Assembly: GCA_964023275.1 (NCBI GenBank)
Contig: OZ029916.1
Location: 45,727,304-45,791,303, forward strand
Reading direction: 5' to 3'
Length of the DNA: 64,000 bases
Source of the DNA: Norana najaformis
Taxonomy: Eukaryota > Annelida > Clitellata > Crassiclitellata > Hormogastridae
In this document: positions 1 to 64,000 of the stretch, piece after piece
Position numbering within the stretch: the stretch's first letter is position 1
Layout of the letters: the number at the start of each line of letters is the position of its first letter
Program-made: the position numbers and the translations under genes
Notes under the pieces: model-generated
Database searches by the model: none
What the model saw: the letters and a program-made list of their open reading frames with translations, nothing else
Told to the model about the DNA's origin: nothing

Positions 1-1156
1 TACTTATCTCAGCCCACGCACTCAGTCAGTATATTTAAATGGATATTATTCATCTAGTGCTTTGTTGACCTGTGGTGTTCCGCAGGGTCCTGTACTTGGT
101 CCTCTGTTGTTTACATTATAGACAACACCTTTAGGTACACTGCTGGACAATCATTCGTTAGGATATAATTTCTATGGAGATGATACCCAAATCTAGATTT
201 CATTTTGACAGTTCGTCTTGTCACTCATCTGCACAGCTGTTGTTTGATGCCTTTGAGGAGCTACATTCTTGGATGGCAGCAAATAAACTCCTCCTTAACC
301 CATCGAAGACTGAATTTCTACTTCTGGGTACTCCACAGCAACTTAAAAAGTTTGAATGGCTTAAATCCTTAAAGCTGGGTGACTCAATTGTTGAATTGTC
401 TGATACTGCTCGTGACTTGGGCATTATTTTTGATTCTACTGTCTCTCACAAACTATGTAAATGATATTTGTAAATCATCATATATGTATATTCGTGACAT
501 ATGCAGAATTAGGCGTTATGTCCCCATGTCTTCTAGAATATCACTGGCTAATGCATTGGTCTCTAATCGCCTGGACTACTGCAACTCAATCCTTGTTGGT
601 ATCACAAAGTCAAATATGCAGAAACTCTAAAGAGTTCAGAACTCCTTGGCTAGAGCTATAACAAATACTTAAAATTTGAGCATATTACCCCTGTACTTAA
701 ATCTTTGCATTGGCTTCCTGTTCGGCAAAGGTTTTGTTTCAAATTGGGACTTACAGTTTATAAAACATTGAACTGTGGCCAACCACAATACTTAAAATCA
801 GTCCTTATTGCCAAGGCTTACCATAATTCAGCAAGGTCATCTGATTGTCTTTCTCTGGTCATACCTTGGACTACAACTGTTCTGGGTAAACGGGCTTTTT
901 CAGTTGCTGGATCTAAATTTTGGAATTCCCTTCCTGTGTCTGTTCGCTCTGCTCAGTCGCTTTTGTCATTTCGTTCTCAACTTAAAACATACCTTTTTCA
1001 AATTCCTTATCCATCGTAGGCTGCCTCTCTGTCCTGTGGAATGACCCTCTGGATATTGAACTGATTGCGGCTTGGCTATGGTGCACCATCGGTTGATGCC
1101 TTGTGCATTAGACACCGGGCCATTAGAAGTTTCTAATTATTATTATTATTATTACA
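1..1156 (+). mobile_element. CR1/L2-like non-LTR retrotransposon, 3' half, decayed
   Basis: The 3' part of a LINE reverse-transcriptase ORF in several frames. It starts with the RT motif CGVPQGPVLGPLL (about 70-110), then the catalytic block in the form FYGDDTQ (about 170-190; the usual Ala is Gly here). The thumb region contains the phrases ANKLLLNPSKTEFLLLG and LDYCNSIL, and the C-terminus has FWNSLPVSVR (about 930-960). Frames shift near 130-175, 460 and 660-700, so it is dead. It ends in a short (ATT)n run (about 1137-1155), typical of CR1/L2 3' tails. The junction at about 1156 falls inside the CXC-tailed element that follows. A related minus-strand 3' end lies at 40668-41045. Confidence 0.85.
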
Positions 1157-3450
1157 TACCAAATGCTGTGAAAGCTGAACATTCTTGGTTAGACAACATA
1201 TGGAAAATTGGCAAACATGTTCTTTTTATTCCAGCTCCATTTCTTCTTGGTCTGCTTATCATGCACAATAACAAACTGCATTGCAACCTCCTCTTTCTTT
1301 ATGTCGAATGCTGCCTTTGTTTTATGAAAATGCTCATAATGTTGCTATGATATGTCATTCGATGGATATTGTTCAAGCTGCTGTATCTAAACTGAATCCA
1401 GGTCAGGTTTCGGTAGTCACATTTGATCAACCACTCTACACACTAGCAAAACTGATACAGTGGAATTGGCCAGATTCATACGGTGCCAACAACTTTGCAA
1501 TTATGTTTTGTGATCTGATTGTTCATATTGAGATGGCAGCTCTTAAGGCCTTGGGAACTCTTTTTTTGAGTGGTAGTGGTTGGGAAGAAGCTGCCACATA
1601 AGCAGGGCTAGTAACTGCAGGTTCAGCTGAAGCACTTTTGTCTGCCACTCATGTCAGACGTTGTAGACATGTGTATGAAGTAACTCTAGCAGCACTCCAT
1701 GTTCTACAGTCCATGGCATTTGAAATTTGTAAGACTGACTTACAACCGTCTGATCAGTGTCTGTCATTTGAATCCTGGTGTGAAAAGCAGTGTTCTAAAC
1801 ATAAGCAATTTGCATTTTGGTCACTTGTAAAGAAATCTGAAGCTACAGTTTTATTGTTCGTTAGGTCTTTCAGGGAATCAAACTTTGGTCTGTATGTGGA
1901 TACAATGACTAGTTTGATTCCATGGTTTTTTGCACTAGATCGGACCAACTATGCACGTTGGCTCTCAGTTCACATTAGAGACATGGTTGCCTTGCCAAAT
2001 ACCAATCCAGATATTTTCAAGCAGTTTAACTCGGGCAAATTCACAGTTCACAAGACTACAAAAAAATTCTCAGGCATGTCTATTGACCAGGCTAACGAAC
2101 AGTTAAATACAGTTGTTGAAGGTGATGGTGGTGTGGTTGGTTTGACAGAGAATGACAGTGCATTGTGCAGGTGGATTCTTGCTGGTCCAGAAGTTGCCCG
2201 TTTACTTGCAGAGTTTAAATCGAGTTACCCGGTATTCTTCAGCTGTAGTTGGAGGTAGTGAATGTCACCATGAACAGCAGGCAATCATTAAAAAATCCTT
2301 TGTCAGAGATGTCGCTCACCTTGTCAGAACCATGGAAGATTTTGGTAACCCTTTTGAGGATGAGCATGACCTTATTGTATTGCACAACAGGAATATTTTA
2401 ACGACTGAGGCATCTGAAGCTGTTTGAGAGTACTTCAGATTGGTCTTTGTCAGTACAATGACTTTGTTACAACACGGCTAATGAATAACTGCTCCGCTGA
2501 AATGGAATAAGCTGTGCTTCTTTGCTGCTCCAAAGCTCACCACGGGTTCAAAGATGAAAAGTAAGGTCATTGCTTCAAGGAATGATGCTGCATTTTACTG
2601 TAGGCTGTCCATAGCTTGCCAAATTCGTAACAGTGACTTAGATTAATTTTTCCGGCATGAAGACCAAGTTTTTCCCCCCGTCATCAGATGCATGTAGTCT
2701 TCATCTGGGTCCAAATCTGATCTGTTGTCATGTCTCCAGAACCTATGCTGATTGCACCACGTGTCGATGGTTTGGTTGTTGATGGTGCAGCGATTGTAAA
2801 TATGTTGAAGCCTAAGTCTGTCACTACATTCGCAGATTATGCTGACAGAGTCTTTATTCCGTTTATTAAGTCGCAGCTTGCTCTTGTCAAGTGCATTGAC
2901 ATTGTGTGGGACCGTTATGAAAATGTCAGTCTCAAAGGCTTAACTCGTGCCAAACCTGGTTCTGGTATACGGCGCCAGGTTATTGAATCAGCCCCAATTC
3001 CATGTAACTGGCCTGACTTCCTATGCAATGATCACAATAAGACAGCATTGTTTACTTTTCTAACCAACAAATTGTCTAATGTGTCAGCAGGTGTGCGTAA
3101 GCATATTGTAGTTACATTAGATACAGCTGTTGTAAGAACAATACCAGACTATGATACTGCTCAGCTGAGTCCATGTACACATGAAGAGGCAGACACTCGA
3201 ATGTTTTTGCATGCCGCTGACTTAGTTCTTGCTGGGCATCACAAAATCCTGATTAAGACCGTTGATACTGATGTCGTTGTCTTCGCTGTTGCCTTTCAGC
3301 AAATACTAGCTTGTCATGAATAGTGGTTGGCATTTGGGACAGGACATCATCTTCGATATATTCCTGCTCATGAGCTAGTATGCATTTTGGGCCCAGAGTG
3401 ATCCTGTGCACTGCCTATGGTTCATGCATTCACTGGCTGTGACACTGCAT
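1157..3450 (+). pseudogene. CXC-tailed, PIN/FEN-like repeated protein, copy 1 (broken, both ends missing)
   Basis: Conceptual translation matches the second copy at 16262-18560 almost base for base (offset about 15.1 kb). Recognisable blocks: a segment with VVTFDQPLYTLAKLIQW and WPDSYG (about 1400-1490), then DRTNYARWLSVHIRDM (about 1935-1985), then a core beginning DGLVVDGAAIVNMLKP (about 2766-2815) with HEEADTRM (about 3180) and TVDTDVVV (about 3260). The acidic pattern resembles PIN/FEN-type nucleases; that fold is inference. Breaks: an in-frame TAA near 1600 (shared with copy 2), a private 7-nt insertion near 2227, and a stop in place of Arg near 3400. The 5' side is cut by the CR1 element. 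The 3' side stops at about 3450, joining array DNA, so the CXC tail is absent. Confidence 0.75.
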
Positions 3451-3640
3451 CAATTAAAAAATTAAATATATACTGTAGTTGGTGGCCATTAAAATTAATG
3501 CTTAAACAAACATATCTACACCAAAACTAGCATCATAAACTATATACGCGAACAGTTTAACACACCAGAATATAAACCAAAGGAGATTCATTACAGAATA
3601 CATTTCACTGTTATGTATAATGGTGGCTAATAAAGATTAC

Positions 3641-3776
3641 CCTGGACAGTGCAGTAGATCCTAATTTTCGATCCTGCAGAAAACGGCTGGAACATTTTCA
3701 GCACCCGCTTCTTAGGGCTTACTGCCCCCACAACACCAGTGGTGTACACCTTCACTCATAAAAATAAGTGTTTCTC
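3641..3776 (-). pseudogene. Beta exon, divergent copy R (frameshifted)
   Basis: Keeps the acceptor (pyrimidine-rich, TTTAG) and donor (CAGG|GTAATC) of the beta exon but carries one extra G in the GGGGG run near 3725, making it 136 nt. Ignoring that base, it encodes a diverged version of the 45-residue module: GETLIFMSEGVHHWCCG, then PKKR, then QP, GSKIRIYC. Compared with the main type, changes are conservative (W/F, I/L, K/R), so this branch was coding for a long time before it decayed. It is the most downstream beta copy in the array. Confidence 0.55.
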
Positions 3777-4263
3777 CTAAAGCAAAGATACAGATAATAA
3801 AGAAAAAGTTTTGAAAGAACTCTAGAAAAAAGTTTTGGATAGCATAAATATTAAATGGAAAGTTGCAGAATCGTATGTAGGCCTAATCATATCGTGTAAC
3901 TTCAGAATAATCCACAAAGCATTTATCAGTAGTGCACTAAATAATGGTTGCTCTGTGAAACCATACAGTCTGCCAATGTCTTTGTGCCAGCAACCAAGGC
4001 TAAAAATTGCAACCAGGACTTCCGGTTGTTACTGACTAATTAAAATTTCGTTTGCCATTTGAAAATTCATTAAACAACTACAGTTCATTAACAGCTGAAA
4101 TTTATAATAAAAAAACAACATAAAACACATTAAAATAAGCAAGTTGAAACAGACAAGGTGTAAGTTTAGACATGAATGACATTGCAGAACTGACAGAACG
4201 GTTAGAACTTGGCAGCAAACTCGAAAAGAAATAGGCAGGAAATTATTATTTATTAATATACAC

Positions 4264-4353
4264 CAGTCGAACCCGGCTGAAGCACCGCTCTTTCAATCCT
4301 GAATTGACCGTGGTTCACGAAAGTAACCGCAACTCCCTCTTTCAGCAGGTGAA
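4264..4353 (-). CDS. Alpha exon copy 1 of unidentified modular gene
   Basis: A 90-nt exon with acceptor ATTACAG and donor ACTG|GTGTAT on the minus strand. It is phase 1 at both ends, so it can be duplicated or skipped without frame change. Encodes about 30 residues beginning HLLKEGVAVTFV and ending RIERAVLQPGST, an alternating hydrophobic pattern suggesting beta strands. When joined to a beta exon, G+GG makes Gly (PGST-G-ETLL). Against copy 2 it differs at seven synonymous and two nonsynonymous codons, the mark of a selected coding exon. I do not recognise the family. Confidence 0.6.
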
Positions 4354-4489
4354 CTGTAATAAATATTATAAGAAAATAATATAAATGTAACAAGCTTTCT
4401 GATGATACATGCATAATCTGTGGTTAATCATGTATGTATATTTTGTAGCTTAATTTTATATCTAGTTATCCTATTTCATATTTAATTAT

Positions 4490-4835
4490 TTACAATATTA
4501 GGGTACACAACAGTCCAGTGGTTAGCATGCTGAACAGTCAGTCGAAAGTTGGGGGTTTCAATCCCCGCCACGGTAGAAATCATTCCAAGATTTTGACCGG
4601 CACACTTCTGCAGCATACCCAGCAGTAAAATATGTGAAAACACACGTTTTTCCATACCGACCGTATGGCCTCTTTGGCTCTGCCCATTTCTCAACAAATT
4701 TATCTGGTGAGATCCTTCACCATTTCTGCCCGTTCTGAATGGGTGACACGCCATTTAAGGTCACCCGTACGGCCGAGCTAAATCAAACTGAAATCTTAAA
4801 TATTACCACGATCGGTATGCTAACCGGCATCCTCA
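4490..4835 (+). mobile_element. tRNA-headed SINE, family F
   Basis: The head has a pol III A-box-like stretch (CAGTGGTTAGCATGCTG, about 4515-4532) and a B box (GGTTTCAATCCC, about 4554-4566), spaced as in a tRNA. The body includes CCGTATGGCC and GGTGAGATCCTTCACC, and the end is near GGCATCCTCA. Near-identical copies lie at 9170, 12370 and 27838, with a diverged 3' part at 50405. The 90-codon open frame on the opposite strand is a by-product. Confidence 0.75.
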
Positions 4836-4865
4836 TTTATAATAAAAAACAACATAAAACACATT

Positions 4866-5450
4866 AAAGTATCATAATTTTTAAAGCCTCTTTTCGGCAG
4901 AATGCTGCATTAAAAAGAGCAAGCAGACCCCTTAAGCTAACCCTGAGAGGCAGCCACCATTATGAATCATTAACGACTTCTTTATTCTTAGCCTCGGCAT
5001 ATGAGGGCAGGTGGAAAGCCCCGACATCACTGTCTGATCTTTCCACTGACAGTGTATAGTCAGTGTACTCATTACAGCTGAGTTTGCTAGGGGGTGCAAG
5101 TGGAGCTGAAATCTCAAAACAAGTTTCTACCCTGGCGGGATTTGAACCTCTGACCTTCAGTTCACAGTCCATCAGGCTAAACACCAGACTATCACACAAT
5201 CCAAGCATTTTTAATGTTCGGATAAAAATAACTGAAACTCCGCCACTGCCTTGTTTGGGGGGAAGTGCCAGTCCCAAGCCTGGATGAAGGAGGAGGGCGA
5301 CGTCAACGGCCTTTGATGCCATAAGCTGTCGTTAAACTGAGGAACTACTAACCGAAACTCAATCTCATATAAAACGAAACAAAAACAAACTTTTCTTTGA
5401 TGTTGCTGTAGTGGGTACAGCACCGTTCACTTCGGAACAAAAGAGAACAA
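4866..5450 (-). mobile_element. tRNA-headed SINE family D block
   Basis: Read on the minus strand, a tRNA-like head (GATAGTCTGGTGTTTAGCC as A box; AGGTTCAAATCCC as B box, about 5130-5205) precedes a conserved body with CTCATATGCCGAGGCTAAGAA and GGCTGCCTCTCAGGG, ending in an AT-rich tail at about 4866. Upstream of the head is another repeated stretch (about 5210-5450). The body recurs, diverged, in solo copies at 22035, 22405 and 62700, so it is an old family carried along by the array duplications. Confidence 0.65.
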
Positions 5451-5870
5451 CATCCCCTGAATAAAGATAATTTCAAGTTAATTTTAAGTTAAATAATTGC
5501 CAGTAATTTTACATGTTAATATTAAGTTAATTAATTGTAACTGGGATCATCATCATCATCATCAGTTCCTGATGCCAGCCTTTTGGTGACTGTGGGTGTG
5601 AAACACTTCTAGAATGGCTTATTTCTATTTGTAAGTGTCCAGTTCCTTGAAATGTTAAATAATTCTAACATTATAAAATTTAAAAATTAAATATATACTG
5701 TAGTTGGTGGCTATTAACTGCTTAAACAAACATATCTACACCAAAACTAGCATCATAAACTATATACGCAAACAATCTAACACACCAAAATGTGAATCAA
5801 AGGAGAATCACTACACAGACATGCTTAGATACATTTCACTATTATGTACAGTTGTGCTATGAAAGATTAC
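5451..5870. other. Array intron: (ATC)n patch and AT-rich spacer
   Basis: Contains AAGTTAATT-rich sequence with an uninterrupted GTTAATAATTGCCAG-type site. At the paralogous place near 6966 and 10175 two elements are inserted, so this copy shows the empty site. A short (ATC)n run lies at about 5548-5564. No coding signal seen. Confidence 0.5.
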
Positions 5871-6005
5871 CTGGGCCCGTGCAGTACATCCTGATGCGGG
5901 AGCCGACTGTCAGAGGCTGAGAAAGAATCAGCTCCCGCTTCCGTGGATTCACTGACCCGCAGCAGAAATGGGTCACGCCCTCCTGACAGTACAGGAGGGT
6001 CTCCC
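5871..6005 (-). CDS. Beta exon copy 1 of unidentified modular gene
   Basis: A 135-nt exon, acceptor TTACATTAG, donor CCCAG|GTAATC, phase 1 at both ends. Encodes 45 residues: GETLLYCQEGVTHFCCG, then NPRKREL, then QPLTVGSRIRMYCTGP. The four cysteines include a CC pair and a C-terminal YCT. Compared with the older copies R (3641) and Q (24213), it keeps Gly-Glu, EG, H, CCG, KR, QP, GS, IR and YC, while many other differences are conservative or silent. That implies selection on the protein. Family not recognised. Confidence 0.6.
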
Positions 6006-6330
6006 CTAATGTAAAGTTACAGATAACTTCAGAAAATAAAATTCTGGAAAGTATAAACATTACATGGAAACTTGCAGATATATATAGGCCTAATCATATC
6101 GTTTAACTTCAGAATAATGCACAAGGCATTTATCAGGAGTGCACTAAACAATGGTTGCTATGTGAAACCATACAGTCTGCCAATGTCTTTGTGCCAGCAA
6201 CCAAGGCTAAAAATTGCAACCAGGACTTCCGGTTGTTACTGACTAATTAAAATTTCGTTTGCCATTTGAAAATTCATTAAACAACTACAGTTCATTAACA
6301 GCTAAAATTTATAATAAAAAAAACAACATA

Positions 6331-6930
6331 AAACACATTAAAGTATCATAATTTTTAAAGCCTCTTTTCGGCAGAATGCTGCATTAAAAAGAGCAAGCAG
6401 ACCCCTTAAGCTAGCCCTGAGAGGCAGCCACCATTATGAATCATTAACGACTTCTTTTTTCTTAGCCACGGCATATGAGGGCAGGTGGAAAGCCCCGCCA
6501 TCACTGCCTGATCTTCCTACTGACAGCGTATAGTCAGTGTACTCATTACAGCTGAGTTTGCTAGGGGTGGGGTCCAAGTGGAGCTGAAATATCAAAACAA
6601 GTCTCTGCCCTGGAGGGATTTGAACCCCTGACCTTCAGTTCACAGTCCATCAGGCTAAACACTAGACTATCACACAATCCAAGCATTTTTAATGTTCAGA
6701 TAAAAATAACTGAAACTCCGCCACTGCCTTGTTTGGGTGTAGTGCCAGTCCCAAGCCTGGATAAAGGAGGAGGGGAACGTCAACGGCCTTTGATGCCATA
6801 AGCTGTCGTTAAACTGAGGAACTACTAATCGAAACTCAATCTCAGATAAAACGAAACAAAAACAAACTTTTTCTCGATGTTGCCGTAGTTCCACCGTTGT
6901 TGAGCTCCGAGCAGAATAGTGCAACATCGC
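6331..6930 (-). mobile_element. tRNA-headed SINE family D block, copy in first 3.2-kb unit
   Basis: Same structure as the block at 4866: tRNA-like head with B box GGTTCAAATCCC on the minus strand (about 6610-6625) and conserved body toward 6331. It marks the start of the first 3.2-kb tandem unit; the equivalent block in the second unit begins at 9538. Confidence 0.65.
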
Positions 6931-6965
6931 CTGAATAAAGATAATTTCAAGTTAATTTTAAGTTA

Positions 6966-7162
6966 ATTCATCATCATCATTGTCGCGAGCTAGTCGCAAA
7001 GTCAGAGTTCAGAAAAAAAATCAACATAACTGTTTAAGCGTTTCTTCTCCTCGTTGTGTAATCCCCAAACGCCATCACCCGAGTCTCTCTCTAGACTGTC
7101 ATCCTGCCCCTTCTCTATAAAATTTAATAAGTAAGTGGGACCTGCCCACCCCTTGGTCCTGA
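6966..7162 (-). repeat. Short (ATC)n-tailed inserted repeat
   Basis: A segment of about 200 bp starting TCATCATCATCATTGTCGCG, present here and at about 10172-10370 but absent at the paralogous positions near 5490, 13380, 23835 and 26205. The opposite end abuts the RTE-tailed element. It was therefore inserted after the array modules first duplicated. Confidence 0.55.
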
Positions 7163-7543
7163 CAATCATCATCATCATGATCCATGGGCCGAGAGCCCGT
7201 AGGTGTCCACTGGATGCATTGTCATTGCATTGGATTTCCTTCGTCTGTTTCCTTTATGAACGGAGTATCTGCACCCATCCGTTCGACCCTTGCACTTCTC
7301 TGTGAAATGAGTTCCAGGCTTGGAACTGGGTCTGATGTCCTTGTGGCACCAGAGGCGTCGTTGCCGCCCACGTTAGCCAGCTGTTTCAGGGTTCCTGCTG
7401 AGCCTGTCCACCTCGCGAAGCGCCCTAGGTGGTACCTCGGCCAAGACCTTCACCACTGATGGCATAGCCTCAGCAGGCAATCCCTTACTTGGCTCTTTTC
7501 ACCCCCTCACCACGTTGAGGTGTGAGTCGGACTTTGAGGGGGT
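7163..7543 (-). mobile_element. Short element with RTE-type 3' tail (LINE-dependent SINE)
   Basis: On the minus strand this 380-bp element begins CCCCCTCAAAGTCCGACTCA and ends with GTGGACACCTACGGGCTCTC, GGCCCATGGATC and (GATGAT)n. The last 50 bases match the 3' end of the RTE-type LINE at 57297-58425, including the codons for YGLSAHGP. The rest is unrelated to the LINE coding region. This is the expected design of a SINE or internally replaced element mobilised by that LINE. No tRNA-like A/B boxes were seen, so the head source is unknown. A second copy lies at 10371-10751. Confidence 0.65.
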
Positions 7544-7678
7544 TAATTAATTGCCAGTAATTTAACAAGTTAATTTTAAGTTAATTAATTGTAACTGGAT
7601 CATCATCGTCATCATCATCATCATCAGTTTCTGGTGCCAGCCTTTTGGTAACAATGGGTGCAAAACACTTCTGATGAA

Positions 7679-7968
7679 AGGACGTGGTGGCATAGTGGTA
7701 TGTTCTGTGCCTTGTAACCGGAGGGTCATGGGTTTGAACCTGCCTCAAGCCGCTGTGAAGCAACCTTGGACAAGATGCTCACCCACAACTGTCTGTGAGG
7801 AAGGCAATGGGAAAACCACCTCACTCATCTCATCCCAAGTGGCATAAAGCCAATGGACCTGCCTTGGGGCAGAGAACTCCATCATTTCACCCACGCCCAC
7901 GATTCCTCGCTCAGTCGATGGACATATGGCGTGTTAACAAATGCATTACTTACTTACTTACTTACTTA
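7679..7968 (+). mobile_element. tRNA-headed SINE, family B
   Basis: The head has GTGGCATAGTGGTATGTTC as A box and GGGTTTGAACC as B box (about 7684-7742). The body includes GACAAGATGCTCACCCACAA, GGAAAACCACCTCACTCATC and ATCATTTCACCCACGCCCAC. It ends in an (ACTT)n tail (about 7945-7968). Other copies: 10876-11168, 24636-24952 (interrupted) and 26338-26555 (truncated). Confidence 0.75.
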
Positions 7969-8011
7969 GATACATTTCACTATTATGCACAGTTGTGCTA
8001 TGAAAGATTAC

Positions 8012-8146
8012 CTGGGCCCGTGCAATAAAGCCTGACGCGGGAGCCGACTGTCACAGGCTGAGTAAGAGTCAGCTCCCGCTTCCGCGGATTCATCGTTCCC
8101 ATGAGGAGATGGGTCCGACCCTCCTGACAGTACAGGAGGGTCTCCC
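8012..8146 (-). CDS. Beta exon copy 2 of unidentified modular gene
   Basis: 135 nt, acceptor TTACTTTAG, donor CCCAG|GTAATC, phases 1-1. Encodes GETLLYCQEGRTHLLMG, NPRKREL, QPVTVGSRVRLYCTGP. The CC pair of copy 1 is replaced (LM), so those two cysteines are not invariant. Differences from copy 3 (11213) are few, as expected for the recent 3.2-kb tandem duplication. It follows alpha copy 2 (8942-9031) in transcription order. Confidence 0.6.
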
Positions 8147-8941
8147 CTAAAGTAAAGTTACAGATAACTTCAGAAAATAAAATTCTGGAAAGTATAAACA
8201 TTACATGGAAACTTGCAGAATCGTATATAGGCCTAATCATATCGTGTAACTTCAGAATAATGCACAAGGCATTATCAGTAGTGCACTAAACTGTGAAACC
8301 ATACAGTCTGCCAATGTCTTTGTGCCAGCAACCAAGGCTAAAAATGGCAACCAGGACTTCCGGTTGTTATTCAGACGACAGAAAGTGTTGATGCTTTCAA
8401 AAAACAATAAAACTGTTCATACTTTCAAAAAACAGCTCTTGGGCAAACAACTTACATTAAAAAGCAACTTAGAATTAAACTGATACTTACAATGCTGCAA
8501 ATGTTGTAGTCATTACATTACACTACAATATTTTTCAGTACCTTGCAGCATCCTATAAACTTAATCACTGCAAGTACGCAGAAATTTCTTTCAAGTATAA
8601 TGTCTGATAGATTAAATTGATGTGATTCATAAAAATACAAACTTTCGGTTTCGGGCATACAAGAAATATCTAATCTAAAGACTTCTATAGTGCTGATATC
8701 ATTATGCCCAAGGCAGCAGCCTAAGGTCCCTTCAAGTTAAAATCACAATCCAAACGCATAGTCCATTGGAAAACCCAAATGAATTCCGATACGTCAGAGA
8801 AACCACAAACAAATAAGCAAGTTGAAACAGACAAGGTGTAAGTTTAGACATGAATGACATTGCAGAACTGACAGAACGGTTAGAACTTGGCAGCAAACTC
8901 GAAAAGAAATAGGCAGGAAATTATTATTTATTAATATACAC
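8147..8941. other. Array intron between alpha 2 and beta 2
   Basis: AT-rich intron-like sequence present at matching places upstream of beta copies 3 (about 11348-12142) and 6 (about 26806-27612). It includes GGCCTAATCATATCG and CCAGGACTTCCGGTTGTTA, landmarks shared by all beta copies. I see no further exon in it with confidence. Confidence 0.5.
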
Positions 8942-9031
8942 CAGTCGATCCCGGCTGAAGCACTGCCCGTTCTATCCTAAATTGCGTGTGGATAACGAAC
9001 GTAACCGCAACTCCCTCTTTCAGCAGGTGAA
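8942..9031 (-). CDS. Alpha exon copy 2 of unidentified modular gene
   Basis: 90 nt, acceptor ATTACAG, donor ACTG|GTGTAT, phases 1-1. Encodes HLLKEGVAVTFVIHTQFRIE followed by RAVLQPGST. Against copy 4 (27613) I count about twelve synonymous and three nonsynonymous codon differences; against copy 1, seven and two. Splice sites are preserved in all. Spliced to beta 2 it reads on in frame through a Gly junction. Confidence 0.62.
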
Positions 9032-9169
9032 CTGTAATAAATATTATAAGAAAATAATATAAATGTAACAAGCTTTCTGATGATACATGCATAATCTGTG
9101 GTTAATCATGTATGTATATTTTGTAGCTTAATTTTATATCTAGTTATCCTATTTCATATTTAATTATTT

Positions 9170-9515
9170 ACAATATTAGGGTACACAACAGTCCAGTGGT
9201 TAGCATGCTGAACAGTCAGTCGAAAGTTGGGGGTTTCAATCCCCGCCACGGTAGAAATCATTCCAAGATTTTGACCGGCACACTTCTGCAGCATACCCAG
9301 CAGTAAAATATGTGAAAACACACGTTTTTCCATACCGACCGTATAGCCTCTTTGGCTCTGCCCATTTCTCAACAAATTTATCTGGTGAGATCCTTCACCA
9401 TTTCTGCCCGTTCTGAATGGGTGACACGCCATTTAAGGTCACCTGTACGGCCGAGCTAAATCGAAACTGAAATCTCTTAAATATTACCACGATCGGTATG
9501 CTAACCGGCATCCTC
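9170..9515 (+). mobile_element. tRNA-headed SINE, family F, copy 2
   Basis: Near-identical to the copy at 4490 and carried by the duplication. A and B boxes at about 9193-9245; 3' end at GGCATCCTCA about 9511. Confidence 0.75.
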
Positions 9516-9537
9516 ATTTATAATAAAAAACAACATA

Positions 9538-10150
9538 AAACACATTAAAGTATCATAATTTTTAAAGCCTCTTTTCGGCAGAATGCTGCATTAAAAAGAG
9601 CAAGCAGACCCCTTAAGCTAACCCTGAGAGGCAGCCACCATTATGAATCATTAACGACTTCATTTTTCTTAGCCTCGGCATATGAGGGCAGGTGGAAAGC
9701 CCCGCCATCACTGACTGATCTTCCCACTGACAGTGTAGAGTCAGTGTACTCATTACAGCTGAGTTTGCTAGGGGGGGGGGGGGTGCAAGTGGAGCTGAAA
9801 TCTCAAAACAAGTCTCTGCCCTGGCGGGATTTGAACCTCTGACCTTCAGTTCACAGTCCATCAGGCTAAACACCAGACTATCACACAATCCAAGCATTTT
9901 TAATGTTCGGATAAAAATAACTGAAATTCCGCCACTGCCTTGTTTGGGTGTAGTGCCAGTCCCAAGCCTGGATAAAGGAGGAGGGGAACGTCAACGGCCT
10001 TTGATGCCATAAGCTGTCGTTAAACTGAGGAACTACTAATCGAAACTCAATCTCAGATAAAACGAAACAAAAACAAACTTTTCCTCGATGTTGCCGTAGT
10101 TCCACCGTTGTTGAGCTCCGAGCAGAATAGTGCAACATCGCCTGAATAAA
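9538..10150 (-). mobile_element. tRNA-headed SINE family D block, start of second 3.2-kb unit
   Basis: Same as 6331-6930 with small differences, including a G run at 9772-9782. B box GGTTCAAATCCC on the minus strand near 9825-9838. Marks the first bases of the second 3.2-kb tandem unit. Confidence 0.65.
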
Positions 10151-10370
10151 GATAATTTCAAGTTAATTTTAAGTTAATTCAACATCATCACTGTCGCGAG
10201 CTAGTCGCAAAGTCAGAGTTCAGAAAAAAAATCAACATAACTGTTTAAGCGTTTCTTCTCCTCGTTGTGTAATCCCCAAACGCCATCACCCGAGTCTCTC
10301 TCTAGACTGTCATCCTGCCCCTTCTCTATAAAATTTAATAAGTGGGACCTGCCCACCCCTTGGTCCTGAC

Positions 10371-10751
10371 AATCATCATCATCATGATCCATGGGCCGAG
10401 AGCCCGTAGGTGTCCACTGGATGCATTGTCATTGCATTGGATTTCCTTCGTCTGTTTCCTTTATGAACGGAGTATCTGCACCCATCCGTTCGACCCTTGC
10501 ACTTCTCTGTGAAATGAGTTCCAGGCTTGGAACTGGGTCTGATGTCCTTGTGGCACCAGAGGCGTCGTTGCCGCCCACGTTAGCCAGCTGTTTCAGGGTT
10601 CCTGCTGAGCCTGTCCACCTCGCGAAGCGCCCTAGGTGGTACCTCGGCCAAGACCTTCACCACTGATGGCATAGCCTCAGCAGGCAATCCCTTACTTGGC
10701 TGTTTTCACCCCCTCACCACGTTGATGTGTGAGTCGGACTTTGAGGGGGTT
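10371..10751 (-). mobile_element. Short element with RTE-type 3' tail, copy 2
   Basis: Nearly identical to 7163-7543 because it lies inside the tandemly duplicated 3.2-kb unit. The (ATC)n run at its lower end and the CATGGGCCGAGAGCCCG motif match the tail of the LINE at 57297. The (ATC)n-tailed repeat that precedes it occupies about 10172-10370. Confidence 0.65.
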
Positions 10752-10875
10752 AATTAATTGCCAGTAATTTAACAAGTTAATTTTAAGTTAATTAATTGTA
10801 ACTGGATCATCATCATCATCATCATCAGTTTCTGGTGCCAGCCTTTTGGTAACAATGGGTGCAAAACACTTCTGA

Positions 10876-11168
10876 TGAAAGGACGTGGTGGCATAGTGGT
10901 ATGTTCTGTACCTTGTAACCGGAGGGTCATGGGTTTGAACCTGCCTCAAGCCGCTGTGAAGCAACCTTGGACAAGATGCTCACCCACAATTGTCTGTGAG
11001 GAAGGCAACGGGAAAACCACCTCACTCATCTCATCCCAAGTGGCATAAAGCCAATGGACCTGCCTTGGGGCAGAGAACTCCATCATTTCACCCACGCCCA
11101 CGATTCCTCGCTCAGTCGATGGACATATGGCGTGTTAACAAATGCATTACTTACTTACTTACTTACTT
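10876..11168 (+). mobile_element. tRNA-headed SINE, family B, copy 2
   Basis: Same structure as 7679-7968 with B box GGGTTTGAACC near 10929 and (ACTT)n tail at about 11145-11168. Confidence 0.75.
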
Positions 11169-11212
11169 AGATACATTTCACTATTATGTACAGTTGTGCT
11201 ATGAAAGATTAC

Positions 11213-11347
11213 CTGGGCCCGTGCAGTAAAGCCTGACGCGGGAGCCGACTGTCACAGGCTGAGTAAGAGTCAGCTCCCGCTTCCGCGGATTCATGGATCC
11301 CATGCAGAGATGGGTCCGACCCTCCTGACAGTACAGGAGGGTCTCCC
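11213..11347 (-). CDS. Beta exon copy 3 of unidentified modular gene
   Basis: 135 nt, acceptor TTACTTTAG, donor CCCAG|GTAATC, phases 1-1. Encodes GETLLYCQEGRTHLCMG, NPRKREL, QPVTVGSRVRLYCTGP. It differs from copy 2 by a handful of bases in one short stretch. It lies downstream of alpha 3 in transcription order. Confidence 0.6.
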
Positions 11348-12142
11348 CTAAAGTAAAGTTACAGATAACTTCAGAAAATAAAATTCTGGAAAGTATAAAC
11401 ATTACATGGAAACTTGCAGAATCGTATATAGGCCTAATCATATCGTGTAACTTCAGAATAATGCACAAGGCATTATCAGTAGTGCACTAAACTGTGAAAC
11501 CATACAGTCTGCCAATGTCTTTGTGCCAGCAACCAAGGCTAAAAATGGCAACCAGGACTTCCGGTTGTTATTCAGACGACAGAAAGTGTTGATGCTTTCA
11601 AAAAACAATAAAACTGTTCATACTTTCAAAAAACAGCTCTTGGGCAAACAACTTACATTAAAAAGCAACTTAGAATTAAACTGATACTTACAATGCTGCA
11701 AATGTTGTAGTCATTACATTACACTACAATATTTTTCAGTACCTTGCAGCATCCTATAAACTTAATCACTGCAAGTACGCAGAAATTTCTTTCAAGTATA
11801 ATGTCTGATAGATTAAATTGATGTGATTCATAAAAATACAAACTTTCGGTTTCGGGCATACAAGAAATATCTAATCTAAAGACTTCTATAGTGCTGATAT
11901 CATTATGCCCAAGGCAGCAGCCTAAGGTCCCTTCAAGTTAAAATCACAATCCAAACGCATAGTCCATTGGAAAACCCAAATGAATTCCGATACGTCAGAG
12001 AAACCACAAACAAATAAGCAAGTTGAAACAGACAAGGTGTAAGTTTAGACATGAATGACATTGCAGAACTGACAGAACGGTTAGAACTTGGCAGCAAACT
12101 CGAAAAGAAATAGGCAGGAAATTATTATTTATTAATATACAC

Positions 12143-12232
12143 CAGTCGATCCCGGCTGAAGCACTGCCCGTTCTATCCTAAATTGCGTGTGGATAACGAA
12201 CGTAACCGCAACTCCCTCTTTCAGCAGGTGAA
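12143..12232 (-). CDS. Alpha exon copy 3 of unidentified modular gene
   Basis: 90 nt with the same acceptor, donor and protein as alpha 2, as expected from the recent 3.2-kb tandem duplication. Starts HLLKEGVAVTFVIH and ends AVLQPGST. Phases 1-1. Confidence 0.6.
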
Positions 12233-12369
12233 CTGTAATAAATATTATAAGAAAATAATATAAATGTAACAAGCTTTCTGATGATACATGCATAATCTGT
12301 GGTTAATCATGTATGTATATTTTGTAGCTTAATTTTATATCTAGTTATCCTATTTCATATTTAATTATT

Positions 12370-12715
12370 TACAATATTAGGGTACACAACAGTCCAGTGG
12401 TTAGCATGCTGAACAGTCAGTCGAAAGTTGGGGGTTTCAATCCCCGCCACGGTAGAAATCATTCCAAGATTTTGACCGGCACACTTCTGCAGCATACCCA
12501 GCAGTAAAATATGTGAAAACACACGTTTTTCCATACCGACCGTATAGCCTCTTTGGCTCTGCCCATTTCTCAACAAATTTATCTGGTGAGATCCTTCACC
12601 ATTTCTGCCCGTTCTGAATGGGTGACACGCCATTTAAGGTCACCTGTACGGCCGAGCTAAATCGAAACTGAAATCTCTTAAATATTACCACGATCGGTAT
12701 GCTAACCGGCATCCT
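12370..12715 (+). mobile_element. tRNA-headed SINE, family F, copy 3
   Basis: Near-identical to 9170-9515; A and B boxes at about 12395-12445. Confidence 0.75.
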
Positions 12716-12739
12716 CATTTATAATAAAAAACAACATAA

Positions 12740-13330
12740 AACACATTAAAGTATCATAATTTTTAAAGCCTCTTTTCGGCAGAATGCTGCATTAAAAAGA
12801 GCAAGCAGACCCCTTAAGCTAACCCTGAGAGGCAGCCACCATTATGAATCATTAACGACTTCTTTTTTCTTAGCCTCGGCATATGAGGGCAGGTGGAAAG
12901 CCCCGACATCACTGCCTGATCTTTCCACTGACAGTGTAGAGTCAGCGTACTCATTACAGCTGAGTTTGCTAGGGGGGGGGGGTGCAAGCGGAGCTGAAAT
13001 CTCAAAACAAGTCTCTGCCCTGGCGGGATTTGAACCTCTGACCTTCAGTTCACAGTCCATCAGGCTAAACACCAGGCTATCACACAATCCAAGCATTTTT
13101 AATGTTCAGATAAAAATAACTGAAACTCCGCCACTGCCTTGTTTGGGGGAAGTGCCAGTCCCAAGCCTGGATGGAGGAGGAGGGCGACGTCAACGGCCTT
13201 TGATGCCATAAGCTGTCGTTAAACTGAGGAACTACTAACCGAAACTCAATCTCATATAAAACGAAGCAAAAACAAACTTTTCCTTGATGTTGCTGTAGTG
13301 GGTATAGCACCGTTCATTTCAGAGCAGAAA
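12740..13330 (-). mobile_element. tRNA-headed SINE family D block, third array copy
   Basis: Body and tRNA-like head as at 4866-5450. Downstream sequence switches here from the 3.2-kb unit type to the 4140-6590 type, marking the edge of the older, larger duplication. Includes a G run at 12973-12982. Confidence 0.65.
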
Positions 13331-13756
13331 ATAACAACATCCCCTGAATAAAGATAATTTCAAGTTAATTTTAAGTTAATTAATTGCCAGTAATTTTACA
13401 AGTTAATTTTAAGTTAATTAATTGTAACTGGATCATCATCATCATCATCAGTTCCTGATGCCAGCCTTTTGGTGGCTGTGGGTGTGAAACACTTCTAGAA
13501 TGGCTTATTTCTATTTGTAAGTGTCCAGTTCCTTGAAATGTTAAATAATTCTAACATTATAAAATTTAAAAATTAAATATATACTGTAGTTGGTGGCTAT
13601 TAAGTGCTTAAACAAACATATCTACACCAAAACTAGCATCATAAACTATATATGCAAACAATCTAACACACCAAAATGTGAATCAAAGGAGAATCACTAC
13701 ACAGACATGCTTAGATACATTTCACTATTATGTACAGTTGTGCTATGAAAGATTAC

Positions 13757-13891
13757 CTGGGCCCGTGCAGTACATCCTGATGCGGGAGCCGACTGTCAGA
13801 GGCTGAGAAAGAATCAGCTCCCGCTTCCGTGGATTCACTGACCCGCAGCAGAAATGGGTCACGCCCTCCTGACAGTACAGGAGGGTCTCCC
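13757..13891 (-). CDS. Beta exon copy 4 of unidentified modular gene
   Basis: 135 nt, acceptor TTACATTAG, donor CCCAG|GTAATC, phases 1-1; same protein as beta 1 (5871), as expected from the 4140-6590/12020-14461 duplication. GETLLYCQEGVTHFCCG then PRKREL and GSRIRMYCTGP. Confidence 0.6.
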
Positions 13892-14221
13892 CTAATGTAA
13901 AGTTACAGATAACTTCAGAAAATAAAATTCTGGAAAGTATAAACATTACATGGAAACTTGCAGATATATATAGGCCTAATCATATCGTGTAACTTCAGAA
14001 TAATGCACAAGGCATTTATCAGGAGTGCACTAAACAATGGTTGCTCTGTGAAACCATACAGTCTGCCAATGTCTTTGTGACAGCAACCAAGGCTAAAAAT
14101 TGCAACCAGGACTTCCGGTTGTTACTGACTAATTGAAATTTCGTTTGCCATTTGAAAATTCATTAAACAACTGCAGTTCATTAACAGCTAAAATTTATAA
14201 TAAAAAACAACATAAAAAACA

Positions 14222-14461
14222 TTAAAGTATCATAATTTTTAAAGCCTCTTTTCGGCAGAATGCTGCATTAAAAAGAGCAAGCAGACCCCTTAAGCTAGCC
14301 CTGAGAGGCAGCCACCATTATGAATCATTAACGACTTCGTTTTTCTTAGCCTCGGCATATGAGGGCAGGTGGAAAGCCCCGCCATCACTGCCTGATCTTT
14401 CCACTGACAGTGTAGAGTCAGTGTACTCATTACAGCTGAGTTTGGTACGGGGTGCAAGTGG
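14222..14461 (-). mobile_element. tRNA-headed SINE family D block, truncated at CXC element
   Basis: Same body as other family D blocks up to the phrase before the tRNA-like head, then cut: the shared GGGTGCAAGTGGA continues into CCTTCATTTGCCC of the CXC-tailed element instead of GCTGAAATCTC. This is a clean junction. Confidence 0.6.
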
Positions 14462-14463
14462 AC

Positions 14464-17400
14464 CTTCATTTGCCCTTAAATTGGGCGCAGTGTGTGTTTT
14501 GCCAGAACAAGACTTGCGAGAAACTGCAGTGTCCGGCTAATTCGCTTGGTCTGGACAAAAGCGCTGGATAGGAGTCCTTAGCCAGAATATTGCCCGAGTT
14601 TGATAGTCTTGGAGCACTACCACCCTCCCTCGTTTTGTCACGCATAGATGCAGATGGAGGTTTGCTGGAAGCTTTCCAACTAAATGAAGCCAAATGGCAT
14701 AAATCATGTCGTTCAAAATTTAGCACAAGGTAGTTAAGACGTAAATCTGCCGGTGTTGCGAAATCGTCTACTAGTGGTTCATTGGCAAATGGTTCAGATG
14801 TTGTTTCTGAGCAGTTGGACGATGGTTCGTTCTTGAGTCCGGTGAACAAACGCCGATTCATTAGATCTGATATCAGTGACATAAAATCTCCAGGCATATC
14901 TGTTTGTTTTTTTCTGTGACATGCCAGCAGGTTCACAATGTTTGCACGAGGTATCAACACTTGAACTTGGCACCAGGATCAAGGAATGTGCCCTTGCGCT
15001 GTCAGATGACAGGCTTCTTGCAAAGCTTGCCATGAGTGACATGGTAGCCATTGAGGCTAAATATCACTCTAACTGCCTGGCACAGTTATATAATCGCAGA
15101 CGTTCTTATGAACGTGAACAGTACACTATGTTGTTCATGCCTTGCTGTTCTGCTGATGCAATATCTGCTGATGCAATATCTGCCGATGCAATATTTGCTG
15201 AGCCAACAGCTTACATAAATGATGTGCGAGCTGTATGTAACATTTGACCAGTTTTCAAGCTTGTTGATCTGAAAAACATGTATGTTGACCGATTGCAGCA
15301 AGTTTATGGGCAAATTACCAGTACTGCCTGTGTGAACAGTACACGTCTGAAACAGAAATTGCTTAAGCAGTTTCCAGGTATGCGGTCACAGAGTGATGGA
15401 CGTCGTGTTATTGGTGTAATGCTGGTCTTTGATGATGACATTGGCACTGCTTTGTCAAAAGCATGCCATGAAGATTTTCACAAGGATGCTTTATGTCTCT
15501 GAAGGGCTGCAGAAATTGTGCGTCGTGAGATATTTGGTGATAGGCCTAAATGGTCTTTTAATGGGTCTTTTCAATTTTCTGCAAATTGTAACGACAACTC
15601 TTTGCCTCAGAATTTGCTTGCCTTTGTTAGCATGATACTTGAGGGCACAAGTACTGATATGCAGAAACTGCAGCAAAATGTACCTGCAGCAGCAACAATT
15701 GCACAGTTGATTGTGTTTAACAGTGTACAGCATAAACGTAGCAATCACAACCGAGTCACTACTGCAGTACGACACAGCAACATGAGACACCATTACCTCT
15801 GTACATAGGTCTTACTGTGCATGCCGCTACTGGGAAGAAGTCTTTAATTGATAAACTTTTTGATGTTGCTGTGTGTGCGTGTGTGCATCATATGACCGTA
15901 TAATGTCTGATTTGGCTAGTGGTGTTTGTCAGAGGTTTGAAGTAGAACAGGCTGTATGTCCACTGAATTTTAAGAGAAACCTTTTCACCACTGCTGCTGT
16001 TGACAACATTGACCATAATCTCTCATCCACTAGTGCACATGGATCTTTTCATGGGACTGGCATATCACTTCAGCAACATCCAGACTTAGATACCCCAGGC
16101 ACTGACCGTGTTATAGCTTACTTTAGTGATACCACTCAGGGAAAGAGTCATTTCAGTTTACCTTCCTCATACACTTCTGTACCACCAATTAGATTGCTGA
16201 CTGATGAAACTGCAATCCCCTCTTTTACTGGAAGTTTGCAGGAAACAGGTAGAGTATTTACATATCAAATGCTGTGAAAGCTGAACATTCTTGGTTAGAC
16301 AGCATACGGAAAAATTGGCAAACATGTTCTTTTTATTCCAGCTTCATTTCTTCTTGGTCTGCTTATCATGCACAATAACAAACTGCATTGCAACCTCCTC
16401 TTTCTTTATGTCGAATGCTGCCTTTGTTTTATGAAAATGCTCATAATGTTGCTATGATATGTCATTCGATGGATATTGTTCAAGCTGCTGTATCTAAACT
16501 GAATCCAGGTCAGGTTTCGGTAGTCACATTTGATCAATCACTCTACACACTAGCAAAACTGATACAGTGGAATTGGCCAGATTCATACGGTGCCAACAAC
16601 TTTGCAATTATGTTTTGTGATCTGATTGTTCATATTGAGATGGCAGCTCTTAAGGCCTTGGGAACTCTTTTTTTGAGTGGTAGTGGTTGGGAAGAAGCTG
16701 CCACATAAGCAGGGCTAGTAACTGCAGGTTCAGCTGAAGCACTTTTGTCTGCCACTCATGTCAGACGTTGTAGACATGTGTATGAAGTAACTCTAGCAGC
16801 ACTCCATGTTCTACAGTCCATGGCATTTGAAATTTGTAAGACTGACTTACAACCGTCTGATCAGTGTCTGTCATTTGAATCCTGGTGTGAAAAGCAGTGT
16901 TCTAAACATAAGCAATTTGCATTTTGGTCACTTGTAAAGAAATCTGAAGCTACAGTTTTATTGTTCGTTAGGTCTTTCAGGGAATCAAACTTTGGTCTGT
17001 ATGTGGATACAATGACTAGTTTGATTCCATGGTTTTTTGCACTAGATCGGACCAACTATGCACGTTGGCTCTCAGTTCACATTAGAGACATGGTTGCCTT
17101 GCCAAATACCAATCCAGATATTTTCAAGCAGTTTACTCGGGCAAATTCACAGTTCACAAGACTACAAAAAAATTCTCAGGCATGTCTATTGACCAGGCTA
17201 ACGAACAGTTAAATACAGTTGTTGAAGGTGATGGTGGTGTGGTTGGTTTGACAGAGAATGACAGTGCATTGTGCAGGTGGATTCTTGCTGGTCCAGAAGT
17301 TGCCCGTTTACTTGCAGAGTTTAAATCGAGTTATTCTTCAGCTGTAGTTGGAGGTAGTGAATGTCACCATGAACAGCAGGCAAGCATTAAAAAATCCTTT

Positions 17401-19095
17401 GTCAGAGATGTCGCTCACCTTGTCTAGAACCATGGAAGATTTTGGTAACCCTTTTGAGCATGACCATGACCTTATTGTATTGCACAACAGGAATATTATA
17501 ACGACTGAGGCATCTGAAGCTGTTTGGAGAGTACTTCAGATTGGTCTTTGTCAGTACAATGACTTTGTTACAACACGGCTAATGAATAACTGTTTCCCTG
17601 TTTTCTCCGCTGAAACGCATTAAGCTGTGCTTCTTTGCTGCTCCAAAGCTCACCACGGGTTCAAAGATGAAAAGTAAGGTCATTGCTTCAAGGAATGATG
17701 CTGCATTGTACTCTAGGCTGTCCATAGCTTGCCAAATTCGTAGCATTGACTTAGATTAATTTTTCTGGCATGAAGACCAAGTTTTTCCCCCGTCATTATC
17801 AGATGCATGTAGTCTTCATCTGGGTCCAAATCTGATCTGTTGTCATGTCTCCAGAACCTATGCAAACCAGTGCTGACTGCACCACGTGTCGATGGTTTGG
17901 TTGTTGATGGTGCAGCGATTGTAAATATGTTGAAGCCTGAGTCTGTCACTACATTTGCAGATTATGCTGACAGAGTCTTTATCCCGTATGTTAAGTCGCA
18001 GCTTGCTCTTGTCAAGTGCATTGACATTGTGTGGGACCGTTATGAAAATGTCAGTCTCAAAGGCTTAACTCGTGCCAAACCTGGTTCTGGTATACGGCGC
18101 CAGGTTATTGAATCAGCCCCAATTCCATGTAACTGGCCTGACTTCCTAAAAATGATCACAATAAGACAGCATTGTTTACTTTTCTAACCAACAAATTGTC
18201 TAATGTGTCAGCAGGTGTGCGTAAGCATATTGTAGTTACATTAGATACAGCTGTTGTAAGTACAATACCAGACTATGATACTGCTCAGCTGAGTCCATGT
18301 ACACATGAAGAGGCAGACACTCGAATGTTTTTGCATGCCGCTGACTTAGTTCTTGCTGGGCATCACAAAATCCTGATTAAGACCGTTGATACTGATGTCG
18401 TTGTCCTCGCTGCTGCCTTTCAGCAAATACTAGCTTGTAATGAATTGTGGTTGGCATTTGGGACAGGACATCATCTTCGATATATTCCTGCTCATGACCT
18501 AGTATGTATTTTGGGTCCAGAGCGATCCTGTGCACTGCCTATGTTTCATGCATTCACTGGCTGTGACACTGCGTCAGCATTTGTTGGACGGGGCAAAAAG
18601 ACTTGTTGGGAAACTTGGAACAAGTATCCCGCAGTTTCAGCAGTCTTTAATGAATTAAGTCAGTTGGCTTGTGCCATTTCTGAAACCTGCTTAACTGTAG
18701 TGGAACAATTTTTTCGTACGTTTATATGATCCATCTATTCATTGCAGCTGTGTGAACTCAGCTCGTAGAAAACTATTTGCACAAAGAGGTAGAACTATTG
18801 AAAATATTCCACAAATACAAGATGCATTTGTGCAACACATTAAACAACTAAACGTGCTGTGTATCAGGCTGGGTACGTTTGGAGTCAGGCATTGGTTACA
18901 CAGCCTGTGTTACCAGATCCTGCTGAATGGGGATGGTTGCTAGCTGATAACATATGGCAACCACTATGGATGACTTTGCCAGATGCAGCAAAGTGCTGCC
19001 CAGAACTGAAACGTTGTGGTTGTAAAACAGGCTGTTCCACAAAACATTGCAGGTGTTTCAAAGACAACTTAATGTGCACAGCACTTTGTGCATGA
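14464..19095 (+). pseudogene. CXC-tailed, PIN/FEN-like repeated protein, copy 2 (nearly full length, broken)
   Basis: Follows one protein family across about 4.6 kb in shifting frames. N-terminal zinc-binding blocks: CVFCQNKTCEKLQCP (about 14500) and KWHKSC (about 14692), then CFFCDMPAG with MVAIEAKYHSNCLAQLYNR (about 14910-15095). The middle has WSFNGSFQFSAN (about 15550), DQSLYTLAKL and DRTNYARWLSVHIRDM. The PIN/FEN-like core has DGAAIVNMLKP (about 17908), WDRYENVSLKG, HEEADTRM and TVDTDVVV, then CALPMFHAFTGCD. The CXC-like tail ends CGCKTGCSTKHCRC...CTALCA (about 19015-19095). Stops or shifts lie near 14560, 14730, 15247, 15501, 15806, 16370, 16706, 17135, 17427 and 18150. Relatives are repeated in many marine animal genomes; a mobile origin is likely but unproven. 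Confidence 0.72.
15151..15202 (+). repeat. 15-bp tandem repeat inside CXC-tailed element
   Basis: Three successive GCTGATGCAATATCT units (last copies GCCGATGCAATATTT) giving repeated ADAIS residues. In-frame, multiple of three, so it may have expanded while the ORF was still coding. Confidence 0.7.
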
Positions 19096-19104
19096 GATGC
19101 CAAG

Positions 19105-19579
19105 TGCAGCCAATGAAACTACATATTTTACACATTTAACCTGTGTGTCTTTGAGATGATATTAAAGGTAGTGACTTCCTTATAGTAATTGATTACATTA
19201 CAGATGATTAATAACTGAAAAAGTAAAGGAGACAACCAGGACCTCTGAGAGGAAATTTGTAAGGTAGTTCAAGACTGTTTTTGGGCCCCCTCTTACGGGC
19301 CTCCCCCCAACAGCCGTCCTGTTTTTGTCTTAATGCCCATTATAATACAAAGTTTACAGTGGAACATTTGTAAATTGTTATACTACAATGCGACGTTTGT
19401 TAGACAGCAGTATATGGTCTTCTGTCAGTGACTGCCTTCACTTCAATCACAAGTTCAAATGGAAGTACGAAGCCTCATTTAAAAGAAAAACCTGGGGAAC
19501 CGCACCCACTGTCACCCAGTGACAAATAAAAAACTTTCAAAAAACTTAATAGTCTTATTTACTTAACAGAGGAGCTTAC
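19105..19579. other. Spacer between CXC-tailed element and hAT remnant
   Basis: No ORF, tRNA-like box or tandem repeat that I can support. A GC-rich patch (about 19285-19320) stands out from AT-rich surroundings. Confidence 0.5.
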
Positions 19580-20965
19580 CTGGCCTTCTTTTCTGCAAAA
19601 TTTCTTACGACAGTATCAAAATCAATTGTTCTGGCAATGTTTGACTCAATACTTGGCCTGGCCCAATCCACAAGACGTTCTTGAGACATTGTAGACCTTT
19701 AAAAAACCCTTAATCAGCTTGAGTTTGCTGAATGATCTCTCTGCAAAGGCTACTGTTGCTGGAATTGTTAGCAGTATTCGTTAGCTGACTCAAACATTTG
19801 AAAATAGCTTGAAAAGATTGTATTCTGTTAATAAGTTCAACAGGTCTAATGGCGTTACCTGTGCACTTCCTAAATTTGCCCTATGTACTGAGGGTAAATA
19901 CAGCATTTCTGTTATGAAATCCTGAACATTAAGGTCAGCAGAACATTGCTTTGATAAAGCTAAAGCTTTTCCTTCCAGATCACTTGTAGACATGGTCAGG
20001 TATTTCCACAACAAATTACACTTTTCAGCCAACTGCTGAAGCGGACAGTTAATCATGCTATAACATTATCTATCAAGACATAAAACACAGACTTTCTAAA
20101 GTAGACCTCTTCTGGCGATTCATCTCTGTCATTCATTTCCATCAAGTTGGCATCGGGTGTGTTGTCATCATGCAGCCTCGCCCTCTTGCAACTAACTCCA
20201 CCATTTCGATGAGAGAGGGTTTTATTTCTATGTTAAGGTTTGATGCAACCAGCTTGCCTTCATTCCACATGCATTTCCAGTAGCTTCGGAGTTTTGTCAA
20301 AACTTCTAGAAGTGTTTCAATGTTTGCTACTTCGACATCCAATGTGGCATCTCTGGCTTGAATGACCTTGTTGCAGTAATCTATGCGAGCTAATATTTTG
20401 TACCACACAGCTGACATTAACACAGACACAAAAGACATCACAAAGGATAAAACTCCATGGACCTAATTTTTGTTTTGGCTGTTAAGTTTAGCTCTTGGAG
20501 GTCTTCCAATGCTAATATAATGCCACGCAGGTGAGCTGAAAAGGCTTTACACTTTCAACACGATCTGACCATCTCGTTTCAGACATACCATGAATTTCCA
20601 CCGTTTAGGGCTGGAACTAAACAAGTTGCAGACAGTTTGAATTGTTCCAAAAAATATTATTGCTTCAGGTATGCATTCAGCAGCATCATTCCCATACAAG
20701 TTAAATATGTGACAACCACAAAGTGAAAAAATTGCTGCAGAGCACTGTTCTTGTATTTTTGCTTCTGCGCCGTTGTATTTTCCTGCCATATTTGTCCCAT
20801 TGTCATTGGCTTGAACTCTACAGTCAGAGAGAAATAGCGTGTTCTTTCAAAGTATCAGTTATCAACCGAGCGATTTCTTCCCCTCTTTTGTTACTACAAT
20901 CTGCAAACTTGAGAAAACCTGGTGGGCGAAAACCTGGAGTCTGGAATAAGGCTAAAGGTCTCCAG
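19580..20965 (-). pseudogene. hAT-superfamily transposase (ZMYM1/DUF4371-like), broken
   Basis: On the minus strand, successive fragments follow the order of hAT transposases. LKFADCSNKRGEEIA (about 20900), QANDNGTNMAGKYNGAEAK (about 20790, the usual conserved Gly/Asn-rich block), HIFNLYGNDAAECIPEA (about 20690), ETRWSDRVESVKPF (about 20560), VWYKILARIDYCNKV (about 20390), and the C-terminal dimerisation signature TVAFAERSFSKLKLIK (about 19730). The frame then shifts to TMSQERLVDWARPSIES (about 19670). Stops and shifts between fragments make it non-functional. No intact terminal inverted repeats were identified. Confidence 0.78.
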
Positions 20966-21235
20966 CGAGTCCTCTGACTTCTCACGCCTCTCAGCCAATA
21001 TCTAAGAGCAAGGTGACACCTGCATTATTAGAGGAACAGTCTGAAGTTCTGAACAGAATCTATTTAATGTTAAATTTAATGTTACATTTTGTTGGTCCCC
21101 AAGGGCCATCCGGGCCCCGGAGTGATGAACCGGCTGCACCCCCCCTCTCATAGGTTCTGGAGACAACTGCTCTGTACCACACATAGTGAGCATATTTGCT
21201 AGTCGTAACTGCCAATGTAAATATGTTAGTGTAAG
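20966..21235 (-). repeat. Upstream segment of hAT remnant, duplicated at 25490-25895
   Basis: Continues from the hAT coding remnant. Nearly identical to the second half of 25490-25895, including AGAGCAAGGTGACACC and AACCGGCTGCACCCC. No clear coding frame beyond the short GFRPPGFLKF-like stretch. Confidence 0.55.
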
Positions 21236-21515
21236 TTTTTTATATTTCTGTTGAGTCAGGGATAGTCAAGTCAGTTCCTTAAGTGGTAGTAAAATGTTTT
21301 GTTCCGTTACTACTGTGGTTCTTAAATCACAAAAAAATACAAAAAAAATATATTTAAGACCAAGAATTTAAAAAAAACCAAAAATCTTTAACTATGCCAC
21401 AGCTATAGTTGTTTTGCCAGTCCCAAGCCTGGTAATGCTAAAAGAGGACAGGTTTCAGTGTTTCAAGTTGTTATTCTGCACATTCTTTAAATATTTCTAG
21501 CATTTGTTTGTTTTG

Positions 21516-21775
21516 CAGTTGTGTAGTTTGACCTTATTTTAAAGAATGATGGCGCCATATAAATCGCTGCATCCCTTCAAATTTGGATTCGGCATGTATT
21601 CTTGAGTATATATACCAAGCTATACTCTCCTGTGATCATTATGTATGCTCACATTTGTTTATATACTGCAGTTGTGTACTTTGACCTTATTTTAAAGGAT
21701 GATGGCGCCATATAAATCGCTGCATCCCTTTAAATTTGGATTCAGCGTATTATTTTCAGTATATATGCCAATTTT
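21516..21775. repeat. Two-copy direct repeat, period about 152 bp
   Basis: GCAGTTGTGTAGTTTGACC at 21516 recurs as GCAGTTGTGTACTTTGACC at 21668. Both are followed by GATGGCGCCATATAAATCGC and a TTTGGATTC block. Each copy carries a GGCGCC palindrome fused to a CCATATAAA string. Function unknown. Confidence 0.7.
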
Positions 21776-22034
21776 CATGCTTTTATCCACTTGTTGAACA
21801 ATTCTTTACATTTCTGAACCTTAGCCACCTCACTATTAATCTGTCAAATGCACTTTCTTAGCCTTGGTATATGACATTTATTCAGTCTGAAAACAAACAA
21901 GCCAATAAACAAACAATGTATTTTAACATGAGATAATAAGTAGGTAAAGTAAAGCTCCTAAACCACCCTGAAGTGGTGTCAAGCAACAATGTATTTTATG
22001 TCAAAATGAAATGAAACGTTTTAAATACCTGAAG

Positions 22035-22290
22035 AACAGTCCCTTAACCTAACTCCAAGAGGCAGCCACAGAGGTACAAACTAGTAGCAACTGCACTTTC
22101 TTAGCCTTGGCATATGACAGCAGGTGGTTAGTCTTCTCCCTTGCCATCCATTCACGACATGAAAAATGTGAGGGTCATGAACTCATTTCATAGCCAAATT
22201 GCTAAGAGGGCAAGAGTAGAAAGAAATACTGAAATGTTTTTTTGTACTAGCGGGATCTTAACACAGTCCATAAACACTAATTTCGCAACA
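22035..22290 (-). mobile_element. SINE family D, diverged solo copy
   Basis: Minus-strand body with the TTCTTAGCCTTGGCATATGA and CCAAGAGGCAGCCA landmarks seen in other family D copies, but well diverged. Head reduced to a remnant near 22250-22290. Confidence 0.55.
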
Positions 22291-22404
22291 GAAAAAATAA
22301 ACTGCAAAGTCTAATTGTGATATATAGTAAGTTGTTATATCTTAGTCGTTATATTTTGTGACTTAATTGTACATTTAGTTATCCTATTTGTACGTTTAAT
22401 TATT

Positions 22405-22770
22405 TACAATAATGTGGTATGCGGTGGTCCAGTGGTTAGCATGCTGGACAGTCAGTCAAAAGTTGAGGGTTCCAATCCCAGCCTGGGCAGAAATTTGTTT
22501 CAAGATTTTGGCTCCAGTTGCTCCCTGAAGCCAACTCAGCTATAATACTGTCAGTGGGAAGCTGAAGTGGCAAAGGAGGGCTGGCCATCCACCCTCATAT
22601 GCCAAAGCTAAGGAAAAAAGGTTGTGAAAAATTCATACCCATGGCTGCCTGTTGAAACTAGCTTAAGGTTCTGCTCCTCTTCTAGTTAGAGCACATAATA
22701 CTACAGAAAGATGTCTCAGCACCTTTGTGAGGTTCCTAAAACGCACTATACAAATGTTCAGATTTACGCA
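22405..22770 (+). mobile_element. SINE family D, plus-strand full-length-like copy
   Basis: tRNA-like head with GTGGTCCAGTGGTTAGCATG (A box) and GAGGGTTCCAATCCCAGCC (B box, about 22468). The body has CCCTCATATGCCAAAGCTAA, then GGCTGCCTGTTGAAACTAGC, and the end is CGCACTATACAAATG (about 22740-22757). It gives the polarity of the family: head, conserved centre, and tail with a short complementarity to GGCGCTATATAAA-type ends. Confidence 0.7.
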
Positions 22771-23204
22771 CATATAAACCTAAAATGAAAATTCTAACGT
22801 ACATATTTTGTCAGCTAAAGTTAGTCTTAAAAACATATGTATTTAAATGTAACAATCATATGCAGTCAGCAGTGGTAGCTAGGTATTGTGCCTATGGACT
22901 TTCTGTTCATGTTTACGGGGTCGCAAATCCCCACATGCCAAGACTTGGACTGAATTGCTTTTCCACCCAACAATGCAAAGTCCACCCTCTTTGCGGACAT
23001 CCTTTAGGGATGACCCCCTTATCAATTTTAAATTATTTTCTATATGCTTCTGTACTTACAGGTGTTTTATGGACCTTTCTTCTGCAGTACTAAAAATAAC
23101 AATAGCTAATTAAAATTTCGTTTCCCATTTGAAAATTCATTAAACAACTACAGTTCATTAACAGCTAAAATTTATAATAAAAAACCAATAAACATAAAAA
23201 ACGT
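22771..23204. other. Spacer, no supported gene
   Basis: From 23105 it re-enters array-type sequence (AATTAAAATTTCGTTT). No coding signal; two overlapping short ORFs have no recognisable content. Confidence 0.5.
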
Positions 23205-23810
23205 TAAAGTATCATAATTTTTAAAGCCTCTTTTACGCACAATGCTGCATTAAAAAGAGCAAGCAGACCCCTTAAGCTAACCCTGAGAGGCAGCCACCAT
23301 TATGAAACATTAACGACTTCATTTTTCTTAGCCTCGGCATTTGAGGGCAGATGGAAAGCCCCGCCATCACTGACTGATCTTCCCACTGACAGCGTAGAAT
23401 CAGTGTATTCATTATAGCTCAGTTTGCTAAGCGTGCAAATGGAGCTGAAATCTCAAAACAAGTTTCTGCCCTGGCGGGATTTGAACCCCTGACCTTCGGT
23501 TCACAGTCCATCAGGCTAAACACCAGACTATCACACAATCCAAGCATTTTTAATGTTCAGATAAAAAAACTGAAACTCAAAACTCCACCACTGCCTTGTT
23601 TGGGGGTAGTGCCAGTCCCAAGCCTGGATAAAGGAGGGCGATGTCATCGGCCTTTGATGGCATAAGATGTCGTTAAACTGAAGAGCTACTAACCGAAACT
23701 CAATCTCATATAACACGAAACAAAAACAAACTCTTCCGTGATGTTGCTGTTGTATGGCGGTCAGCGTTATTCGATTCCGAACAGAAAAACGCAACGTCAC
23801 TTGAATAAAG
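23205..23810 (-). mobile_element. SINE family D block within array part 2
   Basis: Same layout as 4866-5450, more diverged. B box GGTTCAAATCCC on the minus strand near 23478-23490. Marks resumption of the alpha/beta array after the CXC/hAT interruption. Confidence 0.6.
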
Positions 23811-24212
23811 ATAATTTTAATTTAATTTTAAGTTAATTAATTGCCAGTAATTTAACAAGTTAATTTTAAGTTAATTAATTGTAACTGGATCGTCATCATC
23901 ATCATCATCATCAGTTCCTGATGCCAGCCTTTTGGTGACTGTGGGTGTAAAGCACTTCTAGAATGGCTTATTTCTATTTATGTGTCCAGTTCCTTGAATT
24001 GTTAAATAATTCTAACATTATAAAATTTAGAAATTAAATATATACTGTAGTTGGTGGCTATTAAAATTAATGCTTAAACAAACATATCTACACCAAAACT
24101 AGCATCATAAACTATATAAGCAAACAATTTAACACTCCAAAATGTAAATAAAAGGAGATTCATTACAGAATACATTTCACTGTTATGTATAATGGTGGCT
24201 AATAAAGATTAG

Positions 24213-24347
24213 CTCGGCCGACACAGTAGACCCTGATTTTCGACCCGTTTGAGATTGGTTGAAACATTTCCAGGACCCGTTTCTTGGGGCTTACTGCCCC
24301 GCAGCACCAATGGCGAAGACCTTCGCTTATAAAAATAAGCGTTTCAC
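24213..24347 (-). pseudogene. Beta exon, divergent copy Q (donor lost)
   Basis: 135 nt and open in frame, with acceptor CTTTAG. The donor GT has become CT (GAG|CTAATC), so normal splicing should fail. Encodes GETLIFISEGLRHWCCG, SPKKRVLEMFQP, GSKIRVYC. It belongs to the same diverged branch as copy R at 3641, sharing HWCCG and SPKKRVL. Its first codon uses a different third base for the same Gly. Confidence 0.55.
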
Positions 24348-24635
24348 CTAAAGCAAAGTTACAGATAAAAAAGAAAAAGTTTTGAAAAAACTTTAGAAAA
24401 AAGTTTTGGATAGTATAAATATTAAATGAAAAGTTGCGGTATCGTATGTAGGCCTAATCATATCGTGTAACTTCAGAATAATGCACAAGGCATTTATCAG
24501 TAGTGCACTAAACAATGGTTGCTCTGTGAAACCATACAGTCGGCCAATGTCTTTGTGCCAGCAACCAAGACTAAAAATTGCAACCAGGACTTCCGGTTGT
24601 TACTGACTAATTAAAATTTCGTTTGTCATTTGAAA

Positions 24636-24915
24636 ATTGTCTGTGAGGAAGGCAACGGGAAAACCACCTCACTCATCTCATCCCAGGTGGCATAAAGCCA
24701 ATGGACCTGCCTTTGGGCAGAGAACTCCATCATTTCACCCACGCCCACGATTCCTCGCTCAGTGCCTGACTCCTTGATCTTGACCCTTTTGCCTATCGAT
24801 TTTGTTTTGACGGAGCGCCTGTGAATAAGCTGGTTCCCGCGACTTAGCTTTCGTTGAGCGCTGTAGAAATTTCGAGATTACGATTACGATTACATATGGC
24901 GTGTTAACAAATGCA

Positions 24916-24950
<35 letters not shown>

Positions 24951-24952
24951 GA
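24636..24952 (+). mobile_element. SINE family B, 5'-truncated, with a nested insertion
   Basis: Family B body starts at TCTGTGAGGAAGGCAACGGG and ends in a long (ACTT)n tail (about 24917-24952). At 24770-24893 it is interrupted by about 125 bp of another repeat (TGCCTGACTCC... to GATTACGATTAC), which also occurs at about 41640-41960 and, diverged, near 43500-43590. Confidence 0.65.
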
Positions 24953-24993
24953 TACATTTCACTATTATGTACAGTTGTGCTATGAAAGATTAC

Positions 24994-25134
24994 CTGGGCC
25001 CGTACAGTAAATCCTGATTCTTGAGCCGACTGTGAGAGGCTGCGAGACTATGAGCTCCCTCTTCCTCTTCCTTGGATTTACTGAACCCATGCAGAGATGG
25101 GTCCGGCCCTCCTGACAGTACAGGAGGGCCTCCC
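24994..25134 (-). CDS. Beta exon copy 5 of unidentified modular gene (141 nt)
   Basis: Acceptor TTACTTTAG, donor CCCAG|GTAATC, phases 1-1. Six extra bases in the KRKR stretch add two codons without breaking frame. Encodes GEALLYCQEGRTHLCMG, NPRKRKREL, QPLTVGSRIRIYCTGP. An in-frame indel in an otherwise variable copy is what selection on a protein predicts. Confidence 0.58.
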
Positions 25135-25489
25135 CTAAAGTAAAGTTACAGATAACTTGAGAAAATAAAATTCTGGAAAGTATAAATATTAAATGGAAAG
25201 TTGCAGAATCGTATGTAGGCCTAATCATATCGTGTAACTTCAGAATAATGCACAAGGCATTTATCAGTAGTGCACTAAACAATGGTTGCTCTGTGAAACC
25301 ATGCAGTCGGCCAATGTCTTTGTGCCAGCAACCAAGACTAAAAATTGCAACCAGGACTTCCGGTTGTTACTCAGACGGCTGAAAGTGTTGATGCTTTCAA
25401 AAAAACAATAAACTGTTCATACTTTCAAAAAACTGTTCATACTTTGAAAAAACAGCTCTTGGGCAAAAAACTGACATAATTAATGAGAG

Positions 25490-25895
25490 GAGTAGCGTGT
25501 TCTTTCAACGTATCAGTTATCAACTGAGCGATTTCTTCCCCTCTTTTGTTACTACAATCTGCAAACTTGAGAAAACCTGGTGGGCGAAAACCTGGAGTCT
25601 GGAATAAGGCTAAAGGTCTCCAGCGAGTCCTCTGACTTCTCACGCCTCTCAGCCAATATCTAAGAGCAAGGTGACACCCGCATTATTAGAGGAACAGTCT
25701 GAAGTTCTGAACAGAATCTATTTAATGTTAAATTTAACGTTACATTTTGTTGGTCCCCAAGGGCCCTACGGGTCCCGGAGCGATGAACCGGCTGCACCCC
25801 CTCTCATAGGCCCTGGAGACAACTGCTCTGCACCACACATAGTGAGCATAATTGTTAGTCATAACTGCCAATGTAAATAACATTATGTTAGTGTA
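25490..25895 (-). pseudogene. hAT transposase fragment inserted into the array
   Basis: Nearly identical to 20838-21235. Encodes PGFLKFADCSNKRGEEIAQ and LITDTLKEHA on the minus strand, then leaves the hAT frame. Located between beta copies 5 and 6. Confidence 0.6.
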
Positions 25896-25914
25896 AGTTT
25901 TTTTCTGTTGAAGC

Positions 25915-26175
25915 CTTTTTAATGTTCAGATAAAAAACTGAAACTCAAAACTCCGCCACTGCCTTGTTTGGGGGTAGTGCCAATCCCAAGCCTGGATAAA
26001 GGAGGAGGGCGACGTCAACGGCCTTTGATGCCATAAGATGTCGTTAAACTGAGGAACTACTAACCGAAACTCAATCTCATGTAAAACGAAACAAAAACAA
26101 ACTCTTTCGTGATGTTGTAGTTCTATTTGCACTATTCCGCTCGTAGCAGAACAGCACAACATCGCCTGAAAAAAG
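25915..26175 (-). mobile_element. Head-side segment of SINE family D block, partial
   Basis: Only the upstream part (PQFND/IQAWDWH-encoding stretch in array copies) is present; the tRNA-like head and body are missing. Confidence 0.5.
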
Positions 26176-26337
26176 ATAATTTCAAGTTAATTTTAAGTTA
26201 ATTAATTGCCAATAATTTAACAAGTTAATTTTAAGTTAATTAATTGTAACTGGATCATCACCGTGATCATCATCGTCATCATCATCATCAGTTCCTGGTG
26301 CCAGCTTTTTGGTAACAACGGGTGCAAAGCACTTCTG

Positions 26338-26555
26338 ATGAAGGGACATGGTGGCGTAGTGGTATGTTCTGTGCCTTGTAACCGGAAGGTCGTGGGTTTG
26401 AACCTGCCTCAAGCCAGTGTGTAGCGACCTTGGACAAGTTGCTCACCCACAATTGTCTGTGAGGAAGACAACGGGAAACCACCCCATTCATCTCATCCCC
26501 AGCTGGCATAAAACCAATGGACCTGCCTTCGAGCAGAGAACTCCATCATTTCATA
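26338..26555 (+). mobile_element. SINE family B, 3'-truncated copy
   Basis: Head with GTGGCGTAGTGGTATG and GTGGGTTTGAACC, body to ATCATTTCA (about 26551), then array intron sequence without the (ACTT)n tail. Confidence 0.65.
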
Positions 26556-26670
26556 TGTATAACTATATATGCAAGCAATCTAACACACCTAAATTTGAAT
26601 CAAAGGAGAATCACTACACAGACATACTTACATTTCACTATTATGTACACTTGTGGCTATGAAAGATTAC

Positions 26671-26804
26671 CTGGGCCCGTAAAGTACATTCTGATACGGG
26701 AACCAACAGTCAGTGGCTGAGACACAAGCAGCTTCCGCTTCTGTGGGTTCATCGACCCACAGCAGAAATGGCTGGTTCCCTCTTGACAGAACAGAAGCGC
26801 CTCC
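26671..26804 (-). pseudogene. Beta exon copy 6 (acceptor shifted by one base)
   Basis: Open in frame as a beta module (EALLFCQEGTSHFCCG, NPQKRK, QPLTVGSRIRMYFTGP) with the normal donor, but the acceptor reads TTAAGGG instead of TTAGGGG. The first usable AG then removes one base and shifts the frame. The final Cys is Phe. It is decaying, or it uses another acceptor. It directly follows alpha 4. Confidence 0.5.
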
Positions 26805-27612
26805 CTTAATGTAAAGTTACAGATAACTTCAGAAAATAAAATTCTGGAAAGTATAAACATTACATGGAAACTTGCAGAATCGTTTGTAAGCCTAATTATA
26901 TCGTGTAACTTCAGAATAATGCACAAGGCATTTATCAGTAGTGCACTGAACAATGGTTGCTCTGTGAAAAACCATACAGTCTGCCAATGTCTTTGTGCCA
27001 GCAACCAAGACTAAAAATGGCAACCAGGACTTCCGGTTGTTATTCAGACGACAGAAAGTGTTGATGCTTTCAAAAACAATAAAACTGTTCATACTCTCAA
27101 AAAAAGCTCTTGGGCAAACAACTGACATTAAAAAGCAACTTAGAAGTAAACTGATACTTACAATGCTGCAAATGTTGTAGTCATTACATTACACTACACT
27201 ACTTTTCAGTACCTTGCAGCATCCTATAAACTTAATCACCGCAAGTATGCAGAAATTTCTTTCAAGTATAATGTTTGATAGATTAAATTGATGTGATTAA
27301 TAAAAATAAAAACTTTCGGTTTCGGGCATACAAGCAATATCTAATCTAAAGACTTCTATAGTGCTGATATCATTGTGCCCAAGGCAGCAGCCTAAGGTCC
27401 CTTCAAGTTAAAATCGCAATCCAAACTCATAGTCCATTGGAAAACCCAAATGAATTCCGATACGTCAGAGAAACCACAAACAAATAAGCAAGTTGAAACA
27501 GACAAGGTGTAAGTTTAGACATGAATGACATTGCAGAACTGACAGAACGGTTAGAACTTGGCAGCAAACTCGAAAAGAAATAGGCAGGAAATTATTATTT
27601 ATTAATATACAC

Positions 27613-27702
27613 CAGTCGAACCCGGCTGTAGCACCGCCCTTTCGATCCTGAATTGCGCGTGGATCACGAACGTGACAGCACGGCCCTCTCTCAACAGATG
27701 AA
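27613..27702 (-). CDS. Alpha exon copy 4 of unidentified modular gene
   Basis: 90 nt, acceptor ending CAG, donor ACTG|GTGTAT, phases 1-1. Encodes HLLREGRAVTFVIHAQFRIE then RAVLQPGST. It is the most diverged alpha: about twelve synonymous changes against three amino-acid changes relative to alpha 2. This is the strongest sequence evidence that alpha is a selected coding exon. It is the first module of the array in transcription order; no leader exon is recognisable upstream. Confidence 0.62.
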
Positions 27703-27837
27703 CTGTAATAAATATTATAAGAAAATAATATAAATCGTAACAAGCTTTCTGATGATAAATGCATAATCTGTGGTTAATCACGTATGTATATTTTGTACCT
27801 TAATTTTATATCTAGTTATCCCATTTCACATTTAATT

Positions 27838-28185
27838 ATTTTTAATATTAGGGTACACAACAGTCCAGTGGTTAGCATGCTGGACAGTCAGTCGAAAGTT
27901 GGGGGTTTCAATCCCCGCCACGGTAGAAATCATTCCAAGATTTTGACCGGCACACTTGTGCAGCATACCCAGCAGCAAAATATGTGAAAACACACGTTTT
28001 TCCATACCGACCGTATGGCCTCTTTGGCTCTGCCCATTTCTCAACAAATTTATCTGGTGAGATCCTTCACCATTTCTGCCCGTTCTGAATGGGTTACACG
28101 CCATTTAAGGTCACTTTTACGGGCCGAGCTAAATCGAAACTGAAATCTCTTAAATATTACCACGATCGGTATGCTAACCGGCATC
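27838..28185 (+). mobile_element. tRNA-headed SINE, family F, copy 4
   Basis: As at 4490, with GTGGTTAGCATGCTGGACAG and GGTTTCAATCCC boxes (about 27868-27912). Array homology ends at GGCATCCTCAC (about 28188). Confidence 0.75.
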
Positions 28186-28249
28186 CTCACGCACAGAAGC
28201 GCCTTAACGTATTCTTTAGCTATTGAATGGATTTAGTGTAACGCGACAG

Positions 28250-28690
28250 AATTTCGCGAATATGTATTTGAATCTGTATTCAAGGAGTGTGACTGCCAGA
28301 GTGCAAATAGATTCATTTTATGAGACCCATGTGGACCAAGTATAGTTCCCTTATGGATCATTATGACCATCCTGACCGTAATTGTGCATTTTCTCGATAT
28401 AGGCGAATCTGTATTTGTATATGCTGAATTTCCGGAATTTCGCGAATCTGTATTTGAATCTGTATTCAAGAAGTGTGACTGCCAGAGTGCAAGTAGATTC
28501 ATTTTATGAGACCCATATGGACCAAGTGTGGTTCCCTTATGGATCCTTATGACTATATCCTGGCCTGAGTTGTGCATTCTGCTTATATAGGTGAATCTGT
28601 ATTTGTATATGCTGAATTTCCGGAATTTCGCGAATATGTATGCAACGAATGTGGCCCATGTGTGGGTTCCTTGTGGACTCTTGTAGCCAT
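28250..28690. repeat. Tandem repeat, period about 187 bp, 2.3 copies
   Basis: TTTCGCGAAT recurs at 28252, 28438 and 28626, each followed by the same order of blocks (GAATCTGTATTCAAG, GTGTGACTGCCAGAGTGCAA, GACCCATATGGACC, GGAATTTC). The last, diverged partial copy runs into the ORF1 fragment of the LINE. A similar CGAATCTGTATTTGAATG string reappears at 32994 beyond the (CT)n tract. Confidence 0.75.
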
Positions 28691-29167
28691 ACGAGGGCCG
28701 ACAATTTAATAATTCACGGGCTTCCAGAAACATCTGCAGCAGAAATAGTCTCGGGTCAAGGGCCTGATAGAGACGATTCCTCAAAGGAAACATCGCTGGC
28801 CACTTGTGACCGAGTCATCGACCTATGCAGTAATAGACTGGGAATAAAGATCACCAGACAGGACATCTCAATAGCTCATCGACTCCGAAAAGGGAAAAAC
28901 GAGAACTTCCGCCCAATCATCGTGCGTTTCACCTCACGTCGAATCCGTGATGAGGTGTACAGAGCCCGCAAAGCGCTTCGCTCGTCTGGCAAATCTCATG
29001 ACTCGCGGCCTGCTATCTTCATCGACGAACAACTGACCATGAATAACGCAGACATTTTCTTTCGTGCACGCAAATTGCTTCGTGATGGCCGAATTGTAGG
29101 ACCATGGACAATGAACGGAGAAGTCTACATTAAGAAAACTGCATCCATGAATGAGAAACCCATCTGA
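28690..29167 (+). pseudogene. LINE ORF1 protein, N-terminally truncated
   Basis: Encodes ADNLIIHGLPETSAAE, then ISIAHRLRKGK and FRPIIVRFTSRRIRDEVYR, then ARKLLRDGRIVGPWTMNGEV. This is the RRM-plus-C-terminal region of ORF1 nucleic-acid chaperones of CR1/L1-type LINEs. The coiled-coil N-terminus is absent: reading upstream runs straight into the 187-bp tandem repeat. Confidence 0.75.
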
Positions 29168-29361
29168 ATAACCTCGATGAAAGATCTGCCTACCGAATGA
29201 AGACTAGACAATATTGGAAGCATGCAAGTACTTTTGACCTCGTGTTAACCACTACTACAAGTGAACTGTATACTGTATATTCCCTTATTACTTGGAAAAG
29301 TTACTACCACCGCCCTAATGTCTCGCAGTTACCTATCCATCCCTCTCTTAAATATAATTAA

Positions 29362-32300
29362 ATGGACACTTTAGATTGTTTTGTTTCATCATGCACCATT
29401 GTTCATAAATGTGCACTGTGTGACTATGTTAAATATGATCCTAACTCATTTTCCTCTGGCAAGACTGAATCCCCGTGGTATTGTAAAGAATGTACTGCAT
29501 CTATTTTTCCATATAATCATCTAGAGCAAGACGAGGTCTTTATGAATGCTATCTCTCAATCGAATTCTAGATTAAGCACTTTTACATTCCCACATACATA
29601 TGATGATTTAGTTCTCCATCCTATTGATGAATACCCAGATAAAGTTCCTGTATTAACTAACCTTGATATAGACCCCGACGTTAATTACTACAACACCGTA
29701 AAACCATGCAATAGCAGATACATGTGTTCAGAAGAAGCCATTACTACTTTTCAGCAAACAGACCAGTCACTCTCTATTATGCATCTTAATTGTAGAAGTC
29801 TGCTCCATAAGTTATCTGACATAGGCATCCTGCTACTTCAGACCCAGGCAACTATTCTGGCAGTAACAGAAACGTGGCTGGATAGGGATACAGCAACCAC
29901 AGTTGTTGTACCTGGATATACATTTCTATGCAAATGTAGGAGTAATGGAAAAGGAGGTGGTGTTATTTTTTTTATTAAGTCTGATACTGCTTTTCATCTA
30001 ATAGAACCTGAATGGTTATCAACAAATAACAATTCATATGAAAGCATGTTCATTAAATTAAAACAGAAAATGGGGAAAGGCATAACAACTGGAGTTATCT
30101 ACCGGCCACCTGGAGATAGCCTTGATGTATTTAATCAGGAATTTGACTTTTTATTATCCCACTTATCTATGCGAATAATGACATTTTCTTGGCTGGAGAC
30201 TTCAATCTTAACTTAAGGTTAACATTCACCCACCCACCCGTACTTTCTTTAACATACTGACCTCTTATCATTTCCTACCAACAATATCTAGGCCAACTAG
30301 AATTACTCCAAACTCCGCTACCTTAATTGATAATATATTTACCAACACACCTTTAGACTGTTTTGACTCTGCAATTATTGTAAGTGATATATCAGATCAT
30401 TTGCCCATCCTTTTAAAAGGCAACTTAGCAAGGCCCATGGCTGACAAAACCTCCACCTCAAATAAAACAGCAATTAGTGAGAATGCCAAATGTAAATTTC
30501 GGAATTTGCTAAATGAGGTTGACTGGACGGATGTCAACAATGCATGCCAACAAGGAGACCCATCCCATGCCTATGCCATGTTCATTGATAAATATAAATC
30601 TATATACGAAGAAGCCTTCCCGTTAATAAATGGCCACCCTTGTAAGCAACATAAGTTCAAACAACATTGGATGACTAAAGCATTATTAAAGTCGTGTAAC
30701 ACGAAATACCGTATGTATGCTAAATATTTAAAAAATCCTACAACAGCTAATAAGAACAAATTTGTGATTTATAGAAACAAATTTAAACAAATAAGAAGAG
30801 CTGCTGAGAGAAGATATCAAAACACTTTCAGACCAAAGAGAAGATCCTCTGAAAACAGAAAGTTTCCTTATTGATAATGTTGAAGTCAATGACAGAAGTC
30901 TTATTGCATCTAAATTCAATGACTGCTTTACCAATATTGGCCCACAGCTAGCTGCCAACATAACTGAAAGTAACCACTTGTATAGTGATTTTTTAAAACA
31001 GCCTGCTATCTCATCCATTGCAATTGAACCCACATCACCTACTGAGATAATAACCATTTCGAAAAAATTCCGTCCAACCCATAGTAATGGCTTAGACGAA
31101 ATAGATCCTCAGATTGCCAGATCTGCCATTGAATCTATTTCGATCCCTCTTGCTAACATTATAAATTGCTCTATTACAACTGGTCTAGTCCCTAATAGTT
31201 TAAAGTCTGCTAAAGTAGTTCCTATCTTCAAGTCAGGGGAGAAAAATAACTTTTGCAACTATAGGCCCATATCAATTTTACCTTATTTTTCTAAATTCTT
31301 TGAAAAAATAATTTATGAAAGGCTCATATACTTTACATCAAAAAACATTTTATATAAAAACCAATATGGTTTTTGTTCGGGACATTCAACATACATGGCC
31401 TTACTTAAATTGCAAGATAAGATCTCAGAGGCAATGGACAATAAGCAGTTCTCTATAGGAATTTTTTTTTGACTTGTCTAAAGCATTTGACACTGTGAAT
31501 CATGATATTCTGTTAAACAAACTTGAACATTATGGCATACGAGGAATGTGTTTAAAATGGTTATCTGATTACTTACATAATAGAAGGCAATGTGTTTCAT
31601 ATAATGGGTACACTTCCTGTGAATCTTATCTTACCTGTGGTGTGCCTCAAGGCTCTGTCTTAGGCCCACTACTGTTTTTAATTTATGTCAGTGATATATC
31701 GAACTCTTCCTCATTACTCCATTTTATTCTGTTTGCCGACGACACCAATGTATTCATGTCTGACAAATCTTTTGAATTGCTGGTTAATAAAATTAATGAA
31801 GAGCTAAAAATGGTGTCAGCATGGTTCAAAGCAAATAAATTATCACTAAATATTAAGAAAACAAATTTCATATTATTTAGCTCACAAAGGAAAATTATAC
31901 CTAAATGTAATCTCTGTATAAAAATAGATAATGTAAATATAAATCAGGTGTCATCCACAAAATTTCTAGGAGTTCACATTGATGAACATTTGACTTGGAA
32001 AGAACACATAAATATCATATCTAAAAAAATATCAAAAACTATTGGTATTCTCTCGTATCCGCCACAAATTACCCCAAAATATATTATTGAACCTATATTA
32101 CTCCTTAATATATCCATATATCTCGCACTGCCACATTGTTTGGGCTTCCACATATCATACTCACCTGTCTAATCTTAGAACCCTACAGAAATGCATCATC
32201 AGAATTATATTTAATCTGCCCTTCAGAACCAGCACTCGATTGTCCTTTCATAGTCGAGGAATATTGCCTTTTTATTGTATTAATAAATTGCAAATAGGTT

Positions 32301-32610
32301 TATTTATGTTTAAACTAAAAAATAATCTGTTACCTGTGGACTTCTACCAATACTTTTGTATGAATTCAGATGTGCATGGTCACTATACACGATCATCTCA
32401 TAATACTAAACCAAAGATATTAGAGTCTTAGACTAAGACTCTAAGATCTTTGACTAAACTGTCTATTAGTAGTGTGAACAGAATGTTTATGATACATATA
32501 ATTTGTGGACCGTCATTCTGGAATTCTCTGCCAACTGTTCTTACTAGCTTGCCAACATTATACCAGTTTGAAGCAAGTCTAAAATCTCATATACTCAATG
32601 CACTTAGTTA
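29362..32610 (+). pseudogene. LINE ORF2: endonuclease plus reverse transcriptase, frameshifted
   Basis: N-terminal Cys motif (HKCALCDYVKYD, WYCKECTASIFPYNHLE). Endonuclease blocks HLNCRSLLHKL, VTETWLD, GGGVIFFIK and VIYRPPGDS. After a shift near 30175 come FLAGDFNLN and SDISDHLPIL. RT blocks: AKVVPIFKSG with NYRPISILPYFSKFFEK, YGFCSGHST, DLSKAFDTVNHDIL, CGVPQGSVLGPLLFLIYVSD, and catalytic LFADDTNVF (about 31728-31755). Then KLSLNIKKTNFILF and FLGVHIDEHLTWKEH. Frames break near 30178, 30870, 31462 (a T run), 32045 and 32430. Confidence 0.88.
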
Positions 32611-32786
32611 AGTATTTTTGGTGCTTAGTTAAGTGTTTTTTAGGTTTATGCAATGACATTGATTATAGTAATTACTTTATATTTTAGATTATTAATTGTT
32701 TTACTCAGTATTATACTGTCACCTATTTGTAATCCATGATGTAAATAGGTGACCTTCATAGCGGAACTGTTTGTTCCTTTTAGCCT

Positions 32787-32959
<173 letters not shown>

Positions 32960-33499
32960 GCTAAGCTATGTTGTGCTTTTTGTTTACATAAACGAATCTG
33001 TATTTGAATGCGATAAATGCAGTTTAAGGGTTTGTAACTGTATCACACAATTCTGTCAAATATAACGTTTTTTGGCCGAATTTTTGTTAATATTCGCGTT
33101 TCCTTAACGAATTGTCCAGTTGATTCATGAACATTTTTATCGTTTAAGTGTCTTCGAAATTTGAGTTGCCGAATATTTCATTGCGATTTCGCCAGAAGGC
33201 AGCACAGAAACCCATTATCCGGAACGGAAATGTATTTGTATCCGTTGATAGGTTTTTGTAAGTCTTTTGTCTCAGGATAATAGCGGCAATTCCCAGTATT
33301 TGTTCATAAAATAGATTTATACACATAAAAGAGGACACATTTGTAAACATTTTGATGCTAGGGGTGTGTTTCTAGCTTAATAATTACTGGCAGAGTTATA
33401 AAAAGTACAAGATGATGATGTTTTTCCGCAAAAACGTAAAATAATTCAGACTTTTGACGTCATGACATAAAATTAAGCTGGACTTTACCGGGTGTAACT

Positions 33500-33735
33500 G
33501 TTTTGCATATTTTTGCATTAGCAGAATTGTTAATTAAATTGTATCATATGACTTTCTGAAAATGTACATATTTTGCATGTTTTGCATATGCAGATTTGCA
33601 TATTTTTGCACTAGCAGAATTTTAAAATTAAATTGTATGTGTGGCTTTCTGAAAATTTGCATATTTTGATGTGTATTTTTGCACTAGCGGATTAATTGCA
33701 TTACATTCTGTGATTTTCTGAAAATCAACATTGCA
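33500..33735. repeat. Diverged tandem repeat, 75-94 bp period, three copies
   Basis: TGCATATTTTTGCATTAGCAG (33503), TGCATATTTTTGCACTAGCA (33597) and GTATTTTTGCACTAGCGG (33672), each followed by TTTCTGAAAAT about 55-60 bp later. Rich in TTTGCAT octamer-like strings. Confidence 0.7.
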
Positions 33736-36445
33736 ATTGTGCCATACCAGTACTTTGTGATATTTGTGACATATCTCTACCAAAGCCTATTTTTTATTTT
33801 TTTAATCCGCAATGTTCAGTTTTAAGCAAGAATTCACTTGTGAACACATTATTTGGATAACATAGTAAGTTCTGCCAAAATTTTACAGAACTATTTACAG
33901 AGGTTGACTATCATTGTTGAACCATACAATATCTGATTGGATCTCTCTGTTGGCTAGGGTATTGCTTCTTCAATAACCTTCATGACAGTTATAATGTTAT
34001 ATGATTTAGTTGGTTTTATCAGCAATTTTTATTGCTACTTATTGTAATATTATTAGTGATAAACTTATTTATTGTTCAACAAGTTACATGTATATTCATT
34101 GGTTAGAATGAACACATTTGTTGGATCAGTATTGATGCTGTTTTTTTTCTAACATATAAACTTGAAAAATCTGTCTAGAAAATACTCCTCACTGTATGAT
34201 GCTTGTTATACAGTATATCGACTGAGCTGTCTAGTCACTGATCAGGAGGGGCACACAAAAAAATCTCAGTGGATCTACACAACTTTCATGAGTTATATGC
34301 CTTGGACTCAGTCTAGGGCCCCCTCCTGGCCAGATACGCTTGTGACTGCATAGGCCTATCATTTCAGTAAATTTTTTACATGAAAATAAATAGTAAACGC
34401 AGTAACCACAAAACTTTTCTTAACACCAATTTCTACTACGCTGAGGTTTTCTCTATCTTAAATTAACCAATTCAACAAAACTATATAAATGTGTGGAACT
34501 AAAAACATAGTGTCAACATAGTGTAAATATTGACAGAAAAACTTAAGGCTGCAAGAAAACAGCTGGATGCTTGGCAGAGCTAACAATTTTGCAAAACGCT
34601 CACTCTGCAATTTCTTATTTAAAATGCAAACTAATGACTTGTTCCTACGAAAAATAGCTACCGGTAGTATAAAGAATTCTATGCCGGATTTTGTCACTGC
34701 AGAAAAATTCTGTCTCCGGTTGGGGCCCCAGTCCGCAGGGGGTTGCATACTGGTTAATCCAGCTCTGGTCCTGTATATATACCTCCTCCGACTGCCACGT
34801 TCACTGAGCACAAAATGGGCCAACAGTGAGTGAACCAGTGGCGTGATGGAGGCCACTGTGGGCCCAACGAAAGTGGCTATATGAGTTGAATCCTTCGACT
34901 GGCCTTCCAAAGTTTAATTCTTTAAAGCACAATATCAAAAACATAAATAATTCTTTTGATGTCCTAAATCTTGTACATATAGAGTCGCGAAGGTGATGTA
35001 CCACTTACAAGTCTACAATGCCCAGTTACAATGCATTACATTACATTCTGAATTATGCTCATAAATCAGTAATTCCAAACAAATTACTTTAGAAACAACA
35101 CAAGCTCAGAACTTCTGCAAATACAAATGCGCCTGATTTTTGATTTCTGGGGTAGAAAAATCCAAGATAAATACTTCAGACAAAGGCCAAACCAATTCTT
35201 TAGTTTTTGAAACAGATTCCAGACAACGATAAAACTTACTTAGCACTCATGCAAATCAACTGTGGAGGTCCTAACATGCCTCTGATGTAGGTGACTACTA
35301 TAACTAACTACTTATCTTGTAAAGTAGGGCAGGGTAAGGTTAAGTAACACAAGGTAATGTAAGGTTGGGTAATGTAATATAAAGTTTCAATATACCTTCA
35401 TCCACTATGCAGTGCCACTATGAGGGTTTTAAAAGGCATTACACTAAATTCAGGTTACTAAATAAAGCTCTTGAAGACCACATTACAAGGTTACTAGAAG
35501 TAGCTTGTTTGGCTGAAGTGCGGGCCTAAGGACAAGCAACTACAGCAACATGATTTGAAGAACACTGCCAAACAGAAATAATTACCATCATTCCTGCATT
35601 GTGACATAATTTATAAATAAATCTTACTCAAATTTTTGATAAAGCGCGGTTTAAGAGCTAAGCGCACAGCACTAGCTAATTCAGAAGCTCTGTCAAGTCA
35701 GTTGTCCAGAGACATCATACGGAGAACAAATACGGTTTCCAGGAGACCAAAAAAGAAGACAGAAATTTAGATATGTGTAGGTTGAGAGGTGGGAAGATTT
35801 ACAATTAATTATCACAGACATAAGGCTCCCTAAGGTAGCCAGGTTTCGGCCCTGTAATAATTATCATGCCATGCTTGCTACTTATGGTTCTTAATACTTC
35901 ACATAACCCGGCTTCAAATGCACTTCTGAACTTTGTAAGGAGGGCATTAACAAATTTTAGTTGTATTGTATTGTATAGTTTCACAGGAAATTCATCTACC
36001 TCAATATAATATTACATTAGTTCTTTAACGTTTTCTTCAGTATCTATACATAACCGAGATATTTACGCCCATTATGCATATGGCGACTCTTCCAGTCATC
36101 TGGGCAATGTTTGCTACTGGATAATTTAACAACGTTAAGACTAGCACAAAGATTGCCTCTGTTTAGTTTCTCTGGAAGCAGTGCTACACAAGTATCTGAT
36201 TATAATTACAATACATATATAAATATGTAGAGAACAGGTTACATGTAGTACTGAATATGTTCTATGTAGGATGTAAATGCATTTCTGCATTTGAAAACTG
36301 GAATGAACTGTATTCAAAGAAAACACTGACTGGAAGCTCAGTGCAAAATCATTGCATTCAATGCAAGCAATGAAACTCTTAAGAGACGCACCAAAGAAAA
36401 AATTATAATAAAACTTAAAAGTTAAATTAAGTATTCAAACAAGAC
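33736..36445. other. Intergenic sequence, no supported gene
   Basis: AT-rich. Contains two overlapping ORFs on opposite strands near 34458-34910 without recognisable domains, and GGTAA-rich short strings near 35325-35390. I see nothing that supports a gene. Confidence 0.5.
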
Positions 36446-36569
36446 ACGTTGCTATGCAGTGGTACATCAATGACATACGTTCCTAAGCAATGGCAGATCA
36501 ACGGCACATGTTGCTAAGCAACGGGAGATCAACGACATACATTACTAAGCAGTGGTACATCAACGACAA
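36446..36569. repeat. Tandem repeat, 31-bp unit, four copies
   Basis: Unit of the type ACGTTGCTAAGCAATGGCAG followed by ATCAACGACAT. Copies begin near 36446, 36477, 36508 and 36539 with a few substitutions each. Confidence 0.75.
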
Positions 36570-36659
36570 TGTTACATCAAGGTCATTACAGAACATGCAG
36601 AAAACTCTCAAGATGATTTTAAACGACATATTCCGTGGTACAAAACTATTCCAACAACT

Positions 36660-36903
36660 GTCACACAATGGCCAATTGGTTTAAAAGAAATTGATACTAA
36701 CATAAATCCAATCAAAAACCATGTCACATAAGAAATGCTGCTGATTGGTTGAAAAGAAATCGATACCAGCACATGCAACCAATCAAAATCCATGTTACAC
36801 ATGAAATGATACTCTAATAAAACACACAACTAATCAAAATCTATGTTACACATGAAACGATATTCTAATAAAACACACAATCAATCAAAAACCATGTCAC
36901 ATA
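36660..36903. repeat. Tandem repeat, about 55-bp unit
   Basis: Central copies near 36780 and 36835 share AATCAAAATC, ATGTTACACATGAAA and CTAATAAAACACACAA. Flanking partial copies carry AATCAAAAACCATGTCACAT. Units contain CCAAT/ATTGG strings, possibly incidental. Confidence 0.65.
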
Positions 36904-37365
36904 ATACCAAACCTATAATTCTAGCTCAAAACACACAAAACTATGATTGAGCAGAATGGTTTCCTCACGGAATGGTAGAAAGGAAAACCTAAGGGAAATG
37001 ACGCACTTTTTAGATCAGCACAGGCACCACATTCCAGTGCCTTGGGGAGATTCTTATGCAAATATAATTTCTTATACAGATATACAAGCATACAAACACA
37101 CATAAAACCGACCCTGATATGAAAACAAGGCCTCAAAAGTTCCTGCCAAAGAAGCACACAAATCTTCATAAATATTTTGCACACACGACATCAGAGCTCA
37201 AAAACAGTAAGCAACTTAAACACAAAGTAACAGCTGAACAGGCAAGTTTATAATCAGCAGGAAATAAAATAAGGCTAAACCACAAATACTGCATATATGT
37301 GCTCATATGTTTATTTCCTCATATTTAAATAACAACACTAATTAAAGAAAACCAACGGTAGTTAG
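36904..37365. other. Intergenic sequence downstream of the SLC26 gene
   Basis: No coding signal. A minus-strand AATAAA lies at about 37309-37314 and could serve as a poly(A) signal of the SLC26 transcript, roughly 870 bases after its stop; this is speculative. Confidence 0.3.
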
Positions 37366-37465
37366 GACATGCAGAAGTCCATACACAGTGACCATCTCAG
37401 GCGAAGCTCGAACCTGGACACTACATTTTACAAGGCGAATGCTCAACCAATCAGCTATGTCACAC
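37366..37465 (-). mobile_element. SINE family C head fragment
   Basis: On the minus strand TAGCTGATTGGTTGAGCATTC (A box region) and GTCCAGGTTCGAGCTTCGCC (B box) are followed by CACTGTGTATGGAC. The same arrangement occurs at 42330-42490 and 63145-63320. Confidence 0.55.
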
Positions 37466-38185
37466 GAAACTAATAACTCAAAAATCAAGCCGCGTGATAC
37501 TACTACATCTGGATATGAGTAATATGATATACCATACATAAATTGTGATCTACAACATGATCATCACATACCATAAGATTTACCACATGCCAACAATTCA
37601 AAACACTTAAAGCGTCTTGAAAAGACATAAAAAACTTCTAGGCCCAACATGCTGATCAACAATAAAAATATTCCAGAGATTTCCAGAATAAAATCTTTCC
37701 ACTTAAACACTCAACAAGGCTGCAAATGCAAAACATCCCCACAAAATGCTAACATAATTTGAGACTCCAACAATCTATTCAAAGTATTTACAAATCAACG
37801 AGCTCAGAAAAGCGGAAAAAACACCAAATAAGCAGTACACATACACACATACAATAATAGTTGTATGTCACAATACAATCCCCATCTACCATAAGGCTGG
37901 CAGTGCTCAGTGAAGGTGAAACACCCATGGACACCAGGAAAATGTATGGGGCAAATGTACCTTCACTGAACCAGTGGGGAAAGACCTCTTTGGGAAGGAG
38001 TAAACACATGCAGAGAATGCTATCTTTAATGGAAAATAGTAAGAGCCAGTGGGGCAAAACACTTTAAACTAGTGGGGCAAAAAACCTAAGGGAGATAGAA
38101 TGAACTAAAATAGTCAGTTCTTTTTCCCTTACAAACTGTGTCCTGTATGTCACCCCCAAAACATGCATTTCTTGTCCAAAAATAT

Positions 38186-40435
38186 CTAGAGATTAAGAGC
38201 CAACAGGGCGTCCTGAATCGACGGATACACCGACTGTGCAATGAGTGTTTTACACTGGTCTACAACCTTCAGCTGCTGCACGAAATTGTTGGAGTAGTTT
38301 GTCAAAATAAACCGGATATCGTACTTTGAATATTCGCTATGCAGCTGAGCGAGCAACTTTGCTCCACTTGTGTCAAGGAACGGAATAGCAGAACAATCTA
38401 CAATGATGTTATGTGGCGCTCGCTTTTCGAGTTCTCCCTCGTTTATCTTGTCAGTTTTTGATGCCTCCTTCAGATCATCCTGTGTACTGACAACGCTGCG
38501 AATGCAGCTGTCGGATGGTGCTTTCCTTTCCAAATGATTAGTCACATTTTGAATCACTTCCTCCACATTACCACCATCTGTTTTCACGACTTCAAGCGGA
38601 ATGTCATCTGTTTCATTCACATTTTTAGCAACAACTGTGGTATTACCCTTGACTTTCGCTGCATCTGACTTCAGATATGATAAAGAAACTGTGGTACTAA
38701 AAAGCTGTTCCTTGAAAACATCCAAAGTGGCAAAGTAAACAGGCGATTCAAAGCGGAATATGACAGCATCTTCCATAGGCTGGCACTTGGAGTACAGCTT
38801 GTGATCCAAACAAATCTGATCCTCTTTGTTCATGCACAGTTTGACCTTCTGCGGGTGCTGCATCTGAAAATGGACCAAAACGAGAGAGAAGCCCATGCCT
38901 ATGAGAAGACCAATGTCCACCGACACAATGAGATTCGTCACAGCTGCGACGACCCATATCGCAAAGTCATACTTGTTCGTCCTCCAGTAGCTTAACCACG
39001 CGACGTAATGTGGAAAGAGCGGAATGCATGCAACAAAAATGATGCTGCTCAGAACACAGATAGGAAGAGACTGGAACAGCGGAGCAATCACGAGCATTGC
39101 GATCAAAGCGAGCAGGGCACTGATCAAGTAAGCAACCTGTGTTTTTCCTCCAGTCATTTCCATCAGAAAGCAGCGAGGCGGTGACGTGCTACCAGCAAGA
39201 CTGCAGAAGAACGCGCTTCCAATGCAGCTCAACCCATTTGCGAGCAGCTCCTGATTGTTGTCGACTGTATAGTTGTGACGCTGGCTGAACAGCTTGGCCA
39301 TCATGCCAACCATCATGAATGCTACAATGGCCAACATGAATGAGTCAAAAGCATAGTTCTTCATGTGATCGGCAGACGGCAACATCACAGCCGGAATTCC
39401 CTTCGGTATCACATTCAGGATCTTCACGGAGAACTTCGTTTCCAACTCACCAAAATGTGAAGCCACCGTGAAGATGACAACAAGGATTATGTCGATAGGA
39501 ATCGGAACTTTTAGTATCGAAGCAAACCGCTCGTTTATGCACTTCTTAACAAGAACCAGTGACACCAAGGTCAAAACTGAAATAAGAATCTGCATGAGAT
39601 TCGCATTTGGTAGGTTTAGAAATATTCCATATACACTATAGAAGTAATCACCAGGACCTACGTACCCTTTCAAAGCTGGTAAACCTAGCATGTCCCGGAC
39701 CTGATGAGTCAAAACTCTAAGGTTGCTTGCAGCGAGGTAGCCACTGACAAATGGTTCGGCCATATAGGAAACTATAAAACCAAGGTGAAAGACGCTCATC
39801 AAGACCTGGAATATTCCAGCGAGAAATGAAATGCTCACAGCAACTGAAATCTGCCCCAGTTCTTCTGGTGTGAAACCTCCATCATTTTCTGCAGTCTCGT
39901 TGTTGTTGAAAATCGAGACAGGCGACCCTGTACTGTGTTTCTTGATAGTTTCTGCAATAACAAGGCTGCAGAGCGCCATGGTTCCCATCGATACATGGCG
40001 AGATGATCCAAAGATAAAGTATACAAGAACAGGAAAGAAGGAAGTGTACAGCCCCAATATGGCTGGAACTCCAGCCAACTGAGCATAACCAAGACTTTGA
40101 GGTATGGTGACAACTCCGACACTCAATCCTGCTATTATATCACCCACGATGTATTTCTTTAGTTTATATGTTCGAACAACGTTCACAGCTGGAACCTTGC
40201 CTGCTATCCACCTCAGGACGTTCTTCGTAGTGCACTTCGTGGTAAATGCCATGCAAGTATTTCGCCAGGAGCGAGATTCTTCTGCTACACGTCCATATTT
40301 GGAATCATGTTCAGCCAAGGTTAGGCCGTGGTATGTTGATTTTCTGTTCCTCGTTTCTGATTCAGCTTCAGGAGTCGTCGCGTTAAGCAGTGGCTCTGTC
40401 TGTTCTGATGTCATGTTGGCAAACTGTTCAGGCAA
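38186..40435 (-). CDS. SLC26: SLC26-family (SulP) anion transporter
   Basis: A 749-residue intronless ORF. It has a hydrophilic N-terminus (about 1-90) and a SulP core of many membrane spans (about 90-510) carrying the family signature IPQSLGYAQLAGVPAILGLY (about 111-130) with SSRHVSMGTMAL just after. A C-terminal cytoplasmic STAS domain (about 525-749) holds the NIIVDCSAIPFLDTSGAKLL strand-helix and a long variable insert. SLC26 proteins exchange or conduct sulfate, chloride, bicarbonate or oxalate across the plasma membrane; substrate cannot be told here. Length is normal. ATG at 40435 is the first in frame. A good minus-strand acceptor (TGTTTTCTAG, AG at 40588-40589) suggests a spliced 5' UTR. 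Which paralogue is unresolved. Confidence 0.93.
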   Translation of the reverse strand: MPEQFANMTSEQTEPLLNATTPEAESETRNRKSTYHGLTLAEHDSKYGRVAEESRSWRNTCMAFTTKCTTKNVLRWIAGKVPAVNVVRTYKLKKYIVGDIIAGLSVGVVTIPQSLGYAQLAGVPAILGLYTSFFPVLVYFIFGSSRHVSMGTMALCSLVIAETIKKHSTGSPVSIFNNNETAENDGGFTPEELGQISVAVSISFLAGIFQVLMSVFHLGFIVSYMAEPFVSGYLAASNLRVLTHQVRDMLGLPALKGYVGPGDYFYSVYGIFLNLPNANLMQILISVLTLVSLVLVKKCINERFASILKVPIPIDIILVVIFTVASHFGELETKFSVKILNVIPKGIPAVMLPSADHMKNYAFDSFMLAIVAFMMVGMMAKLFSQRHNYTVDNNQELLANGLSCIGSAFFCSLAGSTSPPRCFLMEMTGGKTQVAYLISALLALIAMLVIAPLFQSLPICVLSSIIFVACIPLFPHYVAWLSYWRTNKYDFAIWVVAAVTNLIVSVDIGLLIGMGFSLVLVHFQMQHPQKVKLCMNKEDQICLDHKLYSKCQPMEDAVIFRFESPVYFATLDVFKEQLFSTTVSLSYLKSDAAKVKGNTTVVAKNVNETDDIPLEVVKTDGGNVEEVIQNVTNHLERKAPSDSCIRSVVSTQDDLKEASKTDKINEGELEKRAPHNIIVDCSAIPFLDTSGAKLLAQLHSEYSKYDIRFILTNYSNNFVQQLKVVDQCKTLIAQSVYPSIQDALLALNL

Positions 40436-40667
40436 ATGAAAAGTAGAACTCCTAGGGTAATCTTCTGGTTTGTCCAGCTTCTGCAGAAAACTCTGATCTT
40501 AAGCCAATCCAATCACTGGGATGATCACACAACTGAGTTGCTTCAAATCCATTTGCTCAAAGCTAACTGAATCAGAAGCAGAGGAACCTAGAAAACAGGT
40601 TCAGATTATATAAAATGCAAGACCTCATAATTATGACCAACACAAATGACAAATGTCATTATTTCTT
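40436..40667 (-). other. Probable 5' UTR and upstream intron edge of the SLC26 gene
   Basis: Between the ATG and a polypyrimidine-AG acceptor (AG at 40588-40589) lie 152 bases without an ATG in frame. The first exon was not located. Confidence 0.35.
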
Positions 40668-41045
40668 CAGAACTATAATAATAATAATTAGTAACTTCTA
40701 ATGTGCCGGTGTACAATGCAAAAGGCATCAATCGATGGCGCATCAAAGCCAAGCCACAATCTGGTCAATATCCAGAAAGTCAGTTCACAAGATAGAGAGG
40801 CAGCCTACAGTGGATAAGCAATTTGAAACAGTTAAGTTTTAAGATGAGGTCGAAATGACAGAAGCGACTGAACAGAACAGACAACGGGAAGGAGTTCCAA
40901 AATTTAGGTCCAGCAACCGAAAAAGCCCGTTCACCAAAAAGAATTCTTGTCCAAGGTATGACCAGAGAAAGACAATCAGATGACCTTGCAGAATAATGAT
41001 AAGTCTAGGGAATAAGGACTGATTTTAAGTAGTAGTCTAAAAAAG
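40668..41045 (-). mobile_element. CR1/L2-like LINE 3' end, same family as 1-1156
   Basis: Minus-strand sequence matches the last part of the element at the window start: CATCTGATTGTCTTTCTCTG, then GTGAACGGGCTTTTTC, CTAAATTTTGGAACTCC, and the 3' UTR with GCGCCATCGATTGATGCC. The tail is (ATT)n at about 40676-40690. Severely 5' truncated. Confidence 0.8.
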
Positions 41046-41629
41046 CAGTATCTAATTATGGGCATGTTCCACGTCCGCTTCGACTATACCCCAACTGCAC
41101 TGACTATACACAAAGCGGCATTAGTACACTGGCCCAGTATTTCTTCCACGTTTGGCGTATTCTCCGTAAAGTACTCGAAGCGGACACAAATGCGCCCAAT
41201 TTTCTTCGAAAACGGAAGCATTACCCGTAACCTTAAAGTGATTATCGTCAAAATATGGTGATGTTCACACGCTTACTTTTCAGTTTTGCAAATTGCTACC
41301 TCTATGCCCATTGAGCTTAACTGTTGTCTCTTTCATGGCAGAGCTTGCTTACTTACCTGATTGATGGGGTAGCAGCACCTACCTCCTGAAAACTACCTTC
41401 TTATTTTGTCGCTTATCGTGCGTTTCCCAGTGAATTTTACTTTCTAACTTGTATTTTAAAACTGAAGAAATTCAGTTACATATGCTAATAAATTCTCGAC
41501 ACTGGAGCGTGACAATCCACAATCACTATCTCTGCGGACGCCGACTCCACGCATTTCCATAACCACACCTTCCTACACGGACCAAACATTACACAGGATG
41601 GAGACGGCTTAATTGACGTCATGTGTTGC
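41046..41629. other. Intergenic sequence, no supported gene
   Basis: Short ORFs on both strands lack recognisable content. No tRNA-like boxes or tandem repeats seen. Confidence 0.5.
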
Positions 41630-41960
41630 ACCGCAGCGCCTATAGCTACAATCGTAATCGTAGTCGTAAACTCGTAAACAGCGCCTGTAGCTACAATCGT
41701 AAACGTTGTCGTAAACTCGAGATTTCTAAAGCTCCCAACGAAAGCTAAGTCGCAGGAACTATTCACAGGCGCTCAGTAAAAATAAAATCGATAGGTAGGA
41801 AAAGGTCAGATTCGGTTAGTAATCGTAATCGTAATTCCGAGCTTTCTACAGCTACCAACGAAAGCCACGCCGCGGAGACCAGCTTATTCACAGGCGCTCA
41901 GTCAAAACAAAATCGATAGGCAAAAGGGTTCGATTCCAGGTCAAGATCCAAAAGTCAGAC
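41630..41960. repeat. Dispersed repeat, two tandem-like copies with (TCGTAA)n start
   Basis: Two copies of CTACAATCGTAA/AATCGTAATC followed by a TTTCTA-AGCTCCCAACGAAAG block and TTCACAGGCGCTCAGT, AAAATCGATAGG. The second copy continues into GGGTTCGATTCCAGG (about 41927-41941), which looks like a pol III B box. A reverse copy interrupts the SINE at 24770-24893, and a diverged one lies at about 43500-43590. Confidence 0.6.
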
Positions 41961-42329
41961 GGAGAGACAGCGTGGCAGTTATGGGTGGTGGTGTTTGGGG
42001 TTGGAGAGGAGAGGGAGAGAGAGATAAGAGGAAGAAGGGGTGTCAGAAAAGGATCTTTGAAAGAGGAATGTTTTGAGTAAAAGGCCGATGCAGAAATTGC
42101 AAGCGGTGGAGGTTAAAGGTTAAGATCAAAGGTTAAGGTTAAGATCCAGGTTAAGATCAAAGGGTTCAGACGGCTACGGTGGGTGGTGTTTGTAATTGAT
42201 TTTATTTTAATTTAAATAATAGTTTTATTTTAATTTATTTTCAATTAATAGTTTTATTTTATTTAAATTAAATAAATAGTTTTATTATTGGTTTTCTTAG
42301 TAGTAATATTATTAGCATTAGTATTATTT
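41961..42329. other. Purine-rich and AT-rich low-complexity stretch
   Basis: GGAGAGGGAGAGAGAGA-type purine tract (about 42003-42040), GGTTAAGATCAAAG repeats (about 42110-42165), then repeats of AATAGTTTTATTTTAATTT (about 42195-42290). No gene. Confidence 0.6.
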
Positions 42330-42490
42330 CTGCATTTATTAAGCGCTATTGCATAATGACTAAGCATCAATCGATGGCACTGAGTAGTTGTGAGTGAAGG
42401 ACTTGCTCAATGTCCCTATAAGTAACCGTAAGAGGGACGGCTCGAATCCGTACTCCCGCGTCATAAAACTACATTTTGCGCCCCATAGCT
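42330..42490 (-). mobile_element. SINE family C copy
   Basis: Read on the minus strand: remnants of a tRNA-like B box (GGATTCGAGCC), GTTACTTATAGGGACATTGA, CACTCACAACTACTC, then the tail GCAATAGCGCTTAATAAATG. Shares this order with 63145-63320. Confidence 0.55.
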
Positions 42491-42860
42491 GCTTGACAGC
42501 TATGAGATCTGGAAGACCACTGAGGTCCCAAATAGTTTTTTTTTAAATTACTAGTAGACCCCCATCGGTTTAGCTTTCAGGTGCCTCATGAATATTAACA
42601 AATTTCCGCTGATAGGCCTACACAGACCATGTCAAAAACAAGGAAGTCAGATCCAGAATTAAATAACGCATAATATTTAATTTCAAGCAGCGAAAGTTAG
42701 ACGATATTTGTATTTTTAGCCACGACTCATTATCGATATAGCTCAATGCTAATTCACAAGAACAGTGGGCAAAGTACACGATTTTTTCCCCATAGAAACT
42801 CGAATGTTACGTAAATTTTACAGAAGGTTTAAATGACTCACATTTGTCGCAGTTCCCTGT

Positions 42861-42926
42861 TAAAATACCCAATATAAATACATATATATATATACACACG
42901 TATATGTATTTATATTGGGTATTTTA
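42861..42926. repeat. Perfect inverted repeat (26-nt arms, 14-nt loop)
   Basis: Arm 42861-42886 (starting TAAAATACCCAATATAAATA) is the exact reverse complement of 42901-42926; the loop is TATATATACACACG. Could be a foldback remnant or a transcript hairpin. Confidence 0.9.
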
Positions 42927-42929
42927 TAC

Positions 42930-43993
42930 ATATAATTAATTAATAGGTCACATCATAGATTAGGATACGCAGCCGATCGTTTATAACTGCCAGTAACTGC
43001 TTTGACCGTGTCACATTCAGGCCTACACAAATCATCAGTCACTCAGCAAACTACAATGATTTACTGCACAGCCGTCTGAGCCGAAAGAACCAGATTAGCT
43101 AGGTTAGTTTCAGACAGAGATTTAAAAAACGGCACACGCACTGCAAAATACCAAAATCACGGCATTTTAAGACATTGTAATCGTAAATACAGTAGGCCTA
43201 TTATTTAAATAAAATTATTGTTTTATAAACCCTATAGATACATTTAACTTTGAACCCGTACTTCCGGGTCAAAAGCCGAGCTATTTCTCCATAGAATGAA
43301 CTTCCGCCAGAATTACGACAATTGTCTGATCCATCATACGAAATTATCAACACTTCACCGTTTGCAATCAGGTCTTTCACTCAAAACAAAAAGCATTCCT
43401 TTTCCACAAACCCTATACTGAACCTTCCTCCTCCCTTATCTGACTTTCCTCTCCAATGTCAAACACCATCTAGCGTAGCGGCTTGACTGTCTGCCTGCCT
43501 GACTCTTGAATCAGTATTCCTAGAACCCTAACTCTTCCTGTCTATCGATTTCGTTTTTACTGAGCACCCGTGAATTCCCACGACTTAGAAGGCTCATTCC
43601 TTCCTCCTTTGCCTTGTCTGCCTGCTTACTTGCTTATCCCTCTTATTCAATTTTTGTCGTTTTGTCAATCTCTGTCCGAAATCTTATCGTTACTCATTCT
43701 GCATCAATTTATGTGATCATATAATTCCAGTTTCCTGTGAATTATATTCCGCATCAAGTTCTCTTTGAGATGTATCCGTCTGTATAGCTTGCTCACTTTT
43801 TGTGTCCATCTTATTTTCATAATCTTCATGACTTAATAATCATAATTTTCAGAACTGAATAGGGGTATTTACGAAATTAAATACAGTAGCGCTATAAAAT
43901 TTGATTTGATGAGATAGGTTAACCATAGAAAATTCGAATTTACACAGAGGACCGATTTTTTGGGCTGTTCTGCGGAAATTTTGTGAATTAAAA
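42930..43993. other. Intergenic region upstream of ANAPC15
   Basis: Probable promoter side of ANAPC15. Contains ACTTCCGG (about 43260-43272) resembling an ETS-factor site, and the diverged (TCGTAA)-family fragment at about 43500-43590. No TATA box or transcription start can be fixed from sequence. Confidence 0.35.
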
Positions 43994-46147
43994 ATGGATG
44001 ACTTGTTCGGTCCTTCTCTGTTGCCGAAAGTGGCAGACCCGTTGTGGTTTCATGTTGATCGGCCGTGTGACGATGATGTTGAACTTACAAAACTAGAAGA
44101 GGATCATCACCAATGGGTAAGAAGCGGGGCCACTGTAGTAATACAGCCTATCGGCGATTTTGTGCGTAAACTTTAAAACATGTCTGCTTGCTGAAACCTG
44201 GGTTCAGTTAGCGTGTTTTCATCGAAACTAGCCTGCTTTCTGTTGAATGCGTGTGTCTGTTTATAGCGCTTTTCATTAAAATTGCTTTAAATGCGTTATG
44301 ACATGCCATTAATCAAATGAGGCCTAGTCAGTTTTTGGTGGTATTTGTTTACTTTAAGATGTGCCTCAGAAAAGCTCTTAAGAGGCGCTATGCAATCGTT
44401 CAGTTACTGTTATTATTACTCTGGTTTCAGGAAGGAATCGTTGTGTATTTGAAATTATCACTAAAATAGTTTGAGTTTGTTTATGCCTCTGGTGCTTGTA
44501 ATTGCATGTAGACTTATGTTTACCAAAACAAATTTATATTTTTTGTTAGCTTCTGGCAATCGCGGAAAAAGACAGCACAGTTTTACCAATTGGAAAGACA
44601 AATCTGGTAATGTATTATTTATTGTATTCGAATTTCTTTTGTATGTGATTCACCTTAAATGGAATACTGCTACTAATAGGTAAATCTCTAGAAATGGTCG
44701 CTTGCAGTCACCTTACTTATAAAGAATATGGCCACCCTAGACTTTAAGAGAAATTAGAGCTATGCAAGCTACCATAAGGACTAAATAAGTGAGTAAGTGG
44801 TTCCCCATTATGATATACACAGCACCATGAAGAACTTTGTCAAATAACTGCATGCTACTATATGATGTTCTGATTTATTTACACCAATAAAAGCATTTTA
44901 AAAATTTGTGTTAGTCTGTTACTTACTCACTGTATTTATTGCAAGTCCTTATGTAGCATGAAGTGCTCTAATTTCTCATGCACTATGGGATGGCCATATT
45001 GTTTATAAGTAGGATGACAACTAGCGGCCATTTCTCAAGGATTGCTGCATTAATATTCAGTTGAATTGAATGTTAAGTCAGTTGTATTCTAATTTCATTT
45101 GTGTCTGATCCACCTTAAATGGAATATTTATATTAATATCCATTATGATTATGACTGAACATTTTATGATGCCTTCAAAACTTTTAGCTTTCAAAGCACT
45201 CTTCACTAGCCTAAGTGATATTAAAGTTCATTAAGAGCTACTAATGGGGTTAGATTTTATGGATTAGATCAGGAAAAAACTGATTGTTTAGCATTGGACG
45301 ATTTTTCATACAGCCCACCCAAGAGGAGGAAGAACAGGAAGATGATGATGGTGATGTCGATGATGTCAGCGACAGCGATAACGACGACGAACTGGACACG
45401 GATATGATTGATGAACGTGATTCAGGTGATGATGTGAGTGATTATTATTCTCTCTTCTTCAGTTTTCTGCCATCATTCAGGCAGGTCCAGGAATCCGACA
45501 CCATTCTTTTGTTCTGTGCCATATATTTAACTTCTTCGTTGCCTTATCTGCTTACTTTATATCCAACCCAACATCATGGTTCTTGGCCTTCCTGTTACTT
45601 TCTTTCCCTCAGTTTTTTATTTCAAGCACTATTTTCTGGAAAGAACTTCCACGAATTCAAGGACCTTAAAGTAGGAAATGAACGTCTTCCCTTCATTCCA
45701 CTGTAGGACCTGATACACATGTGTGGATGGTGGCAATTAAATGATTAAACCTATATATCTAAACTTAACCTAGACTCATTTAATCTATATATGAAAATCA
45801 CCTAACACCTCTGATGTAGTTAAAATGCGAATACATAGAGAATTGCTACATCCCTCAAGCAAGTTCAGCAGTCCAACGACACCATTCTTCTCTGTTCTAT
45901 GCCATTTCTTTAACTTCTTTGTAGCCCCAGTTTCGGTTCACTATTTAATTTCTTTTATCTGCAGAGATTCCATGATACACAGACCCTCATAATAACTTGC
46001 TTCATTACAACACAAATTCTGATATAACACTGGCAACACTGTTGTAGATTATTACATTGTCATAACATTGTTGCCGTATTGTAGGTTGAAGTTGACATGA
46101 ACAATGCAAACGCCAACGTCGGTTCTCCTCACTGGGTTCTACGATGA
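43994..46147 (+). CDS. ANAPC15: ANAPC15, anaphase-promoting complex subunit 15 (4 exons)
   Basis: Exons 43994-44116, 44550-44606, 45314-45433 and 46085-46147, all joined in phase 0 at GT-AG introns (donors TGG|GTAAGA, CTG|GTAATG, GAT|GTGAGT; acceptors TTAG, ACAG, GTAG). They give 120 residues, close to the roughly 121 of vertebrate APC15. Exon 1 encodes LWFHVDRPC and ends DHHQW; exon 2 LLAIAEKDSTVLPIGKTNL; exon 3 is a Glu/Asp-rich tail; exon 4 VEVDMNNANANVGSPHWVLR then stop. The LWF.(V/L)DRPC and IAEKD...PIGK blocks plus acidic tail are the family hallmarks. APC15 acts in the APC/C ubiquitin ligase, promoting release of the mitotic checkpoint complex. Confidence 0.93.
44622..45126. mobile_element. 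Foldback (MITE-like) element with 45-bp flanking direct repeats in ANAPC15 intron 2
   Basis: Arms 44685-44800 and 44921-45040 are imperfect inverted copies (AGAAATGGTCGC..., CTTACTTATAAAGAATATGG, GAGAAATTAGAGC, ATAAGGACT, GTGAGTAAGT) around a 120-bp centre. Outside them, 44622-44666 and 45082-45126 are 45-bp direct repeats containing CACCTTAAATGGAATA. No transposase; superfamily not assigned. Confidence 0.7.
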
Positions 46148-47062
46148 ACAGTGTTCAGTTAGAAGCATCAAAAAACTCCACCTTTAAATATCCACATTCA
46201 AACGCATTGAACAGGACTTTTAAATGAAGCTCAGAAAGCCAAAACATCGACTTTTCTGCAAATGGTTAAAACAGCAATCACGCCATCCTTGAATGGCCCG
46301 ACAGCCAAAACCAGTAACTCATACTGGACAATTATAATTCGTGACCTGGCCCAACCCTAAAGCGCTCAGAAGGCGATGAGGCATGAAACAGATCCAAAAT
46401 AGTTCTGTGTACAGTTTTAAAATATATCACTCAAAAGATCTCGGACTATAGAAATAATTTTGCATAAAGGAATATATTTATTTTCAAAAAGAGCTGAGAA
46501 TATATTAAAATTTAACTTGCAATTTTTCTATAGTATTTGCACAAAGGCATTCATACTAAAACATTTATAAATTTTACTATCTTTGATTAAAAAAAATGCA
46601 GTTTTCACCAAATTACTCAGCCCATCCAAACTAATCCAACGCAATATTAAACCCATTTTCAGTTTTCCAACTTGCATCAGTTACCTCGTGTGCAGTCACA
46701 CCTATGTACTACTTACGACGTGTGCAGTCAGCAAAGCCAAAACGATGCTAGAACCAGTGGCACAACTATGAGACTGCAATTGGATTAATGAGGATTAGAT
46801 TAATAAATTTATATAGCGCCTTTAGAAGAACTGACTACTGAGAGGGGGGTGAAAGTCAAAATTGGCTCGAAGTCTGATAAAATAAAAACGGTTCTAATCA
46901 GGTTGTCCTGTTGCGAGGCCTTGCAACATGGAGCAGACAGACTTGATTTGCAATTCTGAAAGAGACATGTTTCACAATAGTCTGTTACAGCAATGTGTAC
47001 GAGCACTGAGTCTTGAAAGTTCCTCGATCTAAAAGTCTGATTTTCTAATGTCTGACGATGTG
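46148..47062. other. Convergent 3' region between ANAPC15 and TOX
   Basis: Holds the 3' UTRs of both genes. TTTATATAGCGCCTTTAGAAG near 46808-46828 looks like the tail of a minus-strand SINE. ATTAAA at about 46643 and AATAAA at about 46802 and 46879 on the plus strand are candidate poly(A) signals only. Confidence 0.35.
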
Positions 47063-50000
47063 TTACGTTTCGCAGTAAGCGCTTTTTCGATTGGCAACCC
47101 AGGCGTTGAACACGTCTCTGTAAGCAACAACACATGCAACATAAACAAAATGCTTTGAACATCAATTTCAGATAGGGGGGTCATCCACAAGAAAATGACC
47201 TAGGATCCCTTCCTCCTTCCCTCCCCCTTGTCTGCATTTACACTCCCCTTCCCCTTCAGGACGTCTACACTCCAAAGCCAATGGCTACTGAAGCTTGGTA
47301 GCCAGGGACACATACAAGGTGTGGTACTGCTCCCATCCAAGTCCACTATTGATCCAGGGCATGGATGGTCTTTAAGGCATGGGCTTTACTGACAACTACT
47401 GTGTACCCAATGTATGCATTCAAAATTTTTTAGATGTTTTTGACAAACACTTATAATGTGAGAAGACTGCTACTGCACTAACCAGAGACAACATAAGTTT
47501 ACATCTGCCAAGTTACCTATTATTTTATTGATTTAATTTTATTTAACTTGCATTTTGTAGAGTAACTTTATGACATAAGATTTTAAAATATTTTAGTTAT
47601 GTTTGAGAAAGAAAAGAAAACAACGTCAGCAGATGTTTGTTTTATTCCATAAATATGTACTAGAGCAGTCAAGCTGCAAGTAAGTACTATGATGATTTTA
47701 TAGCACCTGTTTTAACACTTCTGTCTTCACATCTATATTACATGGGCATGCGGAACCTTACCTGCACATTACACATAGGTTCAAAGATTTATACATTAGG
47801 ATAAATTTTGCAACTCGGGGTCTGCATTATCATACCCAAAATAATATGGGTGCATAGTGCCTTTCAACAACCTCTCGAAGACAAGGAGAGGGTCTCAAAC
47901 AGCGCCACCTGGCTATAAACAAAAGAACCTGTACGTACTTGCAGTGCATAATGACGCACTCAGAACTGCAGTAGTTCTTTTCCCATCGTGGGTCATCGAT
48001 CGCAGGATTCTGGCACTTTGTGTAGTTGCAAATCGCTCTCGGCTGGAAACAAATGGGAAGCATAAGCAATTGCCAAACGAGCTCTGGTTTTGGAAGGGTT
48101 TTTGTTATTGATCAATAATCTAATCCTGTTTTATAAAGGCACAACAAAAGTCATGATTTAGAATGTGTCTGCACTTCAGCCAAAAGATCATAGAAGCCCA
48201 GGTCCTGAGTCTGGTTGTCTGCCAAAAGATCCTGCAACCTTAGGGAGCGCCTTCAAGTGTTACTATAAAAGGGAGTTGCTATAAGAATGTTCAATTACAT
48301 TACAATTACTGCACCCTTGAGGACTGTTTCTGACTGGTGCTAGGGCTGCATGATAGTCTAGCAGTTAGCATGCTGGACTGACAACTCTGAGGTCAGGGTT
48401 CAAATCCTTTCTCATGGATATATGTAATAAATGCATGATTAGCCTACCTTAAAGGAATTCTTGAATCTACACAGCAAGTTTTTTTAAATTTTATATTACA
48501 ATAAAATTCAGGCACCCTCAAAGAAGTTGTTTTAACTCTTAGGTCATGCTATACACAGCACTTTTGTGAGGCACTTAAGAGGTGCTATATTAAGTGTATA
48601 CATACATACATACATGCATACATAACAGAATTCACTAATGCTTTATGTGTTTACATATCCCTGCTTCCAAATGACTCCTAACTAACTTACCTACCCTGTT
48701 ACTTAGCAACCCAAGGCCAATGTAACATAATAGACAGGACTCTAGATATAATGTTTAAGTATTTTAAATACCAGTAAACAGTTCATAGAGTCTTTTACAA
48801 AAAGTGTCACAAGAAATACATACTTTGTCCTGTTTCTCATCTTGTTTTGGTGACGCCATTCTTTCTGAGCTTTCTGAAGAACGCTGACTCGTTTCCAAGT
48901 TGTCAGTCTCATCTTTTGGCTCTGACTCCACTACGACTCCATCCTGTGACTCAGAATGGGAGTCCGACTCAAGTGATTTGCGTTTAGGCTTCGAAGACGA
49001 CGATTTCTTAGATTTCTTCTGTTTTGACTTCGCAGATGGCAAGATCTTGTCCTGAAGTGTCAAAATATACAATAACTTTCAAATAACCCAGCTGTTTAAT
49101 TTGAAGACTTTTATAACGTTATTCAGAATTAAATGCACAATCTGGATGGTTGAACATGAAAAAGAGAAAGAAAAGGAGGACAAGAAGGAGGAGAAAAGAA
49201 GAAGGTAGACAAGGTGGAAAAGAATACCTTTCACAGAAACAGATTTTTATAATTTTGTATTATTTATTATTATTATATGGAAATTGTTTAAAATAAATCA
49301 TAAATGGACATGAGCCATTTGCATTCTTAGGTGCAAAGCATTCAGCCAGCTGCATTTCGTCAATTAATTTATTTAAGAAAGTCAAAATAATTTAATCTTG
49401 ATTTAATTCCTTAAACATTAGATTTATATTCTTGCCTTATTAAGTGCACAGTATTCGGCCAGCTGCTGTATATAGTCCTTCTTGTTTTCCTCCGCTCGTC
49501 TGTTGTAGTCCTAGAAATCAGTAAACATCAGATTTGTCAGGAATGATTAAATGATGTTTAGTTGTGTTTACAAAAGTTGTGGAGACAACATCTTCTTGAA
49601 CAACAAGAATTAGTGCATAAAAACAAATTAGGTAAGTATTTATGCTGTACTTAACCTTAAGGTAACCAGAAAGTAACCAGAACCATCCTGAATGTAAGCA
49701 GAATGTACCCTGAAGGTAACCAGAACGCATCCTCCTATGTAACCAGAAGGTAACCTGAAGACATTCCGAAAGTAATCAGAAGGTATGCTGAAGGTAACCA
49801 GAAGGTATCCTGAAGATAATCAGAAAGGGTACTGAAGGTAACCAGTAACCAGAAGAAAAGCTGCAGTGAATATGTGAATAACTGATGTATCAAAGTCTGG
49901 ACTTGAATCAGATCAGTGAACTGACAGAGAACAAACTGGAACTGACAGACTGAACAAATTCGTCAGCAAATTCCAAAACCTCAGATGAGCCACGATAAAA

Positions 50001-53000
50001 AATCAGTCAAAGCACATTTTGTAGTAACTCCAACTTCAAATTTCAACTTCAAATGTAATTCGCAGACAAGTTGAATTCATCTATACTACTCTAAAGAAAC
50101 AGTAAGATCAGCAAAGGAGGGAACGTGAGCTTTAGTGTCGTTGCACACAGATACACCAAGATCTGGATACGGGGGCAACAGCTCACAAGTAACAGCATTC
50201 CTTCATTATACGTTTAATCGCTTTGAGAACTTTGTCACAACTTCGCCAAGCCTACATAGCATTCACAGACCGTTAATACATACTTGCTACTTACACTAAT
50301 TCTATAACCAACTTAAGATGCCTCTTCAGTCGGTCAACAAATAACAATCAAATATAAATGTTTTTTCTATAGCGATTGTATGCCTTGACCCTGGTTATTT
50401 TTTCAATTAATTAATTGGGTGAGATCCTTCACCACCACTGCCCGTTTGAATGGGCACCACACCATTAAAGGTTCCCGTGTACGGACTGTGCTAGTCCAAG
50501 ATTCAAATCTCTAAAAATAAGTCACGACCAAGATGCCATCCGGCATCCTCGCACTCAGAGGAGCCTTCACATATGCGCTAACCAATGCAGCTAACCAGGC
50601 CAGTATCAAAGAGGGCAGCCATAACGAATCAAAGAGGGAAAATATTTACAAAAGGGTTTTCATAGACCTCTTTGATTTGAGTGTCTAGTTCATCCCACAT
50701 GGTGGCAATGGCTGCGTAGAGATCTTCGTAGGATGCAAGAGGATATTTGGCTCTAACGCAATCCTGCGATTCTCGGAAAAACAAGGTGAAGGCGGAAAGC
50801 GATCGGCAAAGGAAATATCTAAATGGTTTTTTATAGACCTCTTTCAATTCTCCATCCAAACGATCCCACATGCTTGCGACAATCTTGGATATTTCGCCAA
50901 ACGTTGCCTGTGGATTCTGACTCTTGATGGCCATCTGTGTATCACGATAGAAAAACGCATAGGCAGACAGCGGCCTGGAAAACATACACAAAACAGAAAA
51001 CTACAGCATTAAGTACAAGCAACAACAAAACAAAGTCCAAAACATACTGAACAAGATCCAAAGGATATTTTAAAACAGTATAAGAATCGAACATAACAAA
51101 ACTCAGAAAGTAGAATGCAAAAACGATTACATAAACATAAGAACAGTTGAGGAATTTTATCAAGTGAACAACCAACTACAGAATAGGTTAATAATGTAAC
51201 AAAGAACAAATTCTAAAATAAAATCAACAAACACTTAGACAAGAATACTGTGTCTGCACAAGTAACAAGTGAAACATGACCAGAAACATATAATATGATA
51301 AGTGTACCTGTAGTACATAAGATACAGTACCAGTGATAAATCACAAACAGTACCAGTAGCACATCACATACACTACCACTAACACCTCACAAACAGTACC
51401 AGTATCCAAGTAATACATTAAAGAAGCAAGTAACTACATCAAAAACATGGCAGAGATAAATGGCATTGCTCAAATTCTTGATAGCAAATCACTTTACCAA
51501 AAGAACGGTTCAATCCACATCGTTCCCAGTGTCTTTGTACTCAAGATAATGACTCAGAAATGTTCGCTTACCTCTTAGGCTCTGCCGGATCTTTCTTCTT
51601 TACACTTATGGCAACTTCTCTAGACATTCAAATCATTAAATCGAAAAATACAAATTTTTATTTCTAATATCATTCAAGTTGACTTGATGCATAACTTAGT
51701 CCTCTTTAAATGAAGTTGCGTTCAGCTTTCAACTCTTAAACATCGTACCGTAAACTTATTTTTTTACAATTTCTAATTTTTCTGTAATTGGGTGTTACTT
51801 TCAGCCGCAACTCCCAGCAAACGTAAAAGCTCACAAACCATCAGGCACAAACCTGGATATACACTGACGAGTAGCAAGCAAGCTGAATTGTTTGGTTAAA
51901 CAACTTTTGCAAATAACTGCTTGACATTGTTGCTTTTGTGTGCACAAATTATTCTGTCCGAAAAGCTGAAAATGATTCATCCCAGCCAGGGGAATATTGA
52001 AACAAATCATGAATTTCCTGTCTCATTTATTTGAAACAATGGAAAAAGTTTCAGTTTTAAATTATATTTCAGCAATACTTTAGAATTTAAAAAAATTATT
52101 GATTAATTTCTCAGCAGTCAGTGCAAGCTTACCCATTTTCTTGTTTCATTTTCTTAGAATTTTCTTTCTTAATTTTGGCGAAATTCTTCTCATTAGTTTC
52201 ATCTGCGACTTTTGCTTTCAGATTTTGCAGCCTACTCTTGGCATTCGTTTTCTCAGTTTCTCTCGTTGTGCTAGCTGTTTCTTTAGTTCTACTAGTATTT
52301 CTACTCTCACTTCCAACAGAACATTATAGAATAGAATGCTTAATAAAAATGCTTTGAAATAACAGCATAAATATCAAAGTTCCATCAACCTGAGTGAAAT
52401 ACAGGTTTACCAACATCTGTTGACCATTTTCTTAACAAGAATATCTGAAAAGATGTTAAACACTTACCAGACTGGAGTTAAGCAATTTTTAAAATATGAC
52501 TGACTGAAGCAACTTCATAAACGAAAATGTCAGGACATACCAGAGATTACATTTGCTGCCTGAAGCTGTCCTTTTATTATCATAATGTATTTCAGATGAA
52601 ACGTTTCAAGAGTAATGTACTTGTAATGTCACAGAAAAGTTTACCAAACATCTCAAAGTTCAACAAACAGTAGTACTGTAGCACTAACGCAAGCAAGCTA
52701 GGAAGTTAACAGGGTCATTCCACGTCAAATCAACCATAATCCAGTTTTTAAACCAACATGTGGTAGGAAACCATGCAAAATATCAGCTCTTAACGTTGCA
52801 TGGTGTTCAAGAAACGTACAGTTTTATATTGATGGGGGCAGGCAGCAGCGAGCGAGCAACAATTCTGGGACATTTTTATTGTGAATAACTAAAGAAGTAC
52901 ATTCAGCTAGTCCTGAAATGCACTGACCCAATGTCCACAACAAAATCAGCTCAGGGTCTAGAGAAAAGCGATCTGCGCCACCCATACGTATGAAAACATC

Positions 53001-54202
53001 AAGATATTCATTGCTGTGCCTCTTAAAGACCTCTCAAAAGCAATAAAGAATAGCTATCTAACATATCTAAACAGGTGCAATTTAAGCTTAAACTGTTTCT
53101 TGAGCCATCTCTACTGTCAAAGTTTCATTTTCTGCAGGAGATATTTCCAGGAAAAGGTTCCAGTACACAAGAAAGTACAGCATGAGCTGCCATTTGCAAG
53201 CAGTGGACAAACAGGTCCACAGTAGGTTGCAGACTATACTGATAGCAGATTCACTTTTCTACATACAAAGACGGAAGACTGGTCAAATCCTTCTGAATTA
53301 TCAGTCTAGACTTGCAAACTAGCTAAAAAAAAATGCAAACTAAATTTGATACACCTTTCAACTGATTTATCATTGAAGAGTTTCATGGACAAAAGACGAG
53401 ACTTACTTTTTTGGCGCTTTCTTATCTTTTGGAAGCTTTGACTTCTTTGCTGCCTTAATGCGTTTGGCACTCGGTGGCTTCAACCCCTTCTCGAGAAAGC
53501 GCTTTCCTGCCAACTAAGGAAACAAACCCTTGGCAATCAAATTTGCTTCTGCACATGGAAATGAGTCATCAGCCATCAAATTACCATAGTGCTACATAAA
53601 TTCTGAAGTAGATATCTTTCTCCCACAAATACTGTGCTTGCATTGTTCTTTCCATACCTTTCTACAGGATGACTGCCTTGAACGGACCTAATGCCCACAG
53701 TCCACCTCATTCATTGACCATCATGCCTCTTCTGTAAAGGTCCCTCTTCTAACCTTTTGACCTGTCATGAGTTTTGCCTTTCATTTCAATCTGATGATCC
53801 CACGACTCCCTTGGATTCCACTCGTCATGGATTCCTTTCGTATGTACCAGTCTAGCTTAAAATACACCTACAAACTTTAGTCATAACACTAAATACATAC
53901 ATGCATATATATGTACATATATAAATATGAGTGTATGAACCCAGTATGTATGAATGTATGTATTAAGATCCTTGATAGATGCATACATGTACATAACTGT
54001 GCATGTACATATGTATGCACATATCATTTACTTGATGTGTATATGCATGCAGGTACATATGTATGTATGTGTGTGTGCATGTATGCATGCAGGTATGCAT
54101 GTATGTATGCATCTGTGTGTATGCCTGCATGCTTGCATACCTGATGTATGCACATATGCATGTGTGTATGTATGTATGTATGTATGTATGTATGTATGTA
54201 TG

Positions 54203-54236
<34 letters not shown>

Positions 54237-55431
54237 TGTATGCATGCAGGCATATATGTATCAAGTTACTTGATACAGGGTCTTTTAAAGACTTCCTGAA
54301 AGGACCGCATACATGGCTACCTAACAGATTTGAACAAAAGCAACTTAAAGCACATTGAAAATAACATAAGTTGAGCAGAGTCCAATTTAAGCAGTGGCAT
54401 GTTATATACATATTAAAACAAGGGTTATCCATGACAAACATCAAATACCAAAGTCTGTGTTAGAAACTGGGAGAACATATACAAGATGACTAAACAAAAG
54501 GGTTCTGTTTATAAATCTCAAATTACAATTACACCTGTAATTACTAAGGACTAAACGAAAGAGTTTACTAAGTGAGTCCAAAACATTTCTACCTACCTTT
54601 GACAGAGGAAGACCATCATCACTGCTCTCATCTTCCATTTCATTTTCCTCATCCTCCTCTTCCTCTTGACTTGGCACCACCTCCTCCTCCTCCTCCTCTT
54701 CCTCGTCCGTAAAGTCGCGTCCTGGCGAGCAAGACATCCACAGAGTTGTTTCCGCATTTTCGCTCGACGACAATTCCTCTTCTTCCTCCTCATCAAAGAT
54801 TTCTTCCTCTTCTGCCTTCGCTTCCTCCTCTCGACTGAGCGACTGAAGAGAAGACGCGCTGCCTGACTGCTTGTTCACCGTGAGTGCCCCCTGAGCCAGG
54901 ATGGGCTGTCGTGAGTAGGTTTTGATCGGCTGAGTGATGACGGACTGTGGCTGCACGTCAAAATTATCATCGCCAAAGCTCGGGGTGTGAAATGTCTTAA
55001 CAGAAAATAACACAACACATATACTGTACCATACCACACCATATCACATCACACCATACCACACCAAACCATACCACATCCTAATAAGCCACACCATATC
55101 ACATCATACCATACCATGCCACACCAAACCATACCACATCTAACCATACTACATCCTACCATGCCACACCACATTATGCCATACCATATCACATCCTACC
55201 ACACCATACCATACCATACAAATCATAAGTCCTTGGACAGAACCAGCTGAAATCCATAAAATCCTCAAAGACCACAACCAGGCTATGCACCTCTCCATCA
55301 TGTTTGCAATTGCTTTTTCTGTTGCTCTGCACTATATTCATTAACTGAACATAAAAACCAGAAGTTACCTCAAATATGGACGTTCGACTTCCCGAATTTC
55401 CAGAACTGTGGTTGTTACCGGACAGCGACAT
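47063..55431 (-). CDS. TOX: TOX-family HMG-box nuclear protein (10 coding exons)
   Basis: Exons in transcription order: 55431-55369, 54995-54597, 53513-53407, 52309-52133, 51619-51572, 50974-50839 (or 50818-50668), 49510-49436, 49051-48824, 48042-47939, 47117-47063. Phases match throughout, giving 463 residues. N-terminus [18 protein letters not shown] is the TOX signature. An acidic Glu-rich region follows, then Lys-rich [13 protein letters not shown] and [11 protein letters not shown] leading into the HMG box ([26 protein letters not shown], then [18 protein letters not shown]). C-terminus: [37 protein letters not shown], the conserved TOX cysteine tail. TOX proteins bind DNA in chromatin regulation. 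Exon 1 donor is GAG|GTAACT; the intron after 49436 starts with GC. The paralogue is not assignable; a 5' UTR exon may be missing. Confidence 0.9.
48345..48630 (+). mobile_element. tRNA-headed SINE in TOX intron
   Basis: Head GATAGTCTAGCAGTTAGCATG (A box) and CAGGGTTCAAATCCTT (B box, about 48396-48412). Tail GAGGCACTTAAGAGGTGCTA followed by (CATA)n at about 48597-48630. Lies antisense to TOX. Confidence 0.7.
49655..49862. repeat. Minisatellite in TOX intron, about 22-26 bp unit
   Basis: Repeats of GGTAACCAGAAGGTAxCCTGAA with frequent substitutions, about nine copies. In the intron between the HMG half-box exons and the third-helix exon. Confidence 0.8.
50405..50560 (+). mobile_element. SINE family F, diverged 3' fragment
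   Basis: GGGTGAGATCCTTCACCACC, CTGCCCGTTTGAATGGGC and CCGGCATCCTCGCA match the 3' half of family F. The tRNA-like head is missing. Confidence 0.65.
50668..50818 (-). CDS. TOX: Alternative HMG half-box exon B of TOX
   Basis: A 151-nt segment encoding [18 protein letters not shown] through [14 protein letters not shown], a second, diverged version of HMG helices 1-2 (about 39% identical to exon A over 49 residues; the SA.xxxFR core and MWD are kept). Acceptor CATTTAG (AG at 50819-50820) starts it in the same phase as exon A, and AAAGAG|GTCTAT ends it exactly as exon A ends. It can therefore replace A without frame change. The AG lies only 20 nt after A's donor. Reading straight through A and B is also open. 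Confidence 0.65.
50839..50974 (-). CDS. TOX: HMG half-box exon A of TOX
   Basis: 136 nt, acceptor TGTTTTCCAG, donor AAAGAG|GTCTAT (a weak donor). Encodes [20 protein letters not shown] through [14 protein letters not shown], very close to vertebrate TOX helices 1-2. Joined to 51572 upstream (AAG AG|G = Arg) and 49510 downstream, it gives a complete three-helix HMG box. Confidence 0.85.
52133..52309 (-). CDS. TOX: TOX Lys/Ser-rich symmetric exon (possible cassette)
   Basis: 177 nt, acceptor TTGGAAG, donor AATGG|GTAAGC, with two bases of a split codon on each side (phase 2-2). Encodes a charged segment including [12 protein letters not shown] and [17 protein letters not shown] just before the HMG box. 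It can be skipped without frame change, so it may be alternatively spliced. The acceptor lacks a strong pyrimidine tract; this is the least certain exon of the model. Confidence 0.6.
53890..54262. repeat. (ATGT)n-type microsatellite tract in TOX intron
   Basis: Degenerate TATGTATG/TGCATG repeats, pure (ATGT)n at about 54163-54240. Long Cys/Tyr/Met ORFs across it on both strands are artefacts. Confidence 0.9.
55015..55218. repeat. ACCATACCAC-type pentamer/decamer repeat in TOX intron 1
   Basis: Runs of CCATACCACACCATATCACAT with many variants. Simple-sequence repeat close to the acceptor of exon 2. Confidence 0.85.
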
Positions 55432-57284
55432 TGTTTGCTTTTCAACTCAGCTTCAGAATGTGATTTCTTTATAACATTAATAATTTTTAACAAAATATAT
55501 ATAATAACAAATAAAGAAAATGTAAGCTGTTGCAAGTACTTTTACAGCACAACTACAGTAACATGCAAAGCACTGACTGACAGTTGCAACAAAAACGCAT
55601 GACAAGCTAGATGATATCCAGAACCATTCTGGTCAAAGTCTAGGTCAGTTAGAAAAAATATGACCTGTCACGAATAGGTTTTTAGACATCACCTAAAAGC
55701 CAAAACACAGGCTTGCGTGAACTAAAACTTGCGTATGAAGGCCGGAACAATGTTTAGAGATATAATTTGTTCTGGATATATTCAAGTTTTGCTCTCAGTA
55801 ACCTAACCGTATTTAGTATGTATATAGATACACAGACTATGTATATAGCATACTCTACAAAGTACAAAATCTATTTTAACATTAAATTATTTACGTAATA
55901 AACTGATAGACGCTTAATTTGAGCACACTTACCCGCTACTGCGCAAAAACTAACTCCAAATATAATCCTGTTGATCAACAAAATCGTCGTTACAAATCCT
56001 GGCAAACAACGAAACAACGCTCGACTCGAACTTGTATCTTAGTGTACGTCACTGACAATTTCAATGACCAGATGAAATATCCTTTATCGTAAGTGCTCGT
56101 TGGTAATACGGCTTTGGAAAATCTTCACAGAATCACGAAACTCTTGGGAATCGTTCAATGCGGCGCAAGATCACGTGTAAATTTGGCCTAACAGCACCTA
56201 TTGAGCCGTAAACATTATCAGCACTTTTCCGATCGTACTCTACGCGAATGATAAATACAACAAACTTATTTTTACTACATCAAAGATACTGCATACGAAA
56301 TTAATCAATGAAAACACACTGAAATACAATACACTTCCTTAAACTTACAAAAAATCTTACTGTTGACCATTGAATTGCCTTATGAATATTTATAGCCAAC
56401 GACTATATACTACAGTACTGAAAGTGTTTATTTCTTAAGCGCTTATATTAATTTTATAATTTTAAGTAATATAACTTTATTAATTCAAAAAAATATTGTT
56501 CCAGTGAAACAAATACTTGCCGATTCATGTTACTTATTGTTAATCTCAACTGTTTAAAAGTAGTTTTGTGAATCAATGTATCTTCAGTTCTGTCAAAAAT
56601 CTTTCAGAACAGTCTAAGATATTAAAATATTAAGTTGTGCTTGTCTGTCTATTATATTTGCTCTCGCTATAACCCATGTCAGTATGCATGTAATCGTACC
56701 ATACAAAGTAATGCACGTGCACTTCCTGAGATGCAAATAAAGGCTATACTTATGTAATTACTTACTTTATCCATTTAGGCCTATGTGTAGGCCTACAGGT
56801 CAATGTGGGTCTTTTTCTGATCTCTTGTACAATTTATTTCCACATAGCTATAATTAGGACGTCGCCCAGATGAGATAAATAAATAAAAATCTGAGAGCAT
56901 CTATAGCGCTACTGTAATATTGCTTAATTAAGGGCGTCGCTTCGATGGTCGCTACTAAGCGAAATCGTTTTGCAAGCTATAGGCCTACTCCATGACGAGT
57001 CCGGTCCACAATCAAGGAGGAAAACCGAGATGACACGGAAAATTTAATAGCCTCCAGAGAAAATAAGTAAAGGAAGAGATGTGTTTTAGTCGAGGTCTGA
57101 AGACCAAAACGAAGGATTATTTTGCACAGCGAACGTTTGCCGGAAGAGATTTAAAACCAGAGTTTTTATGTTTGGAAGAAGGGTACAAACTAGATATTTA
57201 GTGGGGATCGAACAGTATGTATCTGGTTGACAGTTTGTGCGTTTTCTGCATGTGTACATGGTTTCTGCATGGTTTACATGGAGC
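55432..57284. other. Upstream region of TOX, no other gene seen
   Basis: Promoter and possible 5' UTR exons of TOX must lie here but cannot be fixed. The sequence is AT-rich without recognisable ORFs or repeats. GATCACGTGT (about 56171) contains an E-box, unproven. Confidence 0.4.
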
Positions 57285-57296
57285 GCTAACGGATGT

Positions 57297-58425
57297 CATC
57301 ATCGTCATGGTCCATGGGCCGAGAGCCCGTAGGTGTCCACTGCATGCATTGTCGCTTGTCTCCAAAGTTCCCGATCTTGTGCTGTTCTTATCAAGGCGTG
57401 CAAGTCTTGCTTACACCAATCCCTTATATCATCTGTCCACTCCCTGTTAGGTCTTCCTCGTCTCCCATTTCCGTCCATAATTCCCATCATCACGCTTTTT
57501 ATTTTTCTACTGTCATCCATCCTGCATATATGTCCAAACAAGCGTAATTTCCTTCTCATTATTACTTGTATTAGATCTTCTTTTATGCTCAGTCTTCTTC
57601 GGACCTCCGTATTTGTTACCTTCATTGTCCAATTCAGATGTAATATTCGTCTATAGCAGTACATTTCAAATGCTAATGTCTTATCTTTATCCGTCTTTTT
57701 GATTGTCCATGCCTCACATGCGTACAGAGCTGTGCTAAACACATATGTTTTCAAGACGTTTAGTTTGGTCTTGTGGCTGATTTTCCTGCTTTTCCAGATG
57801 TTGTTTAGCCCTGCCATAACTCCCTTTGTCTTTAATATTCTTGCCTTTATGTCTTTTGCGCAATCATTATTCCATGTCACGAGACTTCCTAAGTACACAA
57901 ACTCCTTTACATTTTCAATCACCTCATCTTGCACTTTAATTTCCATGTCTATTGTCTCCTTGCCAAATACCATTGTTTTTGTTTTATCCACATTTATTTT
58001 TAGTCCAGCACGTTCGGCAAGTAGGTTCAGTCCGCACACATTTTCCTGCAGCCTGTCGCAGCTGTTCTCCAACAGGTCAATGTCATTTGCAAATCGTAGG
58101 TTATTGATGAGTTCTCCCTGCACTGAGATTCCAGTTCCATTATCTCGTATGTCCTGCATGACTCTTTCCAAGTAAGTGATAAATATACTAAGTGAAATTG
58201 GATCATCCTGCCTTGTCCCTATTGTGGTTGCAAACCATCTTCCTAGTTCCCGTCCCACTTTCACTGCAGATTTTGATCTCTCTCCAATGTTCTGTAGAAT
58301 CTGTATCAGTCTGTCGCCTACTCCATATGATTTCAGTATTGCCCAGGTAACATCGTGCTTGATGGAGTCGAATGCCTTTTGGAAGTCCACAAAACAGTTG
58401 TATATAAGCCTGTTTTTTCGTTTGG
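57297..58425 (-). mobile_element. RTE-type LINE, 5' truncated, with 12-bp target-site duplication
   Basis: One open frame of 361 codons (57305-58390) plus upstream in-frame codons. RT motifs VDFQKAFDSIKHD, GTRQDDPISLSIF (usual QGDP is QDDP), and LRFANDIDLLE (catalytic box FAND in place of FADD). Then KINVDKTKTMVFGK, FVYLGSLVTWN, YACEAWTIKK and RRLRRK-type MRRKLRLFGHICRM, ending GRPNREWTDDIRDWC and YGLSAHGP. GCTAACGGATGT flanks it at 57285-57296 and 58426-58437. The 3' end is a short GAT-rich tail. The altered catalytic residue makes it inactive even though the frame is open. Confidence 0.88.
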
Positions 58426-58437
58426 GCTAACGGATGT

Positions 58438-58998
58438 AATGTTCATAATTACCAGTTGGACCTTTCCTGTCAACAATCATTTCCCACATTCATTTCAATC
58501 AGTTTAGTTATTTGTTTGCTTGATTAGGCCTACTAGATAATTTCTTCGCAACGAGTTCATGCAGAAGTACCGCGCAGGCAACAAGAGGAAGAGAAAACTT
58601 TTTGCCACAAAAGCAAACGGGAAGCTAATTAGCCTAGATTAGATTAGATTAGTCAATGTAGCCATTACGGATATTCTCTGTCTCAAAAATGGTATCAGGT
58701 CCTATTATTATAATTATTACAGGTCAACAAAAGTCTGCCTGGATATTAGTGCTGTAGTGCAAATTTGGGAAACGATGAGGGTTTTAGGATTCTGCATAAT
58801 GTAGACTGTATTATTTCAGATAATTTAGCCTTATGTGTTTGTGTAATTATTTTGTACTTGAACACTGGGGAAGGGGGAACAGTCAGGAGAGGCTATCATT
58901 AACGCGCACGAAACGAGGCGGATAGGGCGCCCGTGAACGACAGGTGGAAGTAAACGAGGGAGAGAGAGACAGAGACTGAGACAGAAAGAGACAGACAT

Positions 58999-59029
<31 letters not shown>

Positions 59030-60112
59030 TCGGATGGCGAAAGGGAGAAGTTGGAAGATTGACAGACGGAGGGGAAAGTTAAGCAAGGGTGCCAAACGAA
59101 GAAGGCATTCGCTGTATAACGGTCGAGCAGGAGTAAGGTCCCGGAGAGCATAAAAGGAATAATACTGCATCTCATGAACGGGCGCGCTAAGCTAAACAGA
59201 CCGATGCGAATCAAAGACTGTAACGTTACTGAACTTGCTCTAGGCCTAAATACGTTGTATATACTTGTTAATAAACATGTAAACAAAATAATCGTTCATT
59301 ACGTCTCGTCACGGTCGGACAACTCCAAGAACCTGCTTGCTGTGAAACGCCTAAGAATCCCCCGAAGATTAAGCCGCTAATCATTTACCACCGCTCGCCA
59401 CCAAGACACTGAAGAGAGGGAGATTCGTGTTCGCGACCCTTTGGCAGCGCAGGACTCGCAAGAAAGAATCATTCCTTTTAATACAGTTTCAGTACAAGTA
59501 CCAAGACTGTTGACTGGCTTCTACCGTGCAGCTTGTTTTGCTGGCGAGCAATACAAAAGCAAGCAGCGAAAGGTTTCACATTCTGAGGAAGTTTTACATT
59601 TGGGGTTCAGTTGCACTATCAGAGTGCATCATTAAAACGATGGGGAATTGTAGGTGCCATAAAACTGGTCGCGTCCTGATCAGTCATAAATTTCCTTTAA
59701 ATGGGTCTGCAACTGCAAAGTAATTACCACAACGCGTAGGCCCTATAGGCCTACTACATGTTACAGTTTTGATGATTTCATGAATCAGTTGTTTAAAAGT
59801 GAAGAGTCGATCATATATCAGACGATTCCAGTTGCTGAGACTTTTGAACAGACTCGAGAACCTTCCGACCAGTTTTTTTGTATTAAGAGAATTCTAACAT
59901 AGGACTGTGAACACTTATACCCTAAGACGTGTGTACCTTTGCTCGTTGCACAGCAGTTAAAGGTAGAGTGGTATGAAATTTATGTGAGAAATCTGGTGAT
60001 TCAACTTCGTAAGTGCATCGCTTCCCATTCTATATTAAACTATTGATTGATTTTCCGAGGCGTCAGAGAAGACATTCGATTGCATAAATAGAAGGTGATT
60101 TGAAATTTGAAA
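58438..60112. other. Intergenic region upstream of the otopetrin-like gene
   Basis: Contains a purine tract with (GA)n (about 58955-59030). Short ORFs have no recognisable content. TGCATAAATAG at 60081-60091 is a TATA-like string 20-30 bases before the start codon, too close to be its TATA box unless the leader is minimal. Confidence 0.4.
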
Positions 60113-62191
60113 ATGCAGCGAAACCCGAGACGGAGAAAGTTCTCACACCAGTTCGACTGGTGCAAGATTCCTTTTACCTACGGAGGGGTAATCGATGAAC
60201 AAGATGGTGGCTCTCCAGTGGCGACTGCCTGTAGCGACTTCTCCCAGGGAATCGAGGTCCCAGAGGAAAACGCTGAGAACGAAAGTGGTCCGGTTCATTC
60301 GGTGCAATTCAACGGACTAGTGTCTTCGATCCAGATGCTGGTTGGCTTAAGCACGCTGTCCATGGCCTTGACCTTGTCCCCGTACCTGTCGAGTGATTTT
60401 CCTATTGTGGTCAGTCTGCTGACGCTGATATTATTCATGGCGATCGGAATGGTCCTGATGCTGTGCTTCTGCCGGTTCAAGAGTCATTTCCTGACAACCA
60501 CCATTCAGGTCACTCCATCTGACTCGAACCAACAAGGCTCCTCTGCGTTAAGTCGAAGTACAACGAGGTCACGGTCTCATGATTCCAATGATGTACACCG
60601 TGGTCAACCAGTGGGAACGAACCACCATAAGCGATTGGAGCGTGACGAGCTGACGTTGATCGGCCTGGCAGTCTTCTACCTGTTCGGCTTTTGTCTAGAC
60701 TTTTTCGAGGCAATCGTTGCCGGTAGCTGCGGACAGGTGTGGGCGAAGATCTGCAGGGACACAAACGCCTATTTCACCATGGCAACCCAGCTAGCCTTTC
60801 ACGTATGCAAGATGCTGTTTATGGGAGCAGAGGTCATCTTCTGCATGACGTTTAACCGGGCCACGTTTCAAGACAGGTGCGCGACGAGGAACGGACTCAT
60901 CCTGCTACTCGTTGCAAATTTCGGGATCTGGTTCCAAGCCCTGATGCATGAGTCCTTCGACAAAATCTCCCATCGTCTTACCGCGCCTGAGGGAATGCAT
61001 CCAATCGTCAACGCAGGCTGTCGAGTCAACGACACCGACTATTCGCCGGGGACCATCGGCTGTCTCACTCACAATAGCAGTCTGCATCGTCTGCTCAACG
61101 ACTACATAAATCCATTCTTTTATCCGTTTACAATGGAGTTCGCCGTATTAATGGCGGAAAGTCTGATCCATTGGTTCATTAACTGCGGTCAGCAATCAGA
61201 AAGTAGAACATTCAATACCCTTGAAGGAAGCCACAATCATCAGACACCTCAATCGCGTGTCGAAAATCAAACGAGCGATGGTCATCAGCGCCTTCAGTCG
61301 AGCAACAGGTTTGATTCAGGAGACCATGTATACGATTCAGTAAACAGTGAGAGTCGACTAATAAATTCAGAACAAACCTTCCAAAATTATGGAACAAGCG
61401 GACAAATTCAACCAACTGGAATCGATGAGAGACAACCAGACGACCACCTCTCTGCCCTGCTAGCCACACATCGTCGATCACGTGCATCATTTAATTCTGT
61501 TCTTTTTAAACTATTGTTCGCACTCTTGCTGATTCTCAACATTCTCCTCTGCCTGATCTCCTTTCTTCCTAAACTTTATTCGCCCATAGAAGTCTTTTTT
61601 CATCGGCAATTGTACTTCTATAACGGAACCATCTTCTGGTTTGAGCTGCTACTGGCCATCTTTCTCGGTTACTACGTGAGCCGGTCGTTTGGAATTGATC
61701 TGACAAAATCCTTCGCTGGCCTGGAGTACATGCTCCTCTTGGCATCGTTAGGTCCACTAGCCTTCAGCCTCTTCACATGCATCGCTTTGACTGGAATCGT
61801 GAACATGCAAGGAACTTACAAAGAGGCGGAATTCATACGGAACTACGGTATCACGCCCAGATTCTATCAGTTCTACATGTGTCTCAACCTTATCGAAACA
61901 TACTTTCAGGTGACGTTTAGTCTATACGCCGGGCGAGTTCTCGTCCCTGCTTCCAGGAGACAGGGGTGGAATCTCGCCATCTTCAAGATGCTGCTATTTT
62001 TCCTGGCTGCATGTAACGGAACACACTGGCTGATCAACAGCTTCGGAGCGATGGCTCTGACGCGTGCTGTGCCGGCATCGTACTTCAGCCATAACGCCTG
62101 GATGGTCATTCTGAATATTGTGCAGCCACTAGGTATATTCTTTAGATTCAACAGTTGCATTCTCTTTGTTAGGGCCTACCGACGCATTTAG
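60113..62191 (+). CDS. Otopetrin-like proton channel
   Basis: Intronless ORF of 692 residues from ATG 60113 (MQRNPRRRKF); a stop lies in frame just upstream at 60101. It has a soluble N-terminus (1-60), then about twelve hydrophobic segments in two halves separated by a hydrophilic loop (about residues 365-450, rich in Ser/Asn/Gln). Segments include MATQLAFHVCKMLFMGAEVI, LLLVANFGIWFQALMHES, MLLFFLAACNGTHWLINSFG and the C-terminal NIVQPLGIFFRFNSC, which matches the otopetrin closing motif PLGIF(Y/F)R. Otopetrins are proton-selective channels acting in sour taste and otolith or mineral formation. Assignment rests on these motifs and topology. Confidence 0.75.
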   Translation: MQRNPRRRKFSHQFDWCKIPFTYGGVIDEQDGGSPVATACSDFSQGIEVPEENAENESGPVHSVQFNGLVSSIQMLVGLSTLSMALTLSPYLSSDFPIVVSLLTLILFMAIGMVLMLCFCRFKSHFLTTTIQVTPSDSNQQGSSALSRSTTRSRSHDSNDVHRGQPVGTNHHKRLERDELTLIGLAVFYLFGFCLDFFEAIVAGSCGQVWAKICRDTNAYFTMATQLAFHVCKMLFMGAEVIFCMTFNRATFQDRCATRNGLILLLVANFGIWFQALMHESFDKISHRLTAPEGMHPIVNAGCRVNDTDYSPGTIGCLTHNSSLHRLLNDYINPFFYPFTMEFAVLMAESLIHWFINCGQQSESRTFNTLEGSHNHQTPQSRVENQTSDGHQRLQSSNRFDSGDHVYDSVNSESRLINSEQTFQNYGTSGQIQPTGIDERQPDDHLSALLATHRRSRASFNSVLFKLLFALLLILNILLCLISFLPKLYSPIEVFFHRQLYFYNGTIFWFELLLAIFLGYYVSRSFGIDLTKSFAGLEYMLLLASLGPLAFSLFTCIALTGIVNMQGTYKEAEFIRNYGITPRFYQFYMCLNLIETYFQVTFSLYAGRVLVPASRRQGWNLAIFKMLLFFLAACNGTHWLINSFGAMALTRAVPASYFSHNAWMVILNIVQPLGIFFRFNSCILFVRAYRRI

Positions 62192-62699
62192 AACAACCTA
62201 GATGAACCCACCCCATGATCCTGCGCTGGAACGTCGTTCAAAGGCCTCATCGTATCAGACATCGACGCAGAAACTGACGAAGACCAAACATCCAAGTAAA
62301 TGCGTAGGCCCATATACACAAACTATGAAGTTCAAGAGACGATGTCTTGTATAAACAGTGAAGGGTTTGTCGTTAGCTTTTTATTCTGGAAATTACTAGA
62401 TGGAAAAGGTGTCCAAGTGTGGTTTAGCGGTGAACCACCCACAGGGTAAGAATGCTCGCTAGTGGGAAAAGACCTATGAGAAAATGTATCTCAGTGGGTT
62501 GGGGATGTCTGAACCAGTGAAGGGAGTTGTCTCCCTTCCCGTTTACAAATCGCACCCTTAATTTTCAGTCAGAAAGTTAGCCCAGCGCATCCTACAAATT
62601 CCTTGTAAAACATGCCACTAGCTGTGACCCAAAATATCACTTTTGACCTGGCCACCCAGTCTCCTGCCAGCCTTGTGTCCCCATTATATTCTTGGAATA
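62192..62699. other. 3' flank of the otopetrin-like gene
   Basis: No coding signal; likely holds the 3' UTR. No clear AATAAA in the first 400 bases. Confidence 0.4.
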
Positions 62700-62905
62700 T
62701 GAATTTATTTAAGCTAACTTTAAGAGGCAGCTATGGACATGAAATGTTGACTTAATTTCTTAATTTCGGGATGTTAACGACAGCATTTTCTTAGCCTCGG
62801 CATATGAGGTCGGGAGGCCAGTCCTCTCCCTTGCCGTCCGAACCTTCACACTGACAATGTATTCATTTCATAGCCCCTTTTTTTGGACAGCACTAGTAGA
62901 ACAGA
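62700..62905 (-). mobile_element. SINE family D, diverged body fragment
   Basis: TTTCTTAGCCTCGGCATATGAGG and TTTAAGAGGCAGC landmarks in the same order and orientation as array copies; tRNA-like head not clear. Confidence 0.55.
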
Positions 62906-63144
62906 AACTTTGAAGCACCTTCTATCCTGAAGTCGATTTGGACCAGTGATCTCTGATTTGAACCACGCTAACAGCCGGATACTACGCCACTCCATTATGA
63001 CCTTTGGCCTCTGGCAATAATTGATTACTGCCTTGCCCTAGCTATAACGAACAAACAGAACCCAGCTACGCATGTATACAGGCTACAAATGCACTTTCCG
63101 CAACATGCGGGCGTTATAAAATATGCTGTTAAAACTGAGGTAGC

Positions 63145-63320
63145 TTTTATTACGTTTTTGCATGTATTAAGCGCCACTGTATATTGACTAAGCAAGCGAT
63201 GGTGCAATTGTTAGTGAAGGACTTGCTCAAGGTCCATACACAGTAACCGTCTCAGAGAGGTCTCGAACCCGCGCTCTTCGCGTTACAAGCCGAGTGCTAG
63301 CCTACATCCCATCGGTTATC
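63145..63320 (-). mobile_element. SINE family C, most complete copy
   Basis: Minus strand: ATGTAGGCTAGCACTCGGC (A box region), GCGGGTTCGAGACC (B box), GACGGTTACTGTGTATGGAC, CCTTGAGCAAGTCCTTCAC, tail ACAGTGGCGCTTAATACATG. Confidence 0.65.
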
Positions 63321-64000
63321 GTCCTCACCGTTAACACGCTATAAAAGCTCACCGATGAATATACTGCTGCTGATAATGTTGTTTAGTTCGTGGTCTGCGA
63401 TGCGGTAGGTAACATTTTCAACTTAACTCCTGTCTGGTGTATGAAATTAAACAAAACAGACCAGCATCGGAAAAGCCTGTGAACCCCCGCTACGTGCATT
63501 ATGTATACAGTAAAGGGCACAGCTGGAGATCTATTTCTCGATACTATGACAAGTTGTCACAGCAGAAACAAAGCGCGAAACGACGGGGTCACGGGTGCGC
63601 GGTCAACTATGTATCACTGACGAATATTAATGAGGTTCATTAGCGACTGTGTTGCAACAGTGCACTGGATGTGAAGCATATTGTGGGTGGCAGCGCAGGG
63701 TACGGACTTAACCAGTAATGGTCCAGGATATCGCATGTAATGGTCTTTGCAATTGATCATGTGGGTGTCTGCACAGATCTGTTAGGGCGACAGCTGAGTA
63801 ACATTCGGCAGAAACTCAAAAGAAAACGATAAACAGGTCATAAAAACAAAGGGACTTTGGAGCCGGATAAATAAAGCATCCAATGAAAACACTTGCGAAC
63901 TACTTTTGCATTAATATTGTAAGAAAACAAACAGTAGTTTGTTGTTACTTAAAATTAATAAAAGTCTGACTATTCAGCATTTAGACTGCAAAATGAACTT
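63321..64000. other. Window end, no supported gene
   Basis: A 68-codon ORF at 63437-63643 has no recognisable domain. AATAAA at about 63868 is a lone candidate signal. Nothing else seen. Confidence 0.45.

Follow-up and report, generated by a model that had tools for sequence, protein, structure and literature searches.

Which protein is encoded by the repeated exons on the minus strand of this locus, and why do many of their copies differ more than the introns between them? The window, i.e., the whole 64-kb stretch of DNA analyzed here, holds four copies of an exon termed alpha, eight of beta, and six of gamma, plus the exons epsilon and delta. An earlier note had recorded the four alpha and eight beta copies, all of which are present at their places; it missed gamma, epsilon, delta, and the fact that many of the exons diverge more than the introns. 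DNA similarity to one beta copy recovered six of the eight; alignment and protein search added those near 3.7 and 24.3 kb. All three repeated exon kinds are phase 1-1, with intact sizes of 90 nt (alpha), 135-141 nt (beta), and 63-66 nt (gamma). The copies sit within segmental duplications with a step of ~3.2 kb; thus, the array is not due to chance, and the growth by duplication proposed earlier is borne out. With a probability of roughly three in four, we interpret it as the local amplification of three exons for the nucleoplasmin-like (NPL) domain of a diverging NPL gene, shaped by conversion and selection. The features are as follows.

27613..27702, minus strand: alpha a27, 90 nt, phase 1-1, intact
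26671..26805, minus strand: beta b26, 135 nt, acceptor AG lost (AA)
26103..26165, minus strand: gamma g26, 63 nt, phase 1-1, intact
24994..25134, minus strand: beta b25, 141 nt with a 6-nt in-frame insert, intact
24213..24347, minus strand: beta b24, divergent (47-48% amino acid identity to b11), donor GT lost
23732..23800, minus strand: gamma g23, 69 nt in register, in-register acceptor AG lost (AA)
23060..23089, minus strand: epsilon, 30 nt, ILQKKGP-stop, 22/30 bases shared with C5, acceptor AG, donor GTAAGT
22085..22119, minus strand: second delta-like stretch, partial, 35 nt, 91%, without AG at its start
21833..21886, minus strand: delta, 3' exon, 54 nt, 91% identical to C5, homology beginning exactly at AG
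13757..13891, minus strand: beta b13, intact, identical to b5
13278..13343, minus strand: gamma g13, 66 nt, intact
12143..12232, minus strand: alpha a12, intact, identical to a9
11213..11347, minus strand: beta b11, intact
10079..10141, minus strand: gamma g10, 63 nt, intact
8942..9031, minus strand: alpha a9, intact
8012..8146, minus strand: beta b8, intact
6868..6930, minus strand: gamma g6.9, 63 nt, intact
5871..6005, minus strand: beta b5, intact
5391..5456, minus strand: gamma g5, 66 nt, intact
4264..4353, minus strand: alpha a4, intact
3641..3776, minus strand: beta b3, 136 nt, frameshift and in-frame stops

Intact frames and splice sites are kept by 14 of the 18 alpha, beta, and gamma copies, while four (b3, b24, b26, and g23) are broken. 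The exact acceptors and donors with phase 1-1 ends that had been claimed for every alpha and beta copy were confirmed for all four alpha copies (AG/GT) and six of eight beta copies, one of these being frameshifted, but not for b24 and b26, which have lost donor and acceptor, respectively; five beta copies are therefore intact. In g23, the nearest AG to the lost acceptor would shift the frame. The 6-nt in-frame indel noted before is real, being the insert in 24994..25134. Three splice sites are lost in the set at 24-28 kb; in the set at 3.6-14 kb, 11 of 12 exons are intact, the 11 in a row, and the pairs b13-g13 and b5-g5 have no alpha ahead of them. Transposon-like copies flank the 3.6-14 kb set on both sides, and ARAGORN found no tRNA genes. 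Genome-wide (608 Mb), at least five matches to alpha and at least nine to beta were detected, all of them inside the window except for one alpha and one beta; the counts are lower bounds and refer to alpha and beta as queries. Based on such low counts, a dispersed non-genic repeat, the outcome that the earlier note had named as speaking against it, was rejected.

The outside match is an intronless relative on another chromosome (C5, locus L009), in effect a natural cDNA: one alpha, one beta, one gamma, and epsilon with the stop form a single open frame, followed by delta. Aligned to this copy, the window exons meet at their splice sites. The alpha-beta joint given earlier is hence correct to the base, whereas the proposed alpha-beta-alpha chain is unsupported, since C5 has gamma directly after beta and, in an ordinary NPL gene on C14 (see below), the beta-equivalent exon is likewise followed by a gamma-type one; with gamma included, the supposed 75-residue module comprises about 96-97 residues. 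Epsilon was located in the window from the C5-based prediction, with AG and GT flanks, and none of 300 Markov-simulated sequences reached its 22 matching bases (maximum 18). A 17-base epsilon pattern had given one match elsewhere, at chance level; the full 30-base comparison later located the exon. Judged by the C5 copy, the window gene would end a few residues past gamma (KKGP-stop), and neither the C5 tail NVDLFCSELNNPNGRTTATSRKIPQKKGK nor the window gamma-epsilon contains an acidic tract. The closest window beta to the C5 copy is b26 (82%), and the C5 frame is open although dS against nine window exons ranges from 0.48 to saturated and dN from 0.14 to 0.29. No first exon resembling the beginning of the C5 frame (MAVGAWEHRF) was found in the window for either set (best match 15/25 bases). 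For the 3.6-14 kb set no last exon was found either, with no epsilon or delta inside the set or in the next 10 kb: searching window positions 1-22000 and 10 kb beyond, the best epsilon candidates reached 19-20/30 bases without splice sites, and the known delta alone was found.

As its best family match, alpha-beta-gamma is probably a divergent NPL domain, i.e., a chromatin-protein fold, where an extracellular-type domain, not assigned to any family, had been proposed. A 180-residue alpha-beta-alpha-beta-alpha chain matched the Pfam profile PF17800 with E=3.1e-6 and 28.3 bits, where the cut-off is 23.4; this was the sole score above it and was obtained in the exon order of the earlier note. Single modules, some of which combine non-collinear window exons, stayed under 23.4 bits, the C5 protein and three window modules scoring 14.8, 20.6, 15.3, and 16.2; in another run, no more than three of five members gave any match (best E 0.0049). 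Profile-profile comparison by hhalign, likewise including such non-collinear modules, reached a score of 34.7 and 87% probability over 78 columns against the C14 NPL and segments of 7wim, 4ca9, and 6j2z, the best of 100 column shuffles scoring 20.7. With the module as query, two sequence searches of the PDB returned no NPL chain and only chance-level matches (best E 0.48 and 0.13), a 78-residue second protein had no match in a Pfam search, and a PF17800 search of the genome returned the C14 gene as the one match (40.4 bits) and not the window. This ordinary NPL-FKBP gene, near 23.487 Mb, has NPL exons of 93 and 147 nt (both 1-1) and a third one that begins in phase 1, its introns cutting at three positions that match alpha, beta, and gamma, all in phase 1. 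Downstream follow acidic/basic frames and an FKBP_C exon; FKBP_C is absent from the window gene model, and the stop lies in epsilon, as in the C5 copy.

Comparison of the copies revealed exon divergence above that of the remaining sequence in all five duplicated block pairs tested (of seven aligned), with ratios of 3.4-8.8 and P from 2.3e-5 to 1.6e-26. These tests take whole blocks; in the pairwise comparison, exons exceeded their flanks in 39 of 42 copy pairs (uncorrected P<0.05, b3 left out), with flanks cut where similarity broke and their divergence thereby lowered. dS was at least 0.49 or saturated in 33 of the 42 pairs, and in three pairs the exons were identical or near-identical. For alpha, the step lies right at the exon edge: pooling three copies, the 50 bases next to the exon show 0/150 differences on either side. 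The step is less sharp for beta and gamma. Nor is high divergence limited to exons everywhere: in block 7542-9516 vs 26197-28189, the intron stretch 7858-7990 equals the exons in divergence, and divergence is raised in the intron adjoining b5 vs b24, too. Variable columns lean to third codon positions in alpha (13/21, one-sided P 0.007), beta (26/51, P 0.007), and gamma (17/31, P 0.011), a test restricted to undamaged, non-duplicate copies (three of four alpha, five of eight beta, and four of six gamma). By simple NG86 on short exons of non-independent copies, dN/dS is low in most pairs, where silent changes dominate, as previously reported for alpha; in b5 and b13 vs b8 and b11, however, dN about equals dS (0.14-0.18), and values for b24 and g23 are rough because both are damaged. 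As far as sequence comparison goes, the third-position excess and low dN/dS show past constraint, and the copies look like true coding exons, as had been assumed. That many exons are far more divergent than the non-coding DNA between them suggests that selection kept the variants apart, and distinct exons beside near-identical introns suggest that it did so at least until the introns were last homogenized.

In our main reading, alpha, beta, and gamma would encode one NPL beta-sandwich, with alpha providing the first strands, beta the middle, and gamma both a short linker and the last strand, which corresponds to VHLTGY of the ordinary NPL. A single copy of the 3' end would lie at 23.1-21.8 kb, comprising epsilon with the stop and then delta. 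The product, if expressed, is likely short, i.e., one NPL domain whose tail is short and basic. Known NPL domains form pentameric (or tetrameric) rings; like them, it may self-assemble into a ring and act in the nucleus on chromatin, probably in the germ line. Units would have been copied by the ~3.2 kb duplications. Gene conversion or further duplication may then have maintained intron similarity; the exon variants may have been held apart first by selection and later by their own divergence.

Several other explanations were weighed. The cluster might be dead, consisting of decaying exon copies without working ends, with the intronless C5 gene as sole working member. The four broken copies, at least two units without alpha, the transposon-like copies on both sides of the 3.6-14 kb set, and the missing first exon fit this scenario, but the 14 intact copies, the past constraint, and the distinct exons beside near-identical introns argue against it, so that we consider it possible, yet rather unlikely. 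It is compatible with the anatomy described for the main reading. Alternatively, successive alpha-beta-gamma units could be spliced into one NPL chain, a covalent ring or string. As all three exon kinds are phase 1-1, the frame would hold however many units were joined, with the joint between gamma and the following alpha reading SRK-I-HLLKEG, and no epsilon-like exon was found among the 11 intact exons in a row. However, the sole processed copy seen carries one alpha, beta, and gamma before its stop exon, b13-g13 and b5-g5 lack a preceding alpha, and neither end of this set was found, which renders such a chain improbable.

Divergence stopping at splice sites would also arise, without any homogenization of introns, if reverse-transcribed spliced RNA of divergent relatives had repeatedly overwritten the exons. 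The step at the alpha edge and the existence of a processed relative are consistent with this. Yet the single outside relative found for alpha and beta is at most 82% identical to any beta compared, so that no donor is apparent; the step is less sharp around beta and gamma, and ordinary conversion with selection yields the same picture (PMC3213168). We regard such rewriting as very unlikely. The earlier model of a 75-residue extracellular repeat joined alpha-beta-alpha is favored by phase compatibility alone and can hardly be upheld, because the domain matches NPL and the exon order differs in both the C5 copy and the C14 gene. Returning to the amplified NPL gene, a tentative and rather doubtful extension is that NPL variants are stored as interchangeable phase 1-1 exons, used in alternative combinations or in a covalent multi-NPL ring, with selection working against homogenization. 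If true, this would be a mix-and-match chromatin ring gene.

Among known systems, the NPL-FKBP nuclear proteins with PF17800, such as Drosophila FKBP39 and yeast Fpr4, share the domain (by profile-profile comparison) and, in the C14 gene, the same three phase-1 intron positions. In contrast, C14 has an FKBP_C exon downstream where the window gene stops shortly after gamma, and the window has many tandem exon copies where the genome search gave one C14 match. With nucleoplasmin and nucleophosmin, the window gene would share a single NPL core without a second domain, judging from the C5 copy. All of these proteins are reported to carry long, highly charged stretches after NPL (PMC4414354), whereas the window gene has none and its tail is short and basic. 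The same source distinguishes three layouts of NPL proteins, which we read as having one N-terminal NPL domain each (PMC4414354). In the nucleoplasmin-like/NPL literature, checked in limited depth, we found no report of tandem NPL exon banks, which would be a new layout; splicing such exons together would yield a ring made of a single chain, with room for differences among its subunits.

Conotoxin and snake venom genes have conserved introns beside fast, divergent exons, driven by replacement changes. The window resembles them in its conserved introns beside divergent exons, but silent changes dominate most of its pairs. The closest precedent is provided by the primate L/M opsins, where conversion homogenizes introns and selection holds exons apart. 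In the gibbon study, divergence between tandem copies is greater in exons than in introns, at silent and at replacement sites alike; replacement divergence is not significantly above silent, and synonymous divergence amounts to 6.1-6.4% (PMC3213168). As in these opsins, window exons exceed introns, with silent and replacement divergence both raised; unlike them, the window comprises three exon kinds with the high or saturated dS described above, and homogenization is deduced from one genome instead of populations. Here, a few kilobases suffice to see individual exons resisting the homogenization of their introns, a pattern that could be used to test at which point of an exon boundary conversion ends.

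The window is part of contig C4, in a genome of 608 Mb and 17 contigs. On its minus strand, the four alpha and eight beta exons that the earlier note had described are present as stated. Probing the genome with the beta protein gave at least nine places: these eight and one on contig C5. Six further phase 1-1 exons of the window, named gamma, match the C5 segment located 3' of beta. All four alpha copies are intact, as are five out of eight beta and five out of six gamma copies. In the remaining ones (named by exon type and approximate kb), b3 carries a frameshift and stops, b24 has lost its donor, b26 its acceptor, and g23 is without an in-register acceptor. The units of the array are segmental duplications with a step of ~3.2 kb; alignment of the duplicated units revealed 97.8% identity between 6307-10179 and 9516-13381, and 96.9% between 4122-6585 and 12001-14465.

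Further features of the window are as follows.

1152-3452 and 16258-18576, plus strand: transposon-like copies, 96.8% identical, with long plus-strand frames
4482-4754, 9160-9432, 12361-12633 and 27832-28104, minus strand: 90-codon open frame (MACHPFRTGRNGEG...), upstream of all four alpha copies
31459-32172 (plus strand) and 57305-58426 (minus strand): reverse transcriptase frames (RVT_1)
38186-40498, minus strand: sulfate transporter (Sulfate_transp and STAS), single 770-codon open frame
50629-51000, minus strand: two HMG-box stretches sharing an open frame of exon size
60104-62191, plus strand: Otopetrin-family protein, single 695-codon open frame

The transposon-like copies flank both sides of the 3.6-14 kb exon set, and the two frames scanned within them gave no Pfam match over the cut-off. 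The recurrent 90-codon frame looks like a part of a repeat and not a gene. By look, the RVT_1 frames are LINE-type; the sulfate transporter is presumably SLC26-type.

The C5 place is intronless and reads in a single frame as MAVGAWEHRF-alpha-beta-NVDLFCSELNNPNGRTTATSRK-IPQKKGK-stop. Read along its sequence, this copy acts as a natural cDNA, correcting the exon joins proposed earlier. The alpha-beta joint recurs in it identically; the proposed return from beta to alpha had phase compatibility as its sole support, and a gamma-matching segment follows beta on C5. Extending the comparison in the 3' direction led to two additional exons, listed below the C5 gene itself.

C5:11049226-11049726 (G000; L009, L019): intronless NPL-type gene, 114 codons counted from ATG
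23060-23089: epsilon, stop-codon exon of 30 nt bounded by AG and GTAAGT, found via the next 30 C5 bases
21833-21886: delta, 3' exon, 91% match to the 54 C5 bases 3' of the epsilon segment

Epsilon matches the C5 copy at 22 of 30 bases (best in 300 simulated sequences, 18) and has its stop codon at the same position, and the delta match starts exactly behind an AG. The gamma, epsilon, and delta matches along the C5 copy therefore give the exon order alpha-beta-gamma-epsilon-delta. A 72-base stretch just upstream of the C5 gene recurs on contig C6 with 79% identity; thus, the 5' region of this gene may derive from a repeat.

A five-exon chain in the alpha-beta-alpha order matched the nucleoplasmin-like (NPL) domain of Pfam (PF17800) above the cut-off. 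Single modules (the C5 protein and three window modules) stayed below it, with 14.8 to 20.6 bits vs 23.4, and a separate Pfam comparison of single members gave any NPL match in three out of five. No NPL chain was among the hits of PDB sequence searches. Profile-profile comparison with the ordinary NPL of this genome and three PDB NPL segments aligned 78 columns with a score of 34.7, the maximum of 100 column-shuffled controls being 20.7. In the ordinary NPL gene on contig C14, three introns agree in place and phase with those of alpha, beta, and gamma: the gene has two phase 1-1 exons (93 nt and 147 nt), a third starting in phase 1 and carrying the last strand IVHLTGY, and an FKBP_C exon downstream. 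Because of the profile-profile score and these shared intron places and phases, a divergent NPL domain is the most likely product of the window gene. The same two lines favor NPL over an extracellular module of unknown family, a proposal left without support.

Seven duplicated block pairs were aligned whole. In the five tested, divergence was 6.6-38.8% for exons vs 1.2-8.0% for the remaining sequence (ratios 3.4-8.8; Fisher P 2.3e-5 to 1.6e-26); the other two, repeating sister units, showed 17.8-42.2% per exon vs 6.3-8.0%. Exceptions occur among exons (b5/b13 0/135, a9/a12 0/90, g6.9/g10 1/63) as well as introns, with 7858-7990 diverging as much as exons from the 26-28 kb unit and the intron adjoining b5 showing raised divergence vs b24. 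At the alpha edges the step is abrupt (0/150 within 50 bases of the exon on either side); the beta flank has a variable base close to the acceptor, and the flanks 5' of gamma and 3' of beta vary beyond about 30-40 bases.

Comparison of four alpha, seven of eight beta, and six gamma copies, with flanks ended at similarity breaks, comprised 42 non-independent pairs, 39 of which showed an exon excess over nearby flanks (uncorrected P<0.05). In 33 pairs dS was at least 0.49 or saturated, with flank differences of 0-8.5%, or 16-19% in six pairs with the damaged b24. The earlier observation of prevailing synonymous change among alpha copies was borne out (dN 0.05-0.08, dS 0.56-0.92 in five non-identical pairs). 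Among the 21 beta pairs, dN/dS was <=0.53 in 15 and about 1 in four (b5 or b13 vs b8 or b11); of the remaining two, one is identical and one saturated. In 14 gamma pairs dS ranged from 0.31 up to saturation; the near-identical pair had 0.07. Variable columns were biased toward third codon positions, which made up 13/21 of them in alpha (three of four copies counted), 26/51 in beta (five of eight), and 17/31 in gamma (four of six).

The 24-28 kb set carries the 3' end of the gene and has lost three splice sites. Within the 3.6-14 kb set 11 of 12 exons are intact, including two complete alpha-beta-gamma runs; epsilon and delta were not found in this set or 10 kb beyond, nor was a first exon for either set. 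Compared with most of nine window exons, the C5 gene has saturated or nearly saturated silent sites (b26 alone has dS 0.48), with dN of 0.14-0.29 and a frame that is still open, which argues that the gene family is or was functional, now or for long. If C5 is a processed copy, its parent transcript would have been made in the germ line.

Between copies a4 and a9, 12 of 90 exon bases are different (dS 0.56), with 278 flanking bases being identical. Such exon divergence beside identical flanks implies that either intron homogenization followed exon divergence, or only the exons were rewritten, with no homogenization of introns; no donor sequence was found for such rewriting. We adopt intron homogenization: conversion would have homogenized the introns after exon divergence, and selection would have opposed conversion in the exons.

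Judged from sequence, the array consists of real, coding-type, locally amplified NPL-domain exons with a striking divergence of exons vs introns, and gives no support to an unknown extracellular module. Alpha, beta, and gamma jointly account for about 96-97 residues, after which comes a short basic tail; nucleoplasmins have a charged tail and NPL-FKBPs an FKBP domain, whereas the window gene is without either. The pattern proposed here for the introns is that of the gibbon L/M opsin genes, for which conversion in introns and selection against conversion in exons are described (PMC3213168).
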